DNA from: Sipunculus nudus
Lineage: Eukaryota > Annelida > Sipuncula > Golfingiida > Sipunculidae
Direction: 5' to 3'
Length of the DNA stretch: 64,000 bases
NCBI GenBank assembly: GCA_026874595.1
Contig: CM049316.1
Coordinates: 51,469,676-51,533,675 of the forward strand
Under the pieces are notes generated by a model that was not told where the DNA came from, searched no databases, and saw nothing but the letters and a program-made list of their open reading frames with translations. Position numbers and translations under genes: made by a program. Below, piece after piece: positions 1 to 64,000 of the stretch. Positions within the stretch are counted from its first letter, which is position 1, and each line of letters begins with the position of its first letter.

Positions 1-3000
1 TATTTGATTTTGCCGTCGAAGGGTGTTGTACAGACCAGCTCATTATTCAAAACTACACCATTTTTTCAAGATTTATTTTAAAGTCGTATTTTAGTGGGCG
101 GTAGCGCAAAAACGGTGCGTTGTACACCTGATCGGACGGGGTTTAATCGATAGCATTTTAAATGTGCTTTCCAATGATGTATAGTTTATATATAATTTTG
201 CGGTCGAAGGGTGTTGTACCGCCCCAGTTCATTATTCAAAACTACACCATTTTTCAAGATTTATATCAATGTCGTATTTTAGTGGGCAGTAGTGCAAAAA
301 CGGTGCGTTGTACACCTAATCGGACGCGGTTAAATCGATAGCATTTTAAATGTGCTTTCCAATGATGTATAGTTTATATTTGATTTTGCCGTCGAAGGGT
401 GTTGTACAGCCCCAGTTCATTATTCAAAACTACACCATTTTTCAAGATTTATATCAATGTCGTATTTTAGTGGGCAGTAGTGCAAAAACGGTGCGTTGTA
501 CACCTGATCGGACGCGGTTTAATCAATAGCATTTAAATGTGCCTTCCAACGATGTATAGTTTATATATGAATTTGCCGTCGAAGGGTGTTGTACAGACCA
601 GTTCATTATTCAAAACTACACCATATTTCAAGATTTATATAAAAGTCGTATTTTAGTGGGCGGTAGCGCAAAAACGGTTCGTTGTACACCTAATCGGACG
701 GGGTTTAATCAATAGCATTTTAAATGTGCTTTCCAATGATGTATAATTAATATATGATTTTGCCGTCGAAGGGTGTTGTACCGCCCCAGTTCATTATTCA
801 AAACTACACCATTTTTCAAGATTTATATTAATGTCGTATTTTAGTGGGCGGTAGCGCAAAAACGATGCGTTGTACACCTGATCGTACGTGGTTTAATAGA
901 TAGCATTTTAAATATGCTTTCTAATGATGTATAGTTTATATATGATATTGCCGACGAAGGGTGTTTTACAGACCAGTTTATTATTCAAAACTTCCACTTT
1001 TCAAGATTTGTATTAATGTCGTAGTTTAGTGGGCGGTAGCGCAAAAACGGTGCGTTGTACACCTGATCGGACGGGGTTTAATCAATAGCATTTTTAATGC
1101 GCTTTCCAATGATGTATAGTTTATATTTAATTTTGCCGTCGAAGGGTGTTGTACAGACCAGTTCATTATTCAAAACTACACCATTTTTTCAAGATTTATA
1201 TTAAAGTCGTATTTTAGTGGGCGGTAGCGCAAAAACGGTGCATTGTACACCTGATCGGACGGGGTTTAATCGATAGCATTTTAAATGTGCTTTCCAATGA
1301 TGTATAGTTAATATATGATTTTGCCGTCGAAGGGTGTTGTACAGACCAGTTCATTATTCAAAACTACACCATTTTTCAAGATTAATATTAATGTCGTATT
1401 TTAGTGGGCGGTTGCGAAAAAACGGTGCGTTGTAAACCTAATCGGACGGGGTTTAATCAATAGACTTTCAAATGTGCTTTCCAATGATGTATAGTTTATA
1501 TTTGTTTATGCCGTCGAAGGGTGTTGTACAGCCCCAGTTTATTATTCAAAACTATACCATTTTTCAAGATTTATATTAATGTCGTATTTTAGTGGGCGGT
1601 AGCGCAAAAACGGTGCGTTGTACACCTAATCGGACGCTGTTTAATCGATAGCATTTTAAATGTGCTTTCCAATGATGTATAGTTAATATATGATTTTTCC
1701 GTCGAAGGGTGTTGTACCGCCCCAGTTCATTATTCAAAACTACACCATTTTTCAAGATTTATATCAATGTCGTATTTTAGTGGGCGGTAGCGCAAAAACG
1801 ATGCATTGTACACCTGATCGGACGCGGTTTAATCAATAGCATTTTAAATGTGCTTTCCAATGATGTATAGTTTATATTTGTTTTTGCCGTCGAAGGGTGT
1901 TGTACAGACCAGTTCATTAATCAAAACTACACCATGTTTCAAGATTTATATTAATGTCGCATTGTAGTGGGCGGTAGCGCAAACACGCTGCTTTGTACAC
2001 CTGATCGGACGCGGTTTAATCGATAGCATTTTAAATGTGATTTCCAATGATGTATAGTTTATATATGATTTTGCCGTCGAAGGGTGTTGTACAGACCAGT
2101 TCATTATTCAAAACTACACCATTTTTCAAGATTTATATCAATGTCGTTTTTTAGTGGGCAGTAGTGCAAAAACGGTGCGTTGTACACCTGATCGGACGGG
2201 GTTTAATCAATAGCATTTTAAAAGTGCTTTCCAATGATGTATAGTTTATATTTGTTTTTCCCGTAGAAGGGTGTTGTACAGACCAGTTCATTATTCAAAA
2301 CTACACCATTTTTCAAGATTTATATTATTGTCGTATTTTAGTGGGCGGTAGCGGAAAAACGGTTCGTTGTACACCTGATCTGACCGGGTTTAACCAATAG
2401 CACCTTAAATGTGCTTTCCAATGATGTATAGTTAATATATGATTTTGCCGTCGAAGGGTGTTGTACCGCCCCAGTTCATTATTCAAAACTACATCATTTT
2501 TCAAGATTTATATCAATGTCGTATTTTAGTGGGCAGTAGTGCAAAAACGGTTCGTTGTACACCTGATCGGACGGTGTTTAATCAATAGCATTTTAAATGT
2601 GCTTTCCAATGATGTATAGTTTATATTTGTTTTTGCCGTCGAAGGGTGTTGTACAGACCAGTTCATTATTCAAAACTACACCATTTTTCAAGATTTATAT
2701 CATTGTCGTATTTTAGTGGGCGGTAGCGGAAAAACGGTACGTTGTACACCTGATCTGACCGGGTTTAACCAATAGCATCTTAAATGTGCTTTCCAATGAT
2801 GTATAGTTTATATATAATTTTGCGGTCGAAGGGTGTTGTACCGCCCCAGTTCATTATTCAAATCTACACCATTTTTCAAGATTTATATCAATGTCGTATT
2901 TTAGTGGGCAGTAGTGCAAAAACGGTGCGTTGTACACCTGATCGGACGCGGTTTAATCAATAGCATTTTAAATGTGCTTTCCAATGATGTATAGTTAATA

Positions 3001-3502
3001 TATGATTTTGCCGTCGAAGGGTGTTGTACAGACCAGTTCATTATTCAAAACTACACCATTTTTCAAGATTAATATTAATGTCGTATTTTAGTGGGCGGTT
3101 GCGAAAAAACGGTGCGTTGTAAACCTGATCGGACGCGGTTTAATAGATAGCATTTTAAATATGCTTTCTAATGATGTATAGTTTATATATGATATTGCCG
3201 ACGAAAGGTGTTTTACAGACCAGTTTATTATTCAAAACTTCCACATTTCAAGATTTATATTAATGTCGTAGTTTAGGGGGCGGTAGGGCAAAAACGGTGC
3301 GTTGTACACCTAATCGGACGGGGTTTAATAAATTGCATTTTTAATGTGCTTTCCAATGATGTATAGTTTATATTTGATTTTGCCGTCGAAGGGTGTTGTA
3401 CAGACCAGCTCATTATTCAAAACTACACCATTTTTTCAAGATTTATTTTAAAGTCGTATTTTAGTGGGCGGTAGCGCAAAAACGGTGCGTTGTACACCTG
3501 AT

Positions 3503-6500
3503 CGGACGGGGTTTAATCGATAGCATTTTAAATGTGCTTTCCAATGATGTATAGTTAATATATGATTTTGCCGTCGAAGGGTGTTGTACAGACCAGTTCA
3601 TTATTCAAAACTACACCATTTTTCAAGATTAATATTAATGTCGTATTTTAGTGGGCGGTTGCGAAAAAACGGTGCGTTGTACACCTAATCGGACGGGGTT
3701 TAATCAATAGAATTTCAAATGTGCTTTCCAATGATGTATAGTTTATATTTGTTTATACCGTGGAATTGTGTTGTACAGCCCCAGTTCATTATTCAAAACT
3801 ATACCATTTTTCAAGATTTATATTAATGTCGTATTTTAGTGGGCGGTAGCGCAAAAACGGTGCGTTGTACACCTGATCTGACCGGGTTTAACCAATAGCA
3901 CCTTAAATGTGCTTTCCAATGATGTATAGTTTATATATAATTTTGCGGTCGAAGGGTGTTGTACCGCCCCAGTTCATTATTCAAAACTACACCATTTTTC
4001 AAGATTTATATCAATGTCGTATTTTAGTGGGCAGTAGTGCAAAAACGGTGCGTTGTACACCTGATCGGACGCGATTTAATCAATAGCATTTTAAATGTGC
4101 TTTCCAATGATGTATAGTTAATATATGATTTTGCCGTCGAAGGGTGTTGTACAGACCAGTTCATTATTCAAAACTACACCATTTTTCAAGATTAATATTA
4201 ATGTCGTATTTTAGTGGGCGGTTGCGAAAAAACGGTGCGTTGTAAACCTGATCGGACGCGGTTTAATAGATAGCATTTTAAATATACTTTCTAATGATGT
4301 ATAGTTTATATATGATATTGCCGACGAAGGGTGTTTTACAGACCAGTTTATTATTCAAAACTTCCACTTTTCAAGATTTATATTAATGTCGTAGTTTAGG
4401 GGGCGGTAGCGCAAAAACGGTGCGTTGTACACCTAATCGGACGGGGTTTAATCAATTGCATTTTTAATGTGCTTTCCAATGATGTATAGTTAATATATGA
4501 TTTTGCCGTCGAAGGGTGTTGTACAGACCAGTTCATTATTCAAAACTACATCATTTTTCAAGATTAATATTAATGTCGTATTTTAGTGGGCGGTTGCGAA
4601 AAAACGGTGCGTTGTACACCTAATCGGACGGGGTTTAATCAATAGAATTTCAAATGTGCTTTCCAATGATGTATAGTTTATATTTGTTTATGCCGTCGAA
4701 TTGTCTTGTACAGCCCAAGTTCATTATTCAAAACTATACCATTTTTCAAGATTTATATTAATGTCGTATTTTAGTGGGCGGTAGCGCAAAAACGGTGCGT
4801 TGTACACCTAATCGGACGCGGTTTAATCGATAGCATTTTAAATGTGCTTTCCAATGATGTATAGTTAATATATGATTTTGCCGTCGAAGGGTGTTGTACA
4901 GACCAGTTCATTATTCAAAACTACACCATTTTTTCAAGATTTATATTAATGTCATATTTTAGTGGGCGGTAGCGCAAAAACGGTGCGTTGTACACCTAAT
5001 CGGACGCGGTTAAAACGATAGCATTTTAAATGTGCTTTCCAATGATGTATAGTTTATATTTGATTTTGCCGTCGAAGGGTGTTGTACAGCCCCAGTTCAT
5101 TATTCAAAACTACACCATTTTTCAAGATTTATATCGATGTCGTATTTTAGTGGGCAGTAGTGCAAAAACGGTGCGTTGTACACCTGATCGGACGCGGTTT
5201 AATCAATAGCATTTTAAATGTGCTTTCCAACGATGTATAGTTTATATATGAATTTGCCGTCGAAGGGTGTTGTACAGACCAGTTCATTATTCAAAACTAC
5301 ACCATATTTCAAGATTTATATAAAAGTCGTATTTTAGTGGGCGGTAGCGCAAAAACGGTTCGTTGTACACCTAATCGGACGGGGTTTAATCATAGCATTT
5401 TAAATGTGCTTTCCAATGATGTATAGTTAATATATGATTTTGCCGTCGAATGGTGTTGTACCGCCCCAGTTCTTTATTCAAAACTACACCATTTTTCAAG
5501 ATTTATATTAATGTCGTATTTTAGTGGGCGGTAGCGCAAGAACGGTGCGTTGTACAGTACCTGATCGGACGGGGTTTAATCAATAGCATTTTAAATGTGC
5601 TTTCCATGCAATGATGTATAAATTTTTTTTATGATTTTGCCATCGAAGGGTGTTGTACCGCCCCAGTTCATTATTCAAAACTACACCATTTTTCAAGATT
5701 TATATTAATGTCGTATTTTAGTGGGCGGTAGCGCAAAAACGATGCGTTGTACACCTGATCGGACGGGGTTTAATCGATAGCATTTTAAATGTGCTTTCCA
5801 ATGATGTATAGTTAATATATGATTTTGCCGTCGAAGGGTGTTGTACAGACCAGTTCATTATTCAAAACTACACCATTTTTCAAGATTAATATTAATGTCG
5901 TATTTTAGTGGGCGGTTGCGAAAAAACGGTGCGTTGTACACCTAATCGGACGGGGTTTAATCAATAGAATTTCAAATGTGCTTTCCAATGATGTATAGTT
6001 TATATTTGTTTATACCGTGGAATTGTGTTGTACAGCCCCAGTTCATTATTCAAAACTATACCATTTTTCAAGATTTATATTAATGTCGTATTTTAGTGGG
6101 CGGTAGCGCAAAAACAGTGCATTGTACACCTGATCTGACCGGGTTTAACCAATAGCACCTTAAATGTGCTTTCCAATGATGTATAGTTTATATATAATTT
6201 TGCGGTCGAAGGGTGTTGTACCGCCCCAGTTCATTATTCAAAACTACACCATTTTTCAAGATTTATATCAATGTCGTATTTTAGTGGGCAGTAGTGCAAA
6301 AACGGTGCGTTGTACACCTGATCGGACGCGGTTTAATCAATAGCATTTTAAATGTGCTTTCCAATGATGTATAGTTAATATATGATTTTGCCGTCGAAGG
6401 GTGTTGTACAGACCGGTTCATTATTCAAAACTACACCATTTTTCAAGATTAATATTAATGTCGTATTTTAGTGGGCGGTTGCGAAAAAACGGTGCGTTGT

Positions 6501-8020
6501 AAACCTGATCGGACGCGGTTTAATAGATAGCATTTTAAATATACTTTCTAATGATGTATAGTTTATATATGATATTGCCGACGAAGGGTGTTTTACAGAC
6601 CAGTTTATTATTCAAAACTTCCACTTTTCAAGATTTATATTAATGTCGTAGTTTAGGGGGCGGTAGCGCAAAAACGGTGCGTTGTACACCTAATCGGACG
6701 GGGTTTAATCAATTGCATTTTTAATGTGCTTTCCAATGATGTATAGTTAATATATGATTTTGCCGTCGAAGGGTGTTGTTCAGACCAGTTCATTATTCAA
6801 AACTACATCATTTTTCAAGATTAATATTAATGTCGTATTTTAGTGGGCGGTTGCGAAAAAACGGTGCGTTGTACACCTAATCGGACGGGGTTTAATCAAT
6901 AGAATTTCAAATGTGCTTTCCAATGATGTATAGTTTATATTTGTTTATGCCGTCGAATTGTGTTGTACAGCCCCAGTTCATTATTCAAAACTATACCATT
7001 TTTCAAGATTTATATTAATGTCGTATTTTAGTGGGCGGTAGCGCAAAAACGGTGCGTTGTACACCTAATCGGACGCGGTTTAATCGATAGCATTTTAAAT
7101 GTGCTTTCCAATGATGTATAGTTAATATATGATTTTGCCGTCGAAGGGTGTTGTACAGACCAGTTCATTATTCAAAACTACACCATTTTTTCAAGATTTA
7201 TATTAATGTCATATTTTAGTGGGCGGTAGCGCAAAAACGGTGCGTTGTACACCTAATCGGACGCGGTTAAAACGATAGCATTTTAAATGTGCTTTCCAAT
7301 GATGTATAGTTTATATTTGATTTTGCCGTCGAAGGGTGTTGTACAGCCCAAGTTCATTATTCAAAACTACACCATTTTTCAAGATTTATATCGATGTCGT
7401 ATTTTAGTGGGCAGTAGTGCAAAAACGGTGCGTTGTACACCTGATCGGACGCGGTTTAATCAATAGCATTTTAAATGTGCTTTCCAACGATGTATAGTTT
7501 ATATATGAATTTGCCGTCGAAGGGTGTTGTACAGACCAGTTCATTATTCAAAACTACACCATATTTCAAGATTTATATAAAAGTCGTATTTTAGTGGGCG
7601 GTAGCGCAAAAACGGTTCGTTGTACACCTAATCGGACGGGGTTTAATCATAGCATTTTAAATGTGCTTTCCAATGATGTATAGTTAATATATGATTTTGC
7701 CGTCGAATGGTGTTGTACCGCCCCAGTTCTTTATTCAAAACTACACCATTTTTCAAGATTTATATTAATGTCGTATTTTAGTGGGCGGTAGCGCAAGAAC
7801 GGTGCGTTGTACAGTACCTGATCGGACGGGGTTTAATCAATAGCATTTTAAATGTGCTTTCCATGCAATGATGTATAAATTTTTTTTATGATTTTGCCAT
7901 CGAAGGGTGTTGTACCGCCCCAGTTCATTATTCAAAACTACACCATTTTTCAAGATTTATATTAATGTCGTATTTTAGTGGGCGGTAGCGCAAAAACGAT
8001 GCGTTGTACACCTGATCGGA
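3503..8020. repeat. 12-monomer higher-order repeat, two tandem copies (2257 bp)
   Basis: Rare variants recur exactly 2257 bp apart: CCATGCAATGATG at 5604 and 7861, and ACCGTGGAATTG at 3757 and 6014. The two copies (about 3503-5760 and 5760-8020) differ at only about ten positions that I noticed, for example CTTGTACAGCCCAAG against GTTGTACAGCCCCAG. Neighbouring monomers within a copy differ far more. 2257 bp is 12 monomers. Confidence 0.9.
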
Positions 8021-11000
8021 CGCGGTTTAATAGATAGCATTTTAAATATGCTTTCTAATGATGTATAGTTTATATATGATATTGCCGACGAAGGTTGTTT
8101 TACAGACCAGTTTATTATTCAAAACTTCCACTTTTCAAGATTTGTATTAATGTCGTAGTTTAGTGGGCGGTAGCGCAAAAACGGTGCGTTGTACACCTGA
8201 TCGGACGGAATTTAATCAATAGCATTTTTAATGTGCTTTCCAACGATGTATAGTTTATATTTAATTTTGCCGTCGAAGGGTGTTGTACAGACCAGTTCAT
8301 TATTCAAAACTACACCATTTTTTCAAGATTTATATTAAAGTCGTATTTTAGTGGGCGGTAGCGCAAAAACGGTGCGTTGTACACCTGATCGGACGGGGTT
8401 TAATCGATAGCATTTTAAATGTGCTTTCCAATGATGTATAGTTAATATATGATTTTGCCGTCGAAGGGTGTTATACAGACCAGTTCATTATTCAAAACTA
8501 CACCATTTTTCAAGATTAATATTAATGTCGTATTTTAGTGGGCGGTTGCGAAAAAACGGTGCGTTGTACACCTAATCGGACGGGGTGTAATCAATAGACT
8601 TTCAAATGTGCTTTCCAATGATGTATAGTTTATATTTGTTTATGCCGTCGAAGGGTGTTGTACAGCCCCAGTTTATTATTCAATACTATACCATTTTTCA
8701 AGATTTATATTAATGTCGTATTTTAGTGGGCGGTAGCGCAAAAACGGTGCGTTGTACACCTGATCGAACTGTTTAATCGATAGCATTTTAAATGTGCTTT
8801 CCAATGATGTATAGTTAATATATGATTTTGCCGTCGAAGGGTGTTGTACCGCCCCAGTTCATTATTCAAAACTACACCATTTTTCAAGATTTATATCAAT
8901 GTCGTATTTTAGTGGGCGGTAGCGCAAAAACGGTGCATTGTACACCTGATCGGACGCGGTTTAATCAATAGCATTTTAAATGTGCTTTCCAATGATGTAT
9001 AGTTTATATTTGTTTTTGCCGTTGAAGGGTGTTGTACAGACCAGTTCATTATTCAAAACTACACCATGTTTCAAGATTTATATTAATGTCGCATTTTAGT
9101 GGGCGGTAGCGCAAACACGCTGCTTTGTACACCTGATCGGACGCAGTTTAATCGATAGCATTTGAAATGTGATTTCCAATGATGTATAGTTTATATATGA
9201 TTTTGCCGTCGAAGGGTGTTGTACAGACCAGTTCATTATTCAAAACTACACCATTTTTCAAGATTTATATCAATGTCGTATTTTAGTGGGCAGTAGCGCA
9301 AAAACGGTGCGTTGTACACCTGATCGGACGCTGTTTAATCGATAGCATTTTAAATGTGCTTTCCAATGATGTATTGTTAATATATGATTTTGCCGTCGAA
9401 GGGTGTTGTACCGCCCCAGTTCATTATTCAAAACTACATCATTTTTCAAGATTTATATCAATGTCGTATTTTAGTGGGCAGTAGTGCAAAAACGGTGCGT
9501 TGTACACCTGATCGGACGGGGTTTAATCGATAGCATTTTAAATGTGCTTTCCAATGATGTATAGTTAATATATGATTTTGCCGTCGAAGGGTGTTGTACC
9601 GCCCCAGTTCATTATTCAAAACTACACCATTTTTCAAGATTTATATCAATGTCGTATTTTAGTGGGCAGTAGTGCAAAAACGGTGCGTTGTACACCTAAT
9701 CGGATGCGGTTTAATCAATAGCATTTTAAATGTGCTTTCCAACGATGTATAGTTTATATATGAATTTGCCGTCGAAGGGTGTTGTACAGACCAGTTCATT
9801 ATTCAAAACTACACCGTATTTCAAGATTTATATTAAAGTCGTATTTTAGTGGGCGGTAGCGCAAAAACGGTTCGTTGTAAACCTAATCGGACGGGGTTTA
9901 ATCAATAGCATTTTAAATGTGCTTTCCAATGATGTATAGTTAATATATGATTTTGCCGTCGAAGGGTGTTGTACAGACCAGTTCATTATTCAAAACTACA
10001 CCATTTTTCAAGATTTATATTATTGTCGTATTTTAGTGGGCGGTAGCGGAAAAACGGTTCGTTGTACACCTGATCTGACCGGGTTTAACCAATAGCATCT
10101 TAAATGTGCTTTCCAATGATGTATAGTTTATATATAATTTTGCGGTCGAAGGGTGTTGTACCGCCCCAGTTCATTATTCAAAACTACACCATTTTTCAAG
10201 ATTTATATCAATGTCGTATTTTAGTGGGCAGTAGTGCAAAAACGGTGCGTTGTACACCTGATCGGACGCGGTTTAATCAATAGCATTTTAAATGTGCTTT
10301 CCAATGATGTATAGTTAATATATGATTTTGCCGTCGAAGGGTGTTGTACAGACCAGTTCATTATTCAAAACTACACCATTTTTCAAGATTAATATTAATG
10401 TCGTATTTTAGTGGGCGGTTGCGAAAAAACGGTGCGTTGTAAACCTGATCGGACGCGGTTTAATAGATAGCATTTTAAATATGCTTTCTAATGATGTATA
10501 GTTTATATATGATTTTGCTGACGAAGGGTGTTTTACAGACCAGTTTATTATTCAAAACTTCCACTTTTCAAGATTTATATTAATGTCGTAGTTTAGGGGG
10601 CGGTAGCGCAAAAACGGTGCGTTGTACACCTAATCGGACGGGATTTAATCAATTGCATTTTTAATGTGCTTTCCAATGATGTATAGTTTATATTTGATTT
10701 TGCCGTCGAAGGGTGTTGTACAGAACAGTTCATTATTCAAAACTACACCATTTTTTCAAGATTTATATTAAAGTCGTATTTTAGTGGGCGGTAGCGCAAA
10801 AACGGTGCGTTGTACACCTGATCGGACGGGGTTTAATCGATAGCATTTTTAATGTGCTTTCCAATGATGTATAGTTTATATTTGATTTTGCCGTCGAAGG
10901 GTGTTGTACAGACCAGTTTATTATTCAAAACTACACCATTTTTCAAGATTAATATTAATGTCGTATTTTAGTGGGCGGTTGCGAAAAAACGGTGCGTTGT

Positions 11001-14000
11001 ACACGTAATCGGAAGGGGTTTAATCAATAGAATTTCAAATGTGCTTTCCAATGATGTATAGTTTATATTTGTTTATGCCGTCGAATTGTCTTGTACAGCC
11101 CAAGTTCATTATTCAAAACTATACCATTTTTCAAGATTTATATCAATGTCGTATTTTAGTGGGCGGTAGCGCAAAAACGGTGCGTTGTACACCTAATCGG
11201 ACGCGGTTTAATCGATAGCATTTTAAATGTGCTTTCCAATGATGTATAGTTAATATATGATTTTGCCGTCGAAGGGTGTTGTACAGACCAGTTCATTATT
11301 CAAAACTACACCATTTTTTCAAGATTTATATTAATGTCGTATTTTAGTGGGCGGTAGCGCAAAAACGGTGCGTTGTACACCTAATCGGACGCGGTTAAAT
11401 CGATAGCATTTTAAATGTGCTTTCCAATGATGTATAGTTTATATTTGATTTTGCCGTCGAAGGGTGTTGTACAGCCCCAGTTCATTATTCAAAACTACAC
11501 CATTTTTCAAGATTTGTATTAATGTCGTAGTTTAGTGGGCGGTAGCGCAAAAACGGTGCGTTGTACACCTGATCGGACGCGGTTTAATCAATAGCATTTT
11601 TAATGTGCTTTCCAATGATGTATAGTTTATATTTAATTTTGCCGTCGAAGGGTGTTGTACAGACCAGTTCATTATTCAAAACTACACCATTTTTTCAAGA
11701 TTTATATTAAAGTCGTATTTTAGTGGGCGGTAGCGCAAAAACGGTGCGTTGTACACCTAATCGGACGGGGTTTAATCGATAGCATTTTAAATGTGCTTTC
11801 CAATTATTTATAGTTAATATATGATTTTGCCGTCGAAGGATGTTGTACAGACCAGTTCATTATTCAAAACTACACCATTTTTCAAGATTAATATTAATGT
11901 CGTATTTTAGTGGGCGGTTGCCAAAAAACGGTGCGTTGTACACCTAATCGGACGGGGTTTAATCAATAGACTTTCAAATGTGCTTTCCAATGATGTATAG
12001 TTTATATTTGTTTTTGCCGTCGAAGGGTGTTGTACAGACCAGTTCATTATTCAAAACTACACCATGTTTCAAGATTTATATTAATGTCGCATTTTAGTGG
12101 GCGGTAGCGCAAACACGCTGCTTTGTACACCTGATCGGACGCGGTTTAATCGATAGCATTTTAAATGTGATTTCTAATGATGTATAGTTTATATATGATT
12201 TTGCCGTCGAAGGGTGTTGTACAGACCAGTTCATTATTCAAAACTACACCATTTTTCAAGATTTATATCAATGTCGTTTTTTAGTGGGCAGTAGTGCAAA
12301 AACGGTGCGTTGTACACCTGATCGGACGCTGTTTAATCAATAGCATTTTAAATCTGCTTTCCAATGATGTATAGTTAATATATGATTTTGCCGTCGAAGG
12401 GTGTTGTACCGCCCCAGTTCATTATTCAAAACTACATCATTTTTCAAGATTTATATCAATGTCGTATTTTAGTGGGCAGTAGTGCAAAAACGGTTCGTTG
12501 TACACCTGATCGGACGGGGTTTAATCAATAGCATTTTAAATGTGCTTTCCAATGATGTATAGTTTATATTTGTTTTTGCCGTCGAAGGGTGTTGTACAGA
12601 CCAGTTCATTATTCAAAACTACACCATTTTTCAAGATTTATATTATTGTCGTATTTTAGTGGGCGGTAGCGGAAAAACGGTTCGTTGTACACCTGATCTG
12701 ACCGGGTTTAACCAATAGCATCTTAAATGTGCTTTCCAATGATGTATAGTTTATATATAATTTTGCGGTCGAAGGGTGTTGTACCGCCCCAGTTCATTAT
12801 TCAAAACTACACCATTTTTCAAGATTTATATCAATGTCGTATTTTAGTGGGCAGTAGTGCAAAAACGGTGCGTTGTACACCTGATCGGACGCGGTTTAAT
12901 CAATAGCATTTTAAATGTGCTTTCCAATGATGTATAGTTAATATATGATTTTGCCGTCGAAGGGTGTTGTACAGACCAGTTCATTATTCAAAACTACACC
13001 ATTTTTCAAGATTAATATTAATGTCGTATTTTAGTGGGCGGTTGCGAAAAAACGGTGCGTTGTAAACCTGATCGGACGCGGTTTAATAGATAGCATTTTA
13101 AATATGCTTTCTAATGATGTATAGTTTATATATGATTTTGCTGACGAAGGGTGTTTTACAGACCAGTTTATTATTCAAAACTTCCACTTTTCAAGATTTA
13201 TATTAATGTCGTAGTTTAGGGGGCGGTAGCGCAAAAACGGTGCGTTGTACACCTAATCGGACGCGGTTTAATCGATAGCATTTTAAATGTGCTTTCCAAT
13301 GATGTATAGTTAATATATGATTTTGCCGTCGAAAGGTGTTGTACAGACCAGTTCATTATTCAAAACTACACCATTTTTTCAAGATTTATATTAATGTCGT
13401 ATTTTAGTGGGCGGTAGCGCAAAAACGGTGCGTTGTACACCTAATCGGACGCGGTTAAATCGATAGCATTTTAAATGTGCTTTCCAATGATGTATAGTTT
13501 ATATTTGATTTTGCCGTCGAAGGGTGTTGTACAGCCCCAGTTCATTATTCAAAACTACACCATTTTTCAAGATTTATGTCAATGTCGTATTTTAGTGGGC
13601 AGTAGTGCAAAAACTGTGCGTTGTACACCTGATCGGACGCTGTTTAATCGATAGCATTTTAAATGTGCTTTCCAATCATGTATAGTTAATATATGATTTT
13701 GCCGTCGAAGGGTGTTGTACCGCCCCAGTTCATTATTCAAAACTACACCATTTTTCAAGATTTATATCAATGTCGTATTTTAGTGGGCAGTAGTGCAAAA
13801 ACGGTGCTTTGTACACCTGATCGGATGCGGTTTAATCAATAGCATTTTAAATGTGCTTTCCAACGATGTATAGTTTATATATGAATTTGCCGTCGAAGGG
13901 TGTTGTACAGACCAGTTCATTATTCAAAACTACACCGTATTTCAAGATTTATATTAAAGTCGTATTTTAGTGGGCGGTAGCGCAAAAACGGTTCGTTGTA

Positions 14001-17000
14001 AACCTAATCGGACGGGGTTTAATCAATAGCATTTTAAATGTGCTTTCCAATGATGTATAGTTAATATATGATTTTGCCGTCGAAGGGTGTTGTACCGCCC
14101 CAGTTCTTTATTCAAAACTACACCATTTTTTAAGATTTGTATTAATGTCGTAGTTTAGTGGGCGGTAGCGCAAAAACGGTGCGTTGTACACCTAATCGGA
14201 CGCGGTTTAATCAATAGCATTTTTAATGTGCTTTCCAATGATGTATAGTTTATATTTAATTTTGCCGTCGAAGGGTGTTGTACAGACCAGTTCATTATTC
14301 AAAACTACACCATTTTTTCAAGATTTATATTAAAGTCGTATTTTAGTGGGCGGTAGCGCAAAAACGGTGCGTTGTACACCTAATCGGACGGGGTTTAATC
14401 GATAGCATTTTAAATGTGCTTTCCAATTATTTATAGTTAATATATGATTTTGCCGTCGAAGGATGTTGTACAGACCAGTTCATTATTCAAAACTACACCA
14501 TTTTTCAAGATTAATATTAATGTCGTATTTTAGTGGGCGGTTGCCAAAAAACGGTGCGTTGTACACCTAATCGGACGGGGTTTAATCAATAGACTTTCAA
14601 ATGTGCTTTCCAATGATGTATAGTTTATATTTGTTTTTGCCGTCGAAGGGTGTTGTACCGCCCCAGTTCATTATTCAAAACTACATCATTTTTCAAGATT
14701 TATATCAATGTCGTATTTTAGTGGGCAGTAGTGCAAAAACGGTTCGTTGTACACCTGATCGGACGGGGTTTAATCAATAGCATTTTAAATGTGCTTTCCA
14801 ATGATGTATAGTTTATATTTGTTTTTGCCGTCGAAGGGTGTTGTACAGACCAGTTCATTATTCAAAACTACACCATTTTTCAAGATTTATATTATTGTCG
14901 TATTTTAGTGGGCGGTAGCGGAAAAACGGTTCGTTGTACACCTGATCTGACCGGGTTTAACCAATAGCATCTTAAATGTGCTTTCCAATGATGTATAGTT
15001 TATATATAATTTTGCGGTCGAAGGGTGTTGTACCGCCCCAGTTCATTATTCAAAACTACACCATTTTTCAAGATTTATATCAATGTCGTATTTTAGTGGG
15101 CAGTAGTGCAAAAACGGTGCGTTGTACACCTGATCGGACGCGGTTTAATCAATAGCATTTTAAATGTGCTTTCCAATGATGTATAGTTAATATATGATTT
15201 TGCCGTCGAAGGGTGTTGTACAGACCAGTTCATTATTCAAAACTACACCATTTTTCAAGATTAATATTAATGTCGTATTTTAGTGGGCGGTTGCGAAAAA
15301 ACGGTGCGTTGTAAACCTGATCGGACGCGGTTTAATAGATAGCATTTTAAATATGCTTTCTAATGATGTATAGTTTATATATGATTTTGCTGACGAAGGG
15401 TGTTTTACAGACCAGTTTATTATTCAAAACTTCCACTTTTCAAGATTTATATTAATGTCGTAGTTTAGGGGGCGGTAGCGCAAAAACGGTGCGTTGTACA
15501 CCTAATCGGACGGGATTTAATCAATTGCATTTTTAATGTGCTTTCCAATGATGTATAGTTTATATTTGATTTTGCCGTCGAAGGGTGTTGTACAGAACAG
15601 TTCATTATTCAAAACTACACCATTTTTTCAAGATTTATATTAAAGTCGTATTTCAGTGGGCGGTAGCGCAAAAACGGTGCGTTGTACACCTAATCGGACG
15701 GGGTTTAATCGATAGCATTTTAAATGTGCTTTCCAATGATGTATAGTTAATATATGATTTTGCCGTCGAAGGGTGTTGTACAGACCAGTTTATTATTCAA
15801 AACTACACCATTTTTCAAGATTAATATTAATGTCGTATTTTAGTGGGCGGTTGCGAAAAAACGGTGCGTTGTACACCTAATCGGACGGGGTTTAATCAAT
15901 AGAATTTCAAATGTGCTTTCCAATGATGTATAGTTTATATTTGTTTATGCCTTCGAATTGTCTTGTACAGCCCAAGTTCATTATTCAAAACTATACCATT
16001 TTTCAAGATTTATATCAATGTCGTATTTTAGTGGGCGGTAGCGCAAAAACGGTGCGTTGTACACCTAATCGGACGCGGTTTAATCGATAGCATTTTAAAT
16101 GTGCTTTCCAATGATGTATAGTTAATATATGATTTTGCCGTCGAAGGGTGTTGTACAGACCAGTTCATTATTCAAAACTACACCATTTTTTCAAGATTTA
16201 TATTAATGTCGTATTTTAGTGGGCGGTAGCGCAAAAACGGTGCGTTGTACACCTAATCGGACGCGGTTAAATCGATAGCATTTTAAATGTGCTTTCCAAT
16301 GATGTATAGTTTATATTTGATTTTGCCGTCGAAGGGTGTTGTACAGCCCCAGTGCATTATTCAAAACTACACCATTTTTCAAGATTTATGTCAATGTCGT
16401 ATTTTAGTGGGCAGTAGTGCAAAAACTGTGCGTTGTACACCTGATCGGACGCTGTTTAATCGATAGCATTTTAAATGTGCTTTCCAATCATGTATAGTTA
16501 ATATATGATTTTGCCGTCGAAGGGTGTTGTACCGCCCCAGTTCATTATTCAAAACTACACCATTTTTCAAGATTTATATCAATGTCGTATTTTAGTGGGC
16601 AGTAGTGCAAAAACGGTGCGTTGTACACCTGATCGGATGCGGTTTAATCAATAGCATTTTAAATGTGCTTTCCAACGATGTATAGTTTATATATGAATTT
16701 GCCGTCGAAGGGTGTTGTACAGACCAGTTCATTATTCAAAACTACACCGTATTTCAAGATTTATATTAAAGTCGTATTTTAGTGGGCGGTAGCGCAAAAA
16801 CGGTTCGTTGTAAACCTAATCGGACGGGGTTTAATCAATAGCATTTTAAATGTGCTTTCCAATGATGTATAGTTAATATATGATTTTGCCGTCGAAGGGT
16901 GTTGTACCGCCCCAGTTCTTTATTCAAAACTACACCATTTTTCAAGATTTGTATTAATGTCGTAGTTTAGTGGGCGGTAGCGCAAAAACGGTGCGTTGTA

Positions 17001-17199
17001 CACCTGATCGGACGCGGTTTAATCAATAGCATTTTTAATGTGCTTTCCAATGATGTATAGTTTATATTTAATTTTGCCGTCGAAGGGTGTTGTACAGACC
17101 AGTTCATTATTCAAAACTACACCATTTTTTCAAGATTTATATTAAAGTCGTATTTTAGTGGGCGGTAGCGCAAAAACGGTGCGTTGTACACCTAATCGG

Positions 17200-20100
17200 A
17201 CGGGGTTTAATCGATAGCATTTTAAATGTGCTTTCCAATTATTTATAGTTAATATATGATTTTGCCGTCGAAGGATGTTGTACAGACCAGTTCATTATTC
17301 AAAACTACACCATTTTTCAAGATTAATATTAATGTCGTATTTTAGTGGGCGGTTGCCAAAAAACGGTGCGTTGTACACCTAATCGGACGGGGTTTAATCA
17401 ATAGACTTTCAAATGTGCTTTCCAATGATGTATAGTTTATATTTATTTATGCCGTCGAAGGGTGTTGTACAGCCCCAGTTTATTATTCAAAACTATACCA
17501 TTTTTCAAGATTTATATTAATGTCGTATTTTAGTGGGCGGTAGCGCAAAAACGGTGCGTTGTACACCTGATCGGACGCTGTTTAATCGATAGCATTTAAA
17601 ATGTGCTTTCCAATGATGTATAGTTAATATATGATTTTGCCGTCGAAGGGTGTTGTACAGACCAGTTCATTATTCAAAACTACACCATTTTTCAAGATTT
17701 ATATCAATGTCGTATTTTAGTGGGCGGTAGCGCAAAAACGGTGCATTGTACACCTGATCGGACGCGGTTTAATCAATAGCATTTTAAATGTGCTTTCCAA
17801 TGATGTATAGTTTATATATGATTTTGCCGTCGAAGGGTGTTGTACCGCCCCAGTTCATTATTCAAAACTACACCATTTTTCAAGATTTATATCAATGTCG
17901 TATTTTAGTGGGCGGTAGCGCAAAAACGGTGCATTGTACACCTGATCGGACGCGGTTTAATCAATAGCATTTTAAATGTGCTTTCCAATGATGTATAGTT
18001 TATATTTGTTTTTGCCGTCGAAGGGTGTTGTACAGACCAGTTCATTATTCAAAACTACACCATTTTTCAAGATTTATATTATTGTCGTATTTTAGTGGGC
18101 GGTAGCGGAAAAACGGTTCGTTGTACACCTGATCTGACCGGGTTTAACCAATAGCATCTTAAATGTGCTTTCCAATGATGTATAGTTTATATATAATTTT
18201 GCGGTCGAAGGGTGTTGTACCGCCCCAGTTCATTATTCAAAACGACACCATATTTCAAGATTTATATCAATGTCGTATTTTAGTGGGCAGTAGTGCAAAA
18301 ACGGTGCGTTGTACACCTGATCGGACGCGGTTTAATCAATAGCATTTTAAATGTGCTTTCCAATGATGTATAGTTAATATATGATTTTGCCGTCGAAGGG
18401 TGTTGTACAGACCAGTTCATTATTCAAAACTACACCATTTTTCAAGATTTATATGAATGTCGTATTTTAGTGGGCGGTTGCGAAAAGACGGTGCGATGTA
18501 AACCTGATCGGGCGCGGTTTAATAGATAGCATTTTAAATATGCTTTCTAATGATGTATAGTTTATATATGATATTGCCGACAAAGGGTGTTTTACAGACC
18601 AGTTTATTATTCAAAACTTCCACTTTTCAAGATTTATATTAATGTCGTAGTTTAGGGGGCGGTAGCGCAAAAACGGTGCGTTGTACACCTAATCGGACGG
18701 GGTTTAATCAATTGCATTTTTAATGTGCTTTCCAATGATGTATAGTTTATATTTGATTTTGCCGTCGAAGGGTGTTGTACAGACCAGTTCATTATTCAAA
18801 ACTACACCATTTTTTCAAGATTTATATTAAAGTCGTATTTTAGTGGGCGGTAGCGCAAAAACGGTGCGTTGTACACCTGATCGGACGGGGTTTAATCGAT
18901 AGCATTTTAAATGTGCTTTCCAATGATGTATAGTTAATATATGATTTTGCCGTCGAAGGGTGTTGTACAGACCAGTTCATTATTCAAAACTACACCATTT
19001 TTCAAGATTAATATTAATGTCGTATTTTAGTGGGCGGTTGCGAAAAAACGGTGCGTTGTACACCTAATCGGACGGGGTTTAATCAATAGAATTTCAAATG
19101 TGCTTTCCAATGATGTATAGTTTATATTTGTTTATGCCGTCGAATTGTCTTGTACAGCCCAAGTTCATTATTCAAAACTATACCATTTTTCAAGATTTAT
19201 ATCAATGTCGTATTTTAGTGGGCGGTAGCGCAAAAACGGTGCGTTGTACACCTAATCGGACGCGGTTTAATCGATAGCATTTTAAATGTGCTTTCCAATG
19301 ATGTATAGTTAATATATGATTTTGCCGTCGAAGGGTGTTGTACAGACCAGTTCATTATTCAAAACTACACCATTTTTTCAAGATTTATATTAATGTCGTA
19401 TTTTAGTGGGCGGTAGCGCAAAAACGGTGCGTTGTACACCTAATCGGACGCGGTTAAATCGATAGCATTTTAAATGTGCTTTCCAATGATGTATAGTTTA
19501 TATTTGATTTTGCCGTCGAAGGGTGTTGTACAGCCCCAGTTCATTATTCAAAACTACACCATTTTTCAAGATTTATGTCAATGTCGTATTTTAGTGGGCA
19601 GTAGTGCAAAAACTGTGCGTTGAACACCTGATCGGACGCTGTTTAATCGATAGCATTTTAAATGTGCTTTCCAATCATGTATAGTTAATATATGATTTTG
19701 CCGTCGAAGGGTGTTGTACCGCCCCAGTTCATTATTCAAAACTACACCATTTTTCAAGATTTATATCAATGTCGTATTTTAGTGGGCAGTAGTGCAAAAA
19801 CGGTGCGTTGTACACCTGATCGGATGCGGTTTAATCAATAGCATTTTAAATGTGCTTTCCAACGATGTATAGTTTATATATGAATTTGCCGCCGAAGGGT
19901 GTTGTACAGACCAGTTCATTATTCAAAACTACACCGTATTTCAAGATTTATATTAAAGTCGTATTTTAGTGGGCGGTAGCGCAAAAACGGTTCGTTGTAA
20001 ACCTAATCGGACGGGGTTTAATCAATAGCATTTTAAATGTGCTTTCCAATTATTTATAGTTAATATATGATTTTGCCGTCGAAGGATGTTGTACAGACCA

Positions 20101-22821
20101 GTTCATTATTCAAAACTACACCATTTTTCAAGATTAATATTAATGTCGTATTTTAGTGGGCGGTTGCCAAAAAACGGTGCGTTGTACACCTAATCGGACG
20201 GGGTTTAATCAATAGACTTTCAAATGTGCTTTCCAATGATGTATAGTTTATATTTATTTATGCCGTCGAAGGGTGTTGTACAGCCCCAGTTTATTATTCA
20301 AAACTATACCATTTTTCAAGATTTATATTAATGTCGTATTTTAGTGGGCGGTAGCGCAAAAACGGTGCGTTGTACACCTGATCGGACGCTGTTTAATCGA
20401 TAGCATTTAAAATGTGCTTTCCAATGATGTATAGTTAATATATGATTTTGCCGTCGAAGGGTGTTGTACAGACCAGTTCATTATTCAAAACTACACCATT
20501 TTTCAAGATTTATATCAATGTCGTATTTTAGTGGGCGGTAGCGCAAAAACGGTGCATTGTACACCTGATCGGACGCGGTTTAATCAATAGCATTTTAAAT
20601 GTGCTTTCCAATGATGTATAGTTTATATATGATTTTGCCGTCGAAGGGTGTTGTACCGCCCCAGTTCATTATTCAAAACTACACCATTTTTCAAGATTTA
20701 TATCAATGTCGTATTTTAGTGGGCGGTAGCGCAAAAACGGTGCATTGTACACCTGATCGGACGCGGTTTAATCAATAGCATTTTAAATGTGCTTTCCAAT
20801 GATGTATAGTTTATATTTGTTTTTGCCGTCGAAGGGTGTTGTACAGACCAGTTCATTATTCAAAACTACACCATTTTTCAAGATTTATATTATTGTCGTA
20901 TTTTAGTGGGCGGTAGCGGAAAAACGGTTCGTTGTACACCTGATCTGACCGGGTTTAACCAATAGCATCTTAAATGTGCTTTCCAATGATGTATAGTTTA
21001 TATATAATTTTGCGGTCGAAGGGTGTTGTACCGCCCCAGTTCATTATTCAAAACGACACCATATTTCAAGATTTATATCAATGTCGTATTTTAGTGGGCA
21101 GTAGTGCAAAAACGGTGCGTTGTACACCTGATCGGACGCGGTTTAATCAATAGCATTTTAAATGTGCTTTCCAATGATGTATAGTTAATATATGATTTTG
21201 CCGTCGAAGGGTGTTGTACAGACCAGTTCATTATTCAAAACTACACCATTTTTCAAGATTTATATGAATGTCGTATTTTAGTGGGCGGTTGCGAAAAGAC
21301 GGTGCGATGTAAACCTGATCGGGCGCGGTTTAATAGATAGCATTTTAAATATGCTTTCTAATGATGTATAGTTTATATATGATATTGCCGACAAAGGGTG
21401 TTTTACAGACCAGTTTATTATTCAAAACTTCCACTTTTCAAGATTTATATTAATGTCGTAGTTTAGGGGGCGGTAGCGCAAAAACGGTGCGTTGTACACC
21501 TAATCGGACGGGGTTTAATCAATTGCATTTTTAATGTGCTTTCCAATGATGTATAGTTTATATTTGATTTTGCCGTCGAAGGGTGTTGTACAGACCAGTT
21601 CATTATTCAAAACTACACCATTTTTTCAAGATTTATATTAAAGTCGTATTTTAGTGGGCGGTAGCGCAAAAACGGTGCGTTGTACACCTGATCGGACGGG
21701 GTTTAATCGATAGCATTTTAAATGTGCTTTCCAATGATGTATAGTTAATATATGATTTTGCCGTCGAAGGGTGTTGTACAGACCAGTTCATTATTCAAAA
21801 CTACACCATTTTTCAAGATTAATATTAATGTCGTATTTTAGTGGGCGGTTGCGAAAAAACGGTGCGTTGTACACCTAATCGGACGGGGTTTAATCAATAG
21901 AATTTCAAATGTGCTTTCCAATGATGTATAGTTTATATTTGTTTATGCCGTCGAATTGTCTTGTACAGCCCAAGTTCATTATTCAAAACTATACCATTTT
22001 TCAAGATTTATATCAATGTCGTATTTTAGTGGGCGGTAGCGCAAAAACGGTGCGTTGTACACCTAATCGGACGCGGTTTAATCGATAGCATTTTAAATGT
22101 GCTTTCCAATGATGTATAGTTAATATATGATTTTGCCGTCGAAGGGTGTTGTACAGACCAGTTCATTATTCAAAACTACACCATTTTTTCAAGATTTATA
22201 TTAATGTCGTATTTTAGTGGGCGGTAGCGCAAAAACGGTGCGTTGTACACCTAATCGGACGCGGTTAAATCGATAGCATTTTAAATGTGCTTTCCAATGA
22301 TGTATAGTTTATATTTGATTTTGCCGTCGAAGGGTGTTGTACAGCCCCAGTTCATTATTCAAAACTACACCATTTTTCAAGATTTATGTCAATGTCGTAT
22401 TTTAGTGGGCAGTAGTGCAAAAACTGTGCGTTGTACACCTGATCGGACGCTGTTTAATCGATAGCATTTTAAATGTGCTTTCCAATCATGTATAGTTAAT
22501 ATATGATTTTGCCGTCGAAGGGTGTTGTACCGCCCCAGTTCATTATTCAAAACTACACCATTTTTCAAGATTTATATCAATGTCGTATTTTAGTGGGCAG
22601 TAGTGCAAAAACGGTGCGTTGTACACCTGATCGGATGCGGTTTAATCAATAGCATTTTAAATGTGCTTTCCAACGATGTATAGTTTATATATGAATTTGC
22701 CGTCGAAGGGTGTTGTACAGACCAGTTCATTATTCAAAACTACACCGTATTTCAAGATTTATATTAAAGTCGTATTTTAGTGGGCGGTAGCGCAAAAACG
22801 GTTCGTTGTAAACCTAATCGG
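17200..22821. repeat. 15-monomer higher-order repeat, two tandem copies (2811 bp)
   Basis: Diagnostic variants recur 2811 bp apart: GAAAAGACGGTGCGATG at 18482 and 21293, and GCCAAAAAACGG at 17355 and 20166. The junction lies near 20,010, where a monomer with TTCGTTGTAAACC runs into one with CCAATTATTTATAG, as expected of an unequal crossover between different monomer types. 2811 bp is 15 monomers. Confidence 0.88.
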
Positions 22822-25800
22822 ACGGGGTTTAATCAATAGCATTTTAAATGTGCTTTCCAATGATGTATAGTTAATATATGATTTTGCCGTCGAAGGGTGT
22901 TGTACCGCCCCAGTTCTTTATTCAAAACTACACCATTTTTCAAGATTTGTATTAATGTCGTAGTTTAGTGGGCGGTAGCGCAAAAACGGTGCGTTGTACA
23001 CCTGATCGGACGGGGTTTAATCAATAGCATTTTTAATGTGCTTTCCAATGATGTATAGTTTATATTTAATTTTGCCGTCGAAGGGTGTTGTACAGACCAG
23101 TTCATTATTCAAAACTACACCATTTTTTCAAGATTTATATTAAAGTCGTATTTTAGTGGGCGGTAGCGCAAAAACGGTGCGTTGTACACCTAATCGGACG
23201 GGGTTTAATCGATAGCATTTTAAATGTGCTTTCCAATTATTTATAGTTAATATATGATTTTGCCGTCGAAGGATGTTGTACAGACCAGTTCATTATTCAA
23301 AACTACACCATTTTTCAAGATTAATATTAATGTCGTATTTTAGTGGGCGGTTGCCAAAAAACGGTGCGTTGTACACCTAATCGGACGGGGTTTAATCAAT
23401 AGACTTTCAAATGTGCTTTCCAATGATGTATAGTTTATATTTATTTATGCCGTCGAAGGGTGTTGTACAGCCCCAGTTTATTATTCAAAACTATACCATT
23501 TTTCAAGATTTATATTAATGTCGTATTTTAGTGGGCGGTAGCGCAAAAACGGTGCGTTGTACACCTAATCGGAAGCTGTTTAATCGATAGCATTTAAAAT
23601 GTGCTTTCCAATGATGTATAGTTAATATATGATTTTGCCGTCGAAGGGTGTTGTACAGACCAGTTCATTATTCAAAACTACACCATTTTTCAAGATTTAT
23701 ATCAATGTCGTATTTTAGTGGGCGGTAGCGCAAAAACGGTGCATTGTACACCTGATCGGACGCGGTTTAATCAATAGCATTTTAAATGTGCTTTCCAATG
23801 ATGTATAGTTTATATATGATTTTGCCGTCGAAGGGTGTTGTACCGCCCCAGTTCATTATTCAAAACTACACCATTTTTCAAGATTTATATCAATGTCGTA
23901 TTTTAGTGGGCGGTAGCGCAAAAACGGTGCATTGTACACCTGATCGGACGCGGTTTAATCAATAGCATTTTAAATGTGCTTTCGAATGATGTATAGTTTA
24001 TATTTGTTTTTGCCGTCGAAGGGTGTTGTACAGACCAGTTCATTATTCAAAACTACACCATTTTTCAAGATTTATATTATTGTCGTATTTTAGTGGGCGG
24101 TAGCGGAAAAACGGTTCGTTGTACACCTGATCTGACCGGGTTTAACCAATAGCATCTTAAATGTGCTTTCCAATGATGTATAGTTTATATATAATTTTGC
24201 GGTCGAAGGGTGTTGTACCGCCCCAGTTCATTATTCAAAACGACACCATATTTCAAGATTTATATCAATGTCGTATTTTAGTGGGCAGTAGTGCAAAAAC
24301 GGTGCGTTGTACACCTGATCGGACGCGGTTTAATCAATAGCATTTTAAATGTGCTTTCCAATGATGTATAGTTAATATATGATTTTGCCGTCGAAGGGTG
24401 TTGTACAGACCAGTTCATTATTCAAAACTACACCATTTTTCAAGATTTATATGAATGTCGTATTTTAGTGGGCGGTTGCGAAAAGACGGTGCGATGTAAA
24501 CCTGATCGGGCGCGGTTTAATAGATAGCATTTTAAATGTGCTTTCCAATGATGTATAGTTTATATTTGATTTTGCCGTCGAAGGGTGTTGTACAGCCCCA
24601 GTTCATTATTCAAAACTACACCATTTTTCAAGATTTATGTCAATGTCGTATTTTAGTGGGCAGTAGTGCAAAAACTGTGCGTTGAACACCTGATCGGACG
24701 CTGTTTAATCGATAGCATTTTAAATGTGCTTTCCAATCATGTATAGTTAATATATGATTTTGCCGTCGAAGGGTGTTGTACCGCCCCAGTTCATTATTCA
24801 AAACTACACCATTTTTCAAGATTTATATCAATGTCGTATTTTAGTGGGCAGTAGTGCAAAAACGGTGCGTTGTACACCTGATCGGATGCGGTTTAATCAA
24901 TAGCATTTTAAATGTGCTTTCCAACGATGTATAGTTTATATATGAATTTGCCGCCGAAGGGTGTTGTACAGACCAGTTCATTATTCAAAACTACACCGTA
25001 TTTCAAGATTTATATTAAAGTCGTATTTTAGTGGGCGGTAGCGCAAAAACGGTTCGTTGTAAACCTAATCGGACGGGGTTTAATCAATAGCATTTTAAAT
25101 GTGCTTTCCAATTATTTATAGTTAATATATGATTTTGCCGTCGAAGGATGTTGTACAGACCAGTTCATTATTCAAAACTACACCATTTTTCAAGATTAAT
25201 ATTAATGTCGTATTTTAGTGGGCGGTTGCCAAAAAACGGTGCGTTGTACACCTAATCGGACGGGGTTTAATCAATAGACTTTCAAATGTGCTTTCCAATG
25301 ATGTATAGTTTATATTTATTTATGCCGTCGAAGGGTGTTGTACAGCCCCAGTTTATTATTCAAAACTATACCATTTTTCAAGATTTATATTAATGTCGTA
25401 TTTTAGTGGGCGGTAGCGCAAAAACGGTGCGTTGTACACCTGATCGGACGCTGTTTAATCGATAGCATTTAAAATGTGCTTTCCAATGATGTATAGTTAA
25501 TATATGATTTTGCCGTCGAAGGGTGTTGTACAGACCAGTTCATTATTCAAAACTACACCATTTTTCAAGATTTATATCAATGTCGTATTTTAGTGGGCGG
25601 TAGCGCAAAAACGGTGCATTGTACACCTGATCGGACGCGGTTTAATCAATAGCATTTTAAATGTGCTTTCCAATGATGTATAGTTTATATATGATTTTGC
25701 CGTCGAAGGGTGTTGTACCGCCCCAGTTCATTATTCAAAACTACACCATTTTTCAAGATTTATATCAATGTCGTATTTTAGTGGGCGGTAGCGCAAAAAC

Positions 25801-28800
25801 GGTGCATTGTACACCTGATCGGACGCGGTTTAATCAATAGCATTTTAAATGTGCTTTCCAATGATGTATAGTTTATATTTGTTTTTGCCGTCGAAGGGTG
25901 TTGTACAGACCAGTTCATTATTCAAAACTACACCATTTTTCAAGATTTATATTATTGTCGTATTTTAGTGGGCGGTAGCGGAAAAACGGTTCGTTGTACA
26001 CCTGATCTGACCGGGTTTAACCAATAGCATCTTAAATGTGCTTTCCAATGATGTATAGTTTATATATAATTTTGCGGTCGAAGGGTGTTGTACCGCCCCA
26101 GTTCATTATTCAAAACGACACCATATTTCAAGATTTATATCAATGTCGTATTTTAGTGGGCAGTAGTGCAAAAACGGTGCGTTGTACACCTGATCGGACG
26201 CGGTTTAATCAATAGCATTTTAAATGTGCTTTCCAATGATGTATAGTTAATATATGATTTTGCCGTCGAAGGGTGTTGTACAGACCAGTTCATTATTCAA
26301 AACTACACCATTTTTCAAGATTTATATGAATGTCGTATTTTAGTGGGCGGTTGCGAAAAGACGGTGCGATGTAAACCTGATCGGGCGCGGTTTAATAGAT
26401 AGCATTTTAAATATGCTTTCTAATGATGTATAGTTTATATATGATATTGCCGACAAAGGGTGTTTTACAGACCAGTTTATTATTCAAAACTTCCACTTTT
26501 CAAGATTTATATTAATGTCGTAGTTTAGGGGGCGGTAGCGCAAAAACGGTGCGTTGTACACCTAATCGGACGGGGTTTAATCAATTGCATTTTTAATGTG
26601 CTTTCCAATGATGTATAGTTTATATTTGATTTTGCCGTCGAAGGGTGTTGTACAGACCAGTTCATTATTCAAAACTACACCATTTTTTCAAGATTTATAT
26701 TAAAGTCGTATTTTAGTGGGCGGTAGCGCAAAAACGGTGCGTTGTACACCTGATCGGACGGGGTTTAATCGATAGCATTTTAAATGTGCTTTCCAATGAT
26801 GTATAGTTAATATATGATTTTGCCGTCGAAGGGTGTTGTACAGACCAGTTCATTATTCAAAACTACACCATTTTTCAAGATTAATATTAATGTCGTATTT
26901 TAGTGGGCGGTTGCGAAAAAACGGTGCGTTGTACACCTAATCGGACGGGGTTTAATCAATAGAATTTCAAATGTGCTTTCCAATGATGTATAGTTTATAT
27001 TTGTTTATGCCGTCGAATTGTCTTGTACAGCCCAAGTTCATTATTCAAAACTATACCATTTTTCAAGATTTATATCAATGTCGTATTTTAGTGGGCGGTA
27101 GCGCAAAAACGGTGCGTTGTACACCTAATCGGACGCGGTTTAATCGATAGCATTTTAAATGTGCTTTCCAATGATGTATAGTTAATATATGATTTTGCCG
27201 TCGAAGGGTGTTGTACAGACCAGTTCATTATTCAAAACTACACCATTTTTTCAAGATTTATATTAATGTCGTATTTTAGTGGGCGGTAGCGCAAAAACGG
27301 TGCGTTGTACACCTAATCGGACGCGGTTAAATCGATAGCATTTTAAATGTGCTTTCCAATGATGTATAGTTTATATTTGATTTTGCCGTCGAAGGGTGTT
27401 GTACAGCCCCAGTTCATTATTCAAAACTACACCATTTTTCAAGATTTATGTCAATGTCGTATTTTAGTGGGCAGTAGTGCAAAAACTGTGCGTTGTACAC
27501 CTGATCGGACGCTGTTTAATCGATAGCATTTTAAATGTGCTTTCCAATCATGTATAGTTAATATATGATTTTGCCGTCGAAGGGTGTTGTACCGCCCCAG
27601 TTCATTATTCAAAACTACACCATTTTTCAAGATTTATATCAATGTCGTATTTTAGTGGGCAGTAGTGCAAAAACGGTGCGTTGTACACCTGATCGGATGC
27701 GGTTTAATCAATAGCATTTTAAATGTGCTTTCCAACGATGTATAGTTTATATATGAATTTGCCGTCGAAGGGTGTTGTACAGACCAGTTCATTATTCAAA
27801 ACTACACCGTATTTCAAGATTTATATTAAAGTCGTATTTTAGTGGGCGGTAGCGCAAAAACGGTTCGTTGTAAACCTAATCGGACGGGGTTTAATCAATA
27901 GCATTTTAAATGTGCTTTCCAATGATGTATAGTTAATATATGATTTTGCCGTCGAAGGGTGTTGTACCGCCCCAGTTCTTTATTCAAAACTACACCATTT
28001 TTCAAGATTTGTATTAATGTCGTAGTTTAGTGGGCGGTAGCGCAAAAACGGTGCGTTGTACACCTGATCGGACGGGGTTTAATCAATAGCATTTTTAATG
28101 TGCTTTCCAATGATGTATAGTTTATATTTAATTTTGCCGTCGAAGGGTGTTGTACAGACCAGTTCATTATTCAAAACTACACCATTTTTTCAAGATTTAT
28201 ATTAAAGTCGTATTTTAGTGGGCGGTAGCGCAAAAACGGTGCGTTGTACACCTAATCGGACGGGGTTTAATCGATAGCATTTTAAATGTGCTTTCCAATT
28301 ATTTATAGTTAATATATGATTTTGCCGTCGAAGGATGTTGTACAGACCAGTTCATTATTCAAAACTACACCATTTTTCAAGATTAATATTAATGTCGTAT
28401 TTTAGTGGGCGGTTGCCAAAAAACGGTGCGTTGTACACCTAATCGGACGGGGTTTAATCAATAGACTTTCAAATGTGCTTTCCAATGATGTATAGTTTAT
28501 ATTTATTTATGCCGTCGAAGGGTGTTGTACAGCCCCAGTTTATTATTCAAAACTATACCATTTTTCAAGATTTATATTAATGTCGTATTTTAGTGGGCGG
28601 TAGCGCAAAAACGGTGCGTTGTACACCTAATCGGAAGCTGTTTAATCGATAGCATTTAAAATGTGCTTTCCAATGATGTATAGTTAATATATGATTTTGC
28701 CGTCGAAGGGTGTTGTACAGACCAGTTCATTATTCAAAACTACACCATTTTTCAAGATTTATATCAATGTCGTATTTTAGTGGGCGGTAGCGCAAAAACG

Positions 28801-29592
28801 GTGCATTGTACACCTGATCGGACGCGGTTTAATCAATAGCATTTTAAATGTGCTTTCCAATGATGTATAGTTTATATATGATTTTGCCGTCGAAGGGTGT
28901 TGTACCGCCCCAGTTCATTATTCAAAACTACACCATTTTTCAAGATTTATATCAATGTCGTATTTTAGTGGGCGGTAGCGCAAAAACGGTGCATTGTACA
29001 CCTGATCGGACGCGGTTTAATCAATAGCATTTTAAATGTGCTTTCGAATGATGTATAGTTTATATTTGTTTTTGCCGTCGAAGGGTGTTGTACAGACCAG
29101 TTCATTATTCAAAACTACACCATTTTTCAAGATTTATATTATTGTCGTATTTTAGTGGGCGGTAGCGGAAAAACGGTTCGTTGTACACCTGATCTGACCG
29201 GGTTTAACCAATAGCATCTTAAATGTGCTTTCCAATGATGTATAGTTTATATATAATTTTGCGGTCGAAGGGTGTTGTACCGCCCCAGTTCATTATTCAA
29301 AACGACACCATATTTCAAGATTTATATCAATGTCGTATTTTAGTGGGCAGTAGTGCAAAAACGGTGCGTTGTACACCTGATCGGACGCGGTTTAATCAAT
29401 AGCATTTTAAATGTGCTTTCCAATGATGTATAGTTAATATATGATTTTGCCGTCGAAGGGTGTTGTACAGACCAGTTCATTATTCAAAACTACACCATTT
29501 TTCAAGATTTATATGAATGTCGTATTTTAGTGGGCGGTTGCGAAAAGACGGTGCGATGTAAACCTGATCGGGCGCGGTTTAATAGATAGCAT
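19468..29592. repeat. 27-monomer super-repeat, two tandem copies (5062 bp)
   Basis: Rare variants recur exactly 5062 bp apart: TGAACACC at 19621 and 24683, GCCGCCGAAG at 19888 and 24950, GGAAGCTG at 23571 and 28633, and TTCGAATG at 23981 and 29043. The copy junction is near 24,530, where a GGGCGCGGTTTAATAGATAG monomer switches to the monomer type found near 19,470. This block contains part of the 2811-bp duplication, so the duplications are nested. The internal spacing of one marker is 3187 then 1875 bp (17 plus 10 monomers). I saw almost no differences between the copies. Confidence 0.9.
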
Positions 29593-32500
29593 TTTAAATA
29601 TGCTTTCTAATGATGTATAGTTTATATATGATATTGCCGACAAAGGGTGTTTTACAGACCAGTTTATTATTCAAAACTTCCACTTTTCAAGATTTATATT
29701 AATGTCGTAGTTTAGGGGGCGGTAGCGCAAAAACGGTGCGTTGTACACCTAATCGGACGGGGTTTAATCAATTGCATTTTTAATGTGCTTTCCAATGATG
29801 TATAGTTTATATTTGATTTTGCCGTCGAAGGGTGTTGTACAGACCAGTTCATTATTCAAAACTACACCATTTTTTCAAGATTTATATTAAAGTCGTATTT
29901 TAGTGGGCGGTAGCGCAAAAACGGTGCGTTGTACACCTGATCGGACGGGGTTTAATCGATAGCATTTTAAATGTGCTTTCCAATGATGTATAGTTAATAT
30001 ATGATTTTGCCGTCGAAGGGTGTTGTACAGACCAGTTCATTATTCAAAACTACACCATTTTTCAAGATTAATATTAACGTCGTATTTTAGTGGGCGGTTG
30101 CGAAAAAACGGTGCGTTGTACATCTAATCGGACGGGGTTTAATCAATAGAATTTCAAATGTGCTTTCCAATGATGTATAGTTTATATTTGTTTATGCCGT
30201 CGAATTGTGTTGTACAGCCCCAGTTCATTATTCAAAACTATACCATTTTTCAAGATTTATATTAATGTCGTATTTTAGTGGGCGGTAGCGCAAAAACGGT
30301 GCGTTGTACACCTAATCGGACGCGGTTTAATCGATTGCATTTTAAATGTGCTTTCCAATGATGTATAGTTAATATATGATTTTGCCGTCGAAGGGTGTTG
30401 TTCAGACCAGTTCATTATTCAAAACTACACCATTTTTTCAAGATTTATATTAATGTCGTATTTCAGTGGGCGGTAGCGCAAAAACGGTGCGTTGTACACC
30501 TAATCGGACGCGGTTAAATCGATAGCGTTTTAAATGTGCTTTCCAATGATGTATAGTTAATATATGATTTTGCCGTCGAAGGGTGTTGTACCGCCCCAGT
30601 TCATTATTCAAAACTACACCATTTTTCAAGATTTATATCAATGTCGTATTTTAGTGGGCAGTAGTGCAAAAACGGTGCTTTGTACACCTGATCGGACGCG
30701 GTTTAATCAATAGCATTTTAAATGTGCTTTCCAACGATGTATAGTTTATATATGAATTTGCCGTCGAAGGGTGTTGTACAGACCAGTTCATTATTCAAAA
30801 CTACACCATATTTCAAGATTTATATTAAAGTCGTATTTTAGTGGGCGGTAGCGCAAAAACGGTTCGTTGTAAACCTAATCGGACGGGGTTTAATTAATAG
30901 CATTTTAAATGTGCTTTCCAATGATGTATAGTTAATATATGATTTTGCCGTCGAAGGGTGTTGTACCGCCCCAGTTCATTATTCAAAACTACACCATTTT
31001 TCAAGATTTATATCAATGTCGTATTTTAGTGGGCGGTAGCGCAAAAACGGTGCATTGTACACCTGATCGGACGCGGTTTAATCAATAGCATTTTAAATGT
31101 GCTTTCGAATGATGTATAGTTTATATTTGTTTTTGCCGTCGAAGGGTGTTGTACAGACCAGTTCATTATTCAAAACTACACCATTTTTCAAGATTTATAT
31201 TATTGTCGTATTTTAGTGGGCGGTAGCGGAAAAACGGTTCGTTGTACACCTGATCTGACCGGGTTTAACCAATAGCATCTTAAATGTGCTTTCCAATGAT
31301 GTATAGTTTATATATAATTTTGCGGTCGAAGGGTGTTGTACCGCCCCAGTTCATTATTCAAAACGACACCATATTTCAAGATTTATATCAATGTCGTATT
31401 TTAGTGGGCAGTAGTGCAAAAACGGTGCGTTGTACACCTGATCGGACGCGGTTTAATCAATAGCATTTTAAATGTGCTTTCCAATGATGTATAGTTAATA
31501 TATGATTTTGCCGTCGAAGGGTGTTGTACAGACCAGTTCATTATTCAAAACTACACCATTTTTCAAGATTTATATGAATGTCGTATTTTAGTGGGCGGTT
31601 GCGAAAAGACGGTGCGATGTAAACCTGATCGGGCGCGGTTTAATAGATAGCATTTTAAATATGCTTTCTAATGATGTATAGTTTATATATGATATTGCCG
31701 ACAAAGGGTGTTTTACAGACCAGTTTATTATTCAAAACTTCCACTTTTCAAGATTTATATTAATGTCGTAGTTTAGGGGGCGGTAGCGCAAAAACGGTGC
31801 GTTGTACACCTAATCGGACGGGGTTTAATCAATTGCATTTTTAATGTGCTTTCCAATGATGTATAGTTTATATTTGATTTTGCCGTCGAAGGGTGTTGTA
31901 CAGACCAGTTCATTATTCAAAACTACACCATTTTTTCAAGATTTATATTAAAGTCGTATTTTAGTGGGCGGTAGCGCAAAAACGGTGCGTTGTACACCTG
32001 ATCGGACGGGGTTTAATCGATAGCATTTTAAATGTGCTTTCCAATGATGTATAGTTAATATATGATTTTGCCGTCGAAGGGTGTTGTACAGACCAGTTCA
32101 TTATTCAAAACTACACCATTTTTCAAGATTAATATTAATGTCGTATTTTAGTGGGCGGTTGCGAAAAAACGGTGCGTTGTACATCTAATCGGACGGGGTT
32201 TAATCAATAGAATTTCAAATGTGCTTTCCAATGATGTATAGTTTATATTTGTTTATGCCGTCGAATTGTGTTGTACAGCCCCAGTTCATTATTCAAAACT
32301 ATACCATTTTTCAAGATTTATATTAATGTCGTATTTTAGTGGGCGGTAGCGCAAAAACGGTGCGTTGTACACCTAATCGGACGCGGTTTAATCGATTGCA
32401 TTTTAAATGTGCTTTCCAATGATGTATAGTTAATATATGATTTTGCCGTCGAAGGGTGTTGTTCAGACCAGTTCATTATTCAAAACTACACCATTTTTTC

Positions 32501-33010
32501 AAGATTTATATTAATGTCGTATTTCAGTGGGCGGTAGCGCAAAAACGGTGCGTTGTACACCTAATCGGACGCGGTTAAATCGATAGCGTTTTAAATGTGC
32601 TTTCCAATGATGTATAGTTAATATATGATTTTGCCGTCGAAGGGTGTTGTACCGCCCCAGTTCATTATTCAAAACTACACCATTTTTCAAGATTTATATC
32701 AATGTCGTATTTTAGTGGGCAGTAGTGCAAAAACGGTGCTTTGTACACCTGATCGGACGCGGTTTAATCAATAGCATTTTAAATGTGCTTTCCAACGATG
32801 TATAGTTTATATATGAATTTGCCGTCGAAGGGTGTTGTACAGACCAGTTCATTATTCAAAACTACACCATATTTCAAGATTTATATTAAAGTCGTATTTT
32901 AGTGGGCGGTAGCGCAAAAACGGTTCGTTGTAAACCTAATCGGACGGGGTTTAATTAATAGCATTTTAAATGTGCTTTCCAATGATGTATAGTTAATATA
33001 TGATTTTGCC
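28890..33010. repeat. 11-monomer higher-order repeat, two tandem copies (2061 bp)
   Basis: TTCGAATG at 29043 and 31104, ACATCTAATCGG near 30120 and 32181, and GAAAAGACGG at 29542 and 31603 are all about 2061 bp apart (11 monomers). The copies diverge at about 33,010, where CAGTTCATTATTC is replaced by CAGTTCTTTATTC. The block overlaps the end of the 5062-bp duplication, giving a third layer of nesting. Confidence 0.88.
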
Positions 33011-33440
33011 GTCGAAGGGTGTTGTACCGCCCCAGTTCTTTATTCAAAACTACACCATTTTTCAAGATTTATATTAATGTCGTATTTTAGTGGGCGGTAG
33101 CGCAAGAACGGTGCGTTGTACAGTACCTGATCGGACGGGGTTTAATCAATAGCATTTTAAATGTGCTTTCCATGCAATGATGTATAAATTATTTATGATT
33201 TTGCCATCGAAGGGTGTTGTACCGCCCCAGTTCATTATTCAAAACTACACCATTTTTCAAGATTTATATTAATGACGTATTTTAGTGGGCGGTAGCGCAA
33301 AAACGATACGTTGTACACCTGATCGGACGCGGTTTAATAGATAGCATTTTAAATATGCTTTCTAATGATGTATAGTTTATATATGATATTGCCGACGAAG
33401 GGTGTTTTACAGACCAGTTTATTATTCAAAACTTCCACTT

Positions 33441-34566
33441 TTCAAGATTTGTATTAATGTCGTAGTTTAGTGGGCGGTAGCGCAAAAACGGTGCGTTGTA
33501 CACCTGATCGGACGGGGTTTAATCAATAGCATTTTTAATGTGCTTTCCAATGATGTATAGTTTATATTTCATTTTGCCGTCGAAGGGTGTTGTACAGACC
33601 AGTTCATTATTCAAAACTACACCATTTTTTCAAGATTTATATTAAAGTCGTATTTTAGTGGGCGGTAGCGCAAAAACGGTGCGTTGTACACCTGATCGGA
33701 CGGGGTTTAATCGATAGTATTTTAAATGTGCTTTCCAATGATGTATAGTTACTATTTGATTTTGCCGTCGAAGGGTGTTGTACAGACCAGTTCATTATTC
33801 AAAACTACACCATTTTTCAAGATTAATATTAATGTCGTATTTTAGTGGGCGGTTGCGAAAAAACGGTGCGTTGTACACCTAATCGGACGGGGTTTAATCA
33901 ATAGACTTTCAAATGTGCTTTCCAATGATGTATAGTTTATATTTGTTTATGCCGTCGAAGGGTGTTGTACAGCCCCAGTTCATTATTCAAAACTATACCA
34001 TTTTTCAAGATTTGTATTAATGTCGTAGTTTAGTGGGCGGTAGCGCAAAAACGGTGCGTTGTACACCTGATCGGACGGGGTTTAATCAATAGCATTTTTA
34101 ATGTGCTTTCCAATGATGTATAGTTTATATTTCATTTTGCCGTCGAAGGGTGTTGTACAGACCAGTTCATTATTCAAAACTACACCATTTTTTCAAGATT
34201 TATATTAAAGTCGTATTTTAGTGGGCGGTAGCGCAAAAACGGTGCGTTGTACACCTGATCGGACGGGGTTTAATCGATAGTATTTTAAATGTGCTTTCCA
34301 ATGATGTATAGTTACTATTTGATTTTGCCGTCGAAGGGTGTTGTACAGACCAGTTCATTATTCAAAACTACACCATTTTTCAAGATTAATATTAATGTCG
34401 TATTTTAGTGGGCGGTTGCGAAAAAACGGTGCGTTGTACACCTAATCGGACGGGGTTTAATCAATAGACTTTCAAATGTGCTTTCCAATGATGTATAGTT
34501 TATATTTGTTTATGCCGTCGAAGGGTGTTGTACAGCCCCAGTTCATTATTCAAAACTATACCATTT
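33441..34566. repeat. 3-monomer tandem duplication in the satellite (563 bp)
   Basis: TTCAAGATTTGTATTAATG at 33441 and 34004, TTCATTTTGCCG at 33568 and 34131, and GTTACTATTTG at 33748 and 34311 are each 563 bp apart, or three monomers. This is the smallest higher-order duplication that I found in the array. Confidence 0.88.
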
Positions 34567-37500
34567 TTCAAGATTTATATTAATGTCGTATTTTAGTGGG
34601 CGGTAGCGCAAAAACGGTGCTTTGTACACCTGATCGGACGCTGTTTAATCGATAGCATTTTAAATGTGCTTTCCAATGATGTATAGTTAATATATGATTT
34701 TGCCGTCGAAGGGTGTTGTACCGCCCCAGTTCATTATTCAAAACTACACCATTTTTCAAGATTTATATCAATGTCGTATTTTAGTGGGCAGTAGTGCAAA
34801 AACGGTGCGTTGTACACCTGATTGGACGCGGTTTAATCAATAGCATTTGAAATGTGCTTTCCAATGATGTATAGTTTAAATATGAATTTGCCGTCGAAGG
34901 GTGTTGTACAGACCAGTTCATTATTCAAAACTGCACCATATTTCAAGATTTATATTAAAGTCGTATTTTAGTGGGCGGTTGCGCAAAAACGGTTCGTTGT
35001 ACACCTAATCGGACGGGGTTTAATCAACAGCATTTTAAATGTGCTTTCTAATGATGTATAGTTAATATATGATTTTGCCGTCGAAGGGTGTTGTACAGAC
35101 CAGTTCATTATTCAAAACTACACCATTTTTCAAGATTTATATCAATGTCGTATTTTAGTGGGCAGTAGTGCAAAAACGGTGCGTTGTACACCTGATCGGA
35201 CGGGGTTTAATCAATAGCATTTTAAATGTGCTTTCCAATGATGTATAGTTTATATTTGTTTTTGCCGTCGAAGGGTGTTGTACAGACCAGTTCATTATTC
35301 AAAACTACACCATGTTTCAAGATTTATATTAATGTCGCATTTTAGTGGGCGGTAGCGCAAACACGCTGCTTTGTACACCTGATCGGACGCGGTTTAATCG
35401 ATAGCATTTTAAATGTGATTTCTAATGATGTATAGTTTATATATGATTTTGCCGTCGAAGGGTGTTGTACAGACCAGTTCATTATTCAAAACTACACCAT
35501 TTTTCAAGATTTATATCAATGTCGTTTTTTAGTGGGCAGTAGTGCAAAAACGGTGCGTTGTACACCTGATCGGACGCTGTTTAATCAATAGCATTTTAAA
35601 TCTGCTTTCCAATGATGTATAGTTAATATATGATTTTGCCGTCGAAGGGTGTTGTACCGCCCCAGTTCATTATTCAAAACTACATCATTTTTCAAGATTT
35701 ATATCAATGTCGTATTTTAGTGGGCAGTAGTGCAAAAACGGTTCGTTGTACACCTGATCGGACGGGGTTTAATCAATAGCATTTTAAATGTGCTTTCCAA
35801 TGATGTATAGTTTATATTTGTTTTTGCCGTCGAAGGGTGTTGTACAGACCAGTTCATTATTCAAAACTACACCATTTTTCAAGATTTATATTGTCGTATT
35901 TTAGTGGGCGGTAGCGGAAAAACGGTTCGTTGTACACCTGATCTGACCGGGTTTAACCAATAGCATCTTAAATGTGCTTTCCAATGATGTATAGTTTATA
36001 TATAATTTTGCGGTCGAAGGGTGTTGTACCGCCCCAGTTCATTATTCAAAACTACACCATTTTTCAAGATTTATATCAATGTCGTATTTTAGTGGGCAGT
36101 AGTGCAAAAACGGTGCGTTGTACACCTGATCGGACGCGGTTTAATCAATAGCATTTTAAATGTGCTTTCCAATGATGTATAGTTAATATATGATTTTGCC
36201 GTCGAAGGGTGTTGTACAGACCAGTTCATTATTCAAAACTACACCATTTTTCAAGATTAATATTAATGTCGTATTTTAGTGGGCGGTTGCGAAAAAACGG
36301 TGCGTTGTAAACCTGATCGGACGCGGTTTAATCAATAGCATTTTAAATGTGCTTTCCAATGATGTATAGTTAATATATGATTTTGCCGTCGAAGGGTGTT
36401 GTACAGACCAGTTTATTATTCAAAACTTCCACTTTTCAAGATTTATATTAATGTCGTAGTTTAGGGGGCGGTAGCGCAAAAACGGTGCGTTGTACACCTA
36501 ATCGGACGGGGTTTAATCAATTGCATTTTTAATGTGCTTTCCAATGATGTATAGTTTATATTTGATTTTGCCGTCGAAGGGTGTTGTACAGACCAGTTCA
36601 TTATTCAAAACTACACCATTTTTTCAAGATTTATATTAAAGTCGTATTTTAGTGGGCGGTAGCGCAAAAACGGTGCGTTGTACACCTGATCGGACGGGGT
36701 TTAATCGATAGCATTTTAAATGTGCTTTCCAATGATGTATAGTTAATATATGATTTTGCCGTCGAAGGGTGTTGTACAGACCAGTTCATTATTCAAAACT
36801 ACACCATTTTTCAAGATTAATATTAATGTCGTATTTTAGTGGGCGGTTGCGAAAAAACGGGGCGTTGTACACCTAATCGGACGGGGTTTAATCAATAGAA
36901 TTTCAAATGTGCTTTCCAATGATGTATAGTTTATATTTGTTTATGCCGTCGAATTGTGTTGTACAGCCCCAGTTCATTATTCAAAACTATACCATTTTTC
37001 AAGATTTATATTGTCGTATTTTAGTGGGCGGTAGCGCAAAAACGGTGCGTTGTACACCTAATCGGACGCGGTTTAATCGATAGCATTTTAAATGTGCTTT
37101 CCAATGATGTATAGTTAATATATGATTTTGCCGTCGAAGGGTGTTGTACCGCCCCAGTTCATTATTCAAAACTACACCATTTTTTCAAGATTTATATTAA
37201 TGTCGTATTTTAGTGGGCGGTAGCGCAAAAACGGTGCGTTGTACACCTAATCGGACGCGGTTAAATCGATAGCATTTTAAATGTGCTTTCCAATGATGTA
37301 TAGTTTATATTTGATTTTGCCGTCGAAGGGTGTTGTACAGCCCCAGTTCATTATTCAAAACTACACCATTTTTCAAGATTTATATCAATGTCGTATTTTA
37401 GTGGGCAGTAGTGCAAAAACGGTGCGTTGTACACCTGATCGGACGCTGTTTAATCGATAGCATTTTAAATGTGCTTTCCAATGATGTATAGTTAATATAA

Positions 37501-37902
37501 GATTTTGCCGTCGAAGGGTGTTGTACCGCCCCAGTTCATTATTCAAAACTACACCATTTTTCAAGATTTATATCAATGTCGTATTTTAGTGGGCAGTAGT
37601 GCAAAAACGGTGCGTTGTACACCTGATCGGACGCGGTTTAATCAATAGCATTTTAAATGTGCTTTCCAACGATGTATAGTTTATATATGAATTTGCCGTC
37701 GAAGGGTGTTGTACAGACCAGTTCATTATTCAAAACTACACCATATTTCAAGATTTATATTAAAGTCGTATTTTAGTGGGCGGTAGCGCAAAAACGGTTC
37801 GTTGTAAACCTAATCGGACGGGGTTTAATCAATAGCATTTTAAATGTGCTTTCCAATGATGTATAGTTAATATATGATTTTGCCGTCGAAGGGTGTTGTA
37901 CC

Positions 37903-38670
37903 GTTTAGTGTGACAAACTGAAAATTTACAGTGATTTGATACTTTCTATTTCAGTTAGCAGTATATGAAAATGTTAATTTCATGCATGACAGAGACTACA
38001 GTAAAAATAAAAAAGATAAAATTACAAATATATATTATGATATTTTCTTTAAAATTTAAAAAGTATATTTAAACTAAAAAATATATGATATATAATTATA
38101 TATATATATAAATATACATAAATACAATTATATATGTTTATATATTTCCACCACAGCTTGCACAAGTGGTTCATGATAAGCACACACAAATATATTTATA
38201 TAAGTAGAATTAGAGATTCATGATGAAAATGATATATCATTTGTATGTTATAAACATGATTTAGTCAATAAACAATTTATTGCATTAAAATATATTTGTT
38301 CTAAAAAATTATGCAATCAGGTTAAACTATGCAAAAATATTAGAAAAATATGATTTCATACAAACGAAAAATTGATCCTGGAGCAATTTCAACAATCTGA
38401 AATAGCCAAACTTGGGCGGGTTTGGCTTTGTTTATAGTTATACTTCAACCTTTCTATAAGGCACGTCCTGTTCTAAAAACTTAATCCAAAACTGGCAAAA
38501 GTTGGGATAAAATGGTCAACAGTACGTGCAAATTTAGAGTGATTAATATTTATTCTATTATTCGACACATTTGCAGATATTTGGTATCTGCAATAAACCT
38601 GATTGTTCTTTGCAAACCCTACATATGAAAAATATAATAATAAACAATCAAAAGTCGGGTGTATCTAAAA
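37903..38670. other. AT-rich satellite flank, no gene
   Basis: The satellite stops just after GTGTTGTACCG, and unrelated very AT-rich sequence follows, including a TA microsatellite around 38,094-38,111 and many short A and T runs. There is no open frame of useful length, RNA gene or recognisable transposon. Confidence 0.75.
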
Positions 38671-38914
38671 CCCGGAGATCTCCGGCCGGAGATCAAAATA
38701 AACCCGGAGATCGCGATATCTTATTAATAAGGCAGCAATAAGTATTAAACGTTCCCCTTGATATTTCTAAATGACATCCGCATCGAATATGATACTTAAT
38801 TTGCAAGTGCACAAAGTATTTATTCAGTTATCCACGGAAACCTCACCCGGAGACGACCAGGAGATCGTCCTGGCAAGATGGCGGTCTCCGGACGATCTCC
38901 GGGTCGTCAACAGG
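38671..38914. repeat. GGAGATC palindrome cluster
   Basis: This GC-rich island in AT-rich DNA is built from GGAGATC and its complement. GATCTCCGGCCGGAGATC (38677-38694) is a perfect 18-bp palindrome, overlapped by the 14-bp palindrome CCGGAGATCTCCGG (38672-38685). A second group has GGAGATCGTCC (38860-38870) inverted as GGACGATCTCC (38890-38900), and CCCGGAGA (38846-38853) inverted as TCTCCGGG (38896-38903). Two short open frames cross the second group, but neither resembles a protein I know. It may be a remnant of a fold-back element; I cannot name a family. Confidence 0.6.
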
Positions 38915-39813
38915 GGATTTATTGTAAAATTCTTAATTGCCATATTAGGTTGTCACTTCAATATGTATTTTTCTTGGAAATTATTGAAAAATATAAACTT
39001 TTAAGTAAATTTTCTACAAAAAACAGGTGGACAGCAGTTAGTGAAACGGACTATAGACGATCCTGAGCCCAGGTGACAGCTTCCCTGACCACAGCTGTGA
39101 GTCAAAACGCCAGGATGCCGCTTCTTGCCAGATGTGAATCCACAAAATGACTAGTACACGCAAATGACAGAAAATGGGTTCTTATTCCCTTAATAAAAAC
39201 TATTTTGCCTTGTTGTTGTTATGTTGTCAGAAAGAAGCCTGTATTTAACGTCAGTAATGAAAGGTACGTCAGGCAACACGCATCGTTTTACTTTTACCGG
39301 GTGCTCGCGGTAACCAGCTTATGCGCATGCGCACTGACTTAAAGGTGGGGTATCTTTCGAAGCAATACACAGCAGCTTTAAGGGGTTCAGAATAATTATG
39401 CGGTCGAGGCCCCCTTTTCATATATTAAAGTGTAAAAATTATGAACATTATTTTTACGTGGTTTAATTACGTTGCACTTTACAATAAAATAACTCTATAG
39501 CCTAAGGTTACCGAATATACCTTGGTTTTATCGATGGAGAATCATATTACCCGTTCAGGTATAAATTTTTTTCGGTTTAACAAGTAATACCCTTAAAATT
39601 GAAAAAGCAACTTTGGCTGGCCCACTAGTAAGCGGTCCAGTCATTGATTTCATTGGTTCGTATCGCTTTTCGACGTGCATGTTCTTGTGAGTGTATCATG
39701 ATTAATAGTTCTTTTGTAAACCATTTATTTTTACGTGATTTAATGCAACGTTGGAGCACAAGGATGTTATTATATGACATACTTTAAAAAATTCATAGCG
39801 CCATAATTCCATA
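38915..39813. other. Intergenic, no gene recognised
   Basis: Mixed-composition sequence without a convincing coding frame, RNA gene or transposon. The only site worth noting is the 12-bp palindrome TGCGCATGCGCA at 39322-39333, listed separately. Confidence 0.5.
39322..39333. promoter_or_regulatory. NRF-1-like palindrome TGCGCATGCGCA
   Basis: The 12-bp perfect palindrome matches the known consensus of nuclear respiratory factor 1 sites (YGCGCAYGCGCR). It sits in a locally GC-richer stretch, but no gene start is visible nearby, so any promoter role is speculative. Confidence 0.25.
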
Positions 39814-40215
39814 GCTTACGGAGCCCTGTTAGGGACATGAGTAAAAAAATATTTATCTCATGCGCACGACTTATTAAGTTGTGCGCACAACTTATTATTA
39901 TATGCGCACAACTTATTCTTCTGTGCGCATGACTTATTAATTTGTGCGCACGACTTATTTTTTTGTGCGCACAACTTACTATTTCGTGCGCACGACTTAT
40001 TATTTTGTGCACACGACTTCTTTTTTTGTGCGCACAACTTACTATTTCGTGCGCACGACTAATTATTTTGTGCGCACGAGTTATTATTTTGTGCGCACGA
40101 CTTATTATTTTGTGCGCACGAGTTATTATTTTGTGCGTACGAGTTAATAAGTGTTGTAAACGAGGCATTATGTCAATTTTGTCCGTCAAGGCACAGGCGC
40201 ATATGGCTCCATCTC
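39814..40215 (+). repeat. Dispersed element with 21-bp GTGCGCAC minisatellite, copy A
   Basis: The element starts with TTACGGAGCCCTGTTAGGGA, then CATGAGTAAAAAAATA. It continues as about 13 imperfect 21-bp units of the form GTGCGCACgACTTATTATTTT and ends with a unique tail containing CCGTCAAGGCACAGGCGCATA. The 8-bp core GTGCGCAC is itself palindromic. Head, array and tail all recur in reverse orientation at 44,555-44,893, and head plus array again at 45,656-45,793, so this is a dispersed element and not just a local minisatellite. Because 21 is a multiple of 3, long open frames appear on both strands; I regard these as artefacts of the repeat. Confidence 0.85.
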
Positions 40216-40301
40216 ACCTATAAGTTGTAAACATAGGTCTGGAACAATACTATACTTGTATACATCGAGTGGGGGAATTCCTGTCACTATTTAATATATA
40301 C

Positions 40302-40309
40302 ACACACAC

Positions 40310-40350
<41 letters not shown>

Positions 40351-40353
40351 AGA
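40302..40353. repeat. Self-complementary CA/TA/TG microsatellite
   Basis: A CA run passes into a TA run and then a long TG run ending GAGAG. The CA and TG halves are complementary and can fold into a hairpin. The 61-aa minus-strand frame across it encodes a Thr-His/Tyr-Ile repeat and is not a gene. Confidence 0.9.
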
Positions 40354-41132
40354 GACAAAGTCAAAATACACAGCAAAATTATCTTGCTGTTCCTCGCAGG
40401 TTTGTTTAAATATATATTGCTAAGATAATAATTATTGTCCCGGAGTTCTATAGTAGATAGCTGACACGTCAATATGTTTCATGTTTCAAGGCCAGCCACA
40501 GTTACAGTAGCTGGCCATTCAGTTACCAGCATTAAGTTTGAGGGCCACGACCGGCCGTCTGTTATGAGCATAACGGTATGCTGTAAAAGAATTGGTCATA
40601 CAGACAGACAGACAGACATCTTTTATATATGACCATGCATGTGAGGTCATGGAGACATAAATACCTCAATGGAAATAGCTCATGAGAAGTGTTTATAAGT
40701 TTAATCAGATCATGCGATGTGTTTATGATATTGATATCAAAACTTGTAGAATGTTACATTTTGTATCGATGGTGTAAATCATGATTTCGGAGCAAAACGA
40801 ACAGGGATAAATAGCCAAACTTGTGCAAATTAGACATCATTATAAGCGATTGTAGTGATGAAAGTTCCAGTCTAATGGACATTTTATCTGATAACATGCA
40901 GAAATGATATCAAAGTGACTTAATTTAACATGTGAAAACAGATCTTACCAAAAGTGAAGAATTAATAAATAGCCCTGAGAAACGGTGTCATGTTCAAGGT
41001 CTCATAAAAATTCAGGGCCAGATATTTAACATTTTCATTCTTTATCACACAGACTAAATGTAACTTTGTTTTACTTGTAAAACTAGGTCATGGGAGTATT
41101 AATTGTATCCCCAGACAAAGTCGGGATAGTAT
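40354..41132. other. Intergenic, no gene recognised
   Basis: Apart from a short ACAG tetranucleotide run near 40,600-40,618, nothing repeats and no coding frame, RNA gene or transposon is recognised. Confidence 0.5.
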
Positions 41133-41150
41133 GGCCGCCGCCGCCGCCGC
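41133..41150. repeat. CCG trinucleotide run
   Basis: About five GCC units, GC-rich in an AT-rich setting, just before the degenerate tandem repeat that follows. No open frame uses it. Confidence 0.8.
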
Positions 41151-42660
41151 AGAGATTTCGTTTCGACGCGATTACTCAAAAAAAATATTTTAGGGATCTT
41201 TACCAAACTTGGCATTTGCATAGATATTGGTGAGAGGACGAAGTTTATTTAAAATGGGGTCATTACCTTAAATAGGAGAGTGACCTTGAACTTGAATAGG
41301 TCGATTTTGGGGGAATTTCACACAAAGTCTTAAATATCTAAAAAATCTTGCATGGATTGATCCAGAAATCAACTTGACCGAAGATTTTGGATAGTGTTGT
41401 CACATACCGGAAACTGGAGGCGCCACCTGTTATCCTTTTCTTGATTTCGTGCCGTTTAATACCCCCATCATTGCCACTTTACAGTACTGTGAGCATTATA
41501 AGTAAAAAACTAATGGACAGAATGTTTTCATTTTATGCATATACATAGGCATGGGTTATGGGATGATTTATATTTAAATTGGGGTCATGACCTTTCCTAT
41601 GAGAGTGGCCTTGACCTTGAATATTGCCATATACGGTTAAAATCACATACATTCATAAATATCTCGATTAGGGATGCATGAATTGGTCAAAAAATCAACT
41701 TGACCGAATATCTTGGATAGCTTTGTCTTCTGCGGAAGATTGGTGGCGCCACCTATTGTCCTTTTCTTGTTTTCGTGCCGTTTAATACCCCTATCATTGC
41801 CACTTAACAGTACTGTGAGTATTATAAGTTAAAAACTAATGGACAGAATTCTTTCATATTATGCATATACATGGGTTATGGGAATGATGTATATTTAAAT
41901 TGGAGTCATGGCCTTTCTATGAGAGTGGCCTTGACCTTGAATATTGCCATACATGGTGAAAATCACACAAAATCATAAATATCTTAATAAGGGATGCATG
42001 GATTGGTCCAAAAACAAATTGATCGAAGATCTTGGATAGCTTTGTCTTCAGCGTTTTCTTGTTTTCGGGCGCTTTAATTCTCATCATTGCCACTTGACAG
42101 TACTGTGAGCATTTTAAGTTTAAAACTAATGGACAGATTGGGCTGAAATTGAGCATGTCCATTGATCTTGGATACCTCCATCTTGTATTCAAAGTACATG
42201 TGCTTTGGGTGAAAATTGCTCATATCTCCGGAGTGGTTCAAGGTATACGTCTGAAATTTGGCATATCTATCCAACTTGGAAGATTTTCTCATAACCAGAC
42301 AGGTGGCACCACCTACCTACCCATTTTTGTAGAATAAATTAATGGCCTTTTCTGAGGAGTGATTTGTCCTATTGGCCTGAAAATGTGTATATCTATAGAT
42401 CTTTGACTACTCCATCTTGTGCTCAAGACCGGTGGCGCCATCTGCAATCGTTTTGGTGTGGCGTCCATCTGTACATGTGCTTTGGGTGAAATTACTCATA
42501 TCTCCGGAGTGGTTCAAGGTATAGGTCTGAAATTTGGCATGTCTATCCATCTTGGGATATTTTCTCATAAACCAGAAAGGTGGCGCCACCTACCTTCCCA
42601 TTTCCATAAAATAAATTATACTCTTTTCTCAAGAGAGATTCAACATATTGGCCCTCATAT
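41151..42660. repeat. Degenerate tandem repeat with GGCGCCACC cores
   Basis: Imperfect units share TTTTCTTG, GTTTAATACCCC, ATTGCCAC, CAGTACTGTGAG and AACTAATGGACAGA; they recur at about 41,434, 41,760 and 42,052 (spacings about 326 and 292). A second part, from about 42,150, repeats ACATGTGCTTTGGGTGAAA at 42196 and 42473 (277 bp), with TCATATCTCCGGAGTGGTTC after each. Palindromic GGTGGCGCCACC-type cores occur near 41,417, 41,725, 42,431 and 42,583. The second part is the same family and period as the array at 56,830-57,990. The several 60-90 aa frames here, on both strands, are products of the repeat. Confidence 0.75.
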
Positions 42661-42743
42661 TTGGTGAAAAATATTGTTTCTCAAGTTGATAGATTTAAGA
42701 AACCATAATCGCTTGCCAAGTGTCAGTATATGCTGCTGAAGGT

Positions 42744-42783
42744 GGGGGGGGGGGGGCTATTCTTAAAGGGGGGGGGGGGGGGG
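42744..42783. repeat. Two poly-G tracts
   Basis: G13 at 42744-42756 and G16 at 42768-42783, separated by 11 bases. Such tracts can form G-quadruplexes and are prone to length error in sequencing. Confidence 0.9.
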
Positions 42784-44109
42784 TAATTGTCTTGGGAAAC
42801 TATGGCATCTGCGCTGCCAAGAAATATCTAATTGTTAAACTGTATGCACCTAATTTCAACCTATAAATTCAAAAAACGATTTCATCTTATAACCACTACA
42901 TATATAGGTGGCTCACCGGTGGAGGTATACATATTTATTGGGTAAATTCATACTATTGGTTATGACACAGTATTATGGAGACTTCTAATAGGGACTTTAA
43001 AGGAGGAACGAGATTTCTGTCCAGTGGCTAGCAAGAATTAGGTCGTGGTGACCTTGTTCCTTGTTGTTTAGATATTTCGCAAAGGCACTTGAGAATTAAT
43101 ATCAAGTTCGTAACCATAACGGTTACGCTATATGCCCTGCTTACGGAAAACCGGACGGAAGGACAACGGGAAAAAAACAAACATTGGATCTCATCTTAAA
43201 TGAAAGTTAGCTAGCAAAATAATCCCAGATGGCTTTTCGTTAAAACACATTAATTACCACCTGTAGTATGTTTCTGGACCAAGATTTTATATATGACTAT
43301 ATCGACATACGGCTACTAGATATTCCCTAAAAAATTATACAAATCAACATTACAACATTAAAACTTATAGTCCTACAAAAAGCGCCATTGTCCCCTGCCC
43401 CGGGGGATGAGTTATGCATGCACTTAATGATTTTCATATTTTAAATGACTTTTAAATCTAAGTTTAACATCTCATATTCGAAGCCAGATCTCAAATTATT
43501 ACTCATATCCACCTGTATTAAGCCTTGCCTTTTTACCTTACGCGTCTCCCATCCTGATTAGGTTTTGGCCATACGTGGATGATTTTTTATCAGTTTTTTT
43601 TTAAATATGCGTTGCTATGTCTTTAACAAGTATTGCTCATCCCCAATTCGTATTAAAATAGGAAGGGTATCGTAAGCCTCTCCAATAAGCTGATAAGTTA
43701 TTTGAGATCTAACTCTATTCACCAAGACTTGTATCTTAAGAGTTTCCTTACTTGAGCGGGTTTATATGCATTTTTTGTCAACTTCACACTTATACATTTG
43801 GCAGTTGTGTCAATTTTCTCATACTATTATATCAGCCAAAACACATGTATCTTACATAACCATTTGGCGGGGGATTTTGTCCTCTAGTTTAACGTTCACT
43901 GGTTAACAATTTTGAAAACAAGTGGCTCATGGATCAGGACACTGAAGTGCATGATGTTAGCTGAGCCAATGAACTCAAAACGAAATACAGTATTTGTTGA
44001 CTCGGATAGAAAATTAACAATATTGTGGGAATTACGCAGCATATAAGTAAACAAGGCATTAAAAACAATATTATAAATGATAATTTGTATAGAACATACA
44101 AAAAAAGTC
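42784..44109. other. Intergenic, no gene recognised
   Basis: About 1.3 kb without a recognisable gene, RNA or transposon. The 82-aa minus-strand frame at 43,896-44,144 has no motif I know. Confidence 0.5.
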
Positions 44110-44301
44110 TTAATAAAATAGCCTACAATAACTCGGTGGGTCATTTTTTTTGTCCGGGTACAAATGAATATGTATGCGTATATGCCAATGCCGTTGTGAC
44201 ACTCTTAAGGTGTGAGGTCGGTTTTCTACACCCTGAGGATCCAATATCCTCAGAAGTTCCCGAACTGTCTCCTCTTGGACAAGCATTTTTTTTATATCCA
44301 A
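44110..44301 (-). pseudogene. Possible integrase-core transposon fragment
   Basis: The first 28 residues of this minus-strand frame (44301 down to about 44218) include VRELLRILDPQGVENR. This resembles the stretch just before the catalytic core in a widespread animal family of integrase-domain proteins of transposon origin, whose members I recall as having LL..LDP.GV.LR followed by basic residues and a W-H-x-D motif. Here the rest of the frame (HWHIRIHIHLYPDKK) does not give a clear W-H-x-D core, so only a short decayed piece can be present. The identification is from memory of the family and rests on about 16 residues. The alternative is chance similarity in non-coding DNA. Confidence 0.3.
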
Positions 44302-44304
44302 TGG

Positions 44305-44357
44305 TAAACATGCATAATTACTCGAGAACTACATGCATAATTACGCGAGAACTACAA
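44305..44357. repeat. Short 22-23-bp tandem duplication
   Basis: TGCATAATTACTCGAGAACTA is followed immediately by a second copy with ACGCGAGAACTAC in place of ACTCGAGAACTAC. Two copies only. Confidence 0.75.
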
Positions 44358-44396
44358 TCTCCTTAAATTTGAAACCTAAATTTAAAGTAAAATTAC

Positions 44397-44410
44397 ACAC
44401 ACGCACACAC

Positions 44411-44453
<43 letters not shown>
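44397..44453. repeat. CA and AT microsatellite
   Basis: A short CA run is followed by about 20 uninterrupted AT dinucleotides. Confidence 0.95.
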
Positions 44454-44455
<2 letters not shown>

Positions 44456-44554
44456 CCATTTTAATGCCAGATACACAGCCACATCACCATTTTTCTACAT
44501 ATGAAGGCAAATACCCACATTTTATTTGATACTTGGAAACTTAAGTCGATTGGT

Positions 44555-44893
44555 ACAGAGTCATATCCATACGTCTGTGCCTTGACGTACACAATTAACA
44601 CAATATCCGCACATGACTTATAAACTTGTGCGCACAAAATAATAAGTCGTGCGCACAAAATAATAAGTCGTGCGCACAAAATATTAAGTCGGGCGCACAA
44701 AAAAATAAGTCCTGCGCACAAAATAATAAGTTGTGCGCACGAAATAGTAAGTCGTGCGCACAAAATAATTAGTCGTGCACACAAAATAATAAGTCGTGCG
44801 CACAAAAATTAAGTCGTGCGCACAAATTAATAAGTCGTGCGCACGAGATAAATATTTTTTTACTCATGTCCCTAACGGGGCTCCGTAATATCC
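44555..44893 (-). repeat. Dispersed 21-bp minisatellite element, copy B (inverted)
   Basis: This is the reverse-complement counterpart of copy A. The tail (GTGCCTTGACGTACACAAT on the plus strand) comes first, then about ten 21-bp units of GTGCGCACAAAATAATAAGTC type, then the head ending CTAACGGGGCTCCGTAA at 44893. It lies about 4.4 kb from copy A in opposite orientation, so the pair could form a large inverted-repeat stem. The 114-aa minus-strand frame is a by-product of the 21-bp period. Confidence 0.85.
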
Positions 44894-45652
44894 TGCTCTT
44901 AGTCAGTATTGTTTAAAGAACAGAGACACTATATTAGGTCACCTTAATGTTCGTGGTCTGTTACCAAAACTAGAAGAGATTCGTCTCTTATGTTCCAGTT
45001 TGAAACCTCACGTCTTATCTTTAACTGAGACATGGCTCGACAATTTTATTTTAGATTCAGAGATACAAAGAGAGAATTACACAGAATATAGATGTGATAG
45101 GAACCGTCATGGAGGAGGTGTGATCACTTATGTTCTTTCATCTTTAAAACCTGAACGGGTTATTTTTAACCCAGATAGTCTTGAAATTATATGGGTTAAA
45201 ATAATTTTAGGGAGGAAACCTATTTTGATTGGATCCATATATAGATCGCCCAGTTCTAGTTCTAGTTATATCGATGATCTACTAAGTTTACTTGCTTGTG
45301 CTCTAAATTCATGCAAACATGTTGTTTTGTTTGGGAAGCAAGCAGATTAGATCTACTTGGAAAAAAAATCTTCAGTTTAAGCAGCTTGTCTCAAAACCAA
45401 CTCGTGTAACTCAGAAAACTTCTACAATAATTGACTTAGTTTTTTCTACGCATCCTGACATGCATTAAAATGTTGAGGTTCACCCTGTGTGTATTAGTGA
45501 CCATTTTCTTGTCACCACTGTTTTAAATAGACCCCTCGAATTACAAGTAAGAAGTCGATATATCAACGTACCCTTAGAAACTTCGATGAACTTAAATTTA
45601 TAGATAAATTGTCATCATCTATGTTTTTATCACATATTATATTTTTTTATGT
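44890..45652 (+). pseudogene. LINE endonuclease fragment, broken
   Basis: Plus-strand remnant of the apurinic-type endonuclease domain that opens ORF2 of CR1/L2/Jockey-like non-LTR retrotransposons. One frame to 45,350 shows HLNVRGLLPKLEEIR, the catalytic-Glu motif LTETWLD, a GGG loop and IGSIYRSPSSS, then HVVLFG. Here the family normally continues into the catalytic GDFN; that part is missing, so a deletion of some tens of codons is inferred. The domain resumes in another frame with KPTRVTQKTSTIIDLVFS and the terminal ISDHF (SDH motif), with an in-frame stop after PDMH. A further frame change gives RTLRNFDELKFIDKLSS, the linker towards reverse transcriptase. The fragment is cut off at about 45,655 by copy C of the minisatellite element. 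No reverse transcriptase follows. It cannot encode an active enzyme. Confidence 0.85.
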
Positions 45653-45655
45653 AGA

Positions 45656-45793
45656 TCTAGCTAATTAATAAGTCGTGCGCACAAAAGAATAAGTTGTGCG
45701 CATTAAAAAATAATTAGTTGTGCGCACAACTTAATAAGTCGTGCGCACGAGATAAATATTTTTTTACTCATGTCCCTAACAGGGCTCCGTAGG
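45656..45793 (-). repeat. Dispersed 21-bp minisatellite element, copy C (short)
   Basis: Four or so 21-bp GTGCGCAC units, followed by GATAAATATTTTTTTACTCA and CTAACAGGGCTCCGTA, match the head end of copies A and B. The tail is missing. It has the same orientation as copy B, so copies B and C flank the endonuclease fragment as direct repeats. Confidence 0.85.
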
Positions 45794-45925
45794 ATATATA
45801 TCTAGTTTCTCAGGAGTGATAAAAGCAGAAGATGAAAATTCAGTTTTTCAATAATTCTTAGTCATTATATGTGGACAAAGAAATCGTGGGTTCAGTTACA
45901 CTTGTGTTAGACGAAACAGGTTTAT

Positions 45926-47544
45926 CTATATATATACCTCAGGTGAAATGGTCTGTATATATACCGGTTTGTTTTGTTGATACACTGTTTTGTCCTTGTA
46001 AAAATTTGGAGACGAAATAGGGATTTCTTCAACTTCATCACTTGCTTGTTTTTTGGAGAATCTAACACTAAAAGCAATTTGCCCAGTCAATGAAGTAGTG
46101 CAAGCGTAAGTGAAATGAATACCATCATTTCGATAGAATGAAGCTTTCAAGGGTGGGGAGCAGTCAAAGAAGGTGGTATCAGTATATAATTTACATCTTT
46201 GTCTGAGTTCATTATTGATAATGGTGATTTTTTGTTTTTGAACTCTAGGCAATGCCAAAACAACCATTTGACAGCTGGTTCTGCTTCTAATGTTCTGTAA
46301 CATATTATCATATTTGTTGACAAGAGTTAGTGTGTTATCATCGCATATGTCATTGGTACCTATTTGTACAACTAAGCAATCATCACTAGACAAATCTTTG
46401 CTTGCCTTGGGTACTTTGCTCGAAGCCTCATCTAATGTGAGACCGCTGGTACTTTGAACAGATACAATTTTGTCATGAAGATGACCGGCTAAACTAGGAT
46501 AGGAGTTTCTAACAAGAGAATCTCCAACAAGTTACACACGATTCTTTGATTTACCACCAGTGAGTTCAACATTAACTGCACGAGTGGGTGAACGAGAATC
46601 TTCAGCGGAACGTCCGGGATATGCGTCTTCTGTGTGTAATATTTCGGTTGTGGACTGGTTTTCTGATTGTCAGGATTACTGGCCTCACAGAGTGATGGCC
46701 AATCATCATTAACTCTACTGTCACAGGTGTCTAAATCGCAAACCGTTTTATGGCTACATTTCCTGATAGAGTTCGGAGTTCGGTGGAGCTCACGGAGAAT
46801 CTTACGGAAGTGTTCTTTGATATGTAAAGGTCCAATTTCTTTTTAAGTTCATCGCACTCAGAAGACTTTTCTGAAAGTTTATGGAGAAGAGTTTCATTTT
46901 TCTATTGAATCTCTAGACATTCTTGAACTTTTTCCCTCATACATTTGTTTTCTTGTCTGAAGATTTGAAGTTCATTCAGAATTTGTTTCAGTAGGACAGG
47001 GACGTTACGGCAGCTGTGGCAGTTCCAAATAAGCCCTTCATCACCAGGCTGTATGCTTATACATTTAGAGCGGGACCAGTCATTACATGTACAGCATCGG
47101 ATCATCTCTCCGTCTGAAGAGTTTTTGAACTTACACGGAGTATCGCACAAGAGACTTTGTGTATCATTCTTATCAGAGGTAACATCTTTCACCTTGTGCT
47201 GAGGACGAACGCTTTTGTCATTTTCTGACGAATCAGAAGCTTGATCAGTTTTGTTGCTATATATGTTTTGCCACTTTTTAGCTTGCACATGTTCAACAGT
47301 ACATGTCATGATCCATTCTGGTATGAACACTTTTGTTTTTCTTATTACAACTGATACATTTGCTATGTTTGTTTGGTTCCCCGTGTCTGAAGTTTCTGTG
47401 TTGGACGTTGTGTTTCAAGTCATCGTTCAGGTAATTTTGTTTATGTAGGCAGTCATGAGCGCGTGGCCAACTCGTAATGGCTTTGGGTGGCTTACGTCTA
47501 AAGGTGAAATACAGGTTGTCCTTTGACTGGCTTTGTGCATGCAT
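45926..47544 (-). pseudogene. CR1-like retrotransposon ORF1 (PHD finger + SGNH esterase), decayed
   Basis: Read leftward, this is a broken ORF1 of a CR1-like non-LTR retrotransposon, a class known to pair a PHD finger with an esterase. At 47544-47293 a frame holds a CISC...H...C zinc-knuckle-like motif. A frame change near 47,300 leads to 47330-46902, which carries a PHD-like finger: CDTPC, CCTC, W, C, then WNCHSC. The usual His before the fifth ligand Cys is Arg here (WSRSKC). A TAG stop near 46,900 interrupts a charged, probably coiled-coil stretch (NETLLHKLSEKSSECDELKK). After further frame changes and a TAA at 46532-46534 comes an SGNH hydrolase: block I VGDSLVRN (about 46,505-46,530), block III GTND, and block V DGIHF with the catalytic Asp/His pair (residues 90 and 93 of the last open frame). 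The esterase core reads through from GDS to the end at 45926. No ORF2 follows on this strand. Confidence 0.85.
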
Positions 47545-47990
47545 TCGAGGGGGATTTCCCGAAGGCTCATGGAAACGTCTGGAGCGTTACTGATAACACG
47601 GAATACTGATAAAAAAATCCCGTATTCTCTATTTACTGATGTAAAATCCTTCTCAGTGGTTCCAATTCATCACAGGAACTTGCACTATAAGATAAAAGTC
47701 TGTAAAATCACATTAAAATAAGCTTTGAAAAGTTTGTTTACTTTTCGCCTTGAAGACCACACATATTGTGTCGACAGCTCAACTCAGCTTCTAAAATATC
47801 CAATAATAAATGTTCTAGTTCAAAATAACCAATAAAACACCCAGTCAAGAAGTTCATTATAAAAACGTACTCATCTTCTCATGAAGCATCGAACTTGTAG
47901 TAAAATATCCAAGGAAATCCAGCTAAAATGCGAGAGCTGATTTTCATCGACCACACCATTCGACGCATGTATCTCTAGAGAACATATATA
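47545..47990 (-). other. Possible 5' leader of the CR1-like element
   Basis: This lies immediately upstream of the ORF1 remnant, is less AT-rich than the DNA beyond 47,990, and has no coding frame with recognisable motifs. I infer it may be the 5' untranslated region of the same retrotransposon; no terminal sequence or target-site duplication confirms this. Confidence 0.3.
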
Positions 47991-49520
47991 ACCAATACAA
48001 ATTCTTATTTTATATTAAAATGTCTGACTGAACAGAAATCTTTCAAACGACCTATCATTATACTTATCATGTTATAAGTATACCGTTATCTCAAATAAAC
48101 TCCATTATCCGTTCTGCTGAAGGTACAGTAAATTTTCCTTTGAAATAAATTGTTTAATATATGATCCCATGGTTATATATGAACGTAATTTTCTTTTAAT
48201 GGCCTTTTTTTATCAATTAAGATTCAACTCTTATTGAGTTACATGCATTGACATATGATAACAGCCTTGCCGCAATTGTGATGTGTTACCTGGATGTATA
48301 CAATATGAACTTTTGAAAACTAATATTGCTTCTATAATATTTAGGGCCTGAAGTCAAATTTCGGATGTCCTTCTTAATATAACATATGTAGATATATTTC
48401 ACAAAGTAATTTTGTAGTAACTACTTTAAACTTAGGATCGCAAATTGTCTCACTTGCTGCTTGAATTTAGGAATGATGTAAACAACTTGGAAACGATAAA
48501 CGTTTACAAAGACTACAAAAAATGGTGTTTTCTGTTATGCACCTTTTAACTTGTTTGTTTTGTTGTTTGTGAATACTTATTTAAAAAAAATAAAAAAAAT
48601 TGTGTTAGTTTTTTTTCTTCTCCATGTTTATATTGTATTCAAAATATATTAACATCTAAATATTAACATATGTCTTGTGACACCTAAAGATGCCGTGAGA
48701 TGAATTGAGAAAATGGCTTATTTGAATTAAAAATATATATATATATAATTAGAAAACTGTCAGTTATCCTGTTACATGCATTTGTTAATAACTGTCAGTA
48801 TTAGAATAATATAAACCCTTTATAAATTAACACAATGAGTAAAACACGCCGCCTATTAAGATAAAGATTTGGTATATGCTGAATTCTTTCGTTTGATTTC
48901 GTAACAGTATTGTTCATTAGTATAATATATCGTTCTGCATAATGTTAATAAAATAATTTGTATAATTTATTTTAAATTTATTACTTATAAATTGTAGACT
49001 AGTTAGCATTTCACGTTCTATAGTATCTGCGTGATCAGTTATTTATATTTGTCAATTTTTGGACATATCCCGATATTTATTGATTTTTACTATTTAAATT
49101 TTTCGATCTTTTATAAAATACATTCACGATATATGGATTGTTAGAACCAGTATCTTATAACACAATTATAACCTTCTTTACTATAATTTTAATAGGAGGA
49201 ATATTTTTTTTTCTGGCTGAAACATTAGCTGTAAATACTGTATATGAATAACTCTAGTGGAATAAGGAAATAGTACAATATATAACAGGTAAAAAATTGA
49301 ATAAAATAAATTGAATATTAAAAAAAAATGATTAAAGAATGGTTAGTAACCAACTTTTACACTGATAACATCATAATTTTATTTATAATTTTTATTAACC
49401 GTCTCAATGTTCATTAAGATAGAAAAATAGGAAAATCTAAAAAAAAGTAAAATAGACGTCAGTGTAAGAATTGTCGTCGTTTCTTACATAACTTACATAA
49501 ATGAAAAATAAAAAAATTAA
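47991..49520. other. Very AT-rich intergenic DNA, no gene
   Basis: About 1.5 kb of strongly AT-rich sequence with long A and T runs and no frame of 60 codons on either strand. No RNA gene or transposon ends seen. Confidence 0.7.
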
Positions 49521-49782
49521 TAAAATAAATGGTCGGACTCTCAACTGCCTCCTCGTGGCTCAAACTGGGCAACAGACATTTAGATCACTTCACCAAATTA
49601 AATCTGCAAGGAGCATCAAATTTGTCTGGCGAAAGGCTGACACACTGCTCAAGACATTTTTTTTAATGGAGTGATAAAGCGGTCTCATCAGCTCGGGAGA
49701 ACGTAATTTTACGTGACACCGGGGTGCCGGGATTTCCTCCCGGCTTTGACCCATTTTCCAAACATCATTTAAACATAACTCT

Positions 49783-49811
49783 ATATATATATATAGAGAG
49801 AGAGAGAGATC
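49783..49811. repeat. TA/GA microsatellite
   Basis: TATATATATA run continuing into a GAGAGAGAGA run, about 270 bp upstream of the GMP reductase start codon. Confidence 0.9.
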
Positions 49812-49914
49812 GGATAAGCGGAACCTATTACGGGCTAATACATAGGTGTAAGTGCTTTATTTACTGTATAGCAAATTGATCATATGTGGTACGGTTCGCT
49901 TGCAAATCCTTGGT

Positions 49915-49975
49915 CCCGGATTTCCCGGCTCCCGGCTGGGACTCCCGGCTTTTACCCAGTACCGGTTACCGGCTA
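49915..49975. repeat. CCCGGCT-rich segment upstream of GMP reductase
   Basis: CCCGGCT or ACCGGCT-like words recur about five times in 60 bases, and a related stretch (CCGGGATTTCCTCCCGGCTTT) lies at 49,729-49,749. This GC-rich patch sits 110-170 bp before the GMP reductase ATG, where a promoter or 5' UTR is expected. No TATA box or initiator can be assigned with confidence. Confidence 0.4.
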
Positions 49976-50083
49976 AAATAATCTGGTACATGCGCTCTGA
50001 GCCGGCACACATCGCTGCGTGAAACCTGGAAACTAGTCCTTTTGGTCTGCCTCACCTTTAATTGACTCGAGTCTGTTAACACC

Positions 50084-50170
50084 ATGCCGCGCATTGACAA
50101 CGATATCAAGCTAGATTTCAAGGATGTTTTGTTTCGACCGAAACGAAGTACTATTCGCAGTCGAGCTGAC
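50084..50170 (+). CDS. GMPR: GMP reductase, exon 1 (partial gene)
   Basis: The 29-codon exon begins [16 protein letters not shown], continues with RPKRST and ends SRAD at a consensus 5' splice site (GAC|GTAAGT, phase 0). This matches the N-terminus of animal GMP reductases, whose known form is [21 protein letters not shown]. The enzyme is a cytosolic TIM-barrel protein of the IMPDH/GMPR family that reduces GMP to IMP with NADPH, returning guanine nucleotides to the adenine/inosine pool. The start is supported by alignment with the family N-terminus and by AACACC before the ATG. A full protein is about 345 residues, so over 90 percent of the gene, including the catalytic cysteine loop, lies beyond this exon. 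I searched by eye for the next expected coding block (a NMDTVGTFEMA-like motif) through 64,000 and did not find it. Confidence 0.9.
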
Positions 50171-50181
50171 GTAAGTGGTCA

Positions 50182-50200
50182 CGACCCCCACTCGGGGTCG
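50182..50200 (+). other. GC hairpin next to the GMPR splice donor
   Basis: CGACCCC, loop CACTC, GGGGTCG: a perfect 7-bp GC-rich stem starting 11 nt after the intron's first base. In RNA it would be a stable small hairpin close to the U1/U6 binding site. A functional role is speculative. Confidence 0.5.
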
Positions 50201-51539
50201 AGTAATACAAATTACAATGGCTGCTGATTGATTTCATTTAGGTAGTCATTGGTCAGATAAATGCATTCAAAGAATATCCACCAAAAATACACTATCTTGA
50301 GACTTGACATAACCAAGGATAACCATAGCCTAAACGGGGCAGTTGTGTAGAATTTGGCCCTCATGTCCGCTCAGTCAAAACGGGTGTCGTATAGATTGTT
50401 GTTTCCTGAGAAAGGCCGAAACATATTTCCTGAGCAGGGTTGGCAGTTTAATCTGCAGTCGGTTTTATCCATTGGATTAATCCGGATGGGATATAACGGG
50501 TTTTATCCAATTTTTATCCGAAGTTTGGGTGCATATTGTCTGTGAAGTAGACATTTCAGAAGTTTGGTAGAAGAAGAAGTTAAACTTTCCGCTGTAAAAT
50601 AATACAGTTATAATCAGAAACATTTGTGTCTAGTTAACTGAATTATTATGTGACCATATATTTATACCTTAAACACATTTTTTTGTCACAGATAGTGATG
50701 CCATGATCTTAATAATAATAATTTTTAAAACTTGAAATCATTTCTCTTCTTTAGATAAGTCGGTCCGAGTCTGACATTTTGAAGAATTATCACATATTTT
50801 GTACATTACACCAAAAAAGCTTAACAAGTTAAAACAACTGCAGTTAACACATGTTCAGTTAAGCAGTCAGTGGAACTATAGATTATAATATACATGTATT
50901 CACAGAAAAACACCTATTCTTACATCTGAGTGAGATGTACATAATCCAGTCATTTAATACATTATACATAAATGACTTAAGATATACAATGATATCAGCT
51001 GTCCATAATTTTTTTGGGGGTGACCTGTCAGACACAATTGATAAAATGCTTGAAAAGCTATCTTACCCATGTTGGTTTCTCTGAATGTGGAGTGGTAGTG
51101 TGATTCCTTGTCCTTTTCGCTACTGGTAAGAAGTGTTTACACAAGCAGCAAAAGTGGACTTAACAACTAACCAGTCATGACAGCCACTCATGGATCAAAG
51201 TGATTCAGGCATCCTCCTCCAAAAGACTCTACAAGCTGTTGAAGCAAAAGTCATCCTGTCTTTGCCTGCTCTGTGACTATGAGTAAATATTTGATGGCTG
51301 AGGATGATGCTATAAAAATTATACATCCTATTGAGAAATTGACTACTAGCCAGAAGAGTGACATAGGAGACAAACTAGGTCATGACTTGGTAAAGTATAC
51401 AAAAAAGTATAAAAGAAGGAAATCAATTAAAATATTCATAAAATGTAGTATAGTTTAAATTACTAGAAACCAATGTGGCATATCACAGAGAATAGTTTTA
51501 GTTAGAATTATTCCGTAGAAACAAATGTGGCATATCACT
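50201..51539. other. Intronic, no exon recognised
   Basis: Unique-looking AT-rich sequence. The 63-aa frame at 50,354-50,545 and the 61-aa frame at 51,273-51,458 have no recognisable motif and do not match GMP reductase. Words of the GGATTAATCCGGATGGGATA type near 50,470-50,520 hint at a small degenerate repeat. Confidence 0.5.
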
Positions 51540-51725
51540 GAGTTTTTAGCTCAGCTGACTATCAGTCTTCTGAGCTATATTCGTGGTCCATTGTCTATCA
51601 TCAGTCCTTCCTGTCATCCATCCATAAGACCGGCAAGTTTTGACACTGTTGAACCTACAAATTGGAAATTCAATATACAGTTAAATGTCCCTATGTTCTC
51701 CTATCAAACACAAAACTGGATGTCT
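51540..51725 (+). repeat. Fragment of palindrome-headed dispersed repeat
   Basis: It begins TTTTTAGCTCAGCTGACTAT, continues CAGTCTTCTGAGCTATA and then CGTGGTCCATTGTC, followed by pyrimidine-rich TCC repeats and a GTTGAACCTA-like segment. Its head matches the repeats at 51,974, 55,412, 56,493 and 62,979. Head and complement (AGCTGACT...AGTC.TCTGAGCT) can form a hairpin. Confidence 0.7.
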
Positions 51726-51733
51726 ATTAATTA

Positions 51734-51945
51734 GGGTCAGATTTATCAGCCCACACCCGCCCAGCACAAAAAAACCTCAACCTGCTACCACCCTGCAGGT
51801 GTGAAGATCTGCCCCCCCCCCCCCCCCCCCCCCAGCTGTAGTAGAAATCTTGACCCGCTTTTACCCTGCACATCTTGCATTCAGCCCACCCCCGCAATTG
51901 TATCCCACTTTGCAGCCCACATTCAGCCCGCACTCACTAGTTAAT
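51734..51945. repeat. CCCGCC-rich low-complexity segment with poly-C tract
   Basis: CAGCCCACACCCGCCCAGC-like words recur on both sides of an uninterrupted C22 run (51812-51833). A 68-aa minus-strand frame with a Gly run comes from this tract and is not a gene. Similar CCTGC/CCCGCC wording recurs at 54,450-54,600. Confidence 0.75.
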
Positions 51946-51973
51946 AAAGATGCAAATGAATCTTCATAATATT

Positions 51974-53487
51974 TTTAGCTCAGCTGACTTTAAGTCATCT
52001 CAGCTATAGCGATCACCCTTTGTCCGGTGGCCGAAAAACCTCCGGCTGTCCTTCTGTCCATCCGTTAACAGGGCACAAATTGTAACCGTTAGACCTAGAA
52101 ACTTTACTGTACATCTAGGGAGCTCTTCGGCAAATCTTCTTGGAAACCTGAAATTAGGTCATGGTGACCTATATTTTATGACCTTTGGGCCAAAACAAGA
52201 TTTTTTAGCATCAGACAGTCAGATGGGCACAAATTGAATCATTAAAGCCTAGAATCCTCCAACGTGACATTTAGGGAAGTCCTAGGCATATCTCTTTGGA
52301 AACCTGAAATTAGGTCAGGGTGACCTATATTTTGTGACTTTCAGTCCGAAAACATGATTTCAAGCACCCTGTATGTCAGATGGGGACAAATCATATATGT
52401 GAGGCCTAGAATCTTCTAGCTCAATATCCTGGGAGTTTCTAGGCAATTTTTCTTGGAAGCCAGAAATTAGGTCATGATGACCTATATTTTGTGACCTATG
52501 GGCAAAAAACATGATTTTGAGCACCCAGACAGTCAAATAGTATCCATTAGGCCTAGAATTCTCCAACATGACATTAAGGGAGATCCTAGTCAAATGTCCT
52601 TAGAAACCTGAAATTAGGTCATGTTGACCTACTTTTGTTGACCCAACAGGCTGAAAACAGGATTTTGAGCACCCAGAAAGTCAGGCAGGGCACACATTGT
52701 ATTTGTTAAGCCTAGAATCTTTCAATGTAACATTCCGAGACATCCTTGGCAAATGTCTGTAGACATCATGACCTATATTTTGCGATCTTTAGGAAAAGAA
52801 GTCATATAAGGACCCAGACAGTCAGTCAGGGCACACATTTTATCTGTTAGGCCTAGAATCTTCTAATGTAACATTCTGAGACATCCTTGGCCAGTGTCCT
52901 TGGAAAACTGAAATTAGGTCACCATGACCTATATTTTGAAACCTATCAGAAAAGATATGATATAAGCACCCAGACAGTCAGACAGGGCACAAATTGTATC
53001 CATTAGGCCTAGCATCTTTTAACATAAAATTCAGTGAGGCCCTAGTCAAGTGTCCTTGGAAACCTGAAATTAGGTCATAGTGACCTATATTTTGTGACCT
53101 ATGGGCTGAAAAATGGTTTTGCGCACCCAGACAGACAAGGCACAAATTTTATCCATTAGACCTAGACTCTTCTAAAATGGCATTCAGGGAAATCCTTGGT
53201 GATTCTCCTTGGAAACCTAAATTGGATAATGGTGACCTATATTCTGCTAGCTATGGACAGGGTACAAATTGTATATATTTTTTTTGGAACCCTCTATTGT
53301 GAAATCCAGGGGGGTCCTGGGCAGGTCTCCTATAAATCCTGAAATTTTTATTTTCTGTTCAATTTTTCAACACTGTAACTTTAGCCATAGGCTATTCTCA
53401 CAGACAATATATAACATTAATAAAAAAAACATTAGCACCTAGTCAAAATTAGCTGAGCGTCATGGCCCATGGGCCACTTGTTTTTCA
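51974..53487 (+). mobile_element. Palindrome-headed dispersed repeat with ~150-bp tandem units
   Basis: The 5' end is TTTTTAGCTCAGCTGACTTT plus an AAGTCATCTCAGCTATAG complement; the 3' end is TTAGCTGAGCG, then TCATGGCCCATGGGCCACTT and GTTTTT. GCTCAGCT at the start is inverted as AGCTGAGC at the end, suggesting short terminal inverted repeats. The interior is about eight tandem units of roughly 145-157 bp, each with AGGTCAnnnTGACCTATATTTTGTGACC, CACCCAGACAGTCAG, GGGCACAAATTGTATC, and TTAGGCCTAGAATC. No protein is encoded, so it is non-autonomous. The family is unnamed here; comparable repeats are, to my knowledge, common in bivalves. Confidence 0.75.
52156..53086. promoter_or_regulatory. Six perfect AGGTCAnnnTGACCT sites
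   Basis: Perfect inverted AGGTCA repeats with 3-bp spacing lie at 52156-52170, 52312-52326, 52469-52483, 52616-52630, 52916-52930 and 53072-53086. Half sites (TGACCT alone) remain at about 52,769 and 53,233, where two further units have decayed. AGGTCAnnnTGACCT is the consensus of estrogen-receptor-type nuclear receptor elements. The sites belong to the repeat unit, so they arose by amplification; whether any protein binds them is unknown. Confidence 0.7.
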
Positions 53488-54159
53488 TAACACCGTGTTG
53501 ATGATGCATAATTGTAAAAAGCTGAATGAATACTGTATCATAGGGACTGTGAACAGAATTACAATATTGTACTGGTGGAATATAAATTTTCTAAGTTTTG
53601 AGAATATTAAAAAAAATGCAGGGACCATGCACTAGTTTGAATTTTGTACAAATGTACCAGGCAAAAGTGTTGTATATTAAGACTGTTTTTATCACTGTAG
53701 GCCTATACTTGTAGCCAGTCTGAGATATTACATAACATGACTGAGGGTAGAGTACTAGGATTATACCTGTGATCTTATATAAGTCACTGCATGGGGTGCA
53801 TCTGGCTCTGTCACCAGCTGGATATAGCTTTACCTGATTCACAAAGACAGGTATGCTATCACCATGGATGAGCCAAAGAGAACTGGTTAGAGGACTGCAT
53901 TGGCATAGCAGGATAAGATAAAGAGCATGGCACTCATTTGATATCTATTCTTGTGTAAACAACCATGACATAGAGCTGACTCCCTCTGAAGTTCCATAGA
54001 CTTCCCCCTTCAGCTAATTAGCTGATCATCACTGAACAGGATTGACCTCTTTGTCAAATGAAGGGTGTGAACTTTGGTGAGCAAGTACTGTCCTCTAGCT
54101 GTGTGAACTGTGGAGGGTATGCCACATTTATAATGATATCATCAGGAATGTGAACTCAT
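53488..54159. other. Intronic, no exon recognised
   Basis: Roughly 670 bp of unique-looking sequence without a recognisable exon, RNA gene or repeat family. The 83-aa minus-strand frame starting at 53,842 has no known motif. Confidence 0.5.
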
Positions 54160-54300
54160 TCTCTTTCTCTCTCTCTTGCTCTCTCTCATATAAAGTTTAT
54201 TGCATCAACATTTTTAGTCTCTCTTATATATAAAGTTCATGGCATCAACATTTTTACTCTCTTGAGTCTCTCTCGCACACATATATATATAGAATATTAT
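54160..54300. repeat. CT-rich microsatellite with ~45-bp tandem duplication
   Basis: CT runs alternate with two copies of a unit reading CATATAAAGTTTATTGCATC then AACATTTTTAG, and close with a CACA/TATATA tail. Confidence 0.8.
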
Positions 54301-54449
54301 ATACACATGGTCACATATATGCAAACTAACTCGTACAAAGAAATATGATTTATGTAAAACAGTCTTTTAATAGATGGAACACATGAAGAAATACATCACA
54401 TATAGCAACTTATTGGCCCACAAGAACCTGCAAAATTATTTATGCAACC

Positions 54450-54605
54450 CTTCCTGCCCCGCCCTTCTCAGCATTTGCCTGCCCTGCAGTAAAAAAATGG
54501 GACCACCCACCCTGCAAAATCATTAAATCCGGCCTGCGGGGCCTGCAGGGCCGTACAGGTTGCAGGCCCCTGCGACGTGCGGGGTAGGTTGATGCTCGCG
54601 CAGGG
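54450..54605. repeat. CCTGC/GCAGG-rich low-complexity segment
   Basis: GC-rich words such as CCTGCAGGGCC and CCTGCGGGGCCTGC repeat. Wording resembles 51,734-51,945. No gene. Confidence 0.5.
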
Positions 54606-54614
54606 CTCTAGTGT

Positions 54615-55400
54615 CTATGACTTTTCTTCAAGAAAATAAGGAAAAACTTCAATTTTTTATATTAAACTCACACAGACAGACCAACAAATCAATTTTGTGT
54701 GCCTTTGCCCTTGTGTGTCTTTTTCCTTGTGTGGCGTTTTTCCCTTGTGTGGCTTTTGTTTTTCCCTTGTGTCGCTTTTTGTTCCTTGTGTGGCTTTTTC
54801 AAAAGTGTACTAACAAATCTCCCTAATGTTACCTTTCACTTATGAACCCTTGTGTCATTGACTCAAGATAATTTGCAGATGGCATGCTCATAAAAATTCT
54901 GGCATAACTAAAGGCCTCTGATCAGCTCAAATTACTCTGTAGATGGCACAACGTGACTGTTTTGTACAACATTGATGGGACAGACATGGACATCTTGGAT
55001 CCTACAGGGATCATGACGGACAAAATCTCTGTGTGGCTTTTATACAAGTTGGGCTAAAAAGATGCACAAGGCTGTTCTGTACTGAAAAAAAACCCTCCGC
55101 CTTGTGTGTTGTAGGAGTTAAGGACTGCCTAGTGTCAAAACCACTCATCTGTTTTTCTTCATATTTACCATAAATTTTCCATTATATAGTTCCTATCAAC
55201 ATGCCAGAAATTAGGTCAGTCTTACGTAATTTATGGTTATGGGCCCAAACATAATGCACTGTGTAAAAAAATGAGGATAGACATTTAATCACCACAATAA
55301 ATGTTAAAGCTAGGGGCTTGTTTTCAGGGATATAAATATAAAATTGGAAGCTTAAATTTTGCTCAATTTCGACCATGGCACATTTCTTTCTTGTAAGTAC
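54615..55400 (+). repeat. Copy of the AAGGAAAAAC...ACCATGGCAC dispersed repeat, interrupted by a minisatellite
   Basis: The segment opens with AAATAAGGAAAAACTTCAAT and closes with TTATGGGCCCAAACATAATG and TTTCGACCATGGCACATTTC, both landmarks of the longer copies at 59,961 and 62,992. Between them, at about 54,695-54,800, is a minisatellite of about 20 bp based on CTTGTGTGGCTTTTTCC, which encodes a meaningless CVAFFP-like repeat. Confidence 0.65.
54695..54800. repeat. CTTGTGTGGCTTTTTCC minisatellite
   Basis: Five to six imperfect units of CCTTGTGTGGC plus a T-rich spacer of variable length, nested in the dispersed repeat at 54,615-55,400. Confidence 0.85.
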
Positions 55401-55411
55401 ATTTGATTAAT

Positions 55412-55620
55412 TTTTAGCTCAGCTGATTGAAGGTAAACTGAGGTGTAGGAATTGTGCTTTGTCCTTAGTGCTTAGCATCCGGGCGTAAGTTAGCAGGGCA
55501 CAAATCGTAACCCCTGGACCTAGAAACTTCTTATTGAATATCCAGGGAGGTCAATAAAAATCTCCCTGGAACCCTGAAATTAGGTCAGTAGGTATCCCCC
55601 AGAATAATTAAAAATTTGAT
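55412..55620 (+). repeat. Truncated palindrome-headed repeat
   Basis: TTTTTAGCTCAGCTGATTGA, then GCAGGGCACAAATCGTAACC, GGACCTAGAAACTTC, and CCCTGAAATTAGGTCAGTAG: the head and first tandem unit of the 51,974-53,487 element, cut off before the inverted AGGTCA site is completed. Confidence 0.65.
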
Positions 55621-56490
55621 ACAAAACCTCCAGTATCTTGATAATTAATGCATGGATTGCCATAAATATTGCCTTGAATATTGACCTTGACTAATTTTGT
55701 CAGTTCCATAAAAATGGTTTGGCCACCTGCATTTTTTCTCTTTTTTTAAAGATTTTTTTTGCTATTTTTGCGACCTTCAAATGACAGCGGCAATCATGCC
55801 TGTTTCTCAGCTGTGGTTTCACCTAGTGTCCTGAAACTTGGTATGTTTATGAACATGACTAGTTCCTTCAGTTGCAGAAGACTGGTGGTTCCACCTGAAT
55901 TTTTTTCTACGATCAAATTACAGCAATGTCAGTACAGTTGGTCCTGCTTTATTGTATATCGTATAATTGTATATCCCATTTAACTGTATAAAATAATGAA
56001 ATTGAAAACCAAAACCTTTTCCTATGTCTTCTTAATATAATTCTGTTTTTATGAATATCTGTTAAATGTATATATCAGATAATTGTTTAGTAAAATCTGT
56101 CCATCATGCATGAAAATCTGGTATATTCATATGCAACAACGGTCTCTCTGTCTCTCGGACTACTGACTGTCTGGTGTGCTAATTACCCTTTGATATTGCT
56201 CTCCCGGCAGGTTTGAAGGGTTACCTCCTGGACCACTGACTATCCTTTCTTCTAATTAGCAATTGATATGACTAGAGCCACCAGCTCTATTGGTTTCCCT
56301 GCTTGATTACATGCTTGATTAAATGTGTGTTTGATGAGTTAACTCTACAAGTGCCTCCCGGACAAACTGTCACAGTGTAGGTTGCATTATAATCACTGGA
56401 TACGCTATAAACCATACGCATTACCTGTACTATCAATCAGTGAAAGTGTTTTATAATTCATACTAATATCGGTGAGGAAAACTGTATCGA
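55621..56490. repeat. Degenerate GGTGGnnCCACCT-type repeat, then unique intronic sequence
   Basis: Up to about 55,905 the wording (TGACCTTGAC, GTTTGGCCACCTGCATTTTT, CTGAAACTTGGTATG, ACTGGTGGTTCCACCTG) is a decayed version of the 278-bp family at 56,830. From about 56,150 to 56,290 a unit of roughly 80 bp with GGACnACTGACT and CTAATTA is repeated once. The rest is featureless. The 74-aa frame at 55,759-55,983 is not a gene. Confidence 0.45.
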
Positions 56491-56492
56491 TT

Positions 56493-56815
56493 CATTTTTA
56501 GCTCAGCTGACTTGAAGTCATCTGAGCTATAGTCGTTGTTATTGTGAGCTATTGTCCGTTGTCCGTCCTTCTGTCTGTCCGTTAGACTGGCACATTTTGA
56601 ATCTGTTTGACCTATGAATCCAAAATTCGGCAAACTGTTAGATGTCCCCAAGATCTCCCACCAAACCATAAACTGGGTCACTGGGACTTTGTTCCTTCGA
56701 GAAATTAAGGAAAAACATCAAATTTCCATTAAAAACCTATTTTCACACTTCAGGACTGCCTAATATCAAAACCACTTACCTGTTTTTCCTAATATTACCA
56801 GAAGTAAACTCCTTT
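56493..56815 (+). repeat. Palindrome-headed dispersed repeat, short copy
   Basis: It starts TTTTTAGCTCAGCTGACTTG, then AAGTCATCTGAGCTATAG, a GTCCGT/TGTCTGTC run, CCAAAATTCGGCAAACTGTT, GATGTCCCCAAGATCTCC, AAATTAAGGAAAAAC and CACACTTCAGGACTGCCTAA. It is collinear with 59,961-60,250 and 62,992-63,270 but stops near 56,815. Confidence 0.75.
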
Positions 56816-56829
56816 ATATTTCCTATTTC

Positions 56830-57990
56830 TCTACCCAGTGTCCATTTGTGCATCTGTTTCCACACATAACCCACATATCTCGGGAACCGTTTGACTGATA
56901 AGGCTAAAAATTTTGCACAAATGTAACCCTTTGATAGCACTATAACATTCACTAAAAATGTTGGCGCCACCTGCAACCATTTTTGCACTTATCCATCTGT
57001 TCATCTGCCTTGGGATAATATCAATCATATCTCTGCATTGGTTGGATTTATCAACCTGAAATTTTGCAAGTTCATACATCCTGGACAGCTTTCTCTATTT
57101 TATGAGAGGTGGCGCCAACTACGTTTATGCTGCAGACATCCAAGCTCAAATTGCGGGAGCAGTTTGACTGATTGGGCCAAAATTTTGCATGTGTATAGAT
57201 GTCACATAGCTTTTTATCATACGCAAGATTGGTGGCACCACCTGCAACCATTTTTGCACAGCGTCCGTCTGTTTGTCTGCCGTGGGCTAAAATCACTCAT
57301 ATCTCAGCAGTGGTTTGACAAATCTGCCTAAAATTGTGCACATTTATACATCTTGGATAGTTTTCTGGATTTTGTGGCAGGTGGCGCCACCTACATATAT
57401 GTTTATGCTGCAGACATCTAGGCCTATATCTTAGGACTGGTTTGCTGTATCCTCCTGAAATATTGCCTGTGTTTAGATCTCACATAGCTTTTTATCATAC
57501 ACAAAACTGGAGGCGCCACCTGCAACCATTTTTGCACAGCATCCATCTGTTTGTCTGCCCTGGGCTAAAATCACTCATATCTCAGTAGTGGTGTGACTTG
57601 TCTGCCTAAAATTTTGCATATTTATACATGTTTAATAGCTTTCTTGATTTTGTGGCAGGTGGTGCCACCTATATTTATGTTTACGCTGCAGACATTCAGG
57701 CTTATATCTCAGGACTGGTTTGACATCCCCCTGAAATTTTGCATGTGTATAGATTGCACATAGCTCTTAATCATGCACAAGATTGTTGACGCCACCTGCC
57801 ACCATTTTTCTGCACAGCGTCCTTCTGTTTGTCTGCTGTGGGATAAAATCACTCATATACAAGTAGTGGTTTGACTTATCTGCCTAAAATTTTGCTTATG
57901 TATACAACGTGGACAGCTTTCTGGATTTTGTGGTAGGTGGCGCAACCTACATACACATTTCGGCTGCAGACATCCATGCTAATATGCAAC
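56830..57990. repeat. 278-bp tandem repeat with GGTGGCGCCACC core
   Basis: About four units. TTGTCTGCC recurs at 57273, 57551 and 57829 (exactly 278 bp each time), and a related TCATCTGCC is near 57,001. Each unit contains two related halves of about 139 bp: both read TCATATCTCAG, TGGTTTGAC, C.TAAAATTTTGCAT, TATACAT or TATAGAT, ATAGCTTT and end in GGTGGCGCCACCT. The core is a perfect 12-bp palindrome in the best copies (near 57,380). Several 70-97 aa frames on both strands are by-products. The same family, with a 277-bp period, occurs at 42,150-42,660. Confidence 0.85.
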
Positions 57991-58099
57991 ACACCTCACT
58001 CTGTTTCCCCTTGCCACTCAATCAATGCCTACCACTCTGATTTTGGGGGATACACATTGTTGTTTTTCGACTACCTGTATTCTAGTTTCTTAAAGTAAT

Positions 58100-58350
58100 G
58101 GGCCAAACCTTAATGGACTAAAAAAAATCAGGAAAAAAATTTACTCACTTAACATGAACATTTTTGAAGCTTTAGACTATAATTCCAAGTATATAAATTT
58201 GTTTAAATAAGATTCAATTGTATACCCAAGGTTAGATCTGAATTTTGTAATTTTTTTAAGTTATTAGCATAAAAATAAAATCAGTACCTTAAATGTTGCC
58301 CAACTTTGACCATGGCACTTTTTTTTACTGTGAGTACTGTTTATAAAATT
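58100..58350 (+). repeat. Fragment of the ACCATGGCAC dispersed repeat
   Basis: It shares AATCAGGAAA, TTTACTCACTTAACA, GATTCAATTGTATACCCAA, AGTACCTTAAATGTTGCCCA and TTTGACCATGGCACTTTTTT with 60,350-60,570 and 61,050-61,260. Ends not defined. Confidence 0.65.
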
Positions 58351-58853
58351 GTCACAGCATGTAAATGTGAGTGTTTAATTTGTTTAAATCTGAAATTTGA
58401 ATATAAAAGATTGAAAATTAGGCCAGTAATTGATTTTTTTCTTGGGGCTCTATTATAGTCACTTGCTTTTGTGCAGATACAGGCAGCCCATTCCTGGTCA
58501 CTGAAGGTGATCTATGCCAGGGTTCCTGATTTGTTACAGTCACTCAGGGAGATATTGTTTTCACTGTATTTCCTTATTAGTAATACTGTTTCCTCTCCAA
58601 TATAAAAATTTTTCATGGAGTTATCCAGAAGATGCCATATTGTGTTAATGTAGCATTTTTTAAGAAATCAATTTTCTATTAAATTATTTCAACAAATTAA
58701 AATATATTAAACCCATCAGTATGCATAAATTTATTAAATATGAAGCAAATAATGGATGAATAAAGGCACAGTTGAGAAACCTGAATCTAATTTTTTTAGA
58801 TATTTATTGTTTTGCAAAATTAAAAGATATATTTCTCTGGTAAAAAATAGATA
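58351..58853. other. Intronic, no exon recognised
   Basis: About 500 bp of AT-rich sequence between two repeats with no recognisable exon or element. Confidence 0.5.
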
Positions 58854-58855
58854 TA

Positions 58856-59632
58856 CAGTCCAACCAGCTGTAAAATGCAGGCACCTGGCTATTATGACCA
58901 CTAGATATCAGCACCTTTCGAAATTCTTATATATTATCTACAGATAAAAGCTATGAAGTATGACCACCTGGCTATTACGGATTATGGGCAGTTTTTCCTG
59001 ACCAAAGTGACATATTACTTATTAATTGACCTGCCTAATTATTATATTCACCTAGTGATTATTGGGACCCTAAGCCTACCCTGGGCCTGGAGCCCCAAGC
59101 AGACAATGTGGCTGGCTCACACGACCTATTAATCCAGAGGAATGAAGGTTCCCCAAAAGTTAATCTTTGATCCGTGCCCCTGTGAACTGTCTTTGATCTA
59201 TTCAGTGCATTATATAAAAGGCTTTATTACAAAGAGTGGATAATCTATGATGTTCCTAACAAGCAAGTGATGTCGTTCATTTGAGCACATTCATCGTGTC
59301 AGAAGAACCTCTATAAATATGAGTACGTAGAGTACCTTCTAATCAACTGTGTGCAAATTTATTTGATTTATCTACACATCAAATTACACATATATAAGTA
59401 CATGTACATTTGTGTGTTATTATAAGATACATGTAACACCAAGATCGTTCCCTTCTGCAAATATGTATTTATTTATAGTCATAAAGGTGTTCTAATATGT
59501 ATATTTCTGTCATACATGTAATCTAGATTTGTGCAGTTTCTTAATGTTCAGAACCTGTCAATTATGACCACCTGTCAATTACGACCACTTGTGCCCAGTC
59601 CCTTGGGTGGTCACATTAGACAGGTTCGACTG
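58856..59632. mobile_element. pogo/Tc1-mariner-like MITE, 777 bp
   Basis: The left end CAGTCCAACCAG and the inverted right end CAGTCGAACCTG agree at 10 of 12 positions. Both are flanked by TA (58854-58855 and 59633-59634), the target duplication typical of Tc1/mariner elements. Subterminal TATTATGACCACT and ATTATGACCACCTG/ATTACGACCACTTG motifs, and TGACCACCTGGCTATTACGG inside, are typical wording of pogo-type ends. No transposase frame is present; the 63-aa frame overlapping the left end is not one. It is a non-autonomous element that would need a transposase from elsewhere. Confidence 0.85.
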
Positions 59633-59913
59633 TACATTTGTACATATCGCACAAGATCGAGATTTATGATGATGCAATTTAGAATTATGAATAAAATTTT
59701 ATATTCTTAATATGTTATATTGGAAATGCATAGTAATATAAACTTAAAATAAAAAAAAAATTTGATGCGATAAAAAATGAAAATCTGATACAAACATTTG
59801 TTAATTATTTTCCTGCCTCAGCAGAATTGGAGATCAGGCTTTTTTTGCCCTATATGTTTATGCAGAAGTGTAGTTAATCCCATCATCCATGTAACTCCCA
59901 TCATTCCACCATA

Positions 59914-59942
59914 CCCCCCCCCCCTCCCCCCCCCCCCCCCCC
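59914..59942. repeat. Poly-C tracts
   Basis: C11 (59914-59924), one T, then C17 (59926-59942), immediately before the head of the dispersed repeat at 59,961. The 74-aa plus and 85-aa minus frames here are by-products. Confidence 0.9.
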
Positions 59943-59960
59943 TCCACGACACCACCACAC

Positions 59961-62550
59961 TGACTATAAGTCATCTGAGCTATAGTTGTGGTCCATTGTC
60001 TGTTGTCCATCCATCTGTCTAGCCATCCGTCCGTCTGTCCCTCCGTAGATGTGGCACGTTTTGAAACCGTAAGACCTAGGAATCCCAAATTCGGCATAAT
60101 GTTAGGTGTCCCCAAGATCTCCTACCAAGCTGAAAATTGGGTCTTTGTGACTTTGTTCATTTGAGAAATTAAGGAAAAACCTCAATTTTTTATTAAAAAC
60201 CTATTTTCACACTTCAGGACTGCCTAATATCAAAACCACTCATCTGTTTTTCCTCATATTTACCATAAATATTCCTCTATATAGTTCCTATGTACATGCC
60301 AGAATTTATGTCTGTATTATATAATTTAAAAAAAGTTATGGACCCAAACATAATGCATTTTGTAAAAAAATCAGGAAAGATATTTGATCACTTAACACAA
60401 AACATGTTAAAGCTATGGACTTTTTTTTCCAGTAATATAACTTTAATTATTCAAAATTAAATTGTATACCCAAAATTAGATCAAAATCTTTTAAATTTTT
60501 TAAAATATTAACAAAAATAAAAAAATGGTACCTTAAATTTTGCCCAACTTTGACCATGGCACGTTCTTTCCTGTAAGTACTGTGGATTTTATTTTCACAG
60601 CATGTTTTTGTTAGCATTTTGTCTGTTAACACCAAAAATTTGAAACCAGTTGATCAAAAACTGTAGATTTTATTCAAGATTCAAGCACCATGTAACATAT
60701 TGTTTACATCAAGATAGTGTTATGCAGTTTGCAAGAGCTTAGCTCCCCAGCTTCAGCTTTCAGTTCCTAAAATTTGGCATACAATAAGATGTCTCCAAAA
60801 TCCCATACCATGCCAAAATTTGGTCTCTAGGACTGAATACCTTCGAGATATTAATGAAAAACTTCATTTTTCCATTAAAAACCCATTGTTACACTTCAAG
60901 ACTGACTAATATCAAAACCACTGTTCGGACTTTAATCATATATAATATACATATTTTTCTCTACATTCTCTATGCACATGCCAGAAATGATGTCAGTATT
61001 GCGTAATTGTTTTAAGTTATGGGCCCAAACATAATGCACTTTGTAAAAAATCAAGAAATATATTTACTCCCTTAACAAGGGGATTGCTGAAGCTATAGAT
61101 TTTTTGTCAGGGATGTAACATTATTTAATCAAGATTCAATTGAATACCCAAAATTAGTTCTGAATTTTTCAAATTTTATAAGTTATTAGTATAAATATAA
61201 AATTAGTACCTTAAATTTTGCCCAACTTTGACCATGGCACGTTTGTTTCCTGTGAGCACTGTTGATATAATTTTCATATCATGTACACATAAGGATTTCA
61301 GCTTTTTAGTTTAGAAAGCTGAAAGAAATTGGCCAAAAATTGTAGCTTTTATTAATGTTTTTATGAGACCATGTCAGACCTTGGCTCTCTCCAGCCTCTC
61401 TTGAGTCACCTGTATGTTGACCTTGTTGAACTTTCAGCAAATTATGCATGCTTGAGGGGAGGCATACTCTGGTTCAGCCAGGCAGCTTATGGCCAGCCAC
61501 AGTTGATCCAGGTGTCCAACCCAACTCATCTAGTAGTTTTAACCAACAACATAACAATAAACAATAAATTAATAAATTTTTATTGGTTTTTAATAACAAA
61601 TTAAAGAAAAATAGAAAAGGAATTTGTTAGTTTATAATAACAGGATATTAACTTGCAGTTACTGATGATATAAGAATCTTGTATCAATGGACAGAATGTC
61701 ATGTATTCCAAATAACACCATGCAGTCACCTATGGTATTTTTCAGTTCAATTTTAATGATAAAAAATAAATCATATTATTCATTACTAATCATTAGGGAT
61801 CATATGAAGGAAATTAATGATAGACAAAGATGCAGTTGATAATATTAATCTAGATTCCTACTGGGTCTAGTGTGTACATTGATGTGAAATTAGTCCAAAA
61901 TGAATATATTACATTTATTTTTTTAATATAAATAAAAGCCATAAAACCAGGTACTTATGATCATTATTTAAATGTGTGAATTTTGTATATTCTGGATTCT
62001 CAACATCATTGTTTGGTGAAAACTGAATAAATACCAGACATGGTGCGAATACTTTGCAATTGAATTAAAATAAGAATATGAATATGTATTACAGTATAAA
62101 ATTTCTTGCATAAAGAATGGGAATTCAGGTAAAAATGAAGTATATGATTATAAGTGCAAATACTTTCAAAATGTATTCATGAATGCTTTCATGAATATAT
62201 TCTTTAATATTATTTTAATAATCATTTCAGTTCTATTTCTTTTTAAAAAATCATACAATTCTCTTATTGTTTTTAATAAAAATTATATTTGGGACAATAT
62301 TTGTAATTTTTTTATATGGCCAAGTCAAAATCTGTGTGACAATAGTACTCCATTTGTTAATAAAATAAATGAAATCAATCCTGTTCCCTGTCTCCAAAGG
62401 TACTATCAAAATCATGCATAAGCTTAACAACAACTCATAATACAGCTTATATGTATAACCACACAAAACCAGCATGTGCCTCATTTATAAATCATATTTT
62501 TTTATCATATATAACAGCTGAGCGCCGTGACCCATAGGTCCCTTGTTTTT
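59961..62550 (+). mobile_element. Long dispersed repeat, copy 1
   Basis: The 5' part (TGACTATAAGTCATCTGAGC, GTCCGT runs, AAACCGTAAGACCTAGGAAT, CCCCAAGATCTCCTACCAAG) matches copy 2 at 62,992. The usual TTTTTAGCTCAGC head is replaced by the poly-C tract. Inside, a ~678-bp unit occurs twice: CCCAACTTTGACCATGGCAC is near 60,543 and 61,220. A terminal ACAGCTGAGCGCCGTGACCC with ATAGGTCCCTTG and a T run near 62,516-62,550 matches the 3' end style of the 51,974 element (AGCTGAGCGTCATGGCCCAT), so the whole may be one element of about 2.6 kb. The segment 61,280-62,510 has no recognisable similarity elsewhere in the window, so the single-element reading is an inference. No protein coding seen. Confidence 0.6.
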
Positions 62551-62978
62551 TTTTTAGGCTCTTGTTGTATTCCCATATATTGTCAAGCAGTCAAATTTGG
62601 TCACTCTAGCCTTGAGTCTAGGTCATTCAGTGCAGCTCTCTATGCTCCCCAGGCTGTTGGCATAATGTTATGCAATCCCATCACTAGGGCAAGCCCTCTC
62701 TCCACTGAGCTGAGCTTGATCAGGCTGTCTGCTGTTAATACCATACCACAGGGAGCCTTTTTCTCTCCCCCCCCCCCCCCCCACCCCATTCTGTTGACAG
62801 ACCTGTACTATGAACCAGATGAATCTTAAAATTAACATTTTTTCAGCAATGAGCAGTAACAATGGAGACCCCTCCCCCCACCCACCCCTTCAATACACAG
62901 GACTAATAAACAAGATGAATCTTATAATTTTAATGTTAATTAAATAAATTCTTTTTGATGAGACTTGGCCTATTTTGA
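62551..62978. other. Intronic spacer with poly-C tract, no exon recognised
   Basis: Contains C16 at 62767-62782 and further CCCACCC wording near 62,870-62,890. A 100-aa plus frame crosses it, but it has no recognisable motif, uses the poly-C tract as a Pro run and overlaps the end of the preceding repeat. It is not GMP reductase. Confidence 0.5.
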
Positions 62979-64000
62979 TTTTTAGCTCAGCTGACTATAA
63001 GTCATCTGAGCTATAGTCATGGTCCATTGTGCGTCCGTCTGTCCGTCCGTCCGTCCGTAGATGTGGCACGTTTTGAAACCGTAAGACCTAGGAATCCAAA
63101 ATTCGGCATAATGTAAGATGTCCCCAAGATCTCCTACCAAGCCGAAAAACTGGGTCTTTGCAACTTCGTTCCTTTGAGAAATTAAGGAAAAACCTCAATT
63201 TTTTATTAAAAACCTATTTTCACACTTCAGGACTGCCTAATATCAAAACCACTCATCTGTTTTTCCTCATATTTACCATAAATATTCCTCTATATATTTC
63301 CTATGTACATGCCAGAAATTATGTCTGTATTTTATAATTTAAAAAAGTTATGGGCCCAAACATAATGCATTTTGTAAAAAATCAGGAAAGATATTTGATC
63401 ACTTAACACAAAACATATTGAAGCTATGGACTTTTTTTCCAGTAATATAACTTTAATTAATCAAAATTAAATTGTATACCCAAAATTAGATCAAAATCTT
63501 TTAAATTTTTTAAAATATTAACAAAAATAAAAAAATGGTACCTAAAATTTTGCCCAACTTTGACCATGGCACATGTTTTTCCTGTAAATACTGTGGATTT
63601 AATTTTCACAGCATGTTTTTGTAAGCATTTTGTCTGTTAACACCAAAAATTTGAAACCAGTTGATCAAAAACTGTAGATTTTATGCAAGTTTTCAAGCAC
63701 CATGTAACATATTGTTTACATCAAGCTAGGGTTATGCAGTTTGAAAGAGCTCAGCTCCCCAGCTTCAGCTTTCAGTTCCTAAAATTTGGCATACAATTAG
63801 ATGTCTCCAAAATCCCCTACCATGCCAAGAATTTGGTCACAAGGACTTAATACCTTCGAGATATTAATGAAAAACTTCATTTTTCCATTAAAAACCCATT
63901 GTTACACTTCAAGACTACCTAATATCAAAACCACTGATCTGACTTCAATCATATATAATTTACATATTTTTCTATACATTCTCTATGCACATGCCAGAAA
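62979..64000 (+). mobile_element. Long dispersed repeat, copy 2 (runs off the window)
   Basis: It starts TTTTTAGCTCAGCTGACTAT, then AAGTCATCTGAGCTATAG and a GTCCGTCCGTCC run. From 62,992 it is closely collinear with 59,961-60,987: the offset is 3031 bp at the start and 3013 bp at the window end (CCAGAAA at 60981 and 63994), with only small indels and substitutions. Cut by the window edge. Confidence 0.8.

Follow-up and report, generated by a model that had tools for sequence, protein, structure and literature searches.

Block mosaic and a 17-monomer higher-order repeat domain in a 187/188-bp satellite array of Sipunculus nudus

How a simple tandem satellite acquires higher-order structure, and whether the order of its monomers is random or inherited, is the question raised by a satellite array of Sipunculus nudus. 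The stretch analysed, hereafter the window, comprises 64,000 nucleotides (G000:C11:51469676-51533675) of a genome of 1.43 Gb in 153 contigs. A head-to-tail array of a 187/188-bp monomer, for which TRF counted 202 copies at window 1-37901, occupies window 1-37902 on the plus strand, as do all duplications and repeat units described below. This extent, given by the initial annotation, was right at its right end; position 1 is only the edge of the window. Reading the sequence leftwards placed the start of the array at C11:51432548, about 37.1 kb to the left. From end to end, the array thus measures about 75 kb; it has 371 monomer starts, all on one strand, and is bounded on either side. Its sole interruption, left of the window, is 5,611 bp of foreign sequence (C11:51444518-51450128) splitting one monomer; TTAA was seen by eye at both junctions, and this insert is possibly a DNA transposon of the TTAA-targeting kind. 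After merging half-monomer anchor matches and leaving out the interval interrupted by the insert, 369 whole monomers were analysed, 183 of them distinct in sequence, with a mean pairwise identity of 0.916. The two monomer halves are weakly similar: anchor matches lie 93-94 bp apart in several monomers (e.g. window 36765-36952), and the best score between the halves was 10, whereas none of 300 single-base shuffles scored above 9.5. This is only suggestive; a possible ancestor of the monomer is a dimer with a unit of about 94 bp.

The initial annotation had described a nested mosaic of tandem duplications that differ in scale and partly overlap, and this description was borne out. Its spacings of 563, 2061, 2257, 2811 and 5062 bp were all recovered exactly in the window, where 2257, 2061, 5062 and 563 are also the top spacings among two-copy 25-mers; further spacings are 4872, 23248, 3370 and 1120. 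The longest exact repeat, of 5077 bp at spacing 5062 (window 19461/24523), belongs to a 27-monomer tandem duplication (2 x 5062 bp, window 19461-29584) whose copies are identical in the assembly. It is followed in length by 2409 bp at spacing 2811 (window 17214/20025), within a 15-monomer duplication (2 x 2811 bp, two mismatches, window 17214-22835), and by 1204 bp at spacing 2061 (window 28874/30935), within an 11-monomer duplication (2 x 2061 bp, one mismatch, window 28874-32995). Exact repeats of 672 bp at spacing 2257 (window 5094/7351) and 575 bp at spacing 563 (window 33439/34002) mark duplications of 12 monomers (2 x 2257 bp, eight mismatches, window 3486-7999) and of three monomers (2 x 563 bp, identical, window 33439-34564). 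Repeats of 878 bp at spacing 2249 (window 12386/14635) and of 690 bp at spacing 2623 (window 9951/12574) were also exact. The motif GATTTTGCTGACG, reported at 10511, 13134 and 15383, occurs exactly there and nowhere else in the array; it is carried by three near-identical, non-adjacent blocks (starts 9951, 12574 and 14823, window 9951-15653) that lie 14 and 12 monomers apart. Left of the window, we found a second 27-mer tandem duplication (lag 5068, six mismatches within the match), a second 11-mer duplication (lag 2061, one mismatch) and an 18-mer duplication with indels (lag 3384). The nine tandem lags measured (eight matches plus the 18-mer) each correspond, give or take a few bases, to an integer number of monomers of about 187.5 bp, at variance with the shifting register proposed initially.

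A random order of monomers was ruled out by run lengths, run counts and class succession, all compared with shuffled orders. At 97.5% identity, 260 runs of at least three monomers were present in the whole array of 369 monomers, whereas 50 shuffled orders averaged 3.1, and the longest run reached 27 monomers against at most four; 353 of the 369 monomers lay inside such runs. Single dips to 94% were allowed in the observed runs and disallowed in the shuffles, in these tests as in that of the window; with dips disallowed, the longest run was still 27 and coverage 345/369. For the window alone (203 pieces, including two half-monomers), the longest run was 26, the maximum in 200 monomer-order shuffles being four. 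Clustering at 3% produced 44 classes whose succession had an entropy of 1.14 bits, against 3.17 in 200 shuffles. When blocks repeated at 99% over at least four monomers were removed (182 transitions left), the values were 1.14 and 2.45 bits; the class order is therefore more than an effect of the youngest duplications. Block identity was thus far above the shuffled background, the opposite of the random order that would have spoken against the initial description.

The order is clearest in window 12585-33397, a higher-order repeat domain of eight successive copies or derivatives of one 17-monomer unit, with 12, 17, 15, 17, 10, 17, 11 and 12 monomers. The parental 17-mer is 3.19 kb long; three copies are complete and five, of 10-15 monomers, are missing whole monomers. 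From left to right, the domain consists of a 12-mer lacking unit positions 4-6, 14 and 15 (window 12585-14833), the full copy A (14834-18020), a 15-mer lacking positions 11-12 (18021-20831), the full copy B, used as ruler (20832-24018), a 10-mer lacking positions 3-7 and 11-12 (24019-25893), the full copy C (25894-29080), an 11-mer (29081-31141) and a 12-mer whose lowest single-monomer match is 0.913 (31142-33397). Copy A differs from copy B at 21 sites in 3187 bp and copy C is identical to copy B; in length, the exact 27-mer equals a 17-mer and a 10-mer together, and its duplication accounts for these two identical copies. Several of the periods listed initially therefore reduce to one parent unit and its derivatives. 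The initial remark that no single period dominates was correct for the whole array, in which the best lag among 1-79 was 27, at just 0.011 over the mean, but not for this domain. The shorter units appear to have lost monomers, rather than the longer ones having gained them.

Array-wide, the fraction of steps leading to the next ruler position was 0.655, against 0.063 in shuffled orders, the ruler having been picked after viewing the class string. By domain, it was 0.896 in the right domain (monomers 230-345; copies inside one domain are non-independent), 0.538 in the middle, 0.544 in the left and 0.591 at the far right edge, with shuffle means of 0.06-0.07 (0.060 for the right domain). The left and middle domains exclude the ruler and are thus the fairer test of order. 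In the right domain, monomers at the same unit position had a mean identity of 0.987, against 0.916 for different positions. Copies of the multi-monomer unit are hence much more alike than the monomers inside it, and they recur head-to-tail in a fixed order, as in a higher-order repeat. A single unit does not dominate the array, since the 17-mer, covering about 21 of its 75 kb, forms one domain of a larger mosaic. Within the unit, the 17 monomers share identities of 0.856 to 0.984 and are about 8% apart. The closest pair is just 1.6% apart, so that, under the definitions available in PMC11276891, the 17-mer is a cascading and not a Willard-type repeat, in which all monomers of a unit are at least 5% apart.

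Among the matches listed, the same satellite was found elsewhere on C8 (28.94-29.15 Mb) and on C10, close to one of its ends (252-259 kb). Opposite orientations lie close together at both places, an arrangement absent from the C11 array. First samples comprised 93, 48 and 35 monomers from C8 and six from C10, two C10 minus-strand monomers being dropped as too few. The nearest relative was in the same stretch for 90/93, 37/48 and 29/35 of the C8 monomers and for 3/6 of those from C10; among the C11, C8 and C10 monomers sampled, all 369 C11 monomers had theirs within C11. A contiguous C8 array of 308 monomers, which includes the first 93, had 275 of them in runs of at least three, and a class succession of 1.25 bits against 2.94 (own classes, redundant blocks kept in). 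It has no leading period (best lag +0.008). Neither the C8 nor the C10 samples, which are partial arrays, showed the 17-mer order of C11. Their monomers match only three non-neighbouring unit positions, and the step test is zero by construction; this shows that most C11 classes are absent from these samples, not that C8 is disordered. Of the two chromosomes read at length, both carry block mosaics and only C11 carries the 17-mer.

We infer that the array evolves by in-register homologous exchange with itself, in blocks of whole monomers, mostly about 10-30 at a time, and without known coding or RNA function, a reading to which we give a probability of roughly 0.75. The blocks, their order, their register and local homogenisation are observed directly. 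Each event would copy or remove a string of complete monomers, in most cases about 10-30 of them (2-5 kb); as neighbouring monomers would thereby move together, their order would be inherited. In the right half, repeated duplication of an ordered 17-monomer unit, with whole monomers dropping out of some copies, would have left a young higher-order repeat over an older scrambled mosaic. In-register tandem duplications and local homogenisation, as expected under the Smith model of unequal exchange, are both present, and break-induced replication predicts the same. The pathway would be either unequal sister-chromatid exchange, which is a sufficient explanation of the duplications as the initial annotation had suggested, or break-induced replication; our data fit both alike, and both models are set out in PMC8997354.

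The size of the exchanged blocks is indicated by the neighbours. Near-identical monomers were found in 0 of 368 cases at lag 1, in 0.3% at lag 2 and in up to 5.8% at lags 11-20, and neighbours in the C11 array fell slightly below the average similarity (-0.0073). In the simulations, blocks were duplicated and deleted at random, with short offsets (mean of three monomers) or long ones (up to 30). Under short offsets, neighbours exceeded the average similarity in every case (+0.003 to +0.19), and near-identical neighbours made up fractions of 0.31-0.63 in four long runs and of 0.026-0.327 in those six settings whose mean identity came closest to the observed one, against 0 observed; with long offsets, the deviation was around zero and mostly negative. 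Replication slippage and short-offset exchange were rejected on the grounds that their simulated neighbours are wrongly alike. The rejection is not clean: two of the four long short-offset runs came near the observed long-range similarity (0.027 and 0.081 versus 0.037 at lags 81-160), and long offsets at the right mean identity also overshoot near-identical neighbours (0.003-0.11 versus 0). The long-offset settings nearest zero, for their part, undershoot long-range similarity (0.001-0.005 versus 0.037 at lags 81-160), and no simulated setting reproduced every number.

Greedy undoing of tandem duplications found nine events and removed 141 of the 369 monomers, whereas 7-28 were removed from 20 shuffled orders. 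Eight tandem matches were examined for their junctions; the 4-mer, whose match is shorter than its offset, was excluded, leaving seven junctions, two of which share a boundary. The exchange overlap at these seven was 12-79 bp, with a mean of 36 versus 24 at random points (P 0.12), a difference that does not establish overlaps longer than chance. The positions of the seven junctions are spread within the monomer, which does not support a fixed breakpoint motif. Overlaps of 12-79 bp are short for ordinary homologous crossing-over and count against our preferred explanation; the exchange therefore seems tolerant of partners about 8% different.

After the nine events had been undone, 82 non-adjacent runs of at least three monomers persisted, and deletions, conversion or other moves are therefore also needed. 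Likewise, all four combinations were present in 122 of 300 pairs of two-allele columns (four-gamete test), so that exchange inside monomers or recurrent mutation also acts. Both observations would be expected if short-tract gene conversion between distant monomers made most of the similarity, but the exact stretches of 5077 and 2409 bp, in which adjacent copies match over the length of their offset, are those of duplications, and the available text of PMC12321929 puts conversion tracts at about 125 bp for Arabidopsis and mostly below 500 bp for humans; as the main process, conversion is unlikely. Rolling-circle copying of excised multi-monomer circles followed by re-insertion would likewise insert multi-monomer blocks in register, and is a route proposed for satellite amplification (PMC8122249). 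Circles should, however, often leave at least three copies of a unit in succession; the tandem events here are two-copy and the 17-mer copies unequal in length, making this route quite improbable. In-register exchange among the monomers themselves remains the reading that we prefer.

Nothing seen in the sequence points to a function of the satellite. No Rfam match was found in the window, nor any CENP-B box (0 matches to a core consensus, 0.24 expected by chance). A core 28-mer has 126 exact copies in the C11 array (371 monomer starts), 146 in the C8 array (308 monomers) and 678 genome-wide, counts from which the whole satellite can be roughly estimated at 1,400-2,000 monomers, or about 0.3-0.4 Mb. 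Known centromeric satellites have a nucleosome-sized monomer and array-specific higher-order repeats, and many centromeres lack a CENP-B box. A role as functional centromere satellite, with selection or drive favouring the higher-order repeat, would fit the monomer size and array-specific repeat found here (compare PMC8997354), and the absence of a CENP-B box from the window counts little against it for the reason just given; yet just 678 exact core copies in 1.43 Gb, 126 of them in the C11 array, and places on C8, C10 and C11 only, among the matches listed (100 of 678), render it very doubtful. Least credible of all is an assembly artefact, whereby the assembler would have created the longest exact tandem copies by false duplication: the copies of 5062 bp show no difference in the assembly, but other tandem copies differ by 1-8 mismatches, the ordered succession holds without redundant blocks and the C8 array has the same mosaic style, so that at most single events could be explained in this way.

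Right of the satellite, a 21-bp repeat (core GTGCGCAC) forms three arrays, in both orientations, at window 39861-40171, 44628-44851 and 45666-45755. The same flank contains a weak Exo_endo_phos-like fragment (window 44889-45350, plus strand, E 0.00028) and a Lipase_GDSL_2-like fragment (window 45926-46531, minus strand, E 2.8e-07), both just below the Pfam cut-offs. Endonuclease-like and GDSL-lipase-like fragments are often seen in retroelements, and both are probably retroelement remains. Elsewhere in the genome, an ATP:guanido phosphotransferase exon (PF00217) is repeated at G000:C16:44157300-44530205 on the minus strand, with a step of about 6.28-6.37 kb and at least 24 main-exon matches in two runs of 11 and 13; this looks like a tandemly amplified gene of the arginine-kinase type. 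For a related guanidino-kinase exon on C5, the best PDB scores were with a taurocyamine kinase and an arginine kinase of about 718 residues, in keeping with an invertebrate host. Nine COX1 matches with nearly equal scores were located on contigs C60, C61, C62, C66, C72, C74, C75 and C89 (two places). The sole match translated (577 aa) was bacterial, with at most 58% identity to the 80 relatives kept, and these contigs probably derive from a symbiont or contaminant to which nothing in the collection compared is closely related.

The initial annotation considered multi-scale organisation of this kind to be best known from primate alpha satellite. This is fair as history, but higher-order repeats are also described in beetles and Arabidopsis (PMC8122249, PMC7598501, PMC12321929). 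A similar mixture, of an 11-mer and its 4-, 7- and 8-mer derivatives, is reported for human centromere 8 (PMC8997354): there as here, a longer parental unit is accompanied by shorter derivatives, and copies are near-identical while monomers within the unit are more diverged. The domain is 21 kb here and far larger on centromere 8, and the present satellite is set apart by its divergence of about 8% and its three full units, besides a monomer of 187/188 bp instead of the approximately 171 bp of alpha satellite and the 0 matches to a CENP-B box in the window. Primate unit monomers are given as about 20-40% apart in PMC11276891, which also describes cascading higher-order repeats, with some monomers of the unit of the same type (less than 5% apart), like the closest 17-mer pair with its 98.4% identity.

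Outside primates, the beetle Chrysolina carnifex has higher-order dimers and trimers (PMC8122249), and the Tribolium TCAST units are said to mix subfamilies and extraneous sequence (PMC7598501). Both resemble the C11 array as higher-order repeats of an invertebrate satellite, but the Chrysolina unit has two or three monomers and that of TCAST is mixed, whereas the C11 unit is built of 17 monomers of one satellite. Arabidopsis CEN180 shares with it a nucleosome-sized monomer, chromosome-specific blocks and within-chromosome homogenisation; its higher-order repeats are mostly of two or three monomers, unlike the 17 found here, and its centromeric function is known (PMC12321929), whereas such a function would be only putative for the C11 array. 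The SSUsat satellite of the bivalve Spisula subtruncata is likewise an invertebrate tandem satellite, with a 315-bp monomer instead of 187/188 bp and no higher-order organisation reported among 39 monomers (PMC5537241), and subrepeats of bivalve satellites are treated in a general statement (PMC5874043). No mollusc higher-order repeat is described in the available text of PMC12692304, a review from 2025, or of PMC12818792, on a mussel satellitome, and a limited literature search by title and abstract found no mollusc array with a unit of the size of the 17-mer. Higher-order repeats outside primates have thus already been described; there is no sign of a new kind of element, and the C11 array is ordinary satellite evolution, unusually readable.

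In our view, the transition from simple to higher-order repeats has been argued mostly from huge primate centromeres, where early steps have perhaps been overwritten. A small array, covered from flank to flank, in which an unordered mosaic stands beside what appears to be a young 17-mer, gives access to ordered steps, junctions and offsets; the absence of near-identical neighbours (0/368) and the 12-79 bp overlaps at seven junctions bear on the mechanism. It is tentatively possible that a higher-order repeat was caught here at birth: an older mosaic without a leading period, comparable to the C8 sample, would be settling on C11 into the 17-mer, with near-identical monomers 10-17 positions apart steering further exchange to that offset. 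If this is true, a recent history of about nine events would be readable in 75 kb, and the array, with no CENP-B box found, would be a test bed for the origin of higher-order repeats.
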